Positions 1 through 64,000 of a stretch of DNA of 64,000 nucleotides are shown in pieces (within the stretch, counting starts at the first letter, position 1; the number at the start of each line of letters is the position of its first letter). The stretch comes from Qipengyuania intermedia (lineage in GTDB: Bacteria; Pseudomonadota; Alphaproteobacteria; Sphingomonadales; Sphingomonadaceae). Location: NCBI RefSeq assembly GCF_019711615.1, contig NZ_JAIGNS010000002.1:545501-609500 (forward strand), read 5' to 3'. A program made the translations under genes and the position numbers. The notes under the pieces are model-generated. The model was not told the origin of the DNA and made no database searches. It saw nothing but the letters and a program-made list of their open reading frames with translations.

Positions 1-40
1 TAACCGTTTTCAGGCGACTTTTTACTTCGAGGAAAGCTCA

Positions 41-1708
41 ATGAGCATCAATATCGGTCCAGCATCCAGCGACGATCTCCGCCCCAAGATCATGGTCATC
101 GGCGTTGGCGGTGCAGGCGGAAACGCAATCGCGAACATGATCGAAGCCAAGATCGAGGGCGTCGATTTCCTCGTTGCGAACACCGATGCGCAGGCACTGT
201 CTACTTCCGCTTCCGAAAAGCGCATCCAGCTCGGCCCCGATATCACCGGCGGCCTTGGCGCAGGTGCACGTCCCGAAGTCGGCAAGGCTGCAGCCGAAGA
301 AACCGTCGAAGATCTCGAAGACGCGCTTGAAGGCTGCAACATGCTCTTCATCGCCGCCGGCATGGGCGGCGGCACCGGAACCGGTGCGGCGCCCGTCATC
401 GCCGAGGCTGCGCGCCGCAAGGGCGTCCTCACCGTCGGTGTCGTGACCAAGCCGTTCCTGTTCGAAGGTTCGCGCCGCATGCGCGCCGCCGAAGCGGGTA
501 TCGAAGAACTGCAGAAGCACGTCGACACGCTGATCGTCATCCCGAACCAGAACCTTTTCCTGGTCGCCAAGGCGGAAACCACCTTCAAGGAAGCCTTCAT
601 GCTCGCCGACGAGGTGCTGCAGCAGGGCGTCCGCTCGATTACCGACCTCATGGTCATGCCCGGCCTCATCAATCTCGACTTCGCCGACGTGCGCTCCGTG
701 ATGAGCGAAATGGGCAAGGCCATGATGGGCACCGGCGAAGGCGAAGGCGACAACCGCGCGCTCGAAGCTGCGGAACTGGCCATTGCGAACCCGCTGCTCG
801 ACGGCGTCAGCATGACCGGCGCCAAGGGCGTCATCATCTCGATCATCGGCGGCGAAGACATGAAGCTGCTCGAAGTCGACGAAGCCGCCAACCACATCCG
901 CGAACTGGTCGACGAAGACGCGAACATCATCTGGGGTAGCGCGTTCAACCCCGACCTCGAAGGCAAGATCCGCGTGTCGGTGGTCGCCACGGGTATCGAA
1001 CAGTCCGGCGTCGGTGTCGCTCCGCAGTCGCAGAGCTTCTCGATGTCCGACGCGCGTGCACCGCAGCGCCCGGTCCTCGACCTGCCGAGCGAAAGCGTCG
1101 AGGAAGACGACGAGCCGTTCGAATTGAGCGAAGGCCTCTCCGCCGGTCTCGACGACGATACCCACGACAATGAAGTGAGCTCGACCGGCCTGTCCGCTGC
1201 AAGCGCCGACGATTTCGGTGACGAGGACGAGGAAGAAGACGATGTCGACGGCATCGTCGATCCGCTCGCAGGCCTGCGCAACGAAGAGACCGAACGGTTC
1301 GATTCCTTCGGCAGCGAAGCGCCCGAACCGGCCGAAGACGGCTCGTTCGGCTCCGGCGACGGCTGGACCGACGAGGGCGAAGGCGCATCGGGCTCCCCGC
1401 TCGACCTGTCCGATCCTATCGACGATGGTGCCGGTCAGGACGAACTGCAGCTCGGCGCGGATCAGTTTGCGGATGGCGACAGCCCGCTGCAGAGCAAGCC
1501 CGCGAAGAAGCAGCCGGTCCTCGGCGGCGGCAATGCTGGTGGCGCATCGCAGGGCAGCACGCTGTTCGAGCGCATGGCCAATTTGTCGCGCGGTTCGGGT
1601 TCTTCCGAAAGCGACGTCGATAGCGACGACGAAGACGATGATGGCGACGACAGCAGCAGCGGTTCGCTCAACATCCCGCGTTTCCTCGGTCGCCAGAACA
1701 ACCAGTAA
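41..1708 (+). CDS. ftsZ: Cell division protein FtsZ
   Basis: FtsZ is the tubulin-like GTPase that polymerises into the cytokinetic ring at midcell. The GTPase core covers about residues 15-320, with the tubulin signature GGGTGTG at 109-115 and the T7 catalytic loop NLDFADV at 211-217. A long disordered linker rich in D, E, S and G (about 325-540) follows. The last residues, [11 protein letters not shown], are the conserved C-terminal peptide that docks FtsA and other tethers. At 555 residues it is much longer than the E. coli protein (383), as is usual in alphaproteobacteria, because of the linker. The ATG is preceded by GAGGAAAG. A TAA at bases 1-3 could be the stop of an upstream ftsA, but too little sequence is present to tell. 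Confidence 0.98.
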
Positions 1709-1753
1709 AGTCCTGAAACTCTCGCGACCCGTCAGGCGTTGCAAGGGGAGATC

Positions 1754-3283
1754 ATGACCAGTTCCGTGAGACATAGCGCCCTGCGCCTGGCTGCCAGCGT
1801 CCTTGCGTTCGGCGTGCCGGGCCAGCTGGCTGCGCAGGAAATCGTCCAGCCGCTGCCGCCCGAAGGCACGAGCGAGCTCAATTCCGCCCTACAGCGGCTG
1901 GCCCGCGATTCCGGCGATGTCGGCGCCTTGCTCGATGCAGGCGAGGCGGCTCTCAAGCTGGGTGATATTCCCGCCGCAATCGGCTTTTTCGGCAGGGCGC
2001 AGGACATTTCGCCCAACAATAGCCGCGTCACTCTCGGGCTTGCGCAAGCCTACACCTATTCGCGCCGTCCGGTCGAAGCCCTGCAATTGTTCGCGCAGGC
2101 CGAGCGGGCAGGGGTGCAGCCTCAGCGCATGGCAAAGACCCGGGCGCTCGCCTTCGACCTCGTGGGCGATTCCGCCAGCGCGCAGGCGCTATACAGGCTT
2201 GCGCTGCAACAGGGAGAGGACGCCGCTGTGCGTCGCAACCTCGCGCTGAGCCAGGCAATCTCGGGCGACAAGGCGGGCTTCGAGGCGACCTTGCTTCCGC
2301 TCCTGCAACAGGGCGACAATGCCGCTTTCCGCACGCGCGCCTTCGGCCTTGCAGTCCTCGGAGAAACCGAAGCGGCGATCCAGATCGCGCGCGACATGAT
2401 GCCGCGCGCCATGGCGGGGAGGGTCGAACCTTACCTCAGATACATGCCGCAGCTTACCGCTGCACAACAGGCGGCGGCCGGTACTCTCGGCGTCTTTCCG
2501 CGTACGGCGTCGATCGGGCGCGATGATCCGGCGATCGCGCGCTATGACAGCCCTTCGGTCCGCTCCGCCGACGCCGCGCTCGCTCCTACCGGGCCTGCGT
2601 TGGGCCAGCCGACCCAACCGACGAGGCCCGCGCGCCAGCGGACTTCCCCGCCGCGCGAACGTGCGGAGCAAGCGAGCGCCAGCTCGGACCGTTCGATCTT
2701 CAGGCCCGCCCGCAGTGCGGATCGCCCGGCAAGGGTGGAGGAACCTGTCCAGGCTGCGGCTCCGGCAGCAACGCCAGCTGCCCAGCCGCAAGCGGTGCCG
2801 CCAACGCAGGCAACCACCGTGGCAACTGTCTCGCCCACGACCCCGCCCGCAGCCCTGCTCCCCCAGCGCCAGGAAGAAGAAAGCGTTGCCGATGCCTTCG
2901 CAGGGTTCGACCTGACAGGGGCGAGCGCTGCGCCGCGGCAGGGTGCGGTCGATATCACCCGCATCCAGGCGCCTCGCGAAGTGGCGGAGCCACCTGCACC
3001 GCCGCCACCTGCGCACCCGGCACGCCACTGGGTGCAGGTCGCGACGGGCCGCGATACCTCTGCGTTGCGCTTCGACTGGCGGCGCATCGCCCGCAAGGCG
3101 GAGGGCTTGCTGGACGGCAAGGGGCCTTTCGTTACCCCATGGGTCGAGGCCAATCGCCTGCTTTCCGGACCTTACGAATCACGCGATGCCGCGCGCGACG
3201 TGGTGAACCGCCTGCGTGCGCTCGAGATCGACAGCTTCCCCTTTTCGAGCGACGAGGGGCAGGAAATCGCCAAGCTCGATTAG
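1754..3283 (+). CDS. Secreted TPR and SPOR-domain protein
   Basis: This is a 509-residue exported protein. A signal peptide (cleavage near AQ at about residue 27) is followed by TPR-like helical repeats (about 40-240), a Pro/Ala/Gln-rich disordered stretch (about 260-425) and a C-terminal SPOR domain starting near HWVQVATG. SPOR domains bind glycan strands lacking stem peptides and so place proteins at the division septum, which fits its position 45 bp after ftsZ on the same strand. The ATG at 1754 is chosen over an upstream TTG at 1739 because AGGGGAG lies just before it. The exact function is unknown. A septal murein or division accessory role is inferred. Confidence 0.85.
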   Translation: MTSSVRHSALRLAASVLAFGVPGQLAAQEIVQPLPPEGTSELNSALQRLARDSGDVGALLDAGEAALKLGDIPAAIGFFGRAQDISPNNSRVTLGLAQAYTYSRRPVEALQLFAQAERAGVQPQRMAKTRALAFDLVGDSASAQALYRLALQQGEDAAVRRNLALSQAISGDKAGFEATLLPLLQQGDNAAFRTRAFGLAVLGETEAAIQIARDMMPRAMAGRVEPYLRYMPQLTAAQQAAAGTLGVFPRTASIGRDDPAIARYDSPSVRSADAALAPTGPALGQPTQPTRPARQRTSPPRERAEQASASSDRSIFRPARSADRPARVEEPVQAAAPAATPAAQPQAVPPTQATTVATVSPTTPPAALLPQRQEEESVADAFAGFDLTGASAAPRQGAVDITRIQAPREVAEPPAPPPPAHPARHWVQVATGRDTSALRFDWRRIARKAEGLLDGKGPFVTPWVEANRLLSGPYESRDAARDVVNRLRALEIDSFPFSSDEGQEIAKLD

Positions 3284-3306
3284 GGTGTCCGCCCATCCGT
3301 AAGTTG

Positions 3307-3333
3307 GGCTTGTGCACAAGCTTTGCACAAGCC
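3307..3333 (+). other. Perfect stem-loop in intergenic region (first of two)
   Basis: GGCTTGTGCA at 3307-3316 pairs perfectly with TGCACAAGCC at 3324-3333 around a 7-base loop. The 12-base palindrome CTTGTGCACAAG (3309-3320) sits inside it. No T-tract follows, so it is not a standard terminator. It lies between the SPOR gene and the YbjN-type gene and may be an RNA structure in the 5' leader or an operator. Confidence 0.5.
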
Positions 3334-3350
3334 GATTGCGTTCTCCCCAA

Positions 3351-3380
3351 CCCGCTTGGGACCTTCGATTGCCAAGCGGG
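3351..3380 (+). other. Perfect stem-loop in intergenic region (second of two)
   Basis: CCCGCTTGG at 3351-3359 pairs perfectly with CCAAGCGGG at 3372-3380 around a 12-base loop. No T-tract follows. It ends 47 bases before the ATG at 3428, so it would lie in the 5' leader of that gene if transcription starts upstream. Confidence 0.5.
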
Positions 3381-3427
3381 CGGCGCGACCTGCACAAGGC
3401 TCGCATGAGAGCCACGGGATCGCCACG

Positions 3428-3931
3428 ATGAGAACCTCCGAAAGCCGTTTCGAGGCAGAAGAGGACGCTGCTCCGCTTGATATGCTGACTGCCCTGTTCG
3501 AGGCGCGCGGCTGGCCGTGCGGGTCCACCGGCGACGAGATGAGCGGCGAAGTGCAGGGCAGCTGGACCACCTACCAGCTGCGCGGGATCTGGCGTCCCGA
3601 GGATATGGTCCTGCAATTGCTGTGCCTTCCGGAAATCCGGATTTCCGATGAAAAACGGGCGGTTGCGCAGGAACTCGTCACCATGGTCAACGAGCAGATG
3701 TGGCTCGGCCATTTCGATATCTGGTCGAACGGAGGCGTGCTGCTTTATCGCAATGGCACGATGCTCGGCGACGAGGGTTTGCTCAGCCTCGGACAGGCAC
3801 AATCGCTGGTCGAAATCGCGGTCGAGGAATGCGACCGGTTTTACCCTGCCTTCCAGTTCGTGCTGTGGGGTGACAAGAGCCCCGCAGATGCTTTGAAGGC
3901 GGCAATGGTGGATGCGGCTGGCGAAGCCTGA
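3428..3931 (+). CDS. YbjN domain-containing protein
   Basis: This is a 167-residue soluble protein of the YbjN family. These proteins adopt a type III secretion chaperone-like fold and are implicated in stress and motility regulation, without a known biochemical activity. The family pattern is visible as an N-terminal helix-strand region (LTALFEARGWPC), then LQLLCLPEIRISDEKRA and a central VNEQMWLGHFDIW segment, followed by a long C-terminal helix with EIAVEECDRFYPAFQFVLWG. There is no signal peptide or membrane segment. The ATG at 3428 gives the normal family N-terminus. The same frame is open further upstream to 3323, but that extension covers the two hairpins and looks non-coding. Confidence 0.8.
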   Translation: MRTSESRFEAEEDAAPLDMLTALFEARGWPCGSTGDEMSGEVQGSWTTYQLRGIWRPEDMVLQLLCLPEIRISDEKRAVAQELVTMVNEQMWLGHFDIWSNGGVLLYRNGTMLGDEGLLSLGQAQSLVEIAVEECDRFYPAFQFVLWGDKSPADALKAAMVDAAGEA

Positions 3932-4075
3932 ACTGCCGCATCCGGGCAAATCCGCGCAAATGGTTGATTTCCATTAGGCAAACCCCGTCCGGTTTCGCTT
4001 GAAATCGGCGGGAATAATGCCGATATTCCCCCCAGAAGCGGGGTGAATTGTCTCCGCAATTGGGAGTTTTTGAAA

Positions 4076-4858
4076 ATGGCCGATTGGAACGACACCGACC
4101 AGAGGCAGGCGACCTCGTCCGTGCCGCGTGCGGGTGATGCCGTATCCCGCCAGACCACTTTCGACGCTGGCCTGCGCCAGCACATGCTGTCGATCTACAA
4201 CATGATGGCTTCGGGCGTGCTGCTGACCGGCATCGTCGCCCTGCTGTTCGTCAACACCGGCCTGTTCGAAGCGGCCTACCAGGTCGTACAAACGCCCCGC
4301 GGTGCCGCTGTTCAGCCGACGATGCTTGGCTGGATCATCTCGCTTTCGCCGCTCGCCTTCATCCTGGTGTTGAGCTTCGGCGGGGTACAGCGTTTCAGCA
4401 AGGGGACGCTCCAGGTCTTCTTCTGGAGTTTCGCTGTGCTGTTCGGCATGTCGATGTCGACGATTTTCGCCACCTATACCGGTGAATCGATCGCATCCGC
4501 CTTCTTCGCTTCGGCCGCGGCGTTCGCTGGCCTTAGCCTGTTCGGCTACACCACGAAGAAGAACCTTTCGGGCTGGGGCAGCTTCCTGCTCATGGGCCTG
4601 ATCGGCATCATCGTGGCGATGCTGCTCAACGCGTTCTTCTTCCAGTCGGGCGCGATGGGTCTGGTGATCAACATCCTCGGCGTGCTGATCTTCGCAGGCT
4701 TCACCGCCTACGATACGCAGCGCCTGAAGAATGAATATCACTATGTCCGCGGTACCGAATATGCGGGAAAGGCGATCGTGATGGGCGCACTCAGCCTCTA
4801 TCTCGACTTCATCAACCTGTTCATGTTCCTGCTGCAGTTCCTCGGCAGTCGGGAATAA
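4076..4858 (+). CDS. Bax inhibitor-1/YccA family membrane protein
   Basis: This is a 260-residue inner-membrane protein of the Bax inhibitor-1 (TMBIM/YccA/UPF0005) superfamily, with about seven hydrophobic helices after a polar N-terminus of about 40 residues. Family hallmarks are the TAYDTQRLK motif after the sixth helix and the C-terminal ALSLYLDFINLFMFLLQF segment. The superfamily includes pH-gated calcium leak channels (B. subtilis YetJ) and the FtsH modulator YccA; which role applies here cannot be told from sequence. The ATG at 4076 has TGGGAG 9 bases upstream. A strong terminator follows the gene. Confidence 0.92.
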   Translation: MADWNDTDQRQATSSVPRAGDAVSRQTTFDAGLRQHMLSIYNMMASGVLLTGIVALLFVNTGLFEAAYQVVQTPRGAAVQPTMLGWIISLSPLAFILVLSFGGVQRFSKGTLQVFFWSFAVLFGMSMSTIFATYTGESIASAFFASAAAFAGLSLFGYTTKKNLSGWGSFLLMGLIGIIVAMLLNAFFFQSGAMGLVINILGVLIFAGFTAYDTQRLKNEYHYVRGTEYAGKAIVMGALSLYLDFINLFMFLLQFLGSRE

Positions 4859-4895
4859 TCCCAACCGCCGACCGCAGCAGCGAGTCGTTTGATCG

Positions 4896-4932
4896 TGCCC
4901 GGGGCGTAACTCACGTCCCGGGCATTTTCTTT
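4896..4932 (+). terminator. Intrinsic terminator after the BI-1 gene
   Basis: TGCCCGGGGCG pairs with CGTCCCGGGCA (one G-T wobble) around a 7-base loop and is followed directly by TTTTCTTT. It starts 38 bases after the BI-1 stop codon. This is the clearest rho-independent terminator in the window. Confidence 0.85.
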
Positions 4933-5031
4933 GTCCGCTCAAGGGAGTAGGAGGCGATATGCTTCATCGCCCGTCAATCAAGACGCGTTCATGGTGAAGA
5001 CAGAAAATTCCTTGAGGAGGGTACGCGCGCC

Positions 5032-6000
5032 GTGAGCCGCAATTCGCACATAACCATTCGCTTCGCCGCCATCGCCGGCGGCCTGCTCGCTCTTTCGGCC
5101 TGTGCTACACCGCCTCCTCCCCCACCGCCGCCGCCGCCCCCGCCGCCGCCCGCGCCGGTTGTGATCCCGCCCCGTCCGGTTCCGCCCATGGGTGCAACCA
5201 CGGGCATGACCATTCCACTGGTGGCTGCCGACGGCGTGCGCCAGACGGTGAATGCGAACCTGACCCCGGCACAGACGGTGTGGAACCTGCGCTCCGCCCT
5301 CAATGTCGCGGCGCTCAATTGCCCCGAACCGCAGGCGACCATGCTGGTCGACAATTACGGTGCCTTCCTGAAGCGCAACGCGCGCCAGCTTTCGGCGACC
5401 AACCGCGCCCTGCAGGGGGAATTCCGCCAGAAGTACGGCGCGACCTATCGCGACGTGCAGGATTCCTACATGACGCAGGTCTACAACTATTTCGCCTTGC
5501 CGCCCGCCATGGGCAATTTTTGCGATGCCGCGCTGGCTGTGAGCCGTGATGCGCTGACTGCGGAAGTAGGCACGCTGGACAGCTTCGCTGCCGCCGCGCT
5601 CCCGCGTATCGAGAGCGTCTTCAACGATTTCTACCGCGCATACGAACAATACCGTGTGAACCTCGCCGCGTGGAATTCGCAATACGGCCCGCCTACGGTC
5701 AACACGACGGTGCAAGGCTACACCAATCCGCTCAGTCCAGATGTGACTGTCGCTCCGGGTGAGACACTGGTGAACTCCATGCCCGCGACCACGCCGGTCA
5801 CCGTGGCCAGCGAAACGCAGGCCCCGGTGGATCTGCCGCCTGCAGCCGGTGTCCAGCCGGTGATCGTCGCCACGCAGGACGATGAAACCGGTGCAACGGT
5901 GTCTACGCTGCCAACCGAAGGTCCGATCTTCCAGTCGGGCGAAGTGGTACAGGGCGAGGTTCAGGCCGGGCCGGACGATACGCCCGATCCCCAGAGCTGA
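5032..6000 (+). CDS. Lipoprotein with 14-proline tract
   Basis: This is a 322-residue predicted lipoprotein of unknown function. The signal peptide ends in the lipobox LSAC with Cys24. It is followed almost at once by 14 consecutive prolines (residues 27-40, bases 5110-5151) encoded by a mixture of all four Pro codons, then a second Pro-rich patch. The central part (about 60-235) is mostly helical with two cysteines. The C-terminal 80 residues are Thr/Pro/Val-rich and probably disordered. The GTG start at 5032 is preceded by GAGGAGG; an upstream ATG at 4991 is out of frame. The proline run could span peptidoglycan and would need EF-P for translation. No known domain was recognised. Confidence 0.8.
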   Translation: MSRNSHITIRFAAIAGGLLALSACATPPPPPPPPPPPPPPAPVVIPPRPVPPMGATTGMTIPLVAADGVRQTVNANLTPAQTVWNLRSALNVAALNCPEPQATMLVDNYGAFLKRNARQLSATNRALQGEFRQKYGATYRDVQDSYMTQVYNYFALPPAMGNFCDAALAVSRDALTAEVGTLDSFAAAALPRIESVFNDFYRAYEQYRVNLAAWNSQYGPPTVNTTVQGYTNPLSPDVTVAPGETLVNSMPATTPVTVASETQAPVDLPPAAGVQPVIVATQDDETGATVSTLPTEGPIFQSGEVVQGEVQAGPDDTPDPQS

Positions 6001-6006
6001 GTCTGC

Positions 6007-7503
6007 CTAAACCGGATTGTATTGCGGGAAGTTGAGCGCGCAGGCAGCCAGCATCTTGGCGGTTGCCTCGCGGTCGGCCACGTCGAGCCCCGGGGGAGGC
6101 GCCTGCATCTTGGCAGAGGGCGGGAACGTGCCGTAACCTGCAAAAAGCGCGTGCCAGCTCATCGGGGCATAGGGCGCAGCAATGCCATAGGTCCCCGCAT
6201 TTGCCTCCTCGAGCGAGCGCTGCGTGAACCAGGCGGTCATCATCGCTTTCAGATTATCCGATAGCGATTGGTTGGCGGCGTTTTCGCGCCAGTACCCGGT
6301 GTCGGTCCGCTGGTTCAGGCGGTAATGCGCCACGATATAATCGCGGATCCCCTCGTACCGCGCCGCGATCCTCTGGTTGAAAGCATCGCGGTTCGCGTCG
6401 GTAAATCCCGCGTTCTCGTAGGCTTCTGCGAATTCAAGGGCGGTGGCTATGACGATATGCAAGGCCGTCGCCTCCAGCGGTTCGATGAAGCCTTGCGATA
6501 GGCCGGTGGCGAGGCAATTGCGGACCCAGCTGTTCTCGAGCCTGCCGACCTTCATCTTCAGGAACCGCGGCTGCGCATCGTCTGCATCGACCCCGAGGGC
6601 GCGGGCCAGTTCCGCAGCGGCGTCGTCATCTCCGATATGGCGGGAAGAATAGACATATCCATTGCCCACACGCCAGGTGAGCGGGATCGACCAGCGCCAG
6701 CCTGCGCTCATCGCGATGCTCTCGGTCTGCGGGACGATCGGCCCGGTGTGCGGCGTCGGCATCACCACCGCTGAATCGTTGAAAAGGTTCTCCGCAAATG
6801 GAAGAAAGCGCGCACCGAGTTTCTGCCGGGAAAGCAGGGCAGCAAAGCCCGAGCAATCGACAAACAGGTCGCCCTCGATCCGCTCCCCGTTGTCGCAGAG
6901 CAAGGCCGCAATATCGCCGCTCTGATCAAGCTCCACATCTTCGACCTTCAGCGGGCGGTGGAGAACACCGCGCGGCACTGCCCAGTCGCGCAGGAACGCG
7001 CCAAGCTTGTGGGCATCGAAATGGTAGCCATAGCTTTGCGGGAAAGGAAAGTTCGCCTCCGGCACCGGGCCACGCCTCGAACCGGCGAGTTGCGCAGCGA
7101 GGAACCAGTCGTCCGGATGTGCCGGCACGTCGATGCCCCGGCGGCGCAGGCCGCAGTTCCGCACGAAACCCGGCTCGGTATGGAGGTCGACCGGACCCGG
7201 GAACGGGTGGAAATAACTCTCGCAACCCTCGCGCTCGCTCCAGCCTGTGAAGCGGATGCCGAGCTTGTAGGTGGCATCGCAGGCCGCCATCCACTCCGCC
7301 TCTTCTATGCCGAGGTGGTCGAAGAACGCCTTTAATTGCGGCGTAGAGCCTTCGCCGACGCCGATGATGCCGATCGCCGGGCTTTCCACGACGGTGACAC
7401 TGCCCCCGCGCCCAGCCCATTCGTGGTGCAGCAGGCAGGCGGTGATCCAGCCTGCACTGCCACCGCCGAGGACGACGACGCGAGGAACTGAGCCTGTGCT
7501 CAC
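6007..7503 (-). CDS. Flavin-dependent tryptophan-type halogenase (locus copy 1)
   Basis: This 498-residue protein belongs to the FADH2-dependent tryptophan halogenase family, which oxidises halide to hypohalous acid and passes it through a lysine to the substrate. It has the dinucleotide fold GGGSAGW (13-19), the catalytic lysine region YKLG (Lys80), the halogenase signature WRWSIP (269-274) and a FIEPLEAT segment containing the expected catalytic glutamate. It is the last gene of the maltodextrin operon; its GTG start overlaps the GH97 stop by 4 bp (GTGA). No flavin reductase partner is visible nearby. The natural substrate of such sugar-locus halogenases is not established. It is too divergent to assume free tryptophan. 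Confidence 0.88.
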   Translation of the reverse strand: MSTGSVPRVVVLGGGSAGWITACLLHHEWAGRGGSVTVVESPAIGIIGVGEGSTPQLKAFFDHLGIEEAEWMAACDATYKLGIRFTGWSEREGCESYFHPFPGPVDLHTEPGFVRNCGLRRRGIDVPAHPDDWFLAAQLAGSRRGPVPEANFPFPQSYGYHFDAHKLGAFLRDWAVPRGVLHRPLKVEDVELDQSGDIAALLCDNGERIEGDLFVDCSGFAALLSRQKLGARFLPFAENLFNDSAVVMPTPHTGPIVPQTESIAMSAGWRWSIPLTWRVGNGYVYSSRHIGDDDAAAELARALGVDADDAQPRFLKMKVGRLENSWVRNCLATGLSQGFIEPLEATALHIVIATALEFAEAYENAGFTDANRDAFNQRIAARYEGIRDYIVAHYRLNQRTDTGYWRENAANQSLSDNLKAMMTAWFTQRSLEEANAGTYGIAAPYAPMSWHALFAGYGTFPPSAKMQAPPPGLDVADREATAKMLAACALNFPQYNPV

Positions 7504-9536
7504 CCCTGCGGCACGAACTCGATCGCGAAACCGCCTGCGGGCGCAAGGCGAAGATCGAGCGTCTGGTCGGCGGTTACGGTCATGGTCTCGACATCCATCG
7601 CATGGCGATCCGCGCCAAGTCCATCGGCATTCGCGCCGTCACGCCAGATCGTGGCTGCATAGGACTTGCCTGGATCGAGGAAGGACAGCGGGACTGAGGC
7701 GACGCGCTCTTCGGCATCGGTGACGGCGCCGACATACCAGTTCAGCGTATCGCGATCGCGGCGGGCGATGACGGCATATTCGCCGACCTTGCCGTCGACG
7801 AGCAGGCTCTCTGCCCAGTCGGCAGGAACGCGCTTCACGAAATCGAGAGCGCGAGGATATTTGGCCAGGTTTTCGGGCAGGTCGGCGACCATCTGGATCG
7901 GCGAATAGATCGCGACATAGAATGCCAGCTGGCGGGCAAGGGTGCTCGGGAGGTCGGGAGCGGTCGCCCCGCGCCCTTCGAGCGAGAATACGCCCGGAGT
8001 ATAGTCCATCGGACCCGACAACATCCGCGTGAAAATGAGTTCGGGCACGTGACCCGGATCGTTCTTCGGCACCGCCCATGCATCGTATTCCGCCCCGCGA
8101 GCGCCCTCGCGGCTGACCCAGTTGGGATAGGTGCGGCGTAGGCCGGTGTCCTTGACCGGTTCATGCGGGTTCATGGCGATCTTGTGTTCGGCCGCTTCCT
8201 TCACGACCTTCAGGTGATGGCGGACCATTTCCTGCCCGTCGTGCCAGACGAAGGTCTCGCCCATGCCGCCTTCACCTGCGGGTGCGATGATGCCGCCCGC
8301 GTCGGCGACATAGCCGCTCTTCACGGCGTCGATGCCGAGGCTCTGATAGAAGGCCATCGCGTCTTCGAGCTGTTCTTCGTAGACCTTGATGTTGCCACCC
8401 GTTTCGTGGTGGCCGATGATGCGCACGCCTTTTTCTTCGGCATAGCGCGCCACCTCCACGATATCGAAATCGGGATAGGCGGTGGTGAAGTCGAATTCAC
8501 GGCCATTGCCGAACCAGGTGCCGTCCCAGCCCAGGTTCCAGCCCTCAATCAGGACGCCGCGAAAGCCGTGCTCGGCGGCGAAATGGATGTGCCGTTTGGC
8601 GTTTTCGGTGGTCGCGCCGTGCTTTTCTCCGCTCGCCCAGCTGCTGTCATCGAGATGCATTTCCCACCAGATGCCGATGTACTTGTGCGGCGTGAACCAG
8701 CTGACATCGCCGAGCTTGTTGGGCTCGTTGAGGTTGAGGATGATATTGCTCTCGAACAGGCCCTTGGGGCCGCCTGCGATCTGGATCGTGCGCCATGGCG
8801 TCGTGAATGCGCCTTCGCGAATTACCTTTGGCCCGCGCGGCGAAGGGGCCAGCTGGGCGCGGAAGCGCGTGTCGTCGACGCGGCGCAGCCACATGCCCGA
8901 ATAGTCGACCAGTGCCGCCTCGTGGAACGACAAGTGCAAGCCGTTGTCGAGGACCATCGTCACCGGCGTATGCACGGTCGAAAGTGCGCTCACCGGGGTC
9001 TTCGAATAGAGATATTCATAGCGATTCCAGTCGCCTGCGGGAATCGACCATGCCGTGCCGTCGGAGGCGATGTTGAACTCGGTCAGTTCATCCGCGATGC
9101 GATAGACGGGCTGGCGCTCCGTCTCCGGGAATTCGACGCGGAAGCCCAGGCCATCGTCGAACACGCGCATGCGCACGGTAATCTCGCGCGCGTCTTCATC
9201 GCGCTGGCGGAAGGTGAGGGCCAGTTCGTTGTGAATGTCCTGCACCCACTGGCGCTCGCCCCAGGGCTGCTCCCATGTGCTGGCGTGGCTTTCCTCGCGA
9301 AATGCAACCACCTCGAAATTGCGGCGCATCGGATCCGCGTCGGTGAAGGCGAAGCCGAGGTTCGACTTGGCGATGACCGGCACGCCGTCGCGCGTGACTT
9401 TGTAATAGGGAATGCCTTCGCCGTCGGCGTCGAGCGTTACCGCGATCCGCCCGTCGGGCGAAGTGACCGTTTCCGCCTGCGCCGCAGCGATCGGCAGGAG
9501 AGAGGCGCCGAGGAACAGGGCGATGTGGCGGATCAT
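7500..9536 (-). CDS. Glycoside hydrolase family 97 alpha-glucosidase
   Basis: This 678-residue secreted enzyme is related to Bacteroides SusB (GH97). It has a signal peptide (about 1-21), an N-terminal beta-sandwich (about 22-280), a TIM barrel (about 285-560) and a C-terminal beta domain. Diagnostic sequence includes HEPVKDTGLRRTYPNW (starting at His458, with Glu459) and ARGAEYDAW (with Glu483). These correspond to the calcium- and acid/base-bearing glutamates of inverting GH97 enzymes. It would release glucose from alpha-1,4 maltooligosaccharides in the periplasm. The ATG at 9536 overlaps the stop of the upstream GH13 gene (ATGA); an in-frame extension upstream lies inside that gene and is rejected. 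Confidence 0.93.
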   Translation of the reverse strand: MIRHIALFLGASLLPIAAAQAETVTSPDGRIAVTLDADGEGIPYYKVTRDGVPVIAKSNLGFAFTDADPMRRNFEVVAFREESHASTWEQPWGERQWVQDIHNELALTFRQRDEDAREITVRMRVFDDGLGFRVEFPETERQPVYRIADELTEFNIASDGTAWSIPAGDWNRYEYLYSKTPVSALSTVHTPVTMVLDNGLHLSFHEAALVDYSGMWLRRVDDTRFRAQLAPSPRGPKVIREGAFTTPWRTIQIAGGPKGLFESNIILNLNEPNKLGDVSWFTPHKYIGIWWEMHLDDSSWASGEKHGATTENAKRHIHFAAEHGFRGVLIEGWNLGWDGTWFGNGREFDFTTAYPDFDIVEVARYAEEKGVRIIGHHETGGNIKVYEEQLEDAMAFYQSLGIDAVKSGYVADAGGIIAPAGEGGMGETFVWHDGQEMVRHHLKVVKEAAEHKIAMNPHEPVKDTGLRRTYPNWVSREGARGAEYDAWAVPKNDPGHVPELIFTRMLSGPMDYTPGVFSLEGRGATAPDLPSTLARQLAFYVAIYSPIQMVADLPENLAKYPRALDFVKRVPADWAESLLVDGKVGEYAVIARRDRDTLNWYVGAVTDAEERVASVPLSFLDPGKSYAATIWRDGANADGLGADRHAMDVETMTVTADQTLDLRLAPAGGFAIEFVPQG

Positions 9537-11119
9537 GTGTCGGTCTCCAGAATGATGGCGGCGAAGGGGGGAAGGACGGTGGGCTCTGCGCCGTTGATCG
9601 CGAGCAATGTGCGGCCTTCGCAATCTTCGCAACGTACCGGCTTGCTGCCGAAATTAAAGCGGCAGCGCAGGCGCTGGCCGCCGGCTTCGCGGACCAGTTC
9701 CAGCAGGTCGCCGTCGTGATTGCATTCGGTGACGCGTCCGTGGTGGAGCGCGGGATTCGCCTTGCGCAGGGCAATCGCCTGCTTGGTGAATTCGAGCAAG
9801 GAGTTGGCATCGCCCTGCTGTGCAGCGACCGAACGGGGACGGTTGTCGTCGCCAACCGGGAGCCATGGCGCGGTACTGCCGAAGCCGGCACATTCGCTAT
9901 CGTCCCATGGCATGGGGGTACGCGCACCGTCTCGGCTCAGCGTCAGCGGCCAGTTCGCGATTGCCTCGGGATCGTGCAACTGGTCGAACGGGATGTCGAC
10001 CTGCGTGAGGCCGAGTTCCTCGCCGTAATACAGGATCGCATTGCCGCGCAGGCTCATCAGCAGCAGCGCCTTGAGGCGCGCGAAGGCCTGGCGATCTTCC
10101 GGCTTGCACCAGCGGCTGAGCGCACGGGGCGCGTCGTGATTTTCGAACGCCCAGCTCGGCCAGCCGACGCCCGGCTCCTCCGGCCATTCGGCGAGGGCGG
10201 AACAGACCAGCTGCGGCGTCAGTGCCTCGGCGTAGAGGAAATTGAATCCGTAGGCAGAATTGAGGTGCGCTTCGCCTTCGGTGAAGGCTTTCATCTCGCG
10301 TACGGCATCGTCGCCGCCGACTTCGGCCACGGTGAAGATGCCGTCGAATTCGTCTGTCAGCGCGCGGATGCGCTCGATGAATGCAGGGATGTCCGCATGG
10401 CTCTGGTTGTAGGTCTTGAGCTGGAAATCGAACGGCCGGGTGCGCTGCTTGTCGGTCGGCGGGGCGGGCGGATTGTCGCGCAATTGCGGGTCGTGCATCG
10501 CGAAGTTGAGTGCGTCGATACGGAAGCCGTCCACACCGCGCTCAAGCCAGAATCGCATCACATCGAGAACGGCCTGCTGCGCTTCGCGGTTATGCAGGTT
10601 GAGCTGCGGCTGGCTGGAAAGGAAATTGTGCAGGTAATATTGCCCGCGCCGCGCGTCCCATGTCCACGCCGGACCGCCGAAGACCGACTGCCAGTTCGAC
10701 GGCGGCGAGCCGTCGGGCTTGGCATCGGCCCAGACATACCAGTCGGCCTTGGGATTATCGCGGCTCGATCGGCTTTCGGCGAACCATTCATGGTCGTCCG
10801 AGGTGTGCGAATAGACCTGGTCGATCAGTACCTTGAGGCCGAGCTCATGGGACCGGGCGATAACCGCATCGAAGTCTTCCAGAGTACCGAAGATCGGGTC
10901 GACATCGCAGTAGTCCGAAACGTCGTAGCCGAAATCCTTCATCGGCGATTTGAAGAAAGGCGAAATCCAGATTGCATCCGCGCCGAGTTCGGCAATGTGC
11001 GGCAACCGCCGGGTGATACCGGGCAGGTCGCCGATGCCGTCACCGTTGGAATCCATGAAGCTGCGCGGATAGATCTGGTAGATCACCGCGCCCTTCCACC
11101 AAGGCAGGTTGTCGCTCAT
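9533..11119 (-). CDS. GH13 alpha-glucosidase
   Basis: This 528-residue GH13 enzyme belongs to the oligo-1,6-glucosidase/alpha-glucosidase group. It has the catalytic triad in canonical contexts: nucleophile Asp202 in GFRIDALNF, acid/base Glu266 in FTVAEVGG and Asp329 in FENHDAPR. The N-terminus WWKGAVIYQIYPRSF and the calcium-loop-like DSNGDGIGDL are typical of exo-acting alpha-glucosidases. No signal peptide is seen, so it is probably cytoplasmic and completes hydrolysis of imported oligosaccharides. The start at 11119 overlaps the upstream amylase stop by ATGA. Its stop overlaps the GH97 start likewise. Confidence 0.95.
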   Translation of the reverse strand: MSDNLPWWKGAVIYQIYPRSFMDSNGDGIGDLPGITRRLPHIAELGADAIWISPFFKSPMKDFGYDVSDYCDVDPIFGTLEDFDAVIARSHELGLKVLIDQVYSHTSDDHEWFAESRSSRDNPKADWYVWADAKPDGSPPSNWQSVFGGPAWTWDARRGQYYLHNFLSSQPQLNLHNREAQQAVLDVMRFWLERGVDGFRIDALNFAMHDPQLRDNPPAPPTDKQRTRPFDFQLKTYNQSHADIPAFIERIRALTDEFDGIFTVAEVGGDDAVREMKAFTEGEAHLNSAYGFNFLYAEALTPQLVCSALAEWPEEPGVGWPSWAFENHDAPRALSRWCKPEDRQAFARLKALLLMSLRGNAILYYGEELGLTQVDIPFDQLHDPEAIANWPLTLSRDGARTPMPWDDSECAGFGSTAPWLPVGDDNRPRSVAAQQGDANSLLEFTKQAIALRKANPALHHGRVTECNHDGDLLELVREAGGQRLRCRFNFGSKPVRCEDCEGRTLLAINGAEPTVLPPFAAIILETDT

Positions 11120-12957
11120 TCGGCGGTCTCCGAAACGCGGCACACGGCCCAGCCGAAGGCGGGAAGGGTAAAGGCGGCGCTGCCCGGCGCGGTTACCGCT
11201 GCCGGGCAGGATCCTGCAAGCGTAACGAGGCGGCGGGCATCGTAGCCGAGCATCACATTGGCGCTGCGCTGGGCGCCGGTGGTATTGAACACGGCGAGAT
11301 ATTCCGTCCCGTCGTCCGGATCGAACCTGCTGACGGCGAAAATGCCCGGCTCCTGCTCGTAATGGCGCACTTCCTGGCGGCCGCGGGTGAGGGCGGGGTG
11401 CGCGCGCCGGATGGCGGAGAATTCCGCGATCAGGCGGAACAGCGGATGGCTCTCGTCGAAATTGCTATCGGCAGTGGTCGCGTCCGTGCCGATCAGGTTG
11501 TTGTCATTGTAGACCGCGGTGCGCGAAGGGAACATGTCCTCGCGCGCAAGCTGGTCGTTGCCGTCGCCGACGAAGCCCTGCTCGTCACCGTAATAGATCA
11601 CCGGGCTGCCGCGCAGGCTCAGCATCATCGCGTGGCCCAGCATGACGCGCTTCAGCAGTTCGTCCTGCGAGATATCGGGCTTGTCCCATTTGATGAGCGT
11701 CGAGAAGCGGCCCATGTCGTGGTTGCCGAGGAAGGTGGGCAGCTTGCCCGCGGTCTCCTCGCCGCCTTCGTACAACACGTCGCCGTCGAACATATGCGCC
11801 AGGACGACCGTTCCCTTGTCCCGCCCGAGCAGTTCGCGCATCGCTGCCTGGAAAGCGAAGTCGAGCACGGCGGGCAGTTTGTCGCGGCGCGTATATTCGG
11901 CGATGTATCCGTTTTCCGGGATATCCTTGTAGACCTCACCGAACATGTGGAAGTTCGGGATGCCGTTCTCTTTCGCCACGGCTTCGAGAGCGGGCACGAA
12001 CTCCTGCCAGAAACCGGGATCGACATGGCGCGCGGTGTCGATGCGGAAGCCGTCGACGCCGGTGTTGCGCACCCAGTCGCCGAAAATCTCGATCATGCCG
12101 GCGCGCACGCGCGGGTGTTCGGTAAACAGGTCGTCGAGGCCCGAGAAATCGCCGAACCGGCTGTCTTCGCCCGTGAACGAGCTGTTGCCGCGGTTGTGGT
12201 AATAGATCGGCTCGTTGAGCCAGGCGGGGACCTTCACGTCCTTTTCCGCCTCGGGCACGACCGGGATGTAGGCGTAGTTCGGATCAGTCAGCTTGGCGAA
12301 ATTCTCTTCGCTCCTGTCGCTATCGCCCATGAAGCCTTCGTTGATGCGCGCACCATCGGGGCCGCCGCGCGTCGAATAGGGATAGTCCCCCTTGCTGCGG
12401 TATTCGAAATTGGTCGCATCGCCATCGGCATAGGTGATGACGTCGGCCGTGTGGTTGGTGATGATGTCCATGTAGACCTTCATCCCGCGCGCATGGGCGG
12501 CATCGACGAATGCCTTGAATTCCTCGCGCGTGCCGAAATGGCCGTCGGGGCGGGTGAAATCGGTGACCCAGTAACCGTGGTATCCCGCGCTTTCGTCACC
12601 CGGAGGGCCTTGCACCGGCTTGTTCTGGAAGATCGGCGCGAACCAGATGGCAGTGACACCCAGCTTCTCCAGATAGTCGAGCCGGTCGGTCAGCCCTTTA
12701 AGGTCGCCGCCATGGAAAAAGCCCTTGGCCGTGGGGTCGTAACCCGTCTGCAGCCGGTCGCCTGTGAAATCGCCACGATCATTCGTCGGATCGCCGTTCT
12801 CGAACCGGTCGGGCAGGACGAAATAGACGATTTCCTCGCTCGGCAGGCGGTCCCTGAAATTCACTTCCGGCCCGCTAGAAATGGCAGCAGGCGGGGTCTG
12901 CGCCGTTGCACAGGCCGCGAGGCCCAGGGCCAGGAGGGGAAGGGACTTGCGGATCAT
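11116..12957 (-). CDS. GH13 alpha-amylase family lipoprotein
   Basis: This 613-residue GH13 enzyme is predicted to be membrane-anchored: the signal peptide ends in LAAC with Cys16. Catalytic residues are Asp307 (GVDGFRIDTARH), Glu341 (MFGEVY) and Asp414 (FLGNHDMGRF), with the conserved barrel strand motif VYMDIITNHT at 161-170. It probably cuts long maltodextrin or starch fragments at the outer membrane or in the periplasm. The C-terminal region after about 530 is the beta-sandwich domain C. ATGA overlaps join it to the halogenase upstream and the alpha-glucosidase downstream. Confidence 0.94.
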   Translation of the reverse strand: MIRKSLPLLALGLAACATAQTPPAAISSGPEVNFRDRLPSEEIVYFVLPDRFENGDPTNDRGDFTGDRLQTGYDPTAKGFFHGGDLKGLTDRLDYLEKLGVTAIWFAPIFQNKPVQGPPGDESAGYHGYWVTDFTRPDGHFGTREEFKAFVDAAHARGMKVYMDIITNHTADVITYADGDATNFEYRSKGDYPYSTRGGPDGARINEGFMGDSDRSEENFAKLTDPNYAYIPVVPEAEKDVKVPAWLNEPIYYHNRGNSSFTGEDSRFGDFSGLDDLFTEHPRVRAGMIEIFGDWVRNTGVDGFRIDTARHVDPGFWQEFVPALEAVAKENGIPNFHMFGEVYKDIPENGYIAEYTRRDKLPAVLDFAFQAAMRELLGRDKGTVVLAHMFDGDVLYEGGEETAGKLPTFLGNHDMGRFSTLIKWDKPDISQDELLKRVMLGHAMMLSLRGSPVIYYGDEQGFVGDGNDQLAREDMFPSRTAVYNDNNLIGTDATTADSNFDESHPLFRLIAEFSAIRRAHPALTRGRQEVRHYEQEPGIFAVSRFDPDDGTEYLAVFNTTGAQRSANVMLGYDARRLVTLAGSCPAAVTAPGSAAFTLPAFGWAVCRVSETAE

Positions 12958-14471
12958 GCGGGGACTTCCTGCTGGGGAGAGGCGTTGATGAATTGCTGCA
13001 CGAAATCGAGATGCCGGGGCATCTGCTTCACCTCTTCGATGAGAGCGAATTCCGTGCCGTCGAGGAGCTGGCGCAGTTCCTCTTCTGCGAGCGTGTCGGC
13101 GATCGGGTTGTAGCCCCTCGCTTCCACGCCCTGTCCGACGAGCACCTGGAACCAGCCCACTTCGGTGAACAGTTCCTCGTGCTCGCGGTGAATGAAACCG
13201 GAGGCCCGCCAGTTTTCCAGCTTGGCCTCCAGCGTGTCCGGCAATTCCATGTGCCGGACTGCGTCCCAGAAGGGCTCTCCCTCACGTTCGTTGGCCGTGT
13301 AGTGAAGGACGAGAAAATCGCGGATGCGGGTCCATTCGAAGTCGGCCTGGTCGTTGAACCAGTCGACGATGGCCGGATCGGGCCGGCCGGCGGGGAGGAC
13401 CGACAGGAACCTGCTGATCGCGCTCTGGATGAGGTGGATGCTGGTCGATTCCAGCGGCTCCATGAAACCGGCTGCCAGGCCGAGCGCAAGGCAATTGCCC
13501 TGCCAGTGGCGGCGGCGCTTGCCGGTGGTGAAGCGGATGGGGCGCGGATCGCCCAGCGGTTCGCCATCGAGGTGGGCGAGCAGGGTCGCGGCAACTTCGT
13601 CGTCCGACAGGTGCGCCGAGGAATAGACCATGCCGTTGCCGATGCGGTGCTGCAGCGGGATGCGCCACTGCCAGCCCGCCTTGCGCGCACTGGACCGTGT
13701 ATAGGGTGTGAAATCGCCGCCATTGGCACATGGGACGGCCATGGCGCGGTCGCAGGGCAGGTAATGCGTCCAGTCGTCGAAGCCTGCATCCAGGGCCTGT
13801 TCGATCAGCAGGCCGCGAAAACCGGTACAGTCGATGAAGAAATCGCCCTCGATGCGCTCTCCTCCCTTGAGCGAGAGGGCGGCGATGGTGCCGGTATCGC
13901 CGTGCTGTTCGACCTGCGCAATCATGCCTTCCTTGCGCTCGACCCCGCGGGCTTCCGAGAAGCGCCGGAGGTAGGCGGCATAGAGCCCGGCATCGAAATG
14001 GTAGGCATAGGGCATTTCGGGCGACTGGGGCGTGCGGCGTCCGCGCTGCATGCGCATGGTGCGCGCAGCCAATTCGTTGAGCGAATAGCGGATCAGCGGT
14101 TTGGCCAGGCCGAGCTTTGCGGCGCGCAGCCAGTAGTGCTGGAAGGGGAGCAGTCCGACGCCGCGGCCGATGTTGCCGAACGCGTGCATGTAGCTTTCGC
14201 CCTCGCGCCGCCAGCCGTCGAATTCGATGCCGAGCTTGAAGCTGCCCTTGGTTTCACGGACGAATTCCGCCTCGTCGATGCCGAGTGCGCCGTTGAACAG
14301 ATGGATCTGCGGGATCGTTGCCTCGCCGACGCCGACCGTGCCGATTGCATCGCTTTCGACAAGCGTGATCGAGGTCCCGGGCGGAGCGAAACGGACAAGG
14401 GCCGCCGCTGCCATCCAGCCGGCGGTTCCGCCCCCGGCAATTACGTATCGTTGAATGGTGTCCTGGGTCAT
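12954..14471 (-). CDS. Flavin-dependent tryptophan-type halogenase (locus copy 2)
   Basis: This 505-residue family member carries GGGTAGW (13-19), the catalytic lysine Lys79 in FKLGIEF, the GWQWRIP signature and FMEPLEST with the expected catalytic glutamate. All core catalytic features are intact, so it is not a decayed copy. It is the first gene after the TonB receptor, separated by 113 bp that hold a strong hairpin, and its stop overlaps the amylase start by ATGA. It differs clearly from the second copy at 6007-7503 along the whole length, so the two are old paralogues with possibly different substrates, not a recent duplication. Confidence 0.9.
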   Translation of the reverse strand: MTQDTIQRYVIAGGGTAGWMAAAALVRFAPPGTSITLVESDAIGTVGVGEATIPQIHLFNGALGIDEAEFVRETKGSFKLGIEFDGWRREGESYMHAFGNIGRGVGLLPFQHYWLRAAKLGLAKPLIRYSLNELAARTMRMQRGRRTPQSPEMPYAYHFDAGLYAAYLRRFSEARGVERKEGMIAQVEQHGDTGTIAALSLKGGERIEGDFFIDCTGFRGLLIEQALDAGFDDWTHYLPCDRAMAVPCANGGDFTPYTRSSARKAGWQWRIPLQHRIGNGMVYSSAHLSDDEVAATLLAHLDGEPLGDPRPIRFTTGKRRRHWQGNCLALGLAAGFMEPLESTSIHLIQSAISRFLSVLPAGRPDPAIVDWFNDQADFEWTRIRDFLVLHYTANEREGEPFWDAVRHMELPDTLEAKLENWRASGFIHREHEELFTEVGWFQVLVGQGVEARGYNPIADTLAEEELRQLLDGTEFALIEEVKQMPRHLDFVQQFINASPQQEVPA

Positions 14472-14488
14472 GGCTCTGGGCTCCCGTC

Positions 14489-14529
14489 ACGCCGGATGCG
14501 CGGCTATAGCATGGCAGCGCATCCGGCGT
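14489..14529 (-). other. Intercistronic 13-bp stem-loop, REP-like
   Basis: ACGCCGGATGCGC (14489-14501) is the exact reverse complement of 14517-14529, with a 15-base loop containing GCTATAGC. It lies between the receptor stop and the halogenase start and has no T-tract on the transcribed strand. Such stem-loops between cistrons commonly stabilise the upstream mRNA or lower downstream expression. The arm resembles enterobacterial REP sequence, but that likeness may be chance. Confidence 0.65.
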
Positions 14530-14584
14530 ATCGGGGACGGGGCAGTCGGGAGGAGATGGTGACCGCCCCGCCGTCGATAGCCGA

Positions 14585-17392
14585 TCAGAACTTGTAGGAA
14601 ACGCCGACCAGGTAGGTCCGACCGTATTCCTCGTAGTCGATCACGAACTCGCGATTGCCATCGGTATAGTTGATGAACGGCTCGTCCGTCAGGTTGAGCG
14701 CCTGCAGGGTAAAGGCGAGACCGTCGAGCGACGAGCCTTCCTGGAAACGATAGCCGATCTGAGCATCGAAGATCGATTCCGCATAGGTCTGGCGGAACGA
14801 GCGGCTGGCCGAGATGCCGATGAATTCGGCAAGGAAGCCGGTCCGATAACGGTGGCTGACACGCGCTTCGAAACCGCTGTTTTCATAGTATGCGGTCGAG
14901 TTGACCACCCACTTCGACAGGCCGGGCGTGTCGACATTGAACGTTTCGCCATTGGACAGGGTCACATCGAGCTTGCTGTCGGTGTAGGACGCGCTGGACT
15001 GGACGCCGAAGCCGGGCAGGAAACCGGTCATGTCGCCCAGCGGGAGGGCGATGCTGCCTTCCACGCCGAAGATGTAGCCTTCTGCGCCATTGTCCGGACC
15101 ACCCACCAGGCCCAGCGTCTGGTTGCCGGTGGCAGCGAATGCAATCTGCTGGGTCGGCGTCAGCGTCGGGACGAGGTAGGAGAAGTCGCGCACGACCGGA
15201 GCGTTCGGGTTCACGAAATCGTCCAGCCACTTGTAGTATGTCGCCAGCGCCAGATAGCCTTCGCCGCCGAAATACCATTCGAACGACGCGTCGATGCCGT
15301 CTGCGACATAGGGACGCAGTTGCGGGTTGCCGCCGCCACCGCTGAAGATCGAGTTGAACCCGTCGGTCGGCGGCTGGTTGGCGATGCTGGCGTTATACGA
15401 CGCGTTCAGCTGGTCCATGCGCGGACGGGCCAGGGTACGGGCTGCACCGAGACGCAGCTTGATGTCCGGCGTGATTTCGAAGTTGAACGTCGCGCTGGGC
15501 AGGACGTGGGCATATTCGTCGCCGCCCTCCACGGGGACGAGAGCAGCGCCGATACCGCCATTCGACTGGAAGCCGTCCGAACTCTGGTCGGTGAAGACCA
15601 GCTGCACGCCGATATTGCCTTCGACCGGGATGGACCCGAGCGAGCCTTCGAGGTCGGCACGGAGCCAACCGTTCCAGACCTTCTCGTTGACGGACCAGTC
15701 GCCCGGGAACGGCAGGCTGGAGCTCTGCACGTCGGTCAGGAGGTAGGTGCCGTTGTTGATCAGGACGAAGGGATCGTAAGCAACCTGCGGACCGAAGCCG
15801 AGGAAGTCGAGGCTGGCGATCGGGGTCAGCAGCGCATCGCTCGGGATCGGCAGGCGGGTTACCGCGCCGTCGGCGGCGTAGGCAGAGGGTCCGCCGGCCA
15901 GGCTGAGGAAGTTTTGCACGATGTCACGCGACTTGGTGCGATCGTCGAAGGCGACGCCGGCAACCAGGTTTTTGACCCAGCCGCTGTCGACCTTGCCGAC
16001 TACTTCCGCGCGGGCCGACCACAGTTCGTCGTCGGTCGAGGTGTCGTTGATGAAGCCTGCCTGCACGATGCCGTCGGCACCCCAGCCACGCGGGTCGGTC
16101 AGCTGGATGAGGCTGGTGTCCGAATAGTCGATCGTGTTGTTGAAGTTGAACGGAAAACCGCTCGACGGGCGGGTGTAGGTCACCGTGTCCGACGGACCGG
16201 AAGCATTGGCCGCGTAGGTCAGGCCCGAGTAGCTTTCGATCTGCTGCAGGCGGCGGTCCGAGCTCGAGTAGGAGACGTCGAAATTGAGGAGGACGTCGTC
16301 GTTCTCGTACTTGGTGTTCCAGCCGGCAGCGAAGGTTTCGGTGTCCTTGCGGTCGTAATCGTTGCGGACCACGGGCTGGACGCCGGTGAAGGTCACGCTG
16401 TTCGGGAAATCGCCGCCGCTGTTGTCGGCGATGGTCGCGCCCGAACCCCAGCCCGGGTTGAGCGGGAACTCGATGCCGCGCTGCGGGATACGCTCGCGAT
16501 AGTCGGCGTAGAAGATGTCGATCGTGGTGTTCCACTCGAGGCTCGGCTCCCATTCGAGGGTGCCGAACACGCCGAGGCGGTCGAGGTCGACCGACTTGGC
16601 GAAGGGCTTCATGCCGCCAAGCACCGTGTAACCGGCGTCGTTGGGATAGCCCCAGGCGTTGAACTTCTTCACCTGGCTCGGGCTCGACTGATAGGCAACG
16701 CCGACCGCGAGGCCGAGCGTGTCGTCGGCGAACTGGTCGACATAGGTGCCGGTTGCGCGATAGCCCCAGCCCTTCACGTCGGGGTTGAGCGAGCCGTCTT
16801 CGTTGAATTCGAGGCGACCCGAGAGCGAGACGATGCGCTCACCCTTGGCGAGCGGGCGGATGGTGCGAAGGTCGACTGTACCGGCGAGGCCCTGGCCGAT
16901 GAGACCGGCGTAAGGCACCTTGTAGATGACGCCCTGGTCGATGAGTTCGGCCGGGTACTGGTCGTATTCGACGGCGCGGTTGTCGCCCGAGGACACAAGC
17001 TGGCGGCCGTTCAGCAGCGAGGTCGAATAATCGGGACCGAGGCCGCGGATCGAGAGGCTCTGCGCACGGCCGTCGATACGCTGGACGGCGAGGCCGGGCA
17101 GGCGGCCCAGCGTTTCGGCGATCGAGACGTCTGGCAGCTTGCCGATGTCTTCCGAGCTGAATGCTTCGGCGATAACCGGCGCGTCGCGCTTCAGGTTGAT
17201 CGCGGTTTCAAGCGCCTGGCGGTAGCCTTCGACGACTATGATGTTGTCTTCGCCCGGCTCTTCCTGCGAGGCGGTTTCATCGCCCGGTTCGACCGAGGCT
17301 TCCTGCGCCATTGCAGGCGTAGCGACTGCGGCCAGTGCGATGGTGACGGCGCCGGCGCTGATGCCCCCGACGAGCTTGGAACGAAATGCCAT
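14585..17392 (-). CDS. TonB-dependent outer-membrane receptor, maltodextrin locus
   Basis: This is a 935-residue TonB-dependent receptor of the Xanthomonas/Caulobacter carbohydrate type. It has a signal peptide ending around AMAQ, a short acidic linker, a plug domain (about 50-190, with DNIIVVEGYRQALETA, the ALETAINLKRDAP segment and SLSIRGLGPDYSTSLLNG), then a 22-strand barrel ending in an aromatic-rich YLVGVSYKF. It would import oligosaccharides using TonB energy. The ATG at 17392 is preceded on the coding strand by AGGGAGAG; an in-frame upstream extension is not needed. Neighbouring amylases and the LacI gene indicate a maltodextrin-like ligand, comparable with Caulobacter MalA. The leader contains a candidate LacI operator and two small hairpins. 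Confidence 0.93.
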   Translation of the reverse strand: MAFRSKLVGGISAGAVTIALAAVATPAMAQEASVEPGDETASQEEPGEDNIIVVEGYRQALETAINLKRDAPVIAEAFSSEDIGKLPDVSIAETLGRLPGLAVQRIDGRAQSLSIRGLGPDYSTSLLNGRQLVSSGDNRAVEYDQYPAELIDQGVIYKVPYAGLIGQGLAGTVDLRTIRPLAKGERIVSLSGRLEFNEDGSLNPDVKGWGYRATGTYVDQFADDTLGLAVGVAYQSSPSQVKKFNAWGYPNDAGYTVLGGMKPFAKSVDLDRLGVFGTLEWEPSLEWNTTIDIFYADYRERIPQRGIEFPLNPGWGSGATIADNSGGDFPNSVTFTGVQPVVRNDYDRKDTETFAAGWNTKYENDDVLLNFDVSYSSSDRRLQQIESYSGLTYAANASGPSDTVTYTRPSSGFPFNFNNTIDYSDTSLIQLTDPRGWGADGIVQAGFINDTSTDDELWSARAEVVGKVDSGWVKNLVAGVAFDDRTKSRDIVQNFLSLAGGPSAYAADGAVTRLPIPSDALLTPIASLDFLGFGPQVAYDPFVLINNGTYLLTDVQSSSLPFPGDWSVNEKVWNGWLRADLEGSLGSIPVEGNIGVQLVFTDQSSDGFQSNGGIGAALVPVEGGDEYAHVLPSATFNFEITPDIKLRLGAARTLARPRMDQLNASYNASIANQPPTDGFNSIFSGGGGNPQLRPYVADGIDASFEWYFGGEGYLALATYYKWLDDFVNPNAPVVRDFSYLVPTLTPTQQIAFAATGNQTLGLVGGPDNGAEGYIFGVEGSIALPLGDMTGFLPGFGVQSSASYTDSKLDVTLSNGETFNVDTPGLSKWVVNSTAYYENSGFEARVSHRYRTGFLAEFIGISASRSFRQTYAESIFDAQIGYRFQEGSSLDGLAFTLQALNLTDEPFINYTDGNREFVIDYEEYGRTYLVGVSYKF

Positions 17393-17512
17393 AATCGTGC
17401 TCTCCCTGATGGCCGGTCCTGTTATCTTTTGGACCGACTCGATACCCCACAGGCGGCGGAAACTCGCCCGTATGTCGTCCTGAATACGGGTCAGGAGGCG
17501 GGCTCCGGAAGA

Positions 17513-17528
17513 CAGCATACGTATACGC
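17513..17528 (-). promoter_or_regulatory. Candidate LacI operator upstream of the TonB receptor
   Basis: This imperfect palindrome has core ATACGTAT (17517-17524) and overlaps CGTATACG (17520-17527). The same CGTATACG octamer occurs before the MFS gene at 19436-19443. It lies about 120 bases upstream of the receptor start codon. Assignment to the LacI protein encoded between the two sites is an inference. Confidence 0.45.
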
Positions 17529-17580
17529 AACCGGTTCGCACGGAGCTGAGTCGCGCAAATGTCACACAGTTCGAGGCCGG

Positions 17581-18273
17581 TCAGTCGAGAAACAGATTGA
17601 GCGTTAGGCGGCCGAGTTTCGGATCCGGATCGGGCATGAAATCCGGCTTTAAATCAGCGCAGTGAAGCGTGTTTCCGCGATAGATGACTATGGAATTAAA
17701 TGTGTCGGAGACGCGGTGGATCTGCTCGAAGATCTCGGTGTCGCCGGATATGTAGGCGGGACCCGGAAGGCCATATTCGGCAATCGCGGCTTCGAGTTCC
17801 AAGCGGTAGGTATCGAACCGCTCGCCATCGACACTTTCGAAGCCGGTAGCCCGCTGGCGGTAGAAGGCAGTCCCGCCGCGATGGGCCTTGTCCAAGTAAA
17901 GGAGAACCGCGAGCCGTTCCCGCTCGGTGCCGTCGAAATGCGGCAGGCGCTGGATTGGTGCCAGCTGTCCAGGCTTATGCGTTACGAGAGACAGGTAGCA
18001 TTCGCGGAACCGCGGCTGGCGGTTCAGTTGAAAGACTTCGATCAGGTGGTCCCGCAGCGGCTCGACCAGAGGCATGGCGATCTTTTCGGAGACGGCGGCG
18101 CGGATGCCGGGATAGAATAGTCCGTGGGTCCCGAACCGGTGTCGCGCGGCGATCTCCACCACCGCATCGGCATCCACCAGCGCCTCGGACACGGCAACGA
18201 CTGGCTGCGCTTCGAGGCCGAATGTGTCGGTCGAGAGCGCGGCACGGGGCGAAAGGGCGAGGGGGCTTTCCAT
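17581..18273 (-). CDS. DUF6445-like protein, possible Fe(II)/2-oxoglutarate oxygenase fold
   Basis: This 230-residue cytoplasmic protein matches what I recall of DUF6445, a family often found beside tryptophan-type halogenases and TonB receptors. A facial-triad-like pattern is visible: His112-x-Asp114 in LPHFDGTE, distal His204 in GNTLHCADL, and Arg222 in GRLTLNLFL, as in Fe(II)/2-oxoglutarate dioxygenases. The intervening LAVLLYLDKAHRGGTAFY resembles the double-stranded helix core of prolyl hydroxylases. Substrate and activity are unknown. It is divergent from the LacI gene and is followed by 188 bp before the receptor, so it probably has its own promoter. The family name is from memory. Confidence 0.7.
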   Translation of the reverse strand: MESPLALSPRAALSTDTFGLEAQPVVAVSEALVDADAVVEIAARHRFGTHGLFYPGIRAAVSEKIAMPLVEPLRDHLIEVFQLNRQPRFRECYLSLVTHKPGQLAPIQRLPHFDGTERERLAVLLYLDKAHRGGTAFYRQRATGFESVDGERFDTYRLELEAAIAEYGLPGPAYISGDTEIFEQIHRVSDTFNSIVIYRGNTLHCADLKPDFMPDPDPKLGRLTLNLFLD

Positions 18274-18361
18274 CGTGAACTAGCCCCATACCGCGTTTTT
18301 ATTCGCTTTGAAGGGTCTGCAACTTTGCATGATCGCTTCGCCGCGCTTATGGTCCTGCCGT

Positions 18362-18379
18362 GGACCGGTATTCCGGTCC
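18362..18379 (+). promoter_or_regulatory. Inverted repeat in the LacI gene leader
   Basis: GGACCGG (18362-18368) and CCGGTCC (18373-18379) form a perfect inverted repeat with a 4-base centre, immediately before the GGAGGAGAGAG ribosome-binding site of the LacI gene. It may be an autoregulatory operator or an RNA hairpin that limits translation. It does not share the CGTATACG core of the other candidate sites. Confidence 0.4.
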
Positions 18380-18390
18380 GGAGGAGAGAG

Positions 18391-19422
18391 ATGGGACGCA
18401 AGCCGACTGGTCGCCCGACCAGTTTCGACATTGCCTATGCTGCCGGAGTATCGCAGCCGACCGTCAGCCGTGCGCTGCGCGGCGATCGCTCGGTGAGCGA
18501 GCAGACCCGCCAGAAGATCCAGCAAATCGCGCGCGACCTCAATTACACGGTCGACAAGAACGCATCCTCCCTTCGCTCCCAGCGCTCCAACACGATCGCC
18601 CTGCTTTTCTTCGAGGACCCCACGCCCGACGAAAGCATGATCAACCCGTTCTTCCTCGCCATGCTCGGGTCGATCACGCGGGCCTGCGCCGACAGGGGGC
18701 TGGACCTGCTGATTTCCTTCCAGCGCATGGAAGACGACTGGCACGTCAAATACCAGGACAGCCACCGTGCGGACGGACTGATCCTGCTCGGCTATGGCGA
18801 TTACACGACATATACCCCCAAGCTCCAGAAGCTCATCGCCCAAGGCACTCACTTCGCGCGCTGGGGTTCGGTCAGCCTCGACTCCAGCGGGGCGACCGTC
18901 GGTACGGATAATGTCGATGCAGGCCGCAAGGTCGGGGAACATCTGGTCGGTATCGGAAAGCGCGATATCGCCTTTCTCGGCGACGCGGATGAAACATGTC
19001 CCGAATTTCTCGGACGCTACACGGGCCTGTGTAAGGTCATGGAGGAGGCGGACCTCCCTGCGCCGCCGCGCTTCGATGCCATCACGACCGAAGAGGCGGG
19101 TTACGCAGCGGCCAAGGCGCTCTTGTCCAGCGAGATGGCATGCGACGCAATCTTTGCCGCAAGCGACCTCATTGCAATCGGCGCCATGCGGGCCATCGCC
19201 GAGGCGGGCAAACGCGTACCCGACGATATCGCCGTGGTCGGTTTCGACGATATTCCCGCGGCCAGCCTGACCACCCCGCCGCTGACCACCGTAACCCAGG
19301 ATGTGAAGGGCGCTGGCGAAACACTGGTCGAGGCGCTTCTGGCCCAGATCGACGAGCGCGACGTGAAGCCGCGCAAGCTGGCTGGAGAACTGGTGATCCG
19401 GGGCAGCACCGCAAAAAACTGA
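18391..19422 (+). CDS. LacI-family transcriptional regulator of the sugar locus
   Basis: This is a 343-residue LacI/GalR repressor. The N-terminal helix-turn-helix is at about 10-31 ([20 protein letters not shown]), followed by the hinge and a periplasmic-binding-protein-like sensor (about 65-340) with the typical [19 protein letters not shown] near the end. The ATG at 18391 has a very strong ribosome-binding site, GGAGGAGAGAG; the frame is open upstream but the longer form has no LacI homology. It lies between the receptor operon and the MFS gene and is the natural candidate to control both, responding to a maltose-like or transport-derived sugar. Confidence 0.93.
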
Positions 19423-19428
19423 CGCGCT

Positions 19429-19444
19429 ACGTATTCGTATACGT
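19429..19444 (+). promoter_or_regulatory. Candidate LacI operator upstream of the MFS gene
   Basis: ACGTATTCGTATACGT is palindromic at 14 of 16 positions around a central CG, as LacI-family operators usually are. It contains the CGTATACG octamer also present before the TonB receptor. It lies 79 bases upstream of the MFS start codon and 7 bases after the LacI stop. Binding by the adjacent LacI protein is inferred. Confidence 0.5.
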
Positions 19445-19522
19445 GTTTGCGCAAAGGCCTACTTCGTGCGAGCCATCGCATCGTGACCGGGCAATAAGTC
19501 CGGCCGGGGAGAGGATTGTACG

Positions 19523-21061
19523 ATGGCGACTTCGGCCGCACCATTACCGACGCGCAAGCCGCAGATGGGCTGGGGACAGCTCGCCAATATCAGCTTCGGT
19601 TTCTTCGGCATCCAGATCGGGTTCGTTCTTCAGAACTCCAACATGAGCCGGATATTCCAGACCGTCGGCGCATCGCTCGACGATCTGCCCGCGCTGTGGG
19701 TCGCGGCACCGTTGACCGGCCTGATCGTGCAGCCGATCATCGGTCACCTTTCGGACAAAACCTGGAACCGTTTCGGGCGCCGGCGGCCCTATTTCATGAC
19801 CGGTGCGATCCTGGCTGCGCTGTCGTTGCTGCTCATGCCTCTCGCACCTGCCTTCGGCGCGCCGCTGCTGTTTGCTGCGGCCTTGTTGTGGGTTCTCGAC
19901 GCCAGCCTCAACATCTCGATGGAGCCGTTCCGCGCGTTCGTCGGCGATATGCTCGACAAGTCGCAGCACGCCACGGGTTATGCCGTGCAGACCGCCTTTA
20001 TCGGGGCGGGCGCGGTGGTCGCGGCTATCTTCCCATGGTTGCTCGAGCAATTCGGCGTCAGCAATGTCGCAGCGGCGGGCGAGATACCGGATACCGTGAG
20101 GTGGAGCTTCTGGGCCGGCGCAGCCGCCCTGTTTGCGGCGATCGGCTGGACCGTCGTTTCGACGAAGGAATACAGCCCGGAAGAAATGGCTGCATTCGAG
20201 GCCGAACGAGAGGTCGAGGCGGGCCAGAGCGTGCGCGCTCTCGCCGCCAAAACCTACACCTCGGCAGCCATGTGGCTGGTTGCCGGTGTCGCCGTCATTC
20301 TCGCGGTCTCGCCGCTCGGTCTGGAGAAGGAAATCCTGCTGCTGGGCGGCTTGCTCGTCGCATACGGGCTGCTCAGCGCGATTGGGATCTCGATGGCCAA
20401 GCAGGGCAAACACGCCAATATGCTGTCCAGCATCGTCGGCGATTTTTCCGGCATGCCGGACACGATGAAAAAACTGGCCGTGGTCCAGTTCTTCAGCTGG
20501 TCATCGCTCTTCATCATGTGGATCTATTCCGGGCCGATCGTCTCGCAGTATTTCTACGGCAGCGCCGATCCGACCACCGTTGCCTATAACGAGGGCGCGA
20601 ACTGGTGGAACCTGATCTACACGGTGCAGAACGCAGTGGCGGCGATTGCGGCGCTGGCGGTCCTGCCGGTTTTGTCCAGGCGTATCGGCAAGGCGCGAAC
20701 GCACATGACCTGCCTGCTCCTTGGGGCGCTCGGTTTCCTCGGCTATTTCTTCCTGCGCGATCCCAACCTGCTGATCGTATGCGAGATATTGAAGGGAATT
20801 GCGTGGGCCTCGATCCTTGCCATGCCTTACGCCATCCTCGCCAGCAGCCTGCCGCAGTCGAAGCTTGGCATCTATATGGGGCTCTTCAACATTTTCATCG
20901 TGGTGCCGCAATTGCTGGTGGCGACGGTCATGGGAAGCGTGATGAACGCTTTCTTCCCCGCCGATCCGATCTGGACGATGCTGTTTGCCGCCGCAAGCTG
21001 GACGATAGCGGCGCTTGCCATGCTTCGAGTATCCATTCCGGGGGAGAGTGCCCATGCGTAA
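19523..21061 (+). CDS. MFS sugar transporter, SLC45-like (maltose/sucrose type)
   Basis: This 512-residue major-facilitator protein has about twelve hydrophobic helices. The loop 2-3 signature [16 protein letters not shown] (74-89) and the overall layout match the GPH/SLC45-like group that includes plant sucrose carriers and Caulobacter MalY. It probably carries maltose or small maltodextrins across the inner membrane with protons. The ATG at 19523 follows GGGGAGAGG. The 3' end overlaps the next gene by 8 bp, so it is cotranscribed with the GH13 gene downstream. A LacI-type operator candidate lies upstream. Confidence 0.92.
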
Positions 21062-22472
21062 GGTAATTCTATCGGTAGCGGCAGCGGCTCTGGCCGCAGG
21101 CGGCGCATACGCCATGTCGAACGCGCCGGAAGACCCCGGCAGCACGGCGTGGGAACCGCGGGATACCGTCACGATCGAACACCCGGAGTGGTCGCGCGAT
21201 GCGATCCTGTACCAGATCAATACGCGCCATTTCACCGAAGAAGGCACGTTCAAGGCCGCGCAGGAACAGCTGCCACGCCTCAAGGAACTTGGCGTCGACA
21301 TCCTTTGGCTCATGCCGATCCATCCGATCGGCAAGGAGAACCGCAAGGGCACACTCGGCAGCCCTTACTCGGTGCAGGACTATTATGCGGTCAACCCCGA
21401 GTTCGGCACTGAGGAGGAATTCCGCGCCTTCGTCGATGCCGCGCACGAACAGGGCTTCAAGGTTATCCTCGACCTCGTCGCCAATCACACAGCTTGGGAC
21501 AATGCCCTCCGCAGCGAGCATCCCGACTGGTACGAGAAGACCTGGGACGACGATTTCCGCCCGACCCCGTGGTGGGACTGGTCCGATATCATCGATCTCG
21601 ACTGGTCGCAGCCGGGTGTGCGCGAGCACGTGGGCGGGGCAATGGAATACTGGGTGCGCGAGTTCGACATCGACGGATACCGTGCCGATGTGGCGGGATA
21701 CGTACCGCTCGATTTCTGGGAGACCGCGCGTAACCGTCTCGAAGCAATCAAGCCGGTCTTCATGCTCGGCGAAGTCCAGCAGACAGCCTTCCACCACAAG
21801 GCCTTCGATGCGACCTATGCGTGGGACTGGCATAACACCACGAAGAACGTGGCGCAGGGCAAGGGCAATGCGACCAGCTTCTATGGCTATTACGCCGAGA
21901 ACGAGAGCCTGTGGCCGCGCTCGGCCATGCGCATGACTTACATCGAGAACCACGACAGCAATGCGTGGGAAGGCACGATGGAAGAGAATTATGGCGCCGC
22001 GCTCGAGGCGATGACCGCCTTGTCCTTCACGGGCGAAGGGTTGCCCCTGATCCATAACGGGATGGAAGCCTGCAATGCCAAGCGGCTCGAGTTTTTCGAG
22101 CGCGACCCGATCGACTGGAGCCAGGGCGAGGGGTGCGAATACGGCGATTTGCTTGTCCGGCTGATCGACTTCCGCAAGGCCAACCCCGCGCTGGAGAACG
22201 GCCAATGGGGCGCGGTGATGCACAAGGTCGAAAACAGCGCTCCCGAACAGCTCCTTGCCTGGGTTCGGGAAGAGGACGGGAACAAGGTGCTCGGCCTGTT
22301 CAACATGAGCGCACGCCCTTTGTCGGCCGGCTTCAGCGATGGACTGCCGGTAGGAACCTACCGCGATTTCGCGACGGGCGACGAGGTCGTCATCGCTCCC
22401 GATACGACGGTTGAACTTCCTGCGTGGGGGTATCGCCTGCTCAACAAGGGCGGTCGCCAGCCTTCCCGGTAA
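21054..22472 (+). CDS. Secreted GH13 alpha-amylase family protein
   Basis: This 472-residue GH13 enzyme has an N-terminal signal peptide (about 1-20). The catalytic triad is Asp212 (DIDGYRADVAGYV), Glu240 (FMLGEVQ) and Asp301 (IENHDSN), with the early barrel motifs DILWLMPIHPIG and VILDLVANHTAWD. Its short domain B and the NPEFGTEEEF segment resemble compact alpha-amylase-type enzymes. Likely periplasmic, it would cut maltodextrins after outer-membrane import. The start at 21054 is supported by GGGGGAGAG and overlaps the MFS gene by 8 bp. A 145-bp gap without recognisable structure separates it from cysD. Confidence 0.9.
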   Translation: MRKVILSVAAAALAAGGAYAMSNAPEDPGSTAWEPRDTVTIEHPEWSRDAILYQINTRHFTEEGTFKAAQEQLPRLKELGVDILWLMPIHPIGKENRKGTLGSPYSVQDYYAVNPEFGTEEEFRAFVDAAHEQGFKVILDLVANHTAWDNALRSEHPDWYEKTWDDDFRPTPWWDWSDIIDLDWSQPGVREHVGGAMEYWVREFDIDGYRADVAGYVPLDFWETARNRLEAIKPVFMLGEVQQTAFHHKAFDATYAWDWHNTTKNVAQGKGNATSFYGYYAENESLWPRSAMRMTYIENHDSNAWEGTMEENYGAALEAMTALSFTGEGLPLIHNGMEACNAKRLEFFERDPIDWSQGEGCEYGDLLVRLIDFRKANPALENGQWGAVMHKVENSAPEQLLAWVREEDGNKVLGLFNMSARPLSAGFSDGLPVGTYRDFATGDEVVIAPDTTVELPAWGYRLLNKGGRQPSR

Positions 22473-22617
22473 GCCTCTACGGCCCCGGCAGTTTCGAACA
22501 GGCTCTGCAAATTCTGCTTTCCGGCGGGCGACCTTTCGCTGCTTGCCGATGGGTATTGCGTGCCCCAGATTGACGGCTCCCCCGGCACGTTAGACCCATA
22601 CGCGACAAGAGACCTTA

Positions 22618-23526
22618 ATGTCCCTCACCCATTTGCAGCGGCTTGAAGCCGAAAGCATCCATATCATGCGCGAAGTGGTGGCCGAGGCGGACAAGCCCGT
22701 CATGCTTTATTCGATCGGCAAGGACAGCGCGGTGATGCTGCACCTTGCGAAGAAGGCTTTCTACCCGTCGCCGCCGCCGTTCCCGCTGCTTCACGTCGAT
22801 ACGACATGGAAGTTTAAGGACATGTACGAACTGCGCGAACGCAGCGCGCAGGACGCGGGCATGGAACTGCTGGTGCACCGCAATCCCGAGGCCGAGGAGA
22901 TGGGAATCAATCCCTTCGACCACGGCCCGCTCCACACCGACATGTGGAAGACGCAGGGGCTGAAGCAGGCGCTCGACAAATACGGCTTCGATGCGGCCTT
23001 CGGCGGGGCACGCCGCGACGAGGAAAAGAGCCGCGCGAAGGAGCGGATATTCTCGTTCCGCACGGCCACTCACGGCTGGGACCCGAAGAGCCAGCGCCCC
23101 GAGCTCTGGAATCTCTACAACGCCCGCAAGAAGAAGGGCGAGAGCATCCGCGTCTTCCCCCTCTCCAACTGGACCGAGCTCGACATCTGGCAGTATATCC
23201 ATCTCGAGAATATCGAGATCGTGCCGCTCTACTATTCCGCCAAGCGCCCGACCTTCGAATACGAAGGCGGCCTGTTCATGGCCGACGATATCGAGCGGCT
23301 GGAACGCGTCATGGGCAAGCGCCCCGAAATCACCGAGCGCTCGATCCGCTTTCGCACGCTGGGCTGCTTCCCGCTGACCGGTGCGGTCGAAAGCGAGGCT
23401 GCGACACTGCCCGAAATCATCCAGGAGATGCTGCTGACGACCACGTCGGAACGGCAGGGCCGGGTGATCGACAAGGATTCAGGTGACGCGTCGATGGAGA
23501 AGAAGAAGCAGGAGGGCTATTTCTGA
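22618..23526 (+). CDS. cysD: Sulfate adenylyltransferase subunit 2 (CysD)
   Basis: CysD is the catalytic ATP-pyrophosphatase subunit of ATP sulfurylase, making adenosine 5'-phosphosulfate from sulfate and ATP in assimilation. At 302 residues it has full family length. The PP-loop SIGKDS is at 32-37, and the downstream [16 protein letters not shown] and [15 protein letters not shown] motifs are those of CysD/PAPS-reductase-like enzymes. The stop overlaps the start of cysNC by one base (TGATG), so the two subunits are translationally coupled. Confidence 0.97.
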
Positions 23527-25433
23527 TGTCTTCCGATACCTACAAGACCGACGCGCTGATCGCCGAAGATATCGAGGCCTATCTCGACAAGCACCAGCAC
23601 AAGACGATGCTGCGCTTCATCACCTGCGGCAGCGTGGACGATGGCAAGTCGACCCTGATCGGGCGCCTGCTCTACGATTCCAAGATGATCTTCGAAGACC
23701 AGCTTGCGGCGCTGGAAAGCGATAGCAAGCGCGTCGGGACGCAGGGCCAGGATATCGATTTCGCGCTGCTGGTCGATGGTCTTGCAGCAGAGCGCGAGCA
23801 GGGCATCACTATCGACGTCGCCTATCGCTTTTTCGCGACCGAGAGCCGCAAGTTCATCGTCGCCGACTGCCCGGGCCACGAGCAGTACACGCGCAACATG
23901 GTCACCGGTGCATCGACCGCCGATCTCGCCTGCATTCTCATCGATGCGCGCAAGGGCGTGCTGGTCCAGACCAAGCGCCACAGCTTCCTGTGCCACCAGC
24001 TCGGCATCAAGAACCTCGTCCTCGCCGTCAACAAGATGGACCTGATCGGCTATGATCAGGAAAAGTACGACGCGATCATCGCCGACTACGAAGAGTTCGC
24101 AAAGAGCATCGGCATCGAGAGCTTCACTGCGATTCCGATTTCGGGCCTTGCGGGCGACAACATCACCACGAAGTCGGACAATACGGCTTGGTACGATGGT
24201 CCCACGCTGATGGAGCACCTTGAAGCGGTGGAGGTCCGTTCCGATGCGAACCTCGACAAGCCATTCCGTATGCCGGTGCAGTGGGTCAACCGTCCGAACC
24301 TCGATTTTCGCGGGTTCTCCGGCCTGATATCGACTGGCAGCGTCAAGCCGGGCGACCAGGTGCGATCGCTACCTTCGGGCAAGACCAGCACGGTCAAATC
24401 GGTCGTGACGATGGACGGCGATCTCACACAAGGGATTGCGGGCCAGTCGGTCACGATCACGCTCGAAGATGAAATCGACTGCTCGCGCGGGGATGTGCTG
24501 GCCGCTGCGGACAACCCACCCGAAGTGGCCGACCAGTTCGAAAGCACGATCGTCTGGATGGACGAGGATCCGCTCGTCGTCGGCCGTGCGTACTGGATGA
24601 AGATCGGCACGCAGACGGTCAGCGTGACCGTTGCCGAGCCGAAATACGAGATCAACGTCAACACGATGCAGCATCTTGCTGCCAAGACGCTCGAACTCAA
24701 TTCGATCGGCGTGAGCGAGATCACCACCGACAAGCAGATCGTGTTCGAGGCCTATGCCGACAACCGCGCGCTCGGCGGCTTCATCCTGATCGACAAGATC
24801 ACCAATCGCACGGTCGGTGCGGGCATGCTGCACTTCAGCCTGCGCCGCGCACAGAACGTGCACTGGCAGGCGACCGACATTACGCGTGACGATCACGCCG
24901 CGATGAAGAACCAGCAACCCCGCGTGCTGTGGTTCACCGGCCTGTCCGGCTCGGGCAAATCGACCATCGCCAACGAGGTCGAGAAGAAGCTGGCGCTGAT
25001 GAACCGCCACACCTTCCTGCTCGACGGCGACAACGTTCGCCACGGTCTCAACAAGGACCTCGGCTTTACCGAAAGCGACCGGATCGAGAATATCCGCCGC
25101 ATCGGCGAAGTGGCGAAGCTGATGACCGATGCGGGCCTCATCGTGCTGACCGCATTCATCTCGCCATTCCGTGCGGATCGACAGCTGGTGCGCGACATGA
25201 TGGGCGAGGGCGAGTTCATCGAGATACACGTCGACACCCCGCTCGAAGTGGCGGAGGCACGCGACGTGAAGGGCCTTTACAAGAAGGCGCGTGAGGGCAA
25301 GCTCAAGAACTTCACCGGCATCGACAGTCCGTACGAGGAACCGGAAGAGCCCGAAATCCGCGTCAACACCGTGGCGATGAGCCCCGAGGAAGCCGCGGAT
25401 TACGTGATTTCGAAGATCTTGCCGCTGAAATAA
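23526..25433 (+). CDS. cysNC: Bifunctional sulfate adenylyltransferase subunit 1 / APS kinase (CysNC)
   Basis: This 635-residue fusion joins an EF-Tu-like GTPase (CysN, about 25-440), which drives ATP sulfurylase with GTP, to APS kinase (CysC, about 460-635), which makes PAPS. GTPase motifs are GSVDDGKS (35-42), DCPGHEQY and NKMD. The kinase P-loop GLSGSGKS is at 472-479, followed by [15 protein letters not shown]. The fusion is common in proteobacteria. It ends 9 bp before the convergent thiolase gene; no terminator was recognised between them. Confidence 0.97.
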
Positions 25434-25442
25434 GCGACGCGA

Positions 25443-26711
25443 TCAATCGACGAAATCGTCGACCCGCTCGATCACGATTGCCGGAGCCATGCCGCCTGCC
25501 GCGCACATGGTGACGAGGCCGTAACGCTTGTCCTGGCGTTCCAGCTCGTCGACCATGGTGCCGATCAGGATGGATCCGGTGGCGCCGATGGGGTGACCCA
25601 ATGCGATCGAGCCGCCGTTCACATTGACCTTGTCCCAGTCGAGGTCGAGGTCGCGCACGAACTTGGCAGCGACGACAGCGAAAGCCTCGTTGATCTCGTA
25701 AAGGTCGATGTCGTCCTTGGTCAGGCCTGCCTTTTCGAGGACTTTCTTCGCGGCCGGCACCGGGGCGTTCAGCATCAGCGTCGGATCGTCGCCCATGTTG
25801 GCAGTCGCGACGATGCGCGCGCGCGGCTTCAGGCCATGTTTCTGCGCATATTCCTTGCTCGTGACCAGAACGGCTGCAGCACCGTCGACCACGCCCGAGC
25901 TGTTGCCTGCATGATGGAAGTGCTTGATTTCGAGGTCGGGATATTTGGCATTCACGAGACCGGCAAACGTGGTTCCGTTCTTGTCGAGCGGGACGTTGGC
26001 GATCTTGGCGAAGGCCGGTTCCAGTTCGGCAAGGCCTTCCTTGGTCGTCTGCGGACGGGGATACTCTTCCTTGTCGAGCACCACGTTGCCGTCATCGTCC
26101 AGCACCGGCACGACCGATTTGTCGAAGCGGCCTTCTTCGATCGCTGCGGCGGCGCGCTGCTGGCTGCGATAGCCGACCTCGTCCAGCTCTTCGCGGGTGA
26201 AGCCTTCCATGGTTGCGATGGCATCGCCGCACACGCCCTGATGGCTCTGCGGGTGCTTGCGCATCAGGCGCTCGTTATAGCTGCCCATCATCGGCGGGCG
26301 CATTCCGGCGGCCATCTTTTCCTTCGACATGGCGGCCGTCAGGCTCATCATTTCGGTGCCGCCTGCCACCACGCAATCTTCCATGCCGCTCATCACTTGA
26401 GCTGCGGCGAGGGCGACGCTGGTGATGCCGCCGCCGCAGAACCGGTCAAGCGTCGTGCCGGACGAGGTGATGTCATAGCCTGCATCGAGCGCAGCCATGC
26501 GGCCGAGGTCGCCCGCCTGCATTCCGTCCTGCGTGCTGACCGACCAGATGACATCGTCGACAGTCGCGGTGTCGAGATCGTTGCGGTCCTTGATCGCCTT
26601 GAGACAGGTCGCGGCGAGGTGCTGCGGATGCATCGCCGCCAGCGCGCCCTTGCCCGGCTTGCCGATCCCGCGCGGGGTACGGACGGCATCGATGATATAG
26701 GCTTCGGACAT
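25443..26711 (-). CDS. Acetyl-CoA C-acyltransferase (thiolase)
   Basis: This 422-residue thiolase makes or cleaves 3-ketoacyl-CoA with CoA. Active-site residues are present: the acyl-accepting Cys92 in DRFCGGGIT, the NEAFAV motif, His in GGSIALGHPIGATG and the second Cys in MCAAGGMAPA. The sequence resembles degradative thiolases of beta-oxidation or acetyl-CoA acetyltransferases; chain length cannot be assigned. The ATG at 26711 follows GAGAGGAA on the coding strand. It is divergent from the enoyl-CoA hydratase and acyl-CoA dehydrogenase genes, suggesting one beta-oxidation unit around a shared control region. Confidence 0.93.
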   Translation of the reverse strand: MSEAYIIDAVRTPRGIGKPGKGALAAMHPQHLAATCLKAIKDRNDLDTATVDDVIWSVSTQDGMQAGDLGRMAALDAGYDITSSGTTLDRFCGGGITSVALAAAQVMSGMEDCVVAGGTEMMSLTAAMSKEKMAAGMRPPMMGSYNERLMRKHPQSHQGVCGDAIATMEGFTREELDEVGYRSQQRAAAAIEEGRFDKSVVPVLDDDGNVVLDKEEYPRPQTTKEGLAELEPAFAKIANVPLDKNGTTFAGLVNAKYPDLEIKHFHHAGNSSGVVDGAAAVLVTSKEYAQKHGLKPRARIVATANMGDDPTLMLNAPVPAAKKVLEKAGLTKDDIDLYEINEAFAVVAAKFVRDLDLDWDKVNVNGGSIALGHPIGATGSILIGTMVDELERQDKRYGLVTMCAAGGMAPAIVIERVDDFVD

Positions 26712-26755
26712 GGCGTGTTCCTCTCTCGTCTTGTCGAATCTTGCGGCTTTTGCCG

Positions 26756-26773
26756 GTTGACGTTTGCGTAAAC
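26756..26773. promoter_or_regulatory. Palindromic site between divergent beta-oxidation genes
   Basis: GTTGACGTTTGCGTAAAC has half-sites GTTGACG and CGTAAAC matching as an inverted repeat at 6 of 7 positions with a 4-base spacer. It lies in the 115-bp divergent region between the thiolase and crotonase genes. It recalls MerR-type LiuR operators of fatty-acid and branched-chain catabolism genes. That comparison is from memory. Confidence 0.4.
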
Positions 26774-26826
26774 CTCCCGCAGCAAGGGCGCAAGAACAGT
26801 TTCTATTTGCAATGGAGAGAGCGAGC

Positions 26827-27588
26827 ATGTCGGAAGAAGTCCTGACCGAAGTCGACAACGGTGTCCTGATCGTCACGATCAACCGGCCCGAAGCGAAGAA
26901 TGCGATGACCAAGGCCGCGGCCGAGGGGATTGCCGCAGCGATGGATCGGCTCGATGCGGAAGACGACCTGCGCGTCGGGATCCTAACCGGAGCGGGCGGC
27001 ACCTTCTGTTCGGGTATGGACCTCAAGGGCTTCCTGCGCGGCGAGTCGCCCAGCATCGAAGGTCGGGGTTTCGGTGGGGTCGTCCAGGCTCCGCCGAAGA
27101 AGCCGCTGATCGCCGCAGTCGAGGGCTATGCACTGGCCGGCGGTCTCGAATTGATGATCGCCTGCGACCTGGTCGTTGCACATAAGGATGCGAAATTCGG
27201 CATCCCCGAAGCGAAGCGCGGCCTCGTGGCGGCGGCAGGCGGCGTGATGATGCTGCCCGACCAGATCCCCGAACGCGTGGCCATGGAGCTGGCGCTGACC
27301 GGTGACTTCATCGGCTCGGAACGGGCTTACGAGCTTGGTCTCATCAACCGCGTGACCGATGGCTCGGCCCTCGACGGGGCGAAGGAACTCGCTGCCAAGA
27401 TCGCGGAAAACGGACCGCTGGCGGTTCGCGTGTCGAAGCAGATCATGAAGGAATCGCGCGGTTGGGCGATGGACGAACGCTATGACAGGCAGGCCCAGCT
27501 CATCGGCCCTGTGTTCGTGTCCGAAGATGCGCGCGAGGGCGCGGCCGCCTTTGCCGAAAAGCGCAAGCCGAACTGGAAGGGCAAATAA
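26827..27588 (+). CDS. Enoyl-CoA hydratase/isomerase (crotonase family)
   Basis: This 253-residue crotonase has the oxyanion-hole segment AVEGYALAGGLELMIACD and the later FGIPEAKRGL. The two glutamates of classical enoyl-CoA hydratase (LELM and IPEA positions) are both present, so hydratase activity is likely. The C-terminal PNWKGK is typical of family members acting in fatty-acid or branched-chain degradation. The ATG at 26827 is preceded by GGAGAGAG; an upstream ATG at 26812 would place that site inside the gene. It is followed after 43 bp by the acyl-CoA dehydrogenase gene on the same strand. Confidence 0.92.
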   Translation: MSEEVLTEVDNGVLIVTINRPEAKNAMTKAAAEGIAAAMDRLDAEDDLRVGILTGAGGTFCSGMDLKGFLRGESPSIEGRGFGGVVQAPPKKPLIAAVEGYALAGGLELMIACDLVVAHKDAKFGIPEAKRGLVAAAGGVMMLPDQIPERVAMELALTGDFIGSERAYELGLINRVTDGSALDGAKELAAKIAENGPLAVRVSKQIMKESRGWAMDERYDRQAQLIGPVFVSEDAREGAAAFAEKRKPNWKGK

Positions 27589-27631
27589 GCGCCCCATACC
27601 GACAAGAGGATAATCGAGAGGAACACCGCAA

Positions 27632-28795
27632 ATGCCCGTCATCGACGTACCGCAGCCAGAATTCATGGAAGACGAGGAGATCTCGATCTTCGCCGACGCC
27701 GTCGGAAAGTTCTACCAGCAGCATGCCCCCGAGAAACGCATCCTCAAGTGGCGCGAAGAAGGCCAGGTCGAACGCGATTTCTGGCGTGAAGCGGGTGAGG
27801 CGGGCCTTCTCGGCGTATCTGTGCCGGAGGAATATGGCGGCCACGGCGGCGATTTCCGGCACGAGATGGTGGTCATCGACCAGCAGGCGAAGCACGGCGT
27901 CGAAGGCTTCGCTGCCAGCCTGCACAACACCGTCATCCTGCCTTACCTCGTGCGCCACGGCACCGAAGAGCAGAAGAAGAAGTACCTGCCCAAGCTCGTC
28001 ACCGGCGAGCTGGTGAGCGCGATTGCGATGACGGAACCGGGCGTCGGCTCCGACCTGCAAAGCATCACCACCACGGCACTGAAGGACGGCAACGGCTACC
28101 GCATCAACGGCGCCAAGACCTATATCTCGAACGGTCAGACAGCCGATTTCATCATCGTTGTCGCCAAGACCGACCCGAACGAGCGCGCCAAGGGCATTTC
28201 GCTCATGCTGCTCGAGACGGAAGGTGCCGAAGGGTTCCAGCGCGGCAAGAAGCTGGACAAGATCGGTATGGACGCGGCGGATACGTCGGAGCTGTTCTTC
28301 GACGATGTCTTCGTCCCGGCCGAAAACGTGCTTGGCGGTGAAGAGGGCAAGGGCTTCTACCAGCTCATGGGCGAATTGCCGCAGGAGCGCCTGATCATCG
28401 CCATGGGCGCCATGACGGGAATCGAGAAAGCGCTCGAGACGACGATGGAATTCGTCAAATCGCGCAAGGCCTTCGGCCAGACCATCTGGGATTTCCAGAA
28501 TACGCAGTTCGTCATGGCCGACCTTAAGGCACGGGCGACCGCGGCGCGGGTCTTCGTCAACGATTGCATTGCAAAGCACCTCAAGCGTGAACTCAGCGTC
28601 GATACGGCCTGCATGGCCAAGTACTGGGTCACCGAACTGCAAGGCGAAGTGGTCGACAAGTGCCTGCAATTCCATGGCGGTGCCGGCTACATCAACGACT
28701 ACCCGATCGCACGCATGTACCGCGACAGTCGTATCACCCGCATTTTCGGCGGCTCGAACGAAGTCATGAAGATGGTGATTGCCCGTTCGATGTAG
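27632..28795 (+). CDS. Acyl-CoA dehydrogenase, long-chain (ACADL-like) type
   Basis: This is a 387-residue FAD-dependent acyl-CoA dehydrogenase catalysing the first beta-oxidation step. The usual C-terminal catalytic glutamate position is glycine (IFGGSNEVMK), but Glu252 in ELPQERLIIA occupies the alternative position used by long-chain and isovaleryl-CoA dehydrogenases. The ELPQER and GGSNEVMK context most resembles mammalian LCAD. Other family motifs are MTEPGVGSD and ITNGAKTYIS-like GAKTYISNG. A ribosome-binding site GAGAGGAA precedes the ATG. It probably forms an operon with the crotonase upstream. Confidence 0.93.
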   Translation: MPVIDVPQPEFMEDEEISIFADAVGKFYQQHAPEKRILKWREEGQVERDFWREAGEAGLLGVSVPEEYGGHGGDFRHEMVVIDQQAKHGVEGFAASLHNTVILPYLVRHGTEEQKKKYLPKLVTGELVSAIAMTEPGVGSDLQSITTTALKDGNGYRINGAKTYISNGQTADFIIVVAKTDPNERAKGISLMLLETEGAEGFQRGKKLDKIGMDAADTSELFFDDVFVPAENVLGGEEGKGFYQLMGELPQERLIIAMGAMTGIEKALETTMEFVKSRKAFGQTIWDFQNTQFVMADLKARATAARVFVNDCIAKHLKRELSVDTACMAKYWVTELQGEVVDKCLQFHGGAGYINDYPIARMYRDSRITRIFGGSNEVMKMVIARSM

Positions 28796-28852
28796 TTCCT
28801 TCCCCTCCCCGCTCGGGCTAGGCCGGTACCAAGCCTGACGGGGAGCGGACGC

Positions 28853-30229
28853 TTGCGCAGAAGAAACGCCAGACCGATATCGCGATACGGCTTGCTGGTG
28901 GCGGCTATTCTGGCGGTAGCCATGATCTTCGGTGGCGGAGGCTCGCCGAGCCCCAAGGCCGAAATCATCGTGCAACTGGGCTTTGTCGCAGCACTTGTCG
29001 GCTGGGTCTGGTGGGCACCTGCGAAAAACGACGAAGCCTTGCTGCCCGTTCCGCGAGAGCTGCTGTGGTTTGGCGGGCTGCTCCTCTTCGTACCACTCCT
29101 GCAATTGATCCCGCTGCCACCGGGCCTATGGCAGGCCCTCCCAGGCCGCGAACTGGAAATTGCCTCGCTTTCCCTCGTCGACGGGGCGGGCACCTGGCAG
29201 CCTATAAGCGTCAGTCCCTCGAGGACGCTCGCCGGCTTGCTGGCGCTGGTCCCGGCGGTCGCCATCATGTGGGCGACCGCGAAATTGCCCTCGCGCGATC
29301 GCAGCCTTCTGGTCCTTGTCATAGCCGGATTGGCGCTTGCCGGAGCGTTGTTGGGTGCCCTCCAGCTGGCGAGCGGCAATGGTGCGTTCCAGCTTTACGA
29401 AATGAGCCATCGCGGCTGGCTGACCGGGTTCCAAGCCAACCGGAATGCCGCAGTCGATGTGCTGTTGATCGGTTCGCTGGCGATGAGCGCGTATTTCGCA
29501 TCGAAAGCCATGCCTCCTGCGGTCCTGCGGCGGCGGATCCCCGTGCTTGTTGCGGGGCAGGCCGTATTGCTGGTCGCGGCCGTCCTGACCGGCTCTCGGA
29601 TGGGTGTCTTGCTGATACTGCCGGTCCTCGCATTGAACGCGGCGATACTGAGGCCCATCGCCGAGGGACGCACACTCAAATTCGTTGGTCGCGCGGCCTC
29701 GTTTTTCGTCATCCTGCTGCTGGCATTGCCGGTTATCCTCGCCGGCAATCCTCGCCTGGCGGCCGTCGCATCGCGTTTCGACGTCGCGGGCGATGCCCGC
29801 TTGACGCTTTGGCGCGATACGCTGTCCGCGATCGAGGCATTTTTCCCCATAGGCAGCGGTATCGGTAGTTTTCCCATAGCTTTTGCTCCCCACCAGAGTT
29901 TCGAGAGCATATCGGCAGCCTTCATCAACCGGGCTCACAACGATTACCTCGAATTTCTGCTCGAGGCAGGAATTGCGGCCCCGTTGGTACTCGCGGGCGG
30001 GAGCTATCTGCTCCTCCGGTCCGGCAGGGCAGCGTGGACCCACGCCCCCTGGGACCGTGCTCCACAGATCTTTGCCATGGGAACGCTGGCCGTCATTGCG
30101 CTGCATTCGCTCGTCGATTATCCCCTTCGCAACATGGCAATCGCCTGCCTTGCCGCGGTGGCAGCGGGATTGCTCACTCCGACACGCCAGACGCGTGAGG
30201 ACAGACGGGAAGCGGACGGGGACAGATGA
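28853..30229 (+). CDS. O-antigen ligase/polymerase (Wzy_C/WaaL-like) membrane protein
   Basis: This 458-residue polytopic membrane protein has about ten to twelve hydrophobic helices and a large periplasmic loop. The diagnostic RAHNDYLEFLLEAGI segment before the last helices is the Wzy_C/O-antigen ligase hallmark. It probably polymerises or ligates lipid-linked polysaccharide. The TTG start at 28853 is chosen because GGGGAG precedes it; the first in-frame ATG (28922) would remove the first membrane helix. Its stop overlaps the next gene by ATGA. It opens a four-gene polysaccharide operon. Confidence 0.87.
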   Translation: MRRRNARPISRYGLLVAAILAVAMIFGGGGSPSPKAEIIVQLGFVAALVGWVWWAPAKNDEALLPVPRELLWFGGLLLFVPLLQLIPLPPGLWQALPGRELEIASLSLVDGAGTWQPISVSPSRTLAGLLALVPAVAIMWATAKLPSRDRSLLVLVIAGLALAGALLGALQLASGNGAFQLYEMSHRGWLTGFQANRNAAVDVLLIGSLAMSAYFASKAMPPAVLRRRIPVLVAGQAVLLVAAVLTGSRMGVLLILPVLALNAAILRPIAEGRTLKFVGRAASFFVILLLALPVILAGNPRLAAVASRFDVAGDARLTLWRDTLSAIEAFFPIGSGIGSFPIAFAPHQSFESISAAFINRAHNDYLEFLLEAGIAAPLVLAGGSYLLLRSGRAAWTHAPWDRAPQIFAMGTLAVIALHSLVDYPLRNMAIACLAAVAAGLLTPTRQTREDRREADGDR

Positions 30230-30939
30230 CGGGTCGGACCCTCTCACAACTCTTGGCGCGATCTGCGATGCTGGCCGCCTCCCTGGCTGCAGCCGCTTGC
30301 CAGACGCCGCTCGATCCGGTCGTCCCTGAAGGCCAGGCGGGATATGACGCGGTCGTCATCGACCCGCAAACCGCCTTGCCGCAACGGTATACGCTTGCAC
30401 CTGGCGATGTCCTTTCGGTCGCGGTCTTCGGGGAAGCCGATCTGTCGGTCGAACGCATTGCCGTGGACAATGCCGGTGTCGTAACGCTTCCCCTGATCGG
30501 CGACGTACGGGCCGTCGGCCGCAGCGCCAGCGAACTCGGTGCCGCAATCGAGGCCGCTTACGCCACGAATTACCTGCGCGATCCACGCGTGTCCGTTGCT
30601 GTGCTCGAAGCCCGCGATCGCACCATCGCGGTCGAAGGCGAAGTCGAACAGCCCGGCGTGTTTTCTTATGCCGAAGGGCAGACATTGCTGTCTGCGCTCG
30701 CACTGGCGCGCAGCCCGACGGATACGGCGAAACTCGACGAAGTGATGATTTTCCGCACGGTGGGCGGCGAACGCACTGCGGGGCGCTTCGACCTGAGGGC
30801 TATCCGCGGCGGGCGCATGCCCGATGTCGCCCTGGTCCCGGGCGATGTGGTGGTCGTTGGCTACTCCAGCGTTCGCGGCGCTTGGCAGGACGTGCTGCGC
30901 GCGGTCCCGGTCTTCGGCATCTTCAGGCCGATCGGATGA
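30226..30939 (+). CDS. Polysaccharide export lipoprotein (Wza/OPX-like)
   Basis: This 237-residue outer-membrane polysaccharide export protein is a short member of the Wza/GumB/BexD class. The signal peptide ends in AAAC with Cys25. The export domain (about 50-125, YTLAPGDVLSVAVFGEADLS) is followed by one SLBB-like domain (about 130-205, TIAVEGEVEQPGVFSYAEG). It lacks the extra SLBB domains and the C-terminal amphipathic helix of E. coli Wza, so a separate outer-membrane porin may be needed. Both gene ends overlap neighbours by ATGA. Confidence 0.93.
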   Translation: MTGRTLSQLLARSAMLAASLAAAACQTPLDPVVPEGQAGYDAVVIDPQTALPQRYTLAPGDVLSVAVFGEADLSVERIAVDNAGVVTLPLIGDVRAVGRSASELGAAIEAAYATNYLRDPRVSVAVLEARDRTIAVEGEVEQPGVFSYAEGQTLLSALALARSPTDTAKLDEVMIFRTVGGERTAGRFDLRAIRGGRMPDVALVPGDVVVVGYSSVRGAWQDVLRAVPVFGIFRPIG

Positions 30940-33146
30940 CGGACCAGACACTTCCCCCCCTGATCGGCGAGCGGGACCGGTATGCAGCGGCCTATGCTGC
31001 CGCGGGCGAGAACGCCGTAAGCGCAGCGATCCGCAACGCTATCGGTGCGATCCGGCGCTATTTCTGGATGGCGATCGCGATCGTCGGTGCCGCCGTGGCG
31101 CTTTCCGTGATCGTGACCATGCTCGACACGCCGCGATACTCCGCCGCTGCCAGCCTGCAGATCAACGACCAGAGCGACGAGGTCCTGGGCGCCGATCTCG
31201 ACCCGCAGATCGCCCCTCCCTCGGATTGGGATATCGACCGCTTCCTCAATACCCAGCTCGACGTGCTGCGCAGCAGGGCGCTGGCCGAGCGTGTGGCCGA
31301 CGCGCTCGATCTCGCTAATGACGAGCGTTTCTTCGCCGCGATGGAAGTGCCTGCCCAGACCGGCGCTGTGAGCGAGGCGGAAAAGCGCAAGCTGGCGGTC
31401 GCGCTCCTGCAGGGCAATACCGAGGTCGAGCTACGCCGTACGACCCGCATCGCCATGGTCGAATTTTCGAGCACGGACCCCGAAGTCGCGGCGCGCATCG
31501 CGAATGCCTTTGCCGAAGAGTTCATCCAGCAGAATCTCCAGCGCCGTTTCGACAGCTCTTCCTACGCCCGCAATTTCGTGGCCGAACAGCTCGACGAGGC
31601 GCGGGCCTCGCTCGAGGAATCGGAAGCCGCATTGAACGATTACGCCCGCCAGACAGGGCTTATCCGCACGCGGGATGCCATCGCCACGGGCGGCGCGGAC
31701 CTGGCTGCGGGCACAGTGACTTCTTCCAGCCTGCTGCAATACAACCAGGCTGCAATCCGCGCGCGCGAGGCACGTATCGCCGCTGAATCCCGCTGGGATG
31801 CGGTCCGAAATTCGCCCCTGCTGTCATCGCAGATCGTCCTCGCCAATCCAACGGTTCAGGCCTTGATGACCCGCCGCGCACAGCTCGAGAGCGAACTGGA
31901 CGCCGCACGCGACCGCTATCTTCCCGGCCATCCCGCCGCCGCGCGCATCGAAGGCGACCTTGCAGCGGTGAACGGGCAGCTCAACCGCACCGCTAACGAG
32001 GTCCGTCAATCGGTTCGGGCCGAATATCTCGCAGCACAGGCGGCCGAAAACCGTCTGGACAGCCAGGTCAACCAGGCGCGGGGGGACACGCTGGCCGAGC
32101 AGGATCAGTCCGTGCGCTACAATGTGCTTGCACGCGAAGCCGATACGGCGCGCTCGATCTATGAGGGCCTGCTGCAGCGGTATCGCGAATTGAACGCCTC
32201 TGCGGGTATTGCATCCAGCAACATCACGATCATCGATCGGGCGCAGGCTCCCGATATGCCGTCCTCGCCCAGCCTTCCGCGCAACCTTGCGATCGGACTG
32301 CTGCTCGGACTCGCGCTGGCAGGTATCGCGATCTTCCTTCGCGACCAGCTCGACGATGTGATCCACACTCCGGAAGACGTCGAGGAAAAGCTTGGCCTGT
32401 CACTGCTCGGAGTGGTGCCGCGCACGGAAGACGGAACGCCCCTGGAAGAACTTGCAGAGCCCAAGTCGGCGATCTCCGAAGCGTATAATTCGATGCGCGG
32501 TGCGCTGCTCTATTCGACCCCGACCGGTCTGCCGAAAATCATCGTCGTGACGAGCGCGCAAGCGGCCGAAGGCAAGAGCACGACCAGTTTCGCCATCGCG
32601 GCGGGGCTTGCACGGATCGGTGTTTCGCCCCTGCTCATCGATGCCGATTTGCGCCGGCCGACCCTGCACAAGATCGCCGGTATCAGCAGCGAAAGGGGCC
32701 TGACCGACCTCCTCATCTCGCGAGACGAGCCGCGCGATGCGGCAACGCGCGTCTCCTTGGGCGAGGCCGAGTTCGACGTGCTACCTGCCGGGCCCTTGCC
32801 GCCAAGTCCGACCGAGCTTCTTTCCTCGCCCCGTATGGCGCAACTGCTCGAGATGTTCGGACAGCAATATGGGGTGGTTATAGTCGATAGCCCTCCCGTC
32901 CTCGGTCTTGCCGATGCACCTATGCTGGCTGCGATCGCCGATGGCACGATCTTCGTCGTGGAGGCGGAGCGGGGCCGGAGCGGTTCGCTCAAGGCGGCAC
33001 TGCGCAGGCTGCGGTCGATGGAGCCGACAATCCTTGGCGCCGCGCTTGCAAAGTTCGATCCTTCAAGGTCAGGCAACCGCTACTCGGCCTATTATGGTTA
33101 CGATTATTACGCCTATTCCGATAAGAAGAGTCCCGTTTCGTCATGA
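30936..33146 (+). CDS. Wzc-like polysaccharide co-polymerase and tyrosine autokinase
   Basis: This 736-residue fused chain-length regulator and BY-kinase has TM1 at about 43-63, a periplasmic Wzz domain with long coiled coils (about 64-445), TM2 at about 450-468 and a cytoplasmic kinase. Kinase motifs are Walker A AAEGKST (543-549, Lys547), Walker A' LLIDADLRRPT and Walker B VVIVDSPP (Asp651). A Tyr-rich C-terminus, NRYSAYYGYDYYAY, with seven tyrosines, is the autophosphorylation cluster. It works with the Wza-like channel and the polymerase to set polymer length and export. It overlaps the flanking genes by ATGA at both ends. Confidence 0.95.
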   Translation: MTDQTLPPLIGERDRYAAAYAAAGENAVSAAIRNAIGAIRRYFWMAIAIVGAAVALSVIVTMLDTPRYSAAASLQINDQSDEVLGADLDPQIAPPSDWDIDRFLNTQLDVLRSRALAERVADALDLANDERFFAAMEVPAQTGAVSEAEKRKLAVALLQGNTEVELRRTTRIAMVEFSSTDPEVAARIANAFAEEFIQQNLQRRFDSSSYARNFVAEQLDEARASLEESEAALNDYARQTGLIRTRDAIATGGADLAAGTVTSSSLLQYNQAAIRAREARIAAESRWDAVRNSPLLSSQIVLANPTVQALMTRRAQLESELDAARDRYLPGHPAAARIEGDLAAVNGQLNRTANEVRQSVRAEYLAAQAAENRLDSQVNQARGDTLAEQDQSVRYNVLAREADTARSIYEGLLQRYRELNASAGIASSNITIIDRAQAPDMPSSPSLPRNLAIGLLLGLALAGIAIFLRDQLDDVIHTPEDVEEKLGLSLLGVVPRTEDGTPLEELAEPKSAISEAYNSMRGALLYSTPTGLPKIIVVTSAQAAEGKSTTSFAIAAGLARIGVSPLLIDADLRRPTLHKIAGISSERGLTDLLISRDEPRDAATRVSLGEAEFDVLPAGPLPPSPTELLSSPRMAQLLEMFGQQYGVVIVDSPPVLGLADAPMLAAIADGTIFVVEAERGRSGSLKAALRRLRSMEPTILGAALAKFDPSRSGNRYSAYYGYDYYAYSDKKSPVSS

Positions 33147-34285
33147 GCGGGCGGCGAGCCAGCTGGCTCGTGACGGTGGGCGCTGCGATCTTCGCCGTGG
33201 TCGCCTTTTTCTCCGGGTTCGACCGGATCACGGCGCACCAACCCAATGACGAGCGCCTGATCCCCGGTCCGTTCCGCGTCGATGCCGACCGTGTTGCCGC
33301 ATCGCTATATTTGCTCGAGCGCGATGCGGGGCGTGCACAGGTCGCTGCAAGTCGCGCGATCCTTGCCGATCCCCTCGATGCACGAGGCCCCGCGTTTCTC
33401 GGCGCGGCAGCATATCGGGCGGGGCTGCCGGAGCTTGGGGAGCGGGCGATGCAAACCGCCTCCCGGCTGAGCCCGCGCGAGCCCTTGAGCCGGGCTGCGC
33501 TGGCCGCGCATGCGATAGAGCGCGGCGAGGTGCGGGAAGCCGCGCTGCATTTCGACGCCCTATTGCGCGCGCAACCTGCAGCCAGGGAGCTCGATGTCCT
33601 GTTTTCCATGATGGAAGCGAGCGAGGACGGGAGAGCGGAGCTTGCCCGGCGGCTGGCGGACGAAACAGTGTGGAGCGATGCCTATCTTCGCGCCGAGGGC
33701 CAGCGCCAGGCCATCCTGCGCGAAAGAGCGCGGTTTCTAACCGCACGGGCGGACCGGATCGGCCTGGGATGCACGCGTGTGGAGCCGCTGGTAAGGGCGC
33801 TTGCCGATCGAAATCTGCGGGCGGATGCGCAGGCACTCCAGGCGGCGCATTGCACCAATCCGGACAGCAACCAGCTGCTGATCGATCCCGGCTTCGAGCG
33901 GCTGGGGAAGGATGCGCTGTTCGGCTGGCGCCGCCATCGCTCCGGCGATGTGCGCATCATGACTGCCGGCGTTGACAATCAAAGGGTCGAGTTGAGCAAT
34001 CGGACGAGCGTGACCCGGCTCGTCCTGTCCCAACCTGTAGCCCTCGCGGGCGGAGAATATCGCGCCTTTGCAAGCGTTTCCGGTGAGAGTTCCGATGCCC
34101 TTCTCGCCTCGCTCGACTGCGGCGATCCTATCAGGCCCGGCCAGGGCGGCGGGGCTTTGGGGCGCGGTCAATTGCTGCGTGCACCAGACTGCGACAACCA
34201 GGTCTTCGGTATCTGGCTGCGGCCCGGGGCAGGCTCCGTCGCGATCGACAATGTGCGGCTGGAAGCGGTCGGACAACCCGACTAG
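33143..34285 (+). CDS. TPR-like polysaccharide-operon protein of unknown function
   Basis: This 380-residue protein has one N-terminal membrane helix (about 8-26), a helical TPR-like central region (about 50-215) and a C-terminal beta-rich part (about 245-378) that looks like a jelly-roll carbohydrate-binding module (DPGFERLGKDALFGWRR ... GSVAIDNVRLE). The rest would be periplasmic. It is the last gene of the exopolysaccharide operon and overlaps wzc-like by ATGA, so a role in polymer assembly, tethering or sensing is likely. Its TAG stop overlaps the convergent glycosyltransferase stop (CTAG). No family name is assigned. Confidence 0.72.
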   Translation: MSGRRASWLVTVGAAIFAVVAFFSGFDRITAHQPNDERLIPGPFRVDADRVAASLYLLERDAGRAQVAASRAILADPLDARGPAFLGAAAYRAGLPELGERAMQTASRLSPREPLSRAALAAHAIERGEVREAALHFDALLRAQPAARELDVLFSMMEASEDGRAELARRLADETVWSDAYLRAEGQRQAILRERARFLTARADRIGLGCTRVEPLVRALADRNLRADAQALQAAHCTNPDSNQLLIDPGFERLGKDALFGWRRHRSGDVRIMTAGVDNQRVELSNRTSVTRLVLSQPVALAGGEYRAFASVSGESSDALLASLDCGDPIRPGQGGGALGRGQLLRAPDCDNQVFGIWLRPGAGSVAIDNVRLEAVGQPD

Positions 34286-35409
34286 AGCAACCCGGCGTAT
34301 GCGTCCTCCCAGCGCGAAGCCACTGCTTCGCGCGAAAAGACCCCGCAAGCCAGGTCTTGTGCGGCCCGGCTCATGGCTTTCCAATCATCTCCGGCCAACG
34401 CAAAGCCTTCAACCAGGGTGGACGCGATGCTTTCGGTCGAGGTTCCGCAGTCCAGCGCAGCTCCGGTGGTGAAACCCTCGGGCAGGTTGCAATTGGCACT
34501 CATCAGGGACGGGACGCCCGCCGACCAGCCCTCGAGTATCGCCATTGGCAAGCCTTCGCTATGCGAGGGCAGGACGAGGAAACGCGCAAGGTCGAAGAGG
34601 GCAGCCTTTTGCGAACCGAATGCCGTTCCGACGAACTCGACCCCCGCCGCATTCGCCTGAGGCAAAGCCTGTTCCAGCGCGGCGATACCGTCCTCGTCAC
34701 CCCAGCCGGCAATGATGAGCGAGGCATCGGCAGGGAGGCGGTCGTGGGCCTCCAGCCATCCTGCGATCAGGGCCCCGAGGTTCTTCTTTTCGTGGATCCT
34801 GCCAAGATACAGTGCAACCGGCCCCCGAGGGGAGAGGGGTGCCGCAGCTGCATCCGGAGCGGCGTTCGGGATCACTACGCGCGGGGTAGCGGGTTGCTGC
34901 CGTTCGATATCCGCCGCTTCGCTCTGCGTAAGGGCATGGAACAGCGATGCCTGGTTCAGGGCGGCGTCTTCCCACAGCAACCGAGCGAGATGCTTTTTCC
35001 AGGCGTTGCGCGAGGTGATCCACGGATCGAGCATGCCGTGGGGGCTCACCACCAGCAGTTTGCCCGTTCGCCGCGCCCAGTCGCCAGCTGCCTTGACCGG
35101 GTATTGCCAGATGCCGTGGAGGTGGAGCAGGTCTAGCTTCGCTGCGCCGAGCAAACCCCGTAGTCCGGGCGCATAGGCAAGCGTGGCGGGCCCGCGGGGC
35201 GGGGCCAGATGCCGCTCGACACCTTCCAGACGCCAAGCGTCCTGTGCTGCGGCCTCGTCTTCGACACCCAGTACGACGGGCACGGCGCCACGGCTGCGCA
35301 GCATATCTGCCTGCGCGACAACGGCTTCGAACACGCCGCCATTGCGGCGGGAGACCCACGAGGACAGCAGGCCGACCCGCTTGCCCGCGAGGGGGGAGGG
35401 GTTGCTCAG
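34282..35409 (-). CDS. Glycosyltransferase family 4 protein with probable CTG start
   Basis: This GT-B glycosyltransferase of about 375 residues has a C-terminal domain with the E-x7-E type motif HSEGLPMAILEGWSAG and the donor-binding ALYLGRIHEKKN. The first canonical start codon in frame is GTG at 35334, but reading from there removes the first beta strand and glycine loop (RVGLLSSWVSRRNGG). A CTG at 35409 overlaps the stop of the upstream gene (CTGA), gives the expected N-terminus and has AGAAGG about ten bases upstream. The gene is probably ATGA-coupled in relatives. It converges on the exopolysaccharide operon and probably adds a sugar to that polymer. Confidence 0.8.
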   Translation of the reverse strand: MSNPSPLAGKRVGLLSSWVSRRNGGVFEAVVAQADMLRSRGAVPVVLGVEDEAAAQDAWRLEGVERHLAPPRGPATLAYAPGLRGLLGAAKLDLLHLHGIWQYPVKAAGDWARRTGKLLVVSPHGMLDPWITSRNAWKKHLARLLWEDAALNQASLFHALTQSEAADIERQQPATPRVVIPNAAPDAAAAPLSPRGPVALYLGRIHEKKNLGALIAGWLEAHDRLPADASLIIAGWGDEDGIAALEQALPQANAAGVEFVGTAFGSQKAALFDLARFLVLPSHSEGLPMAILEGWSAGVPSLMSANCNLPEGFTTGAALDCGTSTESIASTLVEGFALAGDDWKAMSRAAQDLACGVFSREAVASRWEDAYAGLL

Positions 35410-36416
35410 GCCTCGACGACCTTCTGTTCGATAGCGCCGAAGATCGAGTGGCCTTCCGCGTCTTTCATTTCCACGCGGACGGTATCGCCGGGCGCCATGA
35501 AGCGCGTCTTGGCCTCACCATCGGCAATAGTTTCGATCATGCGGATTTCCGCGATGCAGCTATAGCCGAGGCCGCCTTCGGAAACGGGCTTGCCCGGATC
35601 GCCATCGGGCCCCTGGTTGGAGACCGTGCCCGAACCGATGATCGTGCCCGCCCCAAGCTCACGCGTCTTGGCGGCATGGGCCACCAGGTCCGCGAGGCTG
35701 AAGGTTGCATCGACGCCAGCATTGGCGCGGCCGAAGGGTTCGCCGTTGTAATCGACCACCAGCGGCAGGTGGATGACGCTGCCCTTCCACGCATCGCCAA
35801 GCTCGTCGGGAGTGACGGCGACCGGCGAGAAGGCGCTGGCAGGCTTGGACTGGAAGAAGCCAAAGCCCTTTGCCAGTTCGCCCGGGATCAGGCCGCGCAG
35901 CGACACATCGTTCACCAGCATGACCAGCTTGATGTGGTCCGCCGCCTCTTCGCTCGAGACGCCCATCGGCACGTCGTCGGTGATGACCGCGATTTCGCCT
36001 TCCATATCGCAACCCCACTTGGTGTCCTTGAGCGGGATGTCGTCGCGCGGGGCGAGGAACTTGTCGCTGCCGCCCTGGTACATCAGCGGATCGTGGTAGA
36101 AGCTCTCCGGCACTTCCGCACCGCGGGCCTTACGCACCAATTCGACGTGGTTGATATAGGCCGAGCCGTCGGCCCACTGGTAGGCACGCGGCAGCGGCGA
36201 ATGCGCCTCGCGCTCGTGGAAGCGTTCGCACGGCACGGTCTGGTGCTCGACATCGGTGTAAAGCGCGTTCAGCTTCGGCGCGATCTCGTCCCAATTGTCG
36301 AGCGCGGCCTGCATGGTGGGCGCGATGTTGTCGGCGGCGCAGTAGCGGGTGAGGTCTTTCGACACGACCACCAGCTTGCCGTCGCGGGTTCCGTCCTTGA
36401 GTGTGGCGAGCTTCAT
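35406..36416 (-). CDS. Fumarylacetoacetate hydrolase family protein
   Basis: This 336-residue member of the FAH superfamily carries the metal-binding motif in MEGEIAVITDD and an ND pair in LVNDVSLRG. The C-terminal half holds the GSGTVSNQGPDG region typical of the long FAH-like group. With the maleylacetoacetate isomerase gene 4 bp upstream it forms the last steps of homogentisate (tyrosine/phenylalanine) breakdown, giving fumarate and acetoacetate. Homogentisate dioxygenase is not in the window. The ATG at 36416 has GAGAGG upstream, inside the end of the preceding gene. Confidence 0.88.
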   Translation of the reverse strand: MKLATLKDGTRDGKLVVVSKDLTRYCAADNIAPTMQAALDNWDEIAPKLNALYTDVEHQTVPCERFHEREAHSPLPRAYQWADGSAYINHVELVRKARGAEVPESFYHDPLMYQGGSDKFLAPRDDIPLKDTKWGCDMEGEIAVITDDVPMGVSSEEAADHIKLVMLVNDVSLRGLIPGELAKGFGFFQSKPASAFSPVAVTPDELGDAWKGSVIHLPLVVDYNGEPFGRANAGVDATFSLADLVAHAAKTRELGAGTIIGSGTVSNQGPDGDPGKPVSEGGLGYSCIAEIRMIETIADGEAKTRFMAPGDTVRVEMKDAEGHSIFGAIEQKVVEA

Positions 36417-36420
36417 GGGG

Positions 36421-37065
36421 TCATTTCCTCTCAGGGTTATCTATCTGGTTGTCCGGATGGGCGCGCTGGAAGGCGGGCAGGGCTAGGCAGGCCTGTTCGA
36501 TCCGGGTGATGCGGGGCTTGTCGCTGAAATCGAAGCCGAACCGCTGCGCGTTGTAGACCTGCGGCAGCAGGCAGACTTCGAAGAAGCCGGGCGCGTCGAA
36601 CAGGAAGTCGCCCGTGTCCAATTGCGCGAGCCGCGCTTCGAGCGGGTCGAGCGTGCGCGCGAGCCAGTGGCGATACCATACGCCGATTTCGTCCTGCGAC
36701 TTGCCGTATTCGTTGGCGAGGTACTTGAGCACCGGAAGGTTCAGCGGCGCATGCAACTCTGTCGCGATGGCGTAGGCGAGTTCGCGCGCCACGTAGCGGT
36801 CCTCAATATCGGAAGGCAGCAGAGGCTGTTCGGGATAGGCTTCGTCTAGCCATTCCAGCTGCGCCATCGATTGGACCCGGTCCTTGCCGTCGGCTTCCAG
36901 CAGCGGCACCGAGCCGAAAGGGTTACGGCTGGTGAAGGCCTCGCCCTTCTGCTCAGAGGTGAGCAGGTTCACCGGGACGTACTCATAGTCCAGCCCCTTC
37001 AGCTCCAGCGCGATGCGCAGGCGGTAGCTGGTCGAGGAGCGGTAGTAACCGTGCAGCTTCATCAT
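36421..37065 (-). CDS. maiA: Maleylacetoacetate isomerase (zeta-class GST)
   Basis: This 214-residue zeta-class glutathione transferase converts maleylacetoacetate to fumarylacetoacetate. The active-site motif reads YRSSTSYRLRIAL: the usual SSCS is SSTS, with Thr in place of Cys. The NPFGSVPLLEADG and later LLPQVYNAQRF segments are typical of MaiA. The ATG at 37065 follows AGGAG; a second ATG sits directly after it. It is cotranscribed with the FAH-family gene. Confidence 0.9.
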   Translation of the reverse strand: MMKLHGYYRSSTSYRLRIALELKGLDYEYVPVNLLTSEQKGEAFTSRNPFGSVPLLEADGKDRVQSMAQLEWLDEAYPEQPLLPSDIEDRYVARELAYAIATELHAPLNLPVLKYLANEYGKSQDEIGVWYRHWLARTLDPLEARLAQLDTGDFLFDAPGFFEVCLLPQVYNAQRFGFDFSDKPRITRIEQACLALPAFQRAHPDNQIDNPERK

Positions 37066-37082
37066 GCGGCGTCTCCTACAGA

Positions 37083-37100
37083 GTGGAACACGTGGAACAC
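37083..37100. repeat. Tandem 9-bp direct repeat upstream of maiA
   Basis: GTGGAACAC occurs twice head to tail, creating a central CACGTG. It lies 18 bases upstream of the maiA start. It may be a regulator binding site or chance. Confidence 0.3.
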
Positions 37101-37215
37101 GGTCCAGGCGAAATATTCGCCGGACCCGCCAACCCCGTGAAAACCGGGGCACAGGACGGGTTCCGAGCAGTTCATGAGCGCCTGATGCCCGCGTTCCGGA
37201 AAGTAGGAAAGCACA

Positions 37216-38400
<1,185 letters not shown>

Positions 38401-38460
38401 ATAGTCTCCTCTGTTACGTGATTGCCGATGGCACCATGCGCTGTGCGGCGCAAGGGGGTG

Positions 38461-38907
38461 TCAGGCGACTTCCCCGCCCTGTCCGGTGAACAGGGCGTAT
38501 TCCGTCTCGTCGCATAGGCCCGTCACCCACTCGTCGCCCACTTTCAGCCAGGCGTGGAACCGGTTTTCCCGATCGCCGTCCAGGCGCGTTCCAATGAACA
38601 GGTCGGCCTCGATCCCGCGACGCTGCAACATGCTGCGCGCGGCAAGCGCCTGGGGCAGGCAGGTGGGTGAACCGGGCACGTTGCGCAGCGCCCGCGCGAT
38701 GGCAAAGCGGATGCGCCTCGTGACTTCCAGCTCGGCCCCTTGCGGAGCGTTGGTACGCGGCGCGCCCACAGAAGCGAAGCGTTCGTGCCACCGCCCCGAG
38801 GCCACGCCGGCCACCAATGCCTTGGCATACAGTAGCGCGGCCATGGCCTCGAACGTAGCGAGGCGGTCGGCGCTGTCGAGCGCGAGAAAGGTGCGCAGCT
38901 TCGGCAT
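38461..38907 (-). CDS. Lasso-peptide B2-type transglutaminase-like protein (orphan)
   Basis: This 148-residue protein of the transglutaminase-like family (Transglut_core3) includes lasso-peptide leader peptidases (B2). Cys83 in SPTCLPQALAARSML and His118 in RFHAWLKVGDEW sit in the expected context. The acidic triad residue that normally follows His by 12 is Gly130 here, with Asp133 as the nearest substitute. No leader-binding PqqD-like domain, cyclase or precursor gene is visible nearby. It may be a stand-alone protease or an unlinked part of another pathway. Confidence 0.8.
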   Translation of the reverse strand: MPKLRTFLALDSADRLATFEAMAALLYAKALVAGVASGRWHERFASVGAPRTNAPQGAELEVTRRIRFAIARALRNVPGSPTCLPQALAARSMLQRRGIEADLFIGTRLDGDRENRFHAWLKVGDEWVTGLCDETEYALFTGQGGEVA

Positions 38908-38944
38908 TACCGCGCCAGATTACCACGTTTTCGGGCGGAAAGCC

Positions 38945-39331
38945 TCAATTTACGTGGGGCAACGCCTTGCGGCAGTCCTCGGCACATTCGCGGCACATCT
39001 TGGCGCAGAGCTGGCAATGCGGATTGTCATGCTGCGAACATTCTTCGGCGCAGGTCTCGCACGCCTTGATGCAGGCTTCCATCTGGGCGCGAAGGACATC
39101 GATGTTCTGGGCAGTGCGACGGACGGCGAGGCGCGCGGTGGCGGCGCAGACATCGGCACAGTCGAGGCAGTTCCGGATGCACTGCGCCATGTCCATTTCT
39201 TCTGCCACGCAGGCATCGGCGCAAGAGGTGCAGAAAAGCGAGCACAGCATGGCGTGACGCGCGGCGAGGACGAGCTCTTCGGTCTCGTCCTGAACTTGCG
39301 GATGGGCTGCGATCATTGAGGGAAGCGACAT
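38945..39331 (-). CDS. Csp3-like cytosolic copper-storage four-helix protein
   Basis: This 128-residue Cys-rich protein belongs to the four-helix-bundle copper-binding (DUF326/Csp) family. It has 17 cysteines, at 30, 34, 37, 41, 51, 55, 58, 62, 87, 91, 94, 98, 106, 109, 113, 116 and 120, in helical C-x3-C and C-x2-C spacing, plus several histidines. Csp3 tetramers store many Cu(I) ions inside the bundle. There is no signal peptide, so it is the cytosolic Csp3 type. The ATG at 39331 follows AGGAG. Confidence 0.9.
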   Translation of the reverse strand: MSLPSMIAAHPQVQDETEELVLAARHAMLCSLFCTSCADACVAEEMDMAQCIRNCLDCADVCAATARLAVRRTAQNIDVLRAQMEACIKACETCAEECSQHDNPHCQLCAKMCRECAEDCRKALPHVN

Positions 39332-39406
39332 TGGGGGTCTCCTGTAATTGCTTTGTTCTTATTCAAGGCAATGGCGGGAGCGGCCCCTTCGTTCCGTCGG
39401 GCAGGA

Positions 39407-39775
39407 TCAGTGGTGTGCGGCGGCCTGCTGAACCGAGTGGATCACCTCTGCCGGCGGGCAGGGCTTGGACAGCGCAGTGGCTTTCGGAAAGCGTTCGGCG
39501 ACCTGTGCCGGCGTGATCTGTCCGGAATGGAAGATGACCTGCACGTCTTCCGCCATCATCTGTTCGGCCAGCGGATAGACGATGCAGTCACCCAGCTGAA
39601 CGTCGAGGATGGCGATGTCGGGCTTGTTCTTCTGATAGGCCAGCATGGCAGAGGATAGGTCGTCGAAGGGACCTTCGACCAGATATCCTGCTTCCGAAAC
39701 GGTGTCGCACAGATCGTAGCCGATGATCAGTTCATCCTCGGCCACGAGTATGCGCAGTGGTTGCTGCTGTCCCAT
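39407..39775 (-). CDS. Single-domain response regulator
   Basis: This 122-residue receiver domain has no output domain. Phospho-acceptor Asp58 is in AILDVQLGD, the acidic pair is Glu13/Asp14 in VAEDELIIG, the switch Ser84 is in HSGQ and Lys104 in SKPCPP. Such stand-alone receivers in alphaproteobacteria often pair with HWE/HisKA_2 kinases or the general stress pathway. No kinase gene is adjacent, so the partner is unknown. Confidence 0.9.
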   Translation of the reverse strand: MGQQQPLRILVAEDELIIGYDLCDTVSEAGYLVEGPFDDLSSAMLAYQKNKPDIAILDVQLGDCIVYPLAEQMMAEDVQVIFHSGQITPAQVAERFPKATALSKPCPPAEVIHSVQQAAAHH

Positions 39776-39839
39776 CCTGCTCTCCTCACGCGCGCTGACC
39801 CAGTGGAGTCAACGCGCGTAGGAGAAAAGGTTCCCGCGC

Positions 39840-40319
39840 TTAGACGGTGGAGCCGTACTTCTGCTTGAACGCCTCGGTATCGCCGCCTGCCAGGAGAGCC
39901 GCCTGGCCGACCCAGTCGTCGCGGCGGATGCGGCCCTGGAAGCGCCCCAGCTGGGCGTCCACGCGCTCGATTTCGGCATCGTCCCATGCAGCGATCTGGT
40001 CGAAACGGGTCACGCCCAGGTCACCTAGCGTGGCGGCAAGCTTGGGTCCCACGCCCTTGATCCGGGTGAGATCGTCTCCGCCGGTAGCTTTTGCCACGGA
40101 CGGAGTTGTCGGAACGGCAGGATCCTTCGCTGCGGCAGGCGCGCTATCGATCAGCGCGGCGTTGCGATGGGCCTTGTCCGCGCCTTCGTCCAGCACGTCG
40201 CTTTTCGCGCCGGTCACGCGGGTGCGCCGGGTCGAGCGGAAGAGATAGAAGGCAACGACGATACCGATCAGCAGGGCGACCAGTATCAGCGGCCATTGTT
40301 CGGCGACCAATTCGCTCAT
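39840..40319 (-). CDS. Membrane-anchored helix-hairpin-helix protein
   Basis: This 159-residue protein has one N-terminal transmembrane helix (about 10-27), a basic stretch, a low-complexity linker and a C-terminal helix-hairpin-helix region (about 83-159) containing DLTRIKGVGPKLAATLGDLGV. This resembles the DUF4332 or RNA-polymerase-alpha-like helix-hairpin-helix fold. The function is unknown. Its ATG overlaps the stop of the 43-residue membrane protein upstream (ATGA). Confidence 0.75.
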   Translation of the reverse strand: MSELVAEQWPLILVALLIGIVVAFYLFRSTRRTRVTGAKSDVLDEGADKAHRNAALIDSAPAAAKDPAVPTTPSVAKATGGDDLTRIKGVGPKLAATLGDLGVTRFDQIAAWDDAEIERVDAQLGRFQGRIRRDDWVGQAALLAGGDTEAFKQKYGSTV

Positions 40320-40447
40320 GACGTTTCCTCTTGGCTTTCTTCAGTGACGGATGGCTCGGGCGCGCGGCCCCAGGCCAGCCATCCGATAGCGAGGCCGAGC
40401 CCGTAGGCAGCCAGCATCAGGGCGGTGGTTTCCAGCCAGATCGGCAT
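40316..40447 (-). CDS. 43-residue single-span membrane protein
   Basis: This is a small open frame of 43 codons with one hydrophobic helix (about 6-26, ending GLAIGWLAWGR) and an acidic Ser/Glu-rich tail. It is tightly coupled on both sides: its ATG overlaps the OmpA-like stop by one base (TGATG), and its stop overlaps the helix-hairpin-helix start by ATGA. The gapless fit and a clear membrane segment argue that it is translated. The function is unknown. Confidence 0.7.
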   Translation of the reverse strand: MPIWLETTALMLAAYGLGLAIGWLAWGRAPEPSVTEESQEETS

Positions 40448-41187
40448 CAGCGTGGTCCCGGCGTGTCGACAGGGGTGGGGGTCACCGGCTCGATCCGGAT
40501 GACGGAAAATTCGATGCGGCGATTGGCGGGATCGTCGGCCTCCAGCCCCTCGACCGGTTCGGCAGACCCGACCCCGCGGGCGCGCAACCCGTCGCGCGGA
40601 ATGCCGCGGCGCACGAGGGCTTCCCGCACCGCGCGGGCGCGATCCTGGCTGAGCGCAAGGTTCGTTTCTTCGCTTCCGCTGCGGTCGGTATGGCCGATGA
40701 TAGCGATGATCGAGCCAAGGCACGGGCGCAGCGCGTCGGCCACTTCGCCGATCAGGATATTGCTGGTGTCGAGCAATGCGGCGCTACCTTCCTCGAAGCG
40801 GATGGAGCGCGTGCGCAGCAGGGTCTCGACATCGTCCTCGCAATGCAGCGGCTCGAAATCGAGGTCCCCGGCCGATGCGTTGGCCCAGCCGTCTTCCCAG
40901 CTGATGCCGCCGACGCCCGGCAGTGCGGCCACCAGCTTGGCGGCGCGATCCCGCGTTCCTTCATCGAGGTTCTCGCCGCCCGAAAGCATGGGGTGGCGGA
41001 TCGGTGCGCCTTCGCTGGTTTCGAAGCGAGCGGTGACCGGCTCGTATCCGGCCTCGGCAATCGCGGCCTTCGCCCGCTCGTCGAGGCGCTGCGCCAGCGC
41101 TTCTGCGCCGGGCTGGCTGCCGACGTAGCCGAGGGCCACGACGAGGGCGGCACCGAGAGAGATGGCAAGGGCGGGGCGGGCATTCAT
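40447..41187 (-). CDS. OmpA-family peptidoglycan-binding protein
   Basis: This 246-residue envelope protein has an N-terminal membrane anchor or signal (about 8-22), a BON-like region (about 35-115) and a C-terminal OmpA domain (about 125-235). The OmpA motif IGHTDRSGSEETNLALSQDR with later ANRRIEFSV gives the Asp and Arg that bind diaminopimelate in peptidoglycan. It probably links the envelope to the wall. It follows the von Willebrand lipoprotein gene after 64 bp and precedes the 43-residue membrane gene. Confidence 0.88.
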   Translation of the reverse strand: MNARPALAISLGAALVVALGYVGSQPGAEALAQRLDERAKAAIAEAGYEPVTARFETSEGAPIRHPMLSGGENLDEGTRDRAAKLVAALPGVGGISWEDGWANASAGDLDFEPLHCEDDVETLLRTRSIRFEEGSAALLDTSNILIGEVADALRPCLGSIIAIIGHTDRSGSEETNLALSQDRARAVREALVRRGIPRDGLRARGVGSAEPVEGLEADDPANRRIEFSVIRIEPVTPTPVDTPGPR

Positions 41188-41251
41188 GGTCCCCGCCTTC
41201 TAGCCGCGCGCCGCAGGGGTGCAAGGCCCACGGCGCGCGCTATGCGCAGAC

Positions 41252-42898
41252 TTACATCTGCGCTTCGGCCGTTCGGGCGAGTTCGACGAATTCCTGCCGC
41301 CAGAAATCGCGCTGGCGCCCGGCAAGGCGTACCACGTCGTCCCAGGAATATTCGGCGAGAAGCTCGTCGCCGCGCAATTTCTGGCCATAGGCAGCCACGG
41401 CCGCGGCAAAGGCGAAATCGCCCTGCGGCAGGCGCTGCGTGGCCAGCCGTTCGGCCGGAAGGCGATATTGCAGCAGTTTCGATTTAGAGCCGCCGGGCAA
41501 TTTGTACCGCAGCTGGACGAAGGCAGCCTCGTTCGCATCGCCCGCCTTGGCCTTGCCGCGATTGCCTGCATAGCGGCGCTCCCCGATCCAGCCCTTCGCG
41601 CCCGTCGGGATGACCTCGTAAAGTGCCGTCACCTGGTGACCGGCGCCGATATCGCCTGCATCTACCCGGTCGTTGGCAAAATCCTCTTCCCGGAGCGCGC
41701 GGTTTTCATATCCGATCAGGCGGTACTGGCTGACCACGGCGGGATTGAATTCGACCTGTATCTTCACGTCCTTGGCGATTGTGAAGAGGGTCGAACTCAT
41801 TTCGTCGCGCAGCACCTTTTTCGCTTCGAGCGCGCTGTCGATATAGGCGTAATTGCCATTACCGTGGTTGGCGATCTGCTCCATCATGGCTTCGTTGTAA
41901 TTGCCCGTCCCGAAGCCGAGCGTGGTCAGAGTAATGCCGCTGTTGCGCTTCTTTTCAATCTTGTCGATCAGGGCATCGGTGTCCGACATGCCGACGTTGA
42001 AATCGCCGTCGGTGGCGAGGATCACGCGGTTGACGCCGCCCTCAATGAAGCCCTGCTCCGCCATGGAATAGGCGAGGTCCAACCCGGCCGCGCCGGCAGT
42101 GGAGCCACCCGCACCCAGCCGGGCAAGCGCCGCGCGCACCTTGGCAGGATTGCTGGTCGGCTCCAGCACGACACCGGTGGAGCCGGCATAGACGACGATT
42201 GATACCTTGTCGTCGCGGCTCATTTCCGAAGCGAGGCCGGACAGTGCGCGCTTGACCAGCGGCAGCTTGTCCGGGCTGTCCATCGAACCCGATACATCGA
42301 CGAGGAACACGAGGTTCGCCGCCGGGCGTTCGCTACGCGGCAGGTCGTATCCGCGCAGGCCCACGCGGACCAGCTTGGCCTCCTCGTTCCAGGGGCTCGC
42401 CGCCGTGCTCAGCGTGACCGAGAACGGCTTGCTGCGATCTGCGGGCGCGGCATAGTCATAGCGGAAGTAGTTGATCATCTCCTCGGTCCGCACGGCGTCC
42501 TGCGGAGGCAGCTGGCCCATTGTCAGGAACCGGCGCGCATTGGCATAAGCACCGGTGTCGACATCGACCGAGAAGGTCGAAACCGGCTCACTGGCGGTGA
42601 CCCTGATCGGCGAGACTTCCTCTCCCGCGTAACGTTCGCGGTCTTCCGGCGGGATCACCATGCCGTGATCGCCGATCCAGGGCGCGGCTACCGAAACCGG
42701 TGGGGGAGGGGCCATGGCCATCTCCGCGCTTTCGTACATGACCGAGGCATCGGCGGATTCCTCGATATCGACTGTCGTCAGGCGTTCGTGCTTTTCGCTG
42801 CCATCCTTGACCCCTTCGCATCCGGCGAGGGCCATGATCAGGGCGGCAGTCGAAACGAAGGCAAGCGAGCCTCCAGCTATGCGTGTTGTGTTGTCCAT
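41252..42898 (-). CDS. von Willebrand factor type A (YfbK-like) lipoprotein
   Basis: This is a 548-residue lipoprotein. The signal peptide ends in LAGC with Cys27, and a von Willebrand N-terminal domain (about 85-190) precedes the vWA domain with the metal-ion-dependent adhesion motif DVSGSMD (201-207). A C-terminal DUF3520-like domain follows. The family (YfbK, yfbK-type) is widespread in proteobacterial envelopes; the ligand is unknown. The ATG at 42898 is preceded by GGAGAGG on the coding strand. About 190 bp without a gene lies upstream, AT-rich for this genome. Confidence 0.9.
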   Translation of the reverse strand: MDNTTRIAGGSLAFVSTAALIMALAGCEGVKDGSEKHERLTTVDIEESADASVMYESAEMAMAPPPPVSVAAPWIGDHGMVIPPEDRERYAGEEVSPIRVTASEPVSTFSVDVDTGAYANARRFLTMGQLPPQDAVRTEEMINYFRYDYAAPADRSKPFSVTLSTAASPWNEEAKLVRVGLRGYDLPRSERPAANLVFLVDVSGSMDSPDKLPLVKRALSGLASEMSRDDKVSIVVYAGSTGVVLEPTSNPAKVRAALARLGAGGSTAGAAGLDLAYSMAEQGFIEGGVNRVILATDGDFNVGMSDTDALIDKIEKKRNSGITLTTLGFGTGNYNEAMMEQIANHGNGNYAYIDSALEAKKVLRDEMSSTLFTIAKDVKIQVEFNPAVVSQYRLIGYENRALREEDFANDRVDAGDIGAGHQVTALYEVIPTGAKGWIGERRYAGNRGKAKAGDANEAAFVQLRYKLPGGSKSKLLQYRLPAERLATQRLPQGDFAFAAAVAAYGQKLRGDELLAEYSWDDVVRLAGRQRDFWRQEFVELARTAEAQM

Positions 42899-43089
42899 TT
42901 TTGTCCTCTCCACGATTCGCTCTCCCAGTGTGATGTTATTACATAAATTACGGCATCAACAAGGCAAGAATGTGGCAAAAGTAGGGCAAGGGTCAATCGG
43001 GGCGTGAAGTATCAGCAACGCGAAGGGCGGTTCGCGAATTATAATTCACTGATATTATTGAGGTTTTAAGAAGTGAGGAAGGGGCGGCC

Positions 43090-44586
43090 CTATTCGGGCG
43101 TTTCTGCCTTATTTCGCTTAAACAGAACCCGATCTTCAGGACCGAAGCCGCGTTTCCAGATCACAAAACCGTAAGTAAGCAGGATCGCCGGCACGCCAAA
43201 GGCGAGTTCTGCCCACTCGGGAAGCTGTGTCGCCAGCCAGCCGACGAGGACCGCCGGGGCGACCGCGTAGAGCAGTGCCCAGCGCCAATTGTTGATCGGA
43301 TGGCCGAGGATGCGGGTAAGCAGCAGAGCCTTCACCAGGCTTGCCACACCCAGCGCGATCATCAGGGCGAGCGCAGCTGCGGCGGCCTTGTACGGCTCGC
43401 CATAGCCTAGGCTTTCGACGAGCATGATAAGTGTGATGGTGAGCGCCGCCTGGAACGCGATGGTCCCGACCGAAATCGCGAGGTTGCGACCACGAGCGAC
43501 GTAGATCAGCACGGCTTCGGACACGACTGCGGTTGCCGCCACGACCTCTGCCGCAAGCAGGAACGCCAGCGCGCCTGTGCCGCCGACGAATTCGGGACCC
43601 ACCAGGCCCATCACGGCTTCGCCGGGTACGCCCAGCGCCAGTGCGATCCCGGCCTGCGCCGCGATGATCCAGAAGCCGACCTGACAGACCTGCTTGGCGA
43701 TCGCGGCGTAGTTCTTGGTCTTCAGGTTCTTGGTAATCACCGGCCCGAGGATCGGTTCGAAACTGGTCTTGAGCTTTTGCGGCAGGCTCGCGACCTGCTG
43801 GGCGATGTAGTAAACGCCGACCGCGGCGGGCGCTGCGAAAAGGCCGAGGATGAAGATGTCGAGGCGGCGCGTTCCCCACTCGATGGCATCGGCCGTCGCC
43901 AGCGGCAGTGCCCGGGCCGTCACCTTGCGCATATAGCCCAGTTCCGGACGCCAGTGTTTCGGCGGTCCGTAGCTGCGGAAGAAGGCGTAAAGGCCGGTGA
44001 ACAGGCCCGCGTAGATCGACACCAGATAGGCGAGCGAGAGGCCGGAATCCGACAGGGCAGGCACAAAATAGAACACGCCCGCCATGATCGAGATCGTCCA
44101 CGGCTCGACCACCGCCCTAGCGCGCACGGTGGTCGCAATATCGTATTTGTAAGCCTGCGCCGCCAGCACGATCTCTGTCAGGGCGTAGCCGGGAATGGCC
44201 AGCACGATCAGCCGGTCAAGTTCCGTGAATTCGCCGCTCGGGAAAAGAGGCGCGGGAACCAGCCAGAAGAATGCAGCTGCCAGCGCAGAAAAGACGATTG
44301 CCAGCAGCATGCCGTCGTAGACGAGGTTTGCAGGATGCGTCCCCTCTTCGCCATCGGCCAGCCGCTGTGCGAGCCCGCGCTTTTCGCCCATCGAACACAT
44401 CAGTGCGACCAATTCGACCACGACGAGGGCGGAGGCAAAGCGTCCCAGCGCCTCGGGGCCGTAGAGGCGGCCCGCGATGAACAGGAACGGCAGGCGCGCC
44501 AGCAAGCGAAGCAGGAAACCGATGAAGTTCTGCCGCCCGCCCTTGGCGATGGCGGTCAGGTCTTCGTCATTGGCAGCGGCAGTCAT
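43090..44586 (-). CDS. Polysaccharide flippase-like (MOP/Wzx) membrane protein
   Basis: This 498-residue polytopic protein has about twelve to fourteen hydrophobic helices and belongs to the MOP superfamily (Wzx/MurJ-like O-antigen flippases). It begins with a polar AIAKGGRQNFIGFLLRLLARLPF, typical of Wzx proteins. It would flip an undecaprenyl-linked saccharide across the inner membrane. The ATG at 44586 overlaps the stop of gpsA by ATGA. The same frame is open further upstream to 45132 but lies inside gpsA and is rejected. It may serve the polysaccharide made by the operon at 28.8-34.3 kb. Confidence 0.88.
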   Translation of the reverse strand: MTAAANDEDLTAIAKGGRQNFIGFLLRLLARLPFLFIAGRLYGPEALGRFASALVVVELVALMCSMGEKRGLAQRLADGEEGTHPANLVYDGMLLAIVFSALAAAFFWLVPAPLFPSGEFTELDRLIVLAIPGYALTEIVLAAQAYKYDIATTVRARAVVEPWTISIMAGVFYFVPALSDSGLSLAYLVSIYAGLFTGLYAFFRSYGPPKHWRPELGYMRKVTARALPLATADAIEWGTRRLDIFILGLFAAPAAVGVYYIAQQVASLPQKLKTSFEPILGPVITKNLKTKNYAAIAKQVCQVGFWIIAAQAGIALALGVPGEAVMGLVGPEFVGGTGALAFLLAAEVVAATAVVSEAVLIYVARGRNLAISVGTIAFQAALTITLIMLVESLGYGEPYKAAAAALALMIALGVASLVKALLLTRILGHPINNWRWALLYAVAPAVLVGWLATQLPEWAELAFGVPAILLTYGFVIWKRGFGPEDRVLFKRNKAETPE

Positions 44587-45575
44587 CCCGCATCGCCCTG
44601 TTCGGCCTTGAGGGGCCGCGCGAGGATGCCTTCGACGACGGACTTCGGCTCGTCTCCCTTGAGGAGGTCGTAGACAGCCGTCACGATCGGCATGGCGACG
44701 CCTTGGCGCGCGGCAAGTTCGACGAGCACTGGCGCGGTGTGCGCGCCTTCCGCCACGGTGCGCCTGTCGCTCATCAGGGCATCGGCGCTCTCCCCTTCGC
44801 CCAGCGCATTGCCGAGCGAGAAATTGCGGCTGGAAGTGGAGGAGCAAGTAAGAACGAGATCGCCAAGCCCGCACAGTCCGGCGAGCGTTTCGGCCCGCGC
44901 CCCGAGCGCTTCCCCGAAGCGCAGCATTTCGGCATAGCCGCGGGCAATCAATGCCGCGCGCGCGTTCTGGCCCAAGCCGAGGCCGTCCACTACGCCGCAG
45001 GCGATCGCGAGCACGTTCTTCACCGCCCCGCCGATCTCGGCGCCCACGACATCGTCGGAATAATAGGGCCGGAAGGCAGTCCGTGCGATGAGCGGGGACA
45101 GGCGGTCCCACTGCTCTGCTCCGCCGCCGCACGCGAGCGTCACGGCGGTCGGCAAGCCTGCGGCGACCTCATGCGCGAAAGTGGGGCCGGAAAGGACAGC
45201 GATCGCGCTGTTCGGGGCCGTTTCCTTCGCAACGTGGTTCATCAACCTGCCGCTGCCAGCCTCGATACCCTTGGAACACAGAACCAGGTCGGCCGGATGG
45301 GATGGCATGGCGGCCAGAACGGAGCCCATGTGCTGGGCTGGCGTGACGACCAGCAGCGCATCAAGCGTGGCCATTTCCGCAAGATCGCTGGTGGCGGTAA
45401 TGTGCGCGCTCAGGCTGGCGCTGGGCAGGTAGATCGAATTGGTGTGCGCGGAATTGATCTCGTCGACCAGTTCTTCCTCGCGCGCCCAGATCTTCACCGC
45501 GCGGCCATCGCTCGCCAGCATCTGTGCCAGCGCCGTGCCCCATGCACCGGCTCCGAGAACCCCTACGCTGCTCAT
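44583..45575 (-). CDS. gpsA: Glycerol-3-phosphate dehydrogenase [NAD(P)+] (GpsA)
   Basis: GpsA is a 330-residue soluble enzyme that reduces dihydroxyacetone phosphate to sn-glycerol 3-phosphate for phospholipid synthesis. The Rossmann motif [10 protein letters not shown] is at 8-17. [24 protein letters not shown] with the catalytic lysine, and [13 protein letters not shown] are typical of GpsA. It overlaps tsaD upstream and the flippase downstream, both by ATGA. Confidence 0.97.
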
Positions 45576-46612
45576 GCCTTCACCCCTGCACCGCGCACCG
45601 GCTCTGCCTGCGGATCGAGCGGCCAGCGCGGGCGCGCCGCAATGTCGAGCGGGTCGGGCTTGAAGTCTTGCATGGCGAGCCTTTCGACACCGGCCCAGGC
45701 GATCATCGCGGCATTATCGGTGCACAGCTTGGGCGGCGGTGCGGTAAAACGCATCGAATGGCGCTCGGCCAGTTCCTCCAGCGCCGCGCGCACCGTGGCA
45801 TTGGCGGCCACGCCGCCAGCAACGACCAGCGTGTCGGTGCGGCCCATCGCCTCCAATGCGATGGATAGCCGGTCGATCACGCAGTCGACGGCAGCCTTCT
45901 GGAAGCTGGCTGCGATATCGGCTGCGGCATATTTGCCGGACTGGTGGGCGCGCATGACCGCGCTCTTGAGCCCGGCGAAGGAGAAATGCGGCTCGCCGCT
46001 GCCGACCATGGGACGGGGCAGGGGGACGGCGCTTTCATCGCCTTCTTTCGCGAGCCGTTCGACCGCCGGGCCGCCCGGGAAGCCGAGGCCCAGGATTTTT
46101 GCGGTCTTGTCGAAGGCCTCGCCCAAGGCATCGTCGATGGTGGTCGCAAAGCGGCGGTATTCGCCGACCCCGTCGACGCGTAGGATCTGGCAATGGCCGC
46201 CGGAAACGAGGAGCAGGGCATAGGGAAATGCCAGTTCTGCATCAGCCAGGCGCGGGCTCAGCGCGTGACCTTCCAAATGGTTTATCGCGATCAGCGGTGT
46301 GTCGCTCGCCATGGCCAAAGCCTTCGCGCTGACGAGGCCGACCATCACCCCGCCGATGAGGCCTGGACCTGCCGTGGCGGCGATCGCATCGCAATCCGCC
46401 AGCGTAACGCCTGCATCGGCAAGCACGCCCTCGATCATGGGGGCCAGCCGCTCTGCATGGGCGCGCGCGGCGATCTCCGGTACCACCCCGCCGAAGGGCG
46501 CGTGTTCCTCGTCCTGCGAGGCGATCCGCTGGGCGATAATCCGCCGTTCGCCATCGACCAGCGCGGCTGCGGTTTCGTCGCAGGAACTTTCGATGCCGAG
46601 TACGAGCGTCAT
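45572..46612 (-). CDS. tsaD: tRNA N6-threonylcarbamoyladenosine transferase (TsaD)
   Basis: This 346-residue TsaD (YgjD/Kae1) transfers threonylcarbamoyl to A37 of ANN-decoding tRNAs with TsaB and TsaE. The metal-binding HLEGH has His112 and His116; the nucleotide-binding GGVAAN and [12 protein letters not shown] segments are present. It is divergent from hemC, separated by 48 bp that contain a bulged inverted repeat (46624-46632 with 46641-46648). Confidence 0.97.
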
Positions 46613-46660
46613 AACTTCGCTTTCCCTTAGCGGTCTCGCTCGCTAGGGCAAGCCGCCGAT

Positions 46661-47590
46661 ATGCCAGACACGCCCATCCTTCGCCTTGGAACCCGCCGTT
46701 CGCCGCTTGCCATGGCGCAAGCAGAGGAAGCACGCGCCCGGCTTTGCGCCGCTCACGGCTGGGACGTTGGCGCGGTCGAACTGGTCCCCGTGATCGCTAG
46801 CGGCGACAAGATACAGGACCGCCCGCTCGCCGAGATCGGGGGCAAGGCGCTGTGGACGCGCGAACTCGACCTGTGGCTCGCCGAAGGGCGCATCGATGCG
46901 GCGGTACACTCGATGAAGGACGTGGAGACAATTCGCCCCGACGAAATCGCCATCGGCGCGATCCTGCCGCGGGCGGACAAGGCCGACGTCCTGCTGGGTG
47001 CCGCGTCCCTCGCGGATATACCGCAAGGCGCAAAGGTCGGCACCAGTGCGCCACGCCGGGCGGCCCAGCTGCTCCATGTGCGGCCCGATCTCGAAGTGGT
47101 CGGTATCCGCGGCAATGTGGCGACGCGCATGGCAAAGCTCGAAGCGGGCGAAGCGGATGCGACCTTCCTTGCGGCGGCGGGCCTTTCCCGTCTCGGAGAG
47201 GACAATGTCGGCATGAGGCTCGAACCCGAAGACTGGCTTCCGGCACCGGCACAGGCCGCAATCGGTATCGAATGCAGGGCCAGTGACGAGCGCACGCGCG
47301 AGGCCCTGGCACAAGTGAATCACGCGGAGAGCCACGATGAAGTGCTCGCCGAACGCGCTTTGCTCCAGGGTCTTGGCGGCACGTGCCACAGCCCGATTGC
47401 CGTCCTGACAACCCGCGCCGACAACCGCCTGGCCATGCGCGCGGCCATCTTCAGCCCGGACGGCAGCCAGCGCGTCGACGGGCAGGCCAGCTTCGCATGC
47501 GACGACACGGCGGCCCCCGGCGAACTGGCACGCATGCTGCTGGCCGATGCACCGCCGGAAGTCGCAGCGAATTTCGGACATATGGAATGA
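46661..47590 (+). CDS. hemC: Porphobilinogen deaminase (HemC)
   Basis: HemC polymerises four porphobilinogens into hydroxymethylbilane in the heme pathway. It has 309 residues. Catalytic Asp87 is in VHSMKDVE, the conserved RxxRRxxQ-type segment is TSAPRRAAQLL, and the dipyrromethane cofactor is held by Cys242 in GLGGTCHSPIAV. It overlaps hemD by ATGA. Confidence 0.97.
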   Translation: MPDTPILRLGTRRSPLAMAQAEEARARLCAAHGWDVGAVELVPVIASGDKIQDRPLAEIGGKALWTRELDLWLAEGRIDAAVHSMKDVETIRPDEIAIGAILPRADKADVLLGAASLADIPQGAKVGTSAPRRAAQLLHVRPDLEVVGIRGNVATRMAKLEAGEADATFLAAAGLSRLGEDNVGMRLEPEDWLPAPAQAAIGIECRASDERTREALAQVNHAESHDEVLAERALLQGLGGTCHSPIAVLTTRADNRLAMRAAIFSPDGSQRVDGQASFACDDTAAPGELARMLLADAPPEVAANFGHME

Positions 47591-48279
47591 CTTGCCGGGT
47601 CTTCGTTTTCCGCCCTGAACCGGGCCTTTCGGTGACGCTCGAGACCGCGAGGGCACTCGAACTCGACGTGAAGGGCTGCCCCCTGTTCGAAGTCGAGCCG
47701 GTCGAATGGGGCGCGCCCAAGGCCGACAGCTACGACGGGTTGCTGGTCGGCAGCTCCAACGTCTTCCGTCACGGCGGAACCCACCTCACGCGCCTCACAT
47801 CCCTGCCGGTTTATGCGGTTGGCGAAGCCACGGCAGAGGGTGCGCGCGAAAAAGGGTACATGGTCGCGCGTACGGGCACCGGCGGCTTGCAGGCATTGCT
47901 CGACAAGATGAAACCGGGCGAGCGCCACATGCTGCGCCTTGCAGGCGAGGCCCATGTCGAATTGCAGCCTCCCGAAGGCATGACGATCGACACCCGCGTG
48001 GTCTACCGCACCAAGCCGCTCAATGTCGCCGACGAGATGGCCGATACCATGCGCGTCGGCGGCGTGGTGTTGCTGCATTCGGGCGAGGCGGCCAAGCGCC
48101 TGTTCGAGGAATGCGAAAGGCTGGAGATCGACCGCTCCAGGCTCGCGCTGGCAGTACTGGGCGCCCGGATTGCCGACCTTGCGGGGGAGGGCTGGCACTC
48201 CGTCCACATCGCCAACCACCCTCGCGATGCCGAGCTACTGGCCTTGGCCGAGCAATTGTGTCAGACCATGTCCAATTGA
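47587..48279 (+). CDS. hemD: Uroporphyrinogen-III synthase (HemD-like)
   Basis: This 230-residue protein belongs to the very divergent uroporphyrinogen-III synthase family, which cyclises hydroxymethylbilane. Typical elements are the VFVFRPEPG start, the YDGLLVGSSNVFR turn, YAVGEATAEGA and the late LLHSGEAAKRLFEE. Family identity relies largely on position: its ATG overlaps the hemC stop by 4 bp. The start at 47587 is chosen over the longer upstream frame, which lies inside hemC. Confidence 0.9.
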   Translation: MTCRVFVFRPEPGLSVTLETARALELDVKGCPLFEVEPVEWGAPKADSYDGLLVGSSNVFRHGGTHLTRLTSLPVYAVGEATAEGAREKGYMVARTGTGGLQALLDKMKPGERHMLRLAGEAHVELQPPEGMTIDTRVVYRTKPLNVADEMADTMRVGGVVLLHSGEAAKRLFEECERLEIDRSRLALAVLGARIADLAGEGWHSVHIANHPRDAELLALAEQLCQTMSN

Positions 48280-48326
48280 TATGACGCCCCGCATGAGAGG
48301 CGTCCGGGGTCGTGGATTGGAGTAAG

Positions 48327-49208
48327 ATGGACGAGTTTTCGAGAACTCGGCGTGCGCGTGGTGGAATGCGCCCGATGTTGCTTGCCGTGGGCGGCGCTTT
48401 CGCCCTGGGAGCGGGCGTTGCCGGCTATATCGCCTGGCGCATGGACGCCGCACCGGCCAGCGACGCGGAACCCGCACGAATTGCGGACAACACATTGGTC
48501 GAAGGCGGCGAGCCGTCGCCCACACCCAGCGCCAGCGAAAGCGCGGCTGCTGCCCAGGCGGTGGAACGTGTGGCCGAACAGCAGGGCGGGATCGACCAGC
48601 GTCTCGCTGCAGCGGAACAGCGCCTGTCCCGGCTCGACCTGCAAGCACAGGCGGCTGCGGGCAATGTGGCACGCGCGGAGGGCCTTCTCATTGCCTTCGC
48701 AACCCGCCGCGCTGTCGATAAGGGGGCCGAGCTCGGCTACCTCGCCGACCAGCTGAGGCTCCGCTTCGGCGACGCTTTGCCCAATGCGGTGAACACCATC
48801 CTCACCTTTTCGCGCGACCCGGTCACGCTGGACCAGCTGATCTTCCGGCTCGAGGGTCTCGCGCCGAGCCTGCAATCGGGCGAAGGCAAGCCGAGCCTCG
48901 AGCGATTTGCCGACGAACTGGGCTCGCTCTTCACGATCCGCCGCGAAAGCGCGCCGTCGCCACAGCCCCAGCAAAGGCTCGAACGTGCGCGCCTGTTCCT
49001 TGAAAGCGGCCGCGCGGATTCGGCGGTTGCGGAAGTGCGCAACCTGCCAGGTGCGGTGAATGCCGAAGGATGGCTGCGCGATGCGGAGCGTTATGCCTCG
49101 GCCCAGCGCGCTCTCGATCTCATCGAAACCGCAGCGGTGCTCGAACCGCGGCGCCTGCGCGATGGTGCGGGTAACCGGATCGAACAGCCGAGCCCGGTCG
49201 AAGAGTAG
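48327..49208 (+). CDS. Alphaproteobacterial mitofilin (Mic60-like) membrane protein
   Basis: This 293-residue inner-membrane protein has one helix (about 17-37), a polar acidic linker, a coiled coil (about 75-125) and a C-terminal helical domain (about 130-270) resembling mitofilin. The hemC-hemD-mitofilin order is the conserved setting in which alphaproteobacterial Mic60 homologues, the proposed ancestors of the mitochondrial crista-junction protein, are found. ATG 48327 has TGGAG close upstream; GTG 48312 is the alternative. A membrane-contact or envelope-shaping role is inferred. Confidence 0.78.
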   Translation: MDEFSRTRRARGGMRPMLLAVGGAFALGAGVAGYIAWRMDAAPASDAEPARIADNTLVEGGEPSPTPSASESAAAAQAVERVAEQQGGIDQRLAAAEQRLSRLDLQAQAAAGNVARAEGLLIAFATRRAVDKGAELGYLADQLRLRFGDALPNAVNTILTFSRDPVTLDQLIFRLEGLAPSLQSGEGKPSLERFADELGSLFTIRRESAPSPQPQQRLERARLFLESGRADSAVAEVRNLPGAVNAEGWLRDAERYASAQRALDLIETAAVLEPRRLRDGAGNRIEQPSPVEE

Positions 49209-49209
49209 C

Positions 49210-50424
49210 TCAGGCTTTCATCAATTCGGGCACATCGCCCGACACGCCGCGGGCCTCGTCCATGAAGAACTTCTTCAGCATGCCGGACCGCTGCACGCCG
49301 GCCATGCCGAGGCGCCGGACGGCGCTGGCGGCCTTGCCCGGAACGCCGAACAGCCGCGTCAGGCTGTCGGTCGCGCCCATGACCATGATGGAATCGAGTG
49401 CGCGCCATTTTTCGTAGCGTTCGAGCACCTGCATATCGCCGAGATCGAGGCCAAGACGGCGCGCATCTCCCAGCACCTCTACCAGCGCGCCGACATCGCG
49501 CAGCCCCAGGTTGAGGCCCTGTCCGGCGATCGGATGCATGCCATGCGCACTGTCGCCGACCAGCGCCATGCGCTCGCCCACGATGCGAACGGTGTGCTGG
49601 AAACTGAGCGGATAGGAAGTGCGCGCGCTGTTGAGCGCAAGTTCGCCGAGCAGATCGCCCATGCGCTTTTGCACCTCGGCGAGGAAAGCGCGTTCGCCCA
49701 TCTTGAGCACGCCTGCTGCATCCTTCTCGTCGACCGTCCAGACGAGCGCGCTGCGATGCTGGCCATCTGGCCCGTCGAGCAGCGGGAGCAGGGCGAAGGG
49801 GCCAGCCGGATAGAAGATTTCCCATGCCACGCCGCCATGCGGCTTGCTGTGGTCGAGGCCGACGATGATCGCGCGGTGGGAATAGTCCCAGCTGGCCATT
49901 TTCAGCTCCGCATCCTCGCGAGTCGGCGAACTGCGGCCTTCTGCGCCGACCAGCAGGTCTGCGGTCAGGACCTGCCCGTCCGCAAGCGTGGCGGAGACGC
50001 CGTAAGCATCGCGCTGGCGATCGACCACCTCGACGGGGGCGTGCAGCGTGATGAGGCTTTCGTCCTTCACCGCTTCGAACAGGGCCGTGCGCAGGACGCG
50101 ATTGGCGAACATGCGACCAAGCGAGCCTTCGTGCTCTTCCGGCGTGAAATCGATGCGCCCCGGCTTCATCTGATCGAGCACGGCGATGCTCTCGATCGGG
50201 CAGCCATGGGGTTCAAGCGTGTCCGCCAGGCCGATATTGCGGAACAGGCGCCAGCTGGCGGTCGAAATCGCCGACGCACGCCCGTCAAAACCGTCTGCCG
50301 TCAGGTCGGCGGGATCGGCCCGGTCGACCAGGTGGCTCGAAAAACCTTGTTTCGCGGCTGCCAGCGCCAGTGTGGAGCCGACGAGACCGCCGCCGAGGAT
50401 GAGCAAGTCGCGCTTGTCTGTCAT
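49210..50424 (-). CDS. UbiH/Coq6-family FAD-dependent ubiquinone hydroxylase
   Basis: This 404-residue FAD-dependent aromatic-ring hydroxylase probably adds hydroxyl groups to the ubiquinone precursor. The dinucleotide motif GGGLVG is at 11-16, and the second FAD motif GDSAHGMHPIAGQGLNLGLRD is at about 289-309. Other Ubi hydroxylases are not in the window, so the ring position cannot be assigned. It is divergent from the DsbD-like gene with a 43-bp gap. Its stop sits 1 bp after the Mic60-like stop, convergent. Confidence 0.92.
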   Translation of the reverse strand: MTDKRDLLILGGGLVGSTLALAAAKQGFSSHLVDRADPADLTADGFDGRASAISTASWRLFRNIGLADTLEPHGCPIESIAVLDQMKPGRIDFTPEEHEGSLGRMFANRVLRTALFEAVKDESLITLHAPVEVVDRQRDAYGVSATLADGQVLTADLLVGAEGRSSPTREDAELKMASWDYSHRAIIVGLDHSKPHGGVAWEIFYPAGPFALLPLLDGPDGQHRSALVWTVDEKDAAGVLKMGERAFLAEVQKRMGDLLGELALNSARTSYPLSFQHTVRIVGERMALVGDSAHGMHPIAGQGLNLGLRDVGALVEVLGDARRLGLDLGDMQVLERYEKWRALDSIMVMGATDSLTRLFGVPGKAASAVRRLGMAGVQRSGMLKKFFMDEARGVSGDVPELMKA

Positions 50425-50467
50425 GGACACGGTCCCTAGAGCGGGCGGCGTGACACTGGCAAGGATT

Positions 50468-52546
50468 ATGGACGTCTCGCTGGCCCGGCTGGCCGCTTTC
50501 CTGCTTGCCCTCACGTGCCTTTTGCCCGCTGCTGCCTTCGCGCAGGATCGCACCGCGCGCTTCGGTGACGAGAACATCTCGGTCGACCTGTATGCCGACG
50601 GTACGCCCGCGCCCGGCGAGGAATGGCTCCTTGCGCTGCGTTTCAAGCCGTCGAGCGAGGAATGGCACGGATATTGGTCCAATCCCGGCGATGCGGGGCA
50701 GGGCATGGATCTACAGCTCGACCTTCCCGATGGGTGGGAAGTCGGCAAGCCGCTCTATCCCGTGCCGCAGACGCTGCTCATCGGCGGGTTGATGAACCAT
50801 ATTTTCGAGGGGGAGTATGTGGTTCTCGTGCCCGTCACTCCGGGCCGGGACGCGGCGGTTGCCAATCTCGCACCGGTTTCCGGTTATGTCGAATATCTCG
50901 CCTGCACGGACCGTATCTGCGTGCCGCAGGATGCGGTTCTGGAGGCGGGGCCCGGCGGCGATTTCGACGAGTGGCGCGGGCGGATCGCGCCCATGCTCGA
51001 CAGCGAGGCCGGCTTCGAGATTTCCGGCAAGCGCCTGCGTATCGGTATTCCGCTACCGGCTGCGCTGGACCTTGGCGAGCTACACCTGTTTCTCGAAAAT
51101 AGCAGCTTGGGCAATGGCTTGGTGCCGAACTACGCGGCGGTCCAGACGTGGATCCGCGATGGCAACCTGCTGGTTGCCGAACTGGAGCTTGAGCGGACCA
51201 AGGGTGTGGGCGGCGCACCGCCAGAACGCATCGAGGGCATTCTTGCTCTGGGTGATGGCGAAGGCGTCCGTTTCGTGGCGACTCCCGCCAACGTCCCGCT
51301 GGAAGGCGTGAAGCCGTTCCGCGGGGCCGAGGAGGCGCCCGCCTTCGGCTTGTTGATACTCGCCGCGCTGGTTGGCGGCCTCCTCCTCAACATCATGCCG
51401 TGCGTTTTCCCGATCCTCAGCCTCAAGGCGCTGGCCCTGGCGAAGGCCGGGGGCGACGAGGGTGCAGCCCGGCGCGATGCGCTCGCCTACACCGCAGGCG
51501 TGGTAATCGCATGTGCCGGTCTGGGTGCGCTGATCCTGTTGCTGCGATCGGCCGGTCAGCAGGTCGGCTGGGCCTTCCAGCTGCAGGAGCCCGCCATAGT
51601 GGCGAGCCTGTTCGCGCTCGCTTCGCTCATCACGGCAAATTTCCTCGGCCTGTTCGCCATCCCCGGCCTCGCCATTTCCGGCGGCAAGCCGAGTTCGGGC
51701 GGATCCTTTGCAACCGGCCTGCTCGCAGCGTTCGTGGCCACGCCCTGTACGGGACCGTTCATGGCGCTCGCCCTGGGCGCTGCGCTGGTGCTGCGACCGA
51801 TCGAGGGTTTTGCAATCTTCACCGCACTCGGCATCGGACTGGCACTGCCGTTTCTCCTCGTCGGCTTCGTGCCCGCATTCCGCAAGCGGCTGCCGAAGCC
51901 CGGAGCATGGATGGAACGCTTCCGCCGCTGGATGGCACTGCCCATGGGGCTGACCGTTCTCGCGCTCGGCTGGCTGCTATGGCGGATCGGCGGCGGACTG
52001 TTTCTGCTTTCGGCGACCGGCGTCGCGGCGGGTCTCGTCTATTTCGCCGGAATGCTCTCGCCGGAAGGCCACGCTGCCGGTCGATCGAGAACGCTCCCGG
52101 CAATGGTCGGCCTGGCGATGGCGGTCTTGTCGGCGATCGCCATGGCGCGGAGCTATGAGCCGCCCGTCGCCGATAGCGCGCAGAGCATTCTCGATCCGCA
52201 GGAATTTTCGGCCGCCAACCTCGCAGCGGCTCGCGCCAGCGGCCAGCCCGTCTTCGTCTGGTTCACCGCCGACTGGTGCATCACCTGCAAGGTCAACGAG
52301 AGCGTTGGGATCGAGCGCGAGGAAACACGCGCGGCGTTCGAGGAAGCGGGCGTAATCGCGATGCGCGGGGACTGGACGCGGCGCGACGACGATATCGCCG
52401 CCTTCCTGTCGCAACAGGGCGCTGCCGGGGTTCCGCTCTACCTGTGGTATCCGGCGGGCGGGGACGCGCGGCAACTGCCGCAGGTGCTTACGCCTGATCT
52501 TCTTCCGGATCTGGTCCGTCAGGAAACGGCGCGCAATCGGCAATAA
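50468..52546 (+). CDS. DsbD/ScsB-like thiol:disulfide interchange protein
   Basis: This 692-residue membrane reductant exporter has a signal peptide (about 1-25), an N-terminal immunoglobulin-like DsbC-binding domain with Cys pair CTDRIC, a central eight-helix region with Cys312 (NIMPCVFP) and Cys427 (VATPCTGPF), and a C-terminal thioredoxin domain with WCITC (603-607). It passes electrons from cytoplasmic thioredoxin to periplasmic partners. The large N-terminal domain is as in ScsB. The ATG at 50468 is the first good start after the UbiH gene. Its 3' end overlaps a convergent lipoprotein gene by 59 bp. Confidence 0.93.
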   Translation: MDVSLARLAAFLLALTCLLPAAAFAQDRTARFGDENISVDLYADGTPAPGEEWLLALRFKPSSEEWHGYWSNPGDAGQGMDLQLDLPDGWEVGKPLYPVPQTLLIGGLMNHIFEGEYVVLVPVTPGRDAAVANLAPVSGYVEYLACTDRICVPQDAVLEAGPGGDFDEWRGRIAPMLDSEAGFEISGKRLRIGIPLPAALDLGELHLFLENSSLGNGLVPNYAAVQTWIRDGNLLVAELELERTKGVGGAPPERIEGILALGDGEGVRFVATPANVPLEGVKPFRGAEEAPAFGLLILAALVGGLLLNIMPCVFPILSLKALALAKAGGDEGAARRDALAYTAGVVIACAGLGALILLLRSAGQQVGWAFQLQEPAIVASLFALASLITANFLGLFAIPGLAISGGKPSSGGSFATGLLAAFVATPCTGPFMALALGAALVLRPIEGFAIFTALGIGLALPFLLVGFVPAFRKRLPKPGAWMERFRRWMALPMGLTVLALGWLLWRIGGGLFLLSATGVAAGLVYFAGMLSPEGHAAGRSRTLPAMVGLAMAVLSAIAMARSYEPPVADSAQSILDPQEFSAANLAAARASGQPVFVWFTADWCITCKVNESVGIEREETRAAFEEAGVIAMRGDWTRRDDDIAAFLSQQGAAGVPLYLWYPAGGDARQLPQVLTPDLLPDLVRQETARNRQ

Positions 52547-53027
52547 ATTGCGCCGGGAGGCGGCTGGGATTGAAGATGATCGACCCGGCGCCCGGCACCG
52601 TCGCTTCGACAGTTCGCGGACCGGTCAGCACTTCGAGCCGGGGATCGTCCGCAGGCGTGCGCCCGCGCCAAATCCAGACCTCGCCATCCTGTTCGGCATC
52701 GATCCAGAAGCGTTCCACATGGCCGTTGCCGATCATCGCCAGAACGGCCTTGGCGTGGGCATCGGCCTCGACGAACCGGGTATAGCGCAGCATCTCGCCC
52801 TCGCAGGCGAGAGCCATGAGAGGCGTCGCACCGGGCTTGCCATAAAGAAGCCGCTCGCGATCTTCGCTGTAGGCCCACACGGAACCTTCGGTGTCGGGCG
52901 AATCGATCGGCGCGCGCGGTGCATCGCGTTCGGTCGCAATGCGCTCACGCGTGACGTATTCATCGGAGGCAGGAGGCTTGCACGCCGAAACCAGCAGGAG
53001 TGCGCCCAGCGCGATGGTGCGAAACAT
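52488..53027 (-). CDS. Hypothetical lipoprotein
   Basis: This is a 179-residue lipoprotein of unknown function. The signal peptide ends in LVSAC with Cys16. The mature part is a compact, mixed alpha/beta protein with two internal cysteines (ACEGEML and IADCAPF) and no recognised family. Codon use looks normal. It overlaps the DsbD-like gene tail-to-tail, which gives no functional hint, although a periplasmic thiol protein next to a thiol exporter is suggestive. Confidence 0.72.
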   Translation of the reverse strand: MFRTIALGALLLVSACKPPASDEYVTRERIATERDAPRAPIDSPDTEGSVWAYSEDRERLLYGKPGATPLMALACEGEMLRYTRFVEADAHAKAVLAMIGNGHVERFWIDAEQDGEVWIWRGRTPADDPRLEVLTGPRTVEATVPGAGSIIFNPSRLPAQFIADCAPFPDGPDPEEDQA

Positions 53028-53106
53028 GACGCGCAGCTATGCGAAAGGGTGCGCGAGCGTCAACGCGGCGTGAGCGAAACCTCACAGCTTCGCACACGGC
53101 GCTCGA

Positions 53107-55302
<2,196 letters not shown>

Positions 55303-55400
55303 GTGCGCACATATGGGGAACGAATGGGGCAGGTGCAACGGCGGCTTGCGCAAGACCGGCGTGCTGCTAGCGTCGTGCGACCAATCACGCGGAGAATTCC

Positions 55401-55943
55401 ATGCGCAATACCCTTACCCTCGCCATTGCCACCATCGCGCTCGCCGCTTGCGGCAGTTCCAGCGATGCCGATACCGACGGCGATGGCAGCGTGTCGGCCG
55501 ACGAGGTCGAAGCGGCGGCGGCCAAGGTGAAGCCGCTGGAGGCGGGCGAATACAAGATGAACATGGAGCTGGTCGAACTGGTCGATCCTTCCATGAGCGA
55601 AGGCGACATCGCCAAGGCCAAGGAGTTCATGAACGCCATGGCGAACGCGGCCCCGGCGCGCTGTCTCACGGAAGACGAGGCGAGCAAGGGGATGATCGGT
55701 ATCGCCGAGCAATTGCAGAACGGCGATTGCACGATGGACAGCCTGACTTCGGATGCCGAAGGCATGCAGGCTGCGATGACCTGCAAGGCTGGCGGCGGCG
55801 ATGCGAAGATCACTATCGACAGCCAGTCGACCGGCACGGCCAGCGAAATGACGATGACGGCCGTCGAGCCGGTTTCCGGCAGCGAGGATACGAAGCGCGT
55901 CACGATGAAAGTCGGCATGACCCGTACCGGCGACTGCACCTGA
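55401..55943 (+). CDS. DUF3617-like lipoprotein with EF-hand loop
   Basis: This is a 180-residue lipoprotein: the signal peptide ends in LAAC with Cys17. Right after it, [14 protein letters not shown] (from Asp22) fits a calcium-binding EF-hand loop with ligands Asp24, Asp26, Asp28, Ser30 and Glu35. The remainder (about 45-180) resembles DUF3617, with paired cysteines [15 protein letters not shown] and MTCKAGGG, a family of unknown function common in sphingomonads. It is divergent from uvrB with a 98-bp gap. Confidence 0.78.
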
Positions 55944-55996
55944 CGCGAAGCGGGGGCGTTCAGGAAACCGCCATCGGCCTCGTGCATTCTGTGTAG

Positions 55997-56752
55997 ATGT
56001 TCCAGACGCCGTCGTTTCAGGAAACCCGCGAGGAAATGAGCCGCAGGCTGGCGCTTGCCGCAGAGCCGAGCCCGGACGATGCGCGCGGACCACGTGCCCT
56101 CTTGCTGGCCAAGGAATTTCTCTGGCCGCTGGAGCCGGTCAAGCGTCGTTTCGAAAAGTTCACCGCAACTCCTGCCACGCATCCCAAGCGCGTGATGCTG
56201 TTGCCCGGCTTCGGTGCGCACCCTATCCGGATGCGCTGGATGGCGCGCACGCTCGAGGATGCAGGGCACACGGTGAAGCGCTGGGGCATGGGATATAATC
56301 TCGGCGCGACGGCCGATCGCTTTGCGAGGGTCGAAGATCGTCTCATCGACCTCTACCATCGCCGCGGGGAGCCGATCGTGCTGGTCGGGTGGAGCCTCGG
56401 CGGGGTGATGGCGCGCGAACTGGCGAAAAAGCATCCGGACAAGATCGCCAAGGTCGTGACCATGGGGTCACCTTTTTCAGGGTCGCCTCGCGCCAACAAC
56501 GGCTGGCGTGCCTACCAGGCGATTGCCGGCCACCGAGTGGACGAACCCGAGATCGACACGATAGTCAGTGAAAAGCCGCCGGTAGAAACGGTCGCCTTCT
56601 GGTCCCCGCGCGATGGTATCGTCCATCCGCGATCGGCCTGTGGCAGGCCCGGCGAACGGGACCGTGCGGTGGCCTTGCGCTGCACGCACATGGGCTTCGT
56701 CTTGACCCACGAGGCCGTTTCCGCCCTTTTGTCGGAACTGGATCGCTCCTGA
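55997..56752 (+). CDS. Alpha/beta hydrolase
   Basis: This is a 251-residue alpha/beta-fold hydrolase without a signal peptide. Nucleophile Ser133 is in the elbow VGWSLGGVMA, the acid is probably Asp206 in WSPRDGIVHP, and the histidine is probably 231 or 238 in THMGFVLTHEA. LLPGFGAHP at the oxyanion-hole loop suggests a PGAP1- or lipase-like esterase. The substrate is unknown. It stands just upstream of the Anbu operon on the same strand, but a 77-bp gap makes cotranscription uncertain. Confidence 0.82.
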   Translation: MFQTPSFQETREEMSRRLALAAEPSPDDARGPRALLLAKEFLWPLEPVKRRFEKFTATPATHPKRVMLLPGFGAHPIRMRWMARTLEDAGHTVKRWGMGYNLGATADRFARVEDRLIDLYHRRGEPIVLVGWSLGGVMARELAKKHPDKIAKVVTMGSPFSGSPRANNGWRAYQAIAGHRVDEPEIDTIVSEKPPVETVAFWSPRDGIVHPRSACGRPGERDRAVALRCTHMGFVLTHEAVSALLSELDRS

Positions 56753-56829
56753 ACCTTTAGTTCGTGGAGCGGGACATTGCGTCACGCGAAGGGCCGCGTC
56801 CTGCGGTCCGTTGCAACTTCCGGGGGATC

Positions 56830-58257
56830 ATGAGCGGCACCGCCGACTTCTTCAACGAAATGCGCGAGCCGGATGGCTCGGTTCGCGATGCCTATTCCTC
56901 CTACTGCGACTGGTACGACGAACAAGACACCAGGCTCCTCAAGCGCAAGCACCGGGAAGCGGAGACCAATTTCCGCAAGACCGGCATAACCTTCAATGTC
57001 TATGGCGAGGACGAGGCGGAGGAACGCCTGATTCCCTTCGACATGGTGCCGCGCATCATCACCGCGAACGAATGGCGCAAGTTGACCAGAGGGATCGAGC
57101 AACGTGTCAGCGCGCTCAATGCCTTCATGCACGACCTTTATCACCGCCAGGAGATTATCCGGGCGGGTCGCCTGCCGCAGCGCCTGCTGCGCGACAATGC
57201 GGCGTGGCTGCCGAACATGGTCGGTTTCACCCCGCCGGGCGGCGTATACACCCATATCGTCGGCATCGACCTGGTGCGTACCGGACCGGACGAATTCTTC
57301 GTCCTCGAAGACAATGCGCGCACCCCGTCCGGCGTCAGCTATATGCTTGAAAACCGGGAAACCATGATGGCCATGTATCCCGAACTGTTCATGCGGGTCC
57401 CGGTCGAAAGTGTGTCCGACTATCCGCGCCGGCTTGCGAAGAGCCTTGCTGCCTGCGCACCCGCTGCTGCCGGCGATCGACCCGTCGTGGCTGTGCTGAC
57501 GCCGGGCATCTACAACTCGGCGTATTTCGAACACGCCTTCCTTGCCGACCAGATGGGTGCCGAGCTTGTCGAAGGCAGCGATTTGCGCGTGGTCGATGGC
57601 CGTGTCGCGATGCGCACCACCAGCGGATACAAGGCGGTCGATGTCATCTACCGCCGGGTCGATGACGAATTCCTCGACCCGTTGACATTCAATCCCGACA
57701 GCGTGCTTGGCGTGCCGGGCATCATGGACGTTTATCGCGCAGGAGGCGTCACGATTGCCAATGCACCTGGGACGGGCGTGTGCGACGACAAGGCCATCTA
57801 TTCCTTCATGCCCGACATCGTCGAATTCTATACGGGCGAAAAACCGCTCCTGCCGAATGTGGAGACATGGCGTTGCGCGGACGAGGACAGCCTGAAATAC
57901 GTGCTCGACAACCTTGAAGAACTGGTGGTGAAGGAAGTCCACGGCTCGGGCGGCTACGGCATGCTGGTGGGCCCTGCATCCTCGAAGAAGGAAATCGAGA
58001 CGTTCCGCGCCAAGCTGGTCGAGAACCCGTCCAACTATATCGCGCAGCCCACGCTCTCGCTGTCTACCTGTCCGATCTACACGAAGAAAGGCCTCGCCCC
58101 GCGCCACGTGGACCTGCGCCCTTACGTGCTCGTCTCGCCCGACAAGATCGACATCACGCCCGGCGGCCTGACCCGCGTTGCTCTCGAAGAAGGGTCGCTG
58201 GTCGTCAATTCGAGCCAGGGTGGCGGCACGAAAGATACCTGGGTGCTCAAAGATTGA
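56830..58257 (+). CDS. Circularly permuted ATP-grasp protein (Anbu operon)
   Basis: This 475-residue member of the circularly permuted ATP-grasp type 2 family (DUF404/DUF407) is predicted to form amide or peptide bonds with ATP. The N-terminal PFDMVPRIITANEW and LEDNARTPSGVSYML, and the C-terminal EVHGSGGYGMLVGP nucleotide-binding region, are family hallmarks. The ATG at 56830 follows GGGGG. The stop overlaps the next start by one base (TGATG). It opens the conserved four-gene cluster with alpha-E, transglutaminase and Anbu proteins. Confidence 0.9.
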   Translation: MSGTADFFNEMREPDGSVRDAYSSYCDWYDEQDTRLLKRKHREAETNFRKTGITFNVYGEDEAEERLIPFDMVPRIITANEWRKLTRGIEQRVSALNAFMHDLYHRQEIIRAGRLPQRLLRDNAAWLPNMVGFTPPGGVYTHIVGIDLVRTGPDEFFVLEDNARTPSGVSYMLENRETMMAMYPELFMRVPVESVSDYPRRLAKSLAACAPAAAGDRPVVAVLTPGIYNSAYFEHAFLADQMGAELVEGSDLRVVDGRVAMRTTSGYKAVDVIYRRVDDEFLDPLTFNPDSVLGVPGIMDVYRAGGVTIANAPGTGVCDDKAIYSFMPDIVEFYTGEKPLLPNVETWRCADEDSLKYVLDNLEELVVKEVHGSGGYGMLVGPASSKKEIETFRAKLVENPSNYIAQPTLSLSTCPIYTKKGLAPRHVDLRPYVLVSPDKIDITPGGLTRVALEEGSLVVNSSQGGGTKDTWVLKD

Positions 58258-59201
58258 TGCTGGGCAGAACCGCAAACGGATTGTTCTGGATGTTCCGCTA
58301 TCTCGAACGGGCGGAGAACACCGCGCGCCTGCTGGATGCTGGCATGCGCATGGCCCTGACCCGCGACCTGGTGACGGCAGAAGAAGAGTGGCGCTCGGTA
58401 ATTTCGACCGCCGGACAGCGCGCGGCTTACGAAGCCAAGCATGGCACCTATACCGGCAGCCAGGTGTGGAACTTCATGCTGCGCGACAAGGCCAATCCAT
58501 CGTCCATCCTCGCCATGTTCGGTCTGGTCCGGCAGAATGCGCGCCTTGCCCGCAACGCTATCAGCGGGGAGTTGTGGGAAGCCATCAACGAGAATTGGCT
58601 CGTCATCGACGAACAGTTGAATAAGCCGGTGGCCGAGAACCGGGTTCTCGACACCGTCGCCACCATCCGGCGGGCAGGGACCCTGGCGCACGGAGCGCTG
58701 GCAGGTTCGATGCTGCGGGACGAAGGCTATCATTTCGCCCGTGCAGGGACATTTATCGAGCGTGCCGATAGCATCTCGCGCATTCTCGACATCAAGTACT
58801 ACCTGCTCCTGCCGTCGCTATCCTATGTCGGCTCCAGCCTCGATACAGGCCAGTGGGACCAGGTGCTGCGCTCCGTTTCCGGCGACCGCGCCTATCGCTG
58901 GCTGAATGCCGGACAGATCGATGCCAAGGGTATTTGCGAATTCCTGATCCTGGACGAGCGTTTTCCGCGCAGCCTGGCGTTCTGCTATTGTGCCCTGCGC
59001 GACGACCTGGCCGCTCTTGCGAGGCTGCATGGCACCGAGGGGCAGAGCAACATGCTCATGCGCGATGCGGATACGCGCCTCACCGATCTGACGATCGAGG
59101 AAATATTCGACCAGGGCCTGCATGAATTCCTCGTCGAGTTCACGCAGGACAATGCAGCAATCGCCGATGCCATTTCCACCGATTACAGGTTCCTTGCCTG
59201 A
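58257..59201 (+). CDS. Alpha-E domain protein (Anbu operon)
   Basis: This 314-residue, almost wholly helical protein belongs to the alpha-E (DUF403) family, found almost only beside circularly permuted ATP-grasp and transglutaminase-like proteins. The start WMFRYLERAENTARLLD and later FIERADSISRILDIKYY are typical repeats. The biochemical role is unknown; a scaffold or cofactor for the ATP-grasp has been suggested from context. ATG 58257 shares a base with the previous stop; its own stop shares a base with the next start. Confidence 0.88.
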   Translation: MLGRTANGLFWMFRYLERAENTARLLDAGMRMALTRDLVTAEEEWRSVISTAGQRAAYEAKHGTYTGSQVWNFMLRDKANPSSILAMFGLVRQNARLARNAISGELWEAINENWLVIDEQLNKPVAENRVLDTVATIRRAGTLAHGALAGSMLRDEGYHFARAGTFIERADSISRILDIKYYLLLPSLSYVGSSLDTGQWDQVLRSVSGDRAYRWLNAGQIDAKGICEFLILDERFPRSLAFCYCALRDDLAALARLHGTEGQSNMLMRDADTRLTDLTIEEIFDQGLHEFLVEFTQDNAAIADAISTDYRFLA

Positions 59202-60016
59202 TGCGCCTATCGATCCGCCACACCACACGCTACCGTTTCGGCCAGCCCGTCGTGCATGCGCTGCAGCGCCTGCGGCTGGTACCCAAGCAGACACAAGGCC
59301 AGGAAATCCTCGACTGGTCTATGGAGTATGAGAACGCTCATGAAGAGCTCCAGTTTGAAGACCAGCATCACAACACCACAACGCTGATTGCGGTCGAACC
59401 GGGTACTAAGGAAGTGGTCGTCACCTGCAAGGGGACGGTCGACACGCACGACCATGCGGGCGTCATCGGTCGCCATGCAGGCCACCTGCCGCTGTGGAGC
59501 TTCCTTTCGCAGACATCGCTCACGCGGCCCGGCCTGGGCATTCGCAAGTTCCTCAAGGACTTCCAAGGTCGCGAGGACGAGAAGCTGGACCTGCTGCACG
59601 AAATATCGCGCCGTATACTCGAAGAGGTCGAGTACAAGATCGGCTCTACCATCCCGCAAACCACCGCCGAAGAAAGCTTCGCGGCCAAGGCGGGGGTCTG
59701 CCAGGACCATGCCCATATCTTCATCGGCATGGCGCGCGCACTGGATATTCCGGCGCGCTATGTCTCGGGCTATCTGATGATGAACGACCGGATCGAACAG
59801 GAAGCGACCCATGCCTGGGCGGAAGCTTTCGTCGATGGGCTGGGCTGGGTCGGCTTCGATGTTTCCAACGGGATCAGCCCCGATGCGCGCTACGTCAGGG
59901 TTGCCACGGGCCGCGACTATCGCGATGCAGCGCCCGTGACCGGAATCAGTTTCGGCAATTCGGAGCAGGTGCTGGAAGTCGACGTCTCGGTCGAACAGCA
60001 GCAAGTCCAACAATAG
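59201..60016 (+). CDS. Transglutaminase-like cysteine protease (Anbu operon)
   Basis: This 271-residue protein has an N-terminal beta domain (Bact_transglu_N, about 1-75) and a transglutaminase/protease core. The triad is Cys167 (AGVCQDHAH), His204 (THAWAEAF) and Asp220 (GFDVSNG). In this context it is thought to cleave rather than cross-link peptides. It overlaps the alpha-E gene by one base and is followed by the Anbu gene after 21 bp. Confidence 0.92.
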   Translation: MRLSIRHTTRYRFGQPVVHALQRLRLVPKQTQGQEILDWSMEYENAHEELQFEDQHHNTTTLIAVEPGTKEVVVTCKGTVDTHDHAGVIGRHAGHLPLWSFLSQTSLTRPGLGIRKFLKDFQGREDEKLDLLHEISRRILEEVEYKIGSTIPQTTAEESFAAKAGVCQDHAHIFIGMARALDIPARYVSGYLMMNDRIEQEATHAWAEAFVDGLGWVGFDVSNGISPDARYVRVATGRDYRDAAPVTGISFGNSEQVLEVDVSVEQQQVQQ

Positions 60017-60037
60017 ACGACGTTTTTTGGGATCGAC

Positions 60038-60787
60038 ATGACATATTGCGTAGGAATGGTGCTCGAAAGGGGCCTCGTGCTGATGAGCGACACCCGCACG
60101 AATTCGGGCGTCGACAATATCTCCGTCTTTCGCAAGATGTTCACTTGGCAAGTGCCCGGCGAACGTATCATCACCGTGATGACGGCAGGCAATCTGGCCA
60201 CCACACAAGCCGTGATCAGCCAGCTCGAAGAACGCAGCAAACAGCCCGACGACCGTGACAATGCGATCCTGAAGTCGCCCACGATGTTCCAGGTGGCGAC
60301 CGAGATCGGCAAACTCTTGCGCGACATAATTGCGGACCGGCAAGGCGCCAATGGCGATCGCGGGCGTGGACGCTTCACCGCTTCGATCATCGTCGCCGGC
60401 CAGATCGCGGGTATGGAGCCGCGCCTGTTCATGGTCTATCCGGAAGGCAATTTCATCGAGGCCAGCCTCGATACCCCTTTCTTCCAGATCGGCGAGACCA
60501 AGTATGGCCGCCCGATCATCATCCGCGGTTACGACCGCACGATGAGCCTGGAAGACGGGGTGAAGCTGCTGATGGTCAGTTTCGACTCGACCCTCAAGGC
60601 GAACTTGTCCGTGGGCCTGCCGCTGGATCTGCAGGTCATCAGGCGCGACAGTTTCGAGGCGAGCCACCAGCACCGGGTGACTCACGAGGATCCCTATTTC
60701 CAGGCGATTTCGTCGAGTTGGGGCGATGCCTTGAAGAACGCGTTCCACTCGCTCCCAGATTACAGCTTCTATCACGGGGATGACTGA
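60038..60787 (+). CDS. Anbu, ancestral proteasome-type peptidase
   Basis: This 249-residue member of the Anbu (BPH) branch of the proteasome beta/HslV superfamily begins MTYCVG, so Thr2 would be the N-terminal nucleophile after removal of Met. LVLMSDTRTNSGVDNIS and TVMTAGNLATTQAV match Ntn-hydrolase strands with Asp and Lys-type residues. Anbu self-assembles into open spiral rings; its substrates are unknown. No unfoldase ATPase gene accompanies it, as is usual for the family. It is the last gene of the four-gene operon. Confidence 0.94.
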   Translation: MTYCVGMVLERGLVLMSDTRTNSGVDNISVFRKMFTWQVPGERIITVMTAGNLATTQAVISQLEERSKQPDDRDNAILKSPTMFQVATEIGKLLRDIIADRQGANGDRGRGRFTASIIVAGQIAGMEPRLFMVYPEGNFIEASLDTPFFQIGETKYGRPIIIRGYDRTMSLEDGVKLLMVSFDSTLKANLSVGLPLDLQVIRRDSFEASHQHRVTHEDPYFQAISSSWGDALKNAFHSLPDYSFYHGDD

Positions 60788-60924
60788 TAGAACGAAGCAT
60801 CCAATTCGGATTTATTACTTTCGTACGTAGTCTGTTTGGTGTTCCCTTAGGCAATAATATTTTGCATCCATATCCGTAGTCTTCCGGAATGCGCATTGTC
60901 CCTTATGCTGTCAGCATTACGGGC

Positions 60925-61551
60925 ATGGAAAACAAACAGATACTCCACATCGTCGACGGCTCGACCAGGGCACGCGCGGCGCAGGCGCATATCGGTTTCG
61001 ATATGGGGCATCATTGCGAGGTCTACGCCGATGTCGGCGAATTGCTGGCGACCTCGCCCGAGAGCGGTTTGGTCCTAGCCCGCGACGACGAGGGCCATGG
61101 CGCTGTCACGGTCGTACTGCGAAGTCTGGCGGCCAGGGGAATTTGGTTGCCGGTCGTCGGGACCTCGGAGGACCCGCGACCGGGGCGGGTAGTCGCTGCA
61201 ATCAAGGCAGGTGCCCTCGATTACCTGCGGCTACCCTTCGAAGTAAGTCGCCTTAGCGAAGCGATTGCGCGGATTGCCCAGGAAGCGGAAGCCTACGGCG
61301 CTGCAAGACGCAAGATGATCGAAGCGCGCAGCAGGATTGCGTCCCTTTCGCCGCGTGAACGCGAAGTGCTCGACTGGCTGGCCGAAGGGCGCAGCAACAA
61401 GATGATCGCGCGCGAGTTGGAAATCAGCCCGCGAACGGTCGAAATCCACCGGGCCAACATGATGAACAAACTCGGCGCGCATCACGCCGCCGAAGCTGTC
61501 CGCCTGCGCATCGAAGCGCATCTCGACAGCACCCAGATTTCCGCGGCCTGA
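60925..61551 (+). CDS. LuxR-type regulator with degenerate receiver domain
   Basis: This 208-residue FixJ/NarL-like protein has a C-terminal LuxR helix-turn-helix (about 139-195) with the normal SPREREVLDWLAEGRSNKMI and SPRTVEIHRANMMNKL. The N-terminal receiver has lost the key residues: the acidic pair is DG (LHIVDGS), the phospho-acceptor position reads LVLARDD, and the conserved Lys before PF is Leu (RLPF). It therefore probably works without phosphorylation. The ATG at 60925 fits the family start; an ATG at 60889 adds 12 residues. Neither has a good ribosome-binding site. Confidence 0.82.
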   Translation: MENKQILHIVDGSTRARAAQAHIGFDMGHHCEVYADVGELLATSPESGLVLARDDEGHGAVTVVLRSLAARGIWLPVVGTSEDPRPGRVVAAIKAGALDYLRLPFEVSRLSEAIARIAQEAEAYGAARRKMIEARSRIASLSPREREVLDWLAEGRSNKMIARELEISPRTVEIHRANMMNKLGAHHAAEAVRLRIEAHLDSTQISAA

Positions 61552-61593
61552 TCGGGTCGCGTCTCGGGCCTGCGGGTCGCACCGACAGGCAGG

Positions 61594-62262
61594 TCAGCGG
61601 CAGAACGAACCGCGGCCGAATTCCAGGTGCAGGTGATCGCGATGGGCGGCGTTGTAATCGGGGCCCAGCACGGTGCCGAAACGCTTGCAAGCGCTGGAAT
61701 GAACGGTGCGCAGGAACTCTCGCTCGGCGGGGGAGGCGTTCCAGCCGCCAAGGACAGTGATCCTGCGGCCATCGGTCAGGACGAACCCGGACACGTCGAC
61801 CGCCTGCGCGCGCGAGTGGGCGGACAGCCGGTTCGTGCCTGCGACATTGCGGCAGGAATAGCTGCCCATAGTTTCGATCCGCTCCAGCCCACTGCCCAGG
61901 ATCTGGCGTGCGGCGCGATCGACGCCGAAGCGCGCCCACGCGGCAAAATCCTTGGCCACGGGACAGGCGACGGCAGTCAGATTGGTTACGTCGAAGGGTC
62001 CCGCATCACCGTAGAGAGCGCTGAGGCGAACGGTGTTCTGCGTCGAGCAGCCGCCGGCCTGGAGCTTGTCGGGCAAGGGGGCAAATTGTGCGCGCGTGCT
62101 GCCGAGATCCGCCAGGCATTGCCGCGCCTCGCGGGTAGGTTCTGGCAGGGCTTGTGCCGATCCCGAAGGGCGGGACGGCGCTTCGCCCGCGCGTTCCGGA
62201 ACGGCGCCGCATCCGGCCAGCGCCACAGCTGCAAGCGATGCTGTAAAGGCTGCGATCCTCAT
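61594..62262 (-). CDS. Extensin-like family lipoprotein
   Basis: This 222-residue predicted lipoprotein has a signal peptide ending in LAGC (Cys18), followed by an extensin-like domain (about 45-222). This bacterial domain shares metal-ligand spacing with D,D-peptidases: NRLSAHSRAQAVDVSGF gives His149 and Asp156, and HRDHLHLE gives His210. Six cysteines could form three disulfides. It may act on or bind peptidoglycan; the plant-like name reflects only the domain title. Confidence 0.87.
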   Translation of the reverse strand: MRIAAFTASLAAVALAGCGAVPERAGEAPSRPSGSAQALPEPTREARQCLADLGSTRAQFAPLPDKLQAGGCSTQNTVRLSALYGDAGPFDVTNLTAVACPVAKDFAAWARFGVDRAARQILGSGLERIETMGSYSCRNVAGTNRLSAHSRAQAVDVSGFVLTDGRRITVLGGWNASPAEREFLRTVHSSACKRFGTVLGPDYNAAHRDHLHLEFGRGSFCR

Positions 62263-62308
62263 GGAGCGGCAAGCTACATCGGCGTTTGGAACGCGGCAAG
62301 CACGCCGG

Positions 62309-62680
62309 TTACTCGGGAGCGAGAACCTGTTCCCATAGCTCGATCTTCACGCCATCGGGATCGAGCAGCCAGGCGAACTTGCCGTAACCCTCGTCGACGC
62401 TGTCCAGCACCTCGACGCCCTTATCCTTGAGCTGCGCGACGAAGGTATCCAGATCGTCGACGCGCAAATTGATCATGAAGCCACCGCGGCCCGGCTTGAG
62501 GTACTGGTCGTCCTTGAAATGACTGATCAGTGAGTAGGGCTTGTCGCCGGTCTCCTCGCTCCAGTTCAGCTGCGGTCCGTATTCGCCGTCTATGCCCAGC
62601 GTGTCGCGATACCAGGCGCGCGTCGCTTTCGGGTCCTTCACCACATAGAAGACGCCGCCCAAACCCGTGATCTTGGCCAT
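62309..62680 (-). CDS. VOC (glyoxalase/bleomycin-resistance fold) protein
   Basis: This 123-residue single VOC module has two beta-alpha-beta-beta-beta halves (GGVFYVVKDPKATRAWY and FMINLRVDDLDTFVAQL, ending KIELWEQ). The metal ligands expected for lyases are only partly evident (late Glu in IELWEQ). The function is unknown. It sits 12 bp after the gamma-glutamyltransferase gene on the same strand and may be cotranscribed with it. Confidence 0.88.
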   Translation of the reverse strand: MAKITGLGGVFYVVKDPKATRAWYRDTLGIDGEYGPQLNWSEETGDKPYSLISHFKDDQYLKPGRGGFMINLRVDDLDTFVAQLKDKGVEVLDSVDEGYGKFAWLLDPDGVKIELWEQVLAPE

Positions 62681-62692
62681 CTGGACCTCCTG

Positions 62693-64000
62693 TCAGTACC
62701 CGCTTGCCTGTCCGTCCTTGCGCATTTCGGTTGCCCCGGTGAGCACGCCCGTTTCCGGATCCCGCGCGATCGCCTGGTAGCCGCCGAACATGATACCGTT
62801 CGAGACGACCTCGACCTTGTGGCCCATCTCCCGCAGCGCTTCGACCGTCGCGACCGGAATACCCGGTTCGACGTATAGCGTGCCGAGCGGATCGGCCGAG
62901 GGACCTTCCAGCGCTTCTGTCGGCTGCCTGCCGCCATCATGGTTTAGCCGTGCGGCATCGCCTGCTTCCTGCAAGTTCATGCCGTAATCGACGATGTTAA
63001 CCAGCACCTGCACATGCCCCTGCGGCTGCATGCCACCGCCCATCAGGCCGAGTGTCATGTAAGGCTTACCATCCTTCTTCACGAAGGCCGGAATGATGGT
63101 GTGGAAGGGGCGCTTGCCTGGCTCGTAGGCATTGGGATGGGCCGGATCGAGGCTGAATAGCTCGCCCCGGTCCTGGAACATGAACCCTGTACCGGGCGCC
63201 ACCAGCCCGCCGCCCATGCCGCGATAGTTCGACTGGATCAGGCTGACCATCATGCCATTGCCATCGACCACGGTGAGGTAAGTGGTGTCGCCTTCACCCT
63301 CTAGTTTCGGTTCGCCGGGACCGAATTCCGGCACTGCGCGCGTCGGATCGATCAGGGTGAAACGTTCGCGTCCATATTCTTCGCTCAGCAACTCCGCAGG
63401 GAAACGCGCGAAGTCGGGATCGGCATAGAAACGTGCGACATCGGCATAGGCCAGCCGCTTGGCTTCGGTGATGTAATGCAGGACTTCGGGGCTACCGCGC
63501 TCCCACTGTGACAGGTCGACGTTCTTCAGGATGTTGACCATCTGCAGCGCGGCAAAGCCCTGGCTGTTGGGCGGCAACTCGCACAGTTCGTACCCGTCCT
63601 TGTAGAGCGCACAGGCGGGGTCCACCCACTCGCTTTCGTGGTCGGCGAAATCCTCGCGCGTAAAGGCGCTGCCCTGCGCCTGGAGGTAGGCGACCATCAC
63701 ATCGGTCAGCTCGCCGTCGTAGAATGCGTCGCGCCCGTCGCGACCGATGGCCTCCAGCGTGTCGGCGAGGTCCGGATTGCGGAACATCTCGCCTGCCTCG
63801 GGTGCCGTCCCGTCGGAGAACCAGACCTTGCGGGCGTTGTCGAATTCGAAAGGATAGGCCTCTTGCCGGGCCGTATAGGCGCGCAGCGAGCGGTCGAGAT
63901 ACATGGCGATGACCGGCGCGATCGGGTGACCTTCACGGGCATAGGAAACCGTCGGCGCCAGCACGTCGCTCATGGGCAGCTTGCCGAACTTGCCATGCAT
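62693..64000 (-). CDS. Gamma-glutamyltransferase family protein (partial, N-terminus outside window)
   Basis: This is the last 435 residues of a gamma-glutamyltranspeptidase-family Ntn hydrolase; the gene continues past base 64000. The autoprocessing region DTTYLTVVDGNG contains the likely nucleophilic Thr that starts the small subunit. The later MGGGLVAPGTGFMFQ, RPFHTIIPAF and LMGGGMQPQGHVQVL segments are family hallmarks. It would cleave gamma-glutamyl or acyl amide bonds, probably in the periplasm, but the signal peptide is not in the window. The His of the usual TTH is Tyr here, as in many bacterial homologues. Confidence 0.9.
   Translation of the reverse strand: MHGKFGKLPMSDVLAPTVSYAREGHPIAPVIAMYLDRSLRAYTARQEAYPFEFDNARKVWFSDGTAPEAGEMFRNPDLADTLEAIGRDGRDAFYDGELTDVMVAYLQAQGSAFTREDFADHESEWVDPACALYKDGYELCELPPNSQGFAALQMVNILKNVDLSQWERGSPEVLHYITEAKRLAYADVARFYADPDFARFPAELLSEEYGRERFTLIDPTRAVPEFGPGEPKLEGEGDTTYLTVVDGNGMMVSLIQSNYRGMGGGLVAPGTGFMFQDRGELFSLDPAHPNAYEPGKRPFHTIIPAFVKKDGKPYMTLGLMGGGMQPQGHVQVLVNIVDYGMNLQEAGDAARLNHDGGRQPTEALEGPSADPLGTLYVEPGIPVATVEALREMGHKVEVVSNGIMFGGYQAIARDPETGVLTGATEMRKDGQASGY

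Follow-up and report, generated by a model that had tools for sequence, protein, structure and literature searches.

Flavin-dependent halogenases track TonB-dependent receptors in Sphingomonadales and may halogenate tryptophans of the receptor surface loops

The analysed window, a stretch of 64,000 nucleotides from Qipengyuania intermedia (assembly GCF_019711615.1, contig NZ_JAIGNS010000002.1, positions 545,501 to 609,500), encodes on its minus strand, in this order, a DUF6445 protein, a TonB-dependent receptor (TBDR), a flavin-dependent halogenase (HAL-A), a GH13 amylase, a GH13 alpha-glucosidase, a GH97 glycosidase and a second halogenase (HAL-B), such that the two halogenases bracket three starch enzymes behind the receptor (Table 1). 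The five-gene run after the TBDR with its two halogenases, as described in the original prediction, was confirmed from gene coordinates and Pfam matches, with a 4-bp overlap at each of the four successive junctions between HAL-A and HAL-B; TBDR and HAL-A are separated by 113 bp. Genes for a LacI regulator, an MFS transporter and a further GH13 protein are encoded divergently on the plus strand. Gene starts were picked from the translations, the ATG of the TBDR corresponding to residue 47 of a long ORF. An apparent fusion of DUF6445 and TBDR in two related loci (L051, L068) was discarded, as the long ORF is only a shadow reading frame lying over the divergently encoded regulator. Scans of the whole window against Rfam (gathering threshold) and for tRNAs yielded no matches.

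Table 1. Features of the locus, with positions given in the window.
Feature	Position	Strand	Evidence and remarks
HAL-B, second flavin-dependent halogenase, separate clade	6007..7503	-	PF04820 417.6 bits
GH97 glycosidase	7500..9536	-	PF10566, PF14508, PF14509; N-terminus exported-looking by eye; 4-bp overlap
GH13 alpha-glucosidase	9533..11119	-	PF00128 409.5 bits; by eye without signal peptide; 4-bp overlap
GH13 amylase	11116..12957	-	PF00128; N-terminus exported-looking by eye; 4-bp overlap with HAL-A
HAL-A, flavin-dependent halogenase, BrvH/Xcc4156 group	12954..14471	-	PF04820 600.6 bits
TonB-dependent receptor (TBDR), TIGR01782 family, MalA-like	14585..17392	-	TIGR01782 532.8 bits, cut-off 310
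Codon of receptor Trp437, DPRGWG, predicted extracellular loop L4	16082..16084	-	Candidate HAL-A target
Codon of receptor Trp315 (M-start numbering), NPGWGS, predicted extracellular loop L3	16448..16450	-	Candidate HAL-B target region
DUF6445 protein, predicted 2-oxoglutarate/Fe(II) oxygenase	17581..18273	-	PF20043 216.4 bits
LacI-family regulator ORF; real start about 18.4 kb	18124..19422	+	PF00356, ORF residues 102-142
MFS sugar transporter	19523..21061	+	PF07690, PF13347
GH13 alpha-amylase-family protein, start uncertain	21015..22472	+	PF00128 118.7 bits

Plug and barrel of the receptor are recognised by PF07715 and PF00593, and strands are predicted in a structural model (935 aa, pLDDT 85.1), from which alone the loop topology was taken. 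The neighbouring GH13, GH97, LacI and MFS genes point to a MalA-type maltodextrin receptor.

PF04820 (Trp_halogenase, cut-off 21 bits), a family of enzymes that brominate or chlorinate aromatic rings, matches both halogenases over the whole protein. The flavin motif, catalytic lysine and WxWxIP signature noted earlier are intact in the translations, with GxGxxG, catalytic Lys, WxWxIP and catalytic Glu present in HAL-A (motifs GGGTAGW, FKLGIEF, WQWRIP, EPLESTS) and HAL-B (GGGSAGW, YKLGIRF, WRWSIP, EPLEATA). Among 283 family halogenases, counted after exclusion of matches with less than 60 bits or less than 60% of the profile, the catalytic Lys is found in 275 and the catalytic Glu in 269; 8 of the 15 without Lys or Glu appear clipped by the end of the retrieved stretch. 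The best solved relatives of HAL-A are 9luq (502.5 bits), 6y1w (481.6 bits; presumably Xcc4156) and 6frl (438.6 bits; which we take to be BrvH), compared with 292 bits for PrnA, and its closest solved relatives place it in the BrvH/Xcc4156 group. By the same test HAL-B falls outside this group; it matches 5lv9 (282.9 bits) and 6frl (267.9 bits) best, and lies in a separate 72-member clade, mostly with Ala, not Ser, after the catalytic Glu. The operon contains no flavin reductase gene; one (Flavin_Reduct) lies behind a different halogenase of this genome (locus L005, 10868-11458).

Many members of this family are untested, and the residue after the catalytic Glu of HAL-B is Ala, not Ser, as might be expected if the enzymes were no longer halogenases and instead oxidised (hydroxylated) a residue or an imported compound. 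We consider this highly improbable: Lys, Glu, GxGxxG and WxWxIP are kept, and the relatives BrvH and Xcc4156 brominate in vitro, according to the available parts of the papers describing them.

For the DUF6445 protein, fold and motif support the prediction of a 2-oxoglutarate oxygenase. The HxD...H...R pattern reported before (H112, D114, H204, R222) is invariant in 19/19 aligned members, and the 2-oxoglutarate-type reading given with it gains support from the fold: of 36 PDB matches of the model (pLDDT 95.5) at E<=0.001, 34 are, judged by title or known function, 2-oxoglutarate oxygenases, the other 2 being uncharacterised proteins. The protein resembles the 2-oxoglutarate/Fe(II) oxygenases ABH2, P3H1, PHD2, EctD and GriE in fold (Foldseek E from 4.9e-5, TM about 0.4-0.5) and in the HxD...H...R pattern; a sequence search of the PDB up to E = 1 returned no match.

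At least 83 of 147 genomes of the order Sphingomonadales carry a strong match to the halogenase family (best E <= 1e-50), and at least 104 any match. Forty halogenases of the order were hand-picked, one per genome, among the matches listed sorted by score, so that weak and HAL-B-type matches are under-represented among them; in 40/40 of these loci a TBDR lies within 4.6 kb of the halogenase. Outside the order this holds for 15 of 20 hand-picked loci, and one of the 5 misses adjoins another large ORF that is receptor-like by eye. The remaining neighbours of the 40 halogenases vary (GH13 19/40, GH97 14/40, LacI 26/40), with a starch-related receptor neighbourhood in 21/40, a GH3 one in 13 and another in 6, and among tagged families nothing but the halogenase and the TBDR recurs in all 40 loci, untagged genes being annotated in part. 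All four halogenases of the present genome lie in TBDR loci; just two receptors of this genome exceed the TIGR01782 cut-off, and each adjoins a halogenase. It is the receptor, and not the sugar, that the halogenases follow. The earlier claim that halogenation is made in fixed ratio with starch enzymes had the gene overlap as its sole basis; the overlap stands, but the framing misleads, as it is with the TBDR that the halogenase is associated throughout the relatives, and sugar-coupled halogenation was set aside as the main reading, given that the halogenase tracks the receptor across loci with different enzymes. Halogenase-TBDR loci had also been called known, which is correct at the level of annotation; literature searches, based on listings and a few passages, returned no paper on such a link and none proposing receptor halogenation.

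The position of both halogenases in an uptake operon would suit a modification of the aromatic part of an imported ligand, such as an aromatic glycoside or a tannin- or flavonoid-linked sugar, with loop tryptophans merely reflecting ligand binding. Linked receptors are mostly in sugar loci, Trp-rich loops fit carbohydrate or aromatic ligands, and the available parts of the respective papers report that BrvH and the Xcc enzymes accept free indoles. We nevertheless regard a ligand substrate as quite improbable, as the same enzyme family stands beside receptors with starch, GH3 and other neighbours, with the TBDR as the only constant tagged partner (same annotation limit as above), mal-locus receptors without an adjoining halogenase keep their starch enzymes, and, as described below, a single loop residue of the orthologous receptors covaries with the loss of HAL-B.

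For the comparison of halogenase-linked and unlinked receptors, matches with less than 150 bits or less than 85% of the profile were dropped (193/212 kept in one set, with the same filter on a larger set), as were 3 receptors whose examined sequence contained a companion gene without a halogenase, and identical receptors were counted once. Many receptors were picked by hand, and loci L007-L086 were sampled by halogenase similarity. Per receptor, the weighted count of the motif [NTGS]WG is 0.88 in linked vs 0.12 in unlinked receptors, with 1.09 vs 0.68 for the control [NTGS]YG and 2.35 vs 2.10 for [NTGS]FG. The motif is present in 22/36 linked vs 8/50 unlinked receptors of a held-out set (p 2.4e-5, kinship uncorrected) and in 35/53 vs 15/99 of a set sampled by receptor family, where 27/33 receptors with a HAL-A-type neighbour have it. 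Exceptions occur on both sides, with the motif present in 15/99 unlinked and absent from 37/170 linked receptors, and the unlinked receptors of three loci (L170, L204, L268) still have a loop NW. In a Pagel test with halogenase linkage, [NTGS]WG gave an LR of about 19.7-19.8 (p 5.5e-4; control YG p 0.25), which was reached by 0/60 random motifs of similar prevalence; the looser motif WG did not stand out (LR 11.2, reached by 5/60), and the YG control, too, reached significance (p 0.004) once HAL-A type was taken as the trait.

The linked/unlinked ratio of Trp density is 2.61, 1.96 and 2.13 in the predicted extracellular loops L3, L4 and L5, compared with 1.27 for strands and 0.88 for turns on the periplasmic side; for Tyr and Phe, the ratios in L3-L5 are 0.76-1.26. 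Loops L10 and L11 are Trp-poorer in linked receptors (0.25, 0.36). The weighted fraction with Trp in L3-L5 is 1.00 in each linked class and 0.68 in unlinked receptors, and the weighted Trp frequency in the Trp437 column is 1.00 in the 84-member halogenase-linked mal clade vs 0.14 in unlinked receptors. When the alignment columns of 269 receptors were scanned, the lead went to a plug Asn (column 663) and not to any Trp, and a single Trp column as universal site was therefore rejected; we read the absence of a leading Trp column as a consequence of misaligned loops and of clades using different loops (L4 in the mal clade, the start of L5 elsewhere).

Linked and unlinked receptors fall mostly in separate clades, and only 10-14 independent contrasts are available, in which the strict motif scores 4.2 plus, 1.5 minus and 8.3 ties of 14. 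A recognised sugar gene lies near 112/170 linked vs 5/99 unlinked receptors (the shorter flanks of the latter causing part of the difference), which makes ligand type a confounder. The covariation could on these grounds reflect inheritance, with halogenase loci travelling with Trp-rich sugar-receptor clades and another protein or a metabolite as the substrate. Such an explanation is unlikely in our view, given that the Pagel LR exceeds that of 60/60 random motifs, that the enrichment is seen for Trp but for neither Tyr nor Phe, and in L3-L5 instead of strands or turns, that three HAL-B losses share a convergent residue change (see below), and that mal receptors without halogenase are without both loop tryptophans. 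The latter are the receptors of L194, L340 and L341, from mal loci with starch enzymes and no adjoining halogenase, which have no Trp at either the Trp315 or the Trp437 site; those of L194 and L340 are 95% identical, and only these three control well for ligand type.

Loss of HAL-B was analysed in 18 close relatives, with L138 excluded as its locus ends before the HAL-B position. HAL-B is broken in one (L010), a remnant in another (L021) and absent from the locus in two (L017, L023), representing three lineages. Of 1058 receptor columns, a single one, Trp315+3, has no residue common to relatives with and without HAL-B, being Gly/Ser in 14/14 of the former vs Thr in 4/4 of the latter; its score is reached by 4/1825 matched subsets, itself among them. 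The receptor alignment shows a convergent change at this position in the three HAL-B losses. HAL-B acting on Trp315 everywhere was rejected, as L3 is devoid of Trp in many mal receptors that come with HAL-B; those lacking HAL-B retain Trp315. An association scan for HAL-B over the whole mal clade (14 pairs) had no Trp among the columns listed, but other residues, several of them in L3.

We propose, with a probability of about 0.5, that BrvH/Xcc4156-type enzymes act before export on the partner receptor, halogenating tryptophans in its surface loops; of the three hypotheses in the original prediction, the comparative evidence favours the one in which an aromatic receptor residue is modified. 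HAL-A and HAL-B would be cytoplasmic flavin-dependent halogenases dedicated to the adjoining TBDR, using FADH2, O2 and bromide or chloride to halogenate Trp in the future extracellular loop segments of the unfolded receptor precursor, before Sec export. The target of HAL-A would most likely be Trp437 in loop L4, and that of HAL-B loop L3 around Trp315. The modified indole may tune the aromatic surface facing the maltodextrin or shield a surface loop, and DUF6445, as a companion 2-oxoglutarate oxygenase, may hydroxylate this receptor as well. Phages commonly use TBDRs as receptors, and the sites lie in loops that the model predicts to be extracellular, such that the enzymes could be a defence trait, with halogenated loops blocking receptor-using phages or bacteriocins. 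To this we give very little weight; it involves the same chemistry as receptor halogenation and differs in purpose only.

More tentatively, and with doubt prevailing, the locus may exemplify a widespread, previously unrecognised system in which each TonB receptor comes with a set of writers of its own (type A and type B halogenases, oxygenases of the Cupin_8/JmjC and DUF6445 kinds, SapC and sulfotransferases), which would decorate surface-loop Trp and other residues before export, halogenated Trp being regular on the outer surface of Sphingomonadales and their relatives. If receptor halogenation is true, bacterial outer-membrane transporters would be subject to this protein modification in an order with the above number of strong-match genomes (at least 83/147), and natural peptide substrates for tryptophan bromination would become available to enzymologists.

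Among known systems, PrnA, RebH and PyrH, which we take to be free-tryptophan halogenases with the fold family and the catalytic Lys and Glu in common with HAL-A and HAL-B, belong to a biosynthetic context; the score of HAL-A against PrnA is about 200 bits below that against 9luq. The lantibiotic peptide halogenase MibH (5uao), presumably acting on Trp inside a peptide, is a distant match of HAL-A (218.7 bits). The 113-bp gap between TBDR and HAL-A is too small for a precursor peptide, and a RiPP-like precursor was ruled out there. The Xcc4156 paper, in its available part, terms MibH a peptide halogenase. The maltose loci of MalA (Caulobacter crescentus) and XCC2469 combine, as here, a TBDR with alpha-glucosidases, a sugar transporter and a repressor (PMC1790865); unlike in the present locus, a halogenase is absent from the text of that paper as far as available. 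HAL-A matches the flavin-dependent indole halogenases BrvH (Brevundimonas BAL3) and Xcc4156 (Xanthomonas campestris), with the same motifs, while HAL-B, unlike HAL-A, belongs to another clade and is no nearer to 6frl than to Trp 5/6-halogenases. In the available parts of their papers, halogenases of this group are expressed, crystallised and assayed, with the native substrates of BrvH and Xcc4156 given as unknown; free tryptophan is not halogenated by BrvH, Xcc4156 has an open active site with peptides suggested as acceptable substrates, and TonB is not mentioned in the text, figures aside. For these enzymes, the present comparison puts forward the partner receptor as a candidate substrate, with Trp437 and the Trp315 region as candidate residues. 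Like the HAL-A/HAL-B locus, brvH is also adjoined by a second halogenase gene, according to the same partial source.

The gene calls of the window bore out the genes and coordinates of the maltodextrin/halogenase locus in the original prediction, as well as its 4-bp overlaps, which are present at all four junctions downstream of the halogenase HAL-A. Starting from the TonB-dependent receptor (TBDR), the order is TBDR, HAL-A, GH13 amylase, GH13 alpha-glucosidase, GH97 and the second halogenase, HAL-B; the DUF6445 gene lies upstream of the TBDR, and a LacI regulator, an MFS transporter and another GH13 gene are divergent. A putative esterase (PF00756) stands between GH97 and HAL-B in several maltodextrin-type (mal) loci of relatives (L024, L034, L119). 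The closest named match of HAL-A is from Q. gaetbuli (97% identity). By eye, signal peptides are present at the start of the amylase and GH97 and absent from both halogenases, so that, judged from their sequences, HAL-A and HAL-B would encounter the receptor solely prior to export.

Coordinates of the features in the window and in loci of relatives
Locus	Feature	Position	Strand
Window	HAL-A	12954-14471	-
Window	HAL-B	6007-7503	-
Window	TBDR (TIGR01782 family, MalA-like)	14585-17392	-
Window	DUF6445 protein	17581-18273	-
L005	Flavin reductase gene adjoining halogenase	10868-11458	
L114	Flavin reductase gene adjoining halogenase	8132-8716	
L116	Flavin reductase gene adjoining TBDR	1615-2202	
L006	Small sulfotransferase-like protein, TPR-Sulfotransfer_3 protein and halogenase in a row	8756-12964	
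L010	Fragmented HAL-B	16975-18491	
L021	HAL-B remnant	17039-17319	
L070	Degenerate halogenase	8586	
L082	Degenerate halogenase	8569	
L091	Degenerate halogenase	10112	
L124	Degenerate halogenase	9312	
L128	Degenerate halogenase	11775	
L338	Divergent halogenase-like ORF	7024-9912	
L339	Divergent halogenase-like ORF	7281-10343	

Modification of the partner receptor by HAL-A and HAL-B, guessed at in the original prediction, is the reading that several comparative tests favour most; its probability is put at about 0.5, and a real confounder remains. All four halogenases of the window genome lie in TBDR loci, two of them in the window; the third is divergent from a TBDR next to LacI, MFS and GH3 genes, and the fourth lies downstream of a TBDR, two genes away, the intervening genes being sulfotransferase-like. 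Just two of the 22 TBDR matches (in 21 frames) of this genome exceed the TIGR01782 cut-off, and both adjoin a halogenase. With up to 10 candidates scored per genome, halogenase matches were obtained in 104 of 147 genomes of the order (99 above cut-off, 83 with a best E <= 1e-50). For 40 halogenases of the order, hand-picked among the matches listed, one per genome, a TBDR was located within 4.6 kb in every case, often at 100-250 bp. The nearest halogenase lies downstream on the strand of the TBDR in 30 loci and upstream of it in 3; the remaining 7 have it on the opposite strand. These loci contain LacI (26), GH13 (19), MFS (15), GH97 (14), GH3 (13), JmjC/Cupin_8 (8), SapC (7) and DUF6445 (6) genes. 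Outside the order, a TBDR was near 15 of 20 hand-picked halogenases; the other five are L320, adjoining a 1039-aa ORF that appears receptor-like by eye, L322, L337, seemingly alone, and L338 and L339, which are devoid of the catalytic Lys. In L006, behind another TBDR of the window genome, the small protein (P0010) was read as a sulfotransferase from a PKSGS motif seen by eye, with no Pfam match; the sulfotransferase-like pair is a candidate Tyr-sulfating partner.

The receptor set comprised 272 distinct sequences: 170 had a halogenase at most 3.5 kb away (linked; median gap 142 bp), 99 had none (unlinked), and 3 ambiguous ones were left out. An initial set of 183 receptors gave 13.6 Trp per 1000 residues for linked and 10.2 for unlinked ones, with Tyr and Phe near-equal, and the motif [NTGS]WG was prominent. 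Its frequency per receptor is 0.88 vs 0.12 over all 269; it was found in 22/36 linked vs 8/50 unlinked among the 86 receptors added once the motif was fixed, and in 35/53 vs 15/99 among 152 whose sampling was based on the receptor family, not on the halogenase (27/33 with a HAL-A-type neighbour). A Pagel test associated motif and linkage (LR 19.8, p 5.5e-4; YG control p 0.25), with motif loss about 12x faster in unlinked lineages (rates 1.89 vs 0.16); 60 random motifs with comparable prevalence all stayed below this LR (maximum 13.6), and the looser WG gave an LR of 11.2, a value attained by 5 of the 60. The version of the test that takes HAL-A type as its trait discriminates poorly, as the YG control also reached p 0.004 (WG motif p 9e-4). 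There were few independent pairs, and their signal was weak for the strict motif (4.2 plus, 1.5 minus and 8.3 ties out of 14), better with [NTGS]W[GNSTA] (9.4 plus against 2.0 minus) and nil for the numbers of Tyr and Phe. The strict motif is missing in 37 of the 170 linked receptors, and a column-by-column scan of the receptor alignment did not single out Trp.

The window receptor was modeled with 57 relatives (935 aa, pLDDT 85.1, pTM 0.84), and loops were assigned by the alternation of long and short connections. Trp437 (PRGWG) is placed in the predicted extracellular loop L4 and Trp315 (NPGWG) in L3, the candidate target regions of HAL-A and HAL-B, respectively. With the alignment mapped to the model, the linked/unlinked Trp ratio is 2.61 in L3, 1.96 in L4 and 2.13 in L5; an excess is also seen in the Trp-poor loops L6-L9, a smaller one in strands (1.27) and none in periplasmic turns (0.88), with ratios below 1 in L10 (0.25) and L11 (0.36). 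The corresponding ratios in L3-L5 are 0.97-1.26 for Tyr and 0.76-1.24 for Phe. The weighted fraction of receptors with Trp in L3-L5 is 1.00 in every linked class and 0.68 in unlinked ones; Trp in L3 occurs in 0.87 of receptors with HAL-B alone in view (1.5-kb flanks, which a more distant HAL-A could escape) vs 0.25 of unlinked ones.

The confounder is the ligand: a recognised sugar gene lies within 4 kb of 5/99 unlinked receptors (in the stretches available), and with sugar genes this rare, sugar binding may account for part of the Trp excess. Among receptors with a sugar gene, [NTGS]WG is found in 90/112 linked vs 1/5 unlinked (p 0.0085). Three mal-type loci have no halogenase beside the receptor, namely L194 (LacI, MFS, two GH13, GH97), L340 (LacI, MFS, GH13) and L341 (MFS, GH97), and their receptors lack Trp at both sites, with 2 Trp in total in L340 and 4 in L341 (15 in the window receptor). 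As L194 and L340 are 95% identical, these represent at most two lineages. The L194 genome has a single weak halogenase match (20.5 bits), and that of L341 (G004) has a halogenase elsewhere. The unlinked L311 and L342, with no sugar gene tagged in the stretches examined, also lack both Trp. Some unlinked receptors (L170, L204, L268) do not fit, having a loop NW; their genomes (G474, G468, G056) have halogenases elsewhere.

Close relatives of the window locus bear on receptor modification through loss of HAL-B, which is intact in 14 (in L008 the contig stops after residue 342 of the protein), decayed beside a full-length HAL-A in L010 and L021, and missing from the L017 and L023 loci; the four lacking it form three lineages in the receptor tree. 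In one of 1058 columns the two groups share no residue: residue 318, three after Trp315, is Gly/Ser in 14/14 HAL-B-bearing and Thr in 4/4 HAL-B-lacking receptors; the second-best column is residue 312, three before Trp315. This separation score was attained by 4/1825 matched subsets, the observed one counted, and a subset-private residue column exists for 28/1825; when four receptors are drawn at random without matching, a separating column is not unusual (86/400). Since the four HAL-B-lacking receptors retain Trp315 and many HAL-B-bearing mal receptors have no L3 Trp, the L3 effect in these alignments shows coupling with HAL-B and does not fix the exact residue.

Among 283 halogenases, the catalytic Lys is conserved in 275 and the Glu in 269. 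Of 15 lacking either, 8 seem cut by the end of the fetched stretch, 2 are divergent and 5 are degenerate. The degenerate ones, one per tandem array of 3-4 halogenases per receptor, lack both residues and are possibly a pseudoenzyme partner or scaffold. The divergent ORFs of L338 and L339 (~1000 aa) have Arg at the position of the catalytic Lys; a SapC-like match lies ~4.5 kb from them, and their loci gave no TBDR match. In a tree of these 283 sequences, HAL-B falls inside a 72-member clade, mostly with Ala following the catalytic Glu. Both HAL-A and HAL-B match the phage tryptophan-halogenase family phrog_2928. By gene position, the flavin reductases of L005, L114 and L116 are candidate natural FADH2 suppliers.

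The DUF6445 model (pLDDT 95.5) resembles 2OG/Fe(II) oxygenases, with 36 structural matches at E <= 0.001, 34 of which we take, in part from their titles, to be such enzymes (2 are uncharacterised). The predicted HxD...H...R pattern held, H112, D114, H204 and R222 being invariant in 19 sequences. The gene is patchy (16/299 genomes of the phylum; single copy in the window genome) and often found in runs of TBDR, SapC, JmjC/Cupin_8 and one or two halogenases (e.g. L132, L134, L137, L139); several DUF6445 loci, e.g. L130, L133 and L136, have no TBDR match. The window protein also matches the phage family phrog_1644, annotated 'minor coat protein' (E 3e-13).

A Sphingomonas screen for colony-morphology genes lists one hit in a 'Tryptophan halogenase' gene (gene table of PMC11340318). 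The solved structures nearest to HAL-A are 9luq, 6y1w and 6frl; HAL-B is roughly equidistant from solved Trp halogenases and 6frl. In the accessible portions of the respective texts, BrvH, with a second halogenase gene adjacent, brominates indole, not free Trp (PMC5945002), and Xcc4156 has an open site for 'possibly even peptides' (PMC7336383); native substrates of both are described as not known, and the word 'TonB' is absent from these portions. A literature search, with most subscription journals outside its coverage, returned nothing connecting halogenases of this type with TBDRs. HAL-A and HAL-B belong to a known enzyme family, and the proposed receptor-modifying role would be new.
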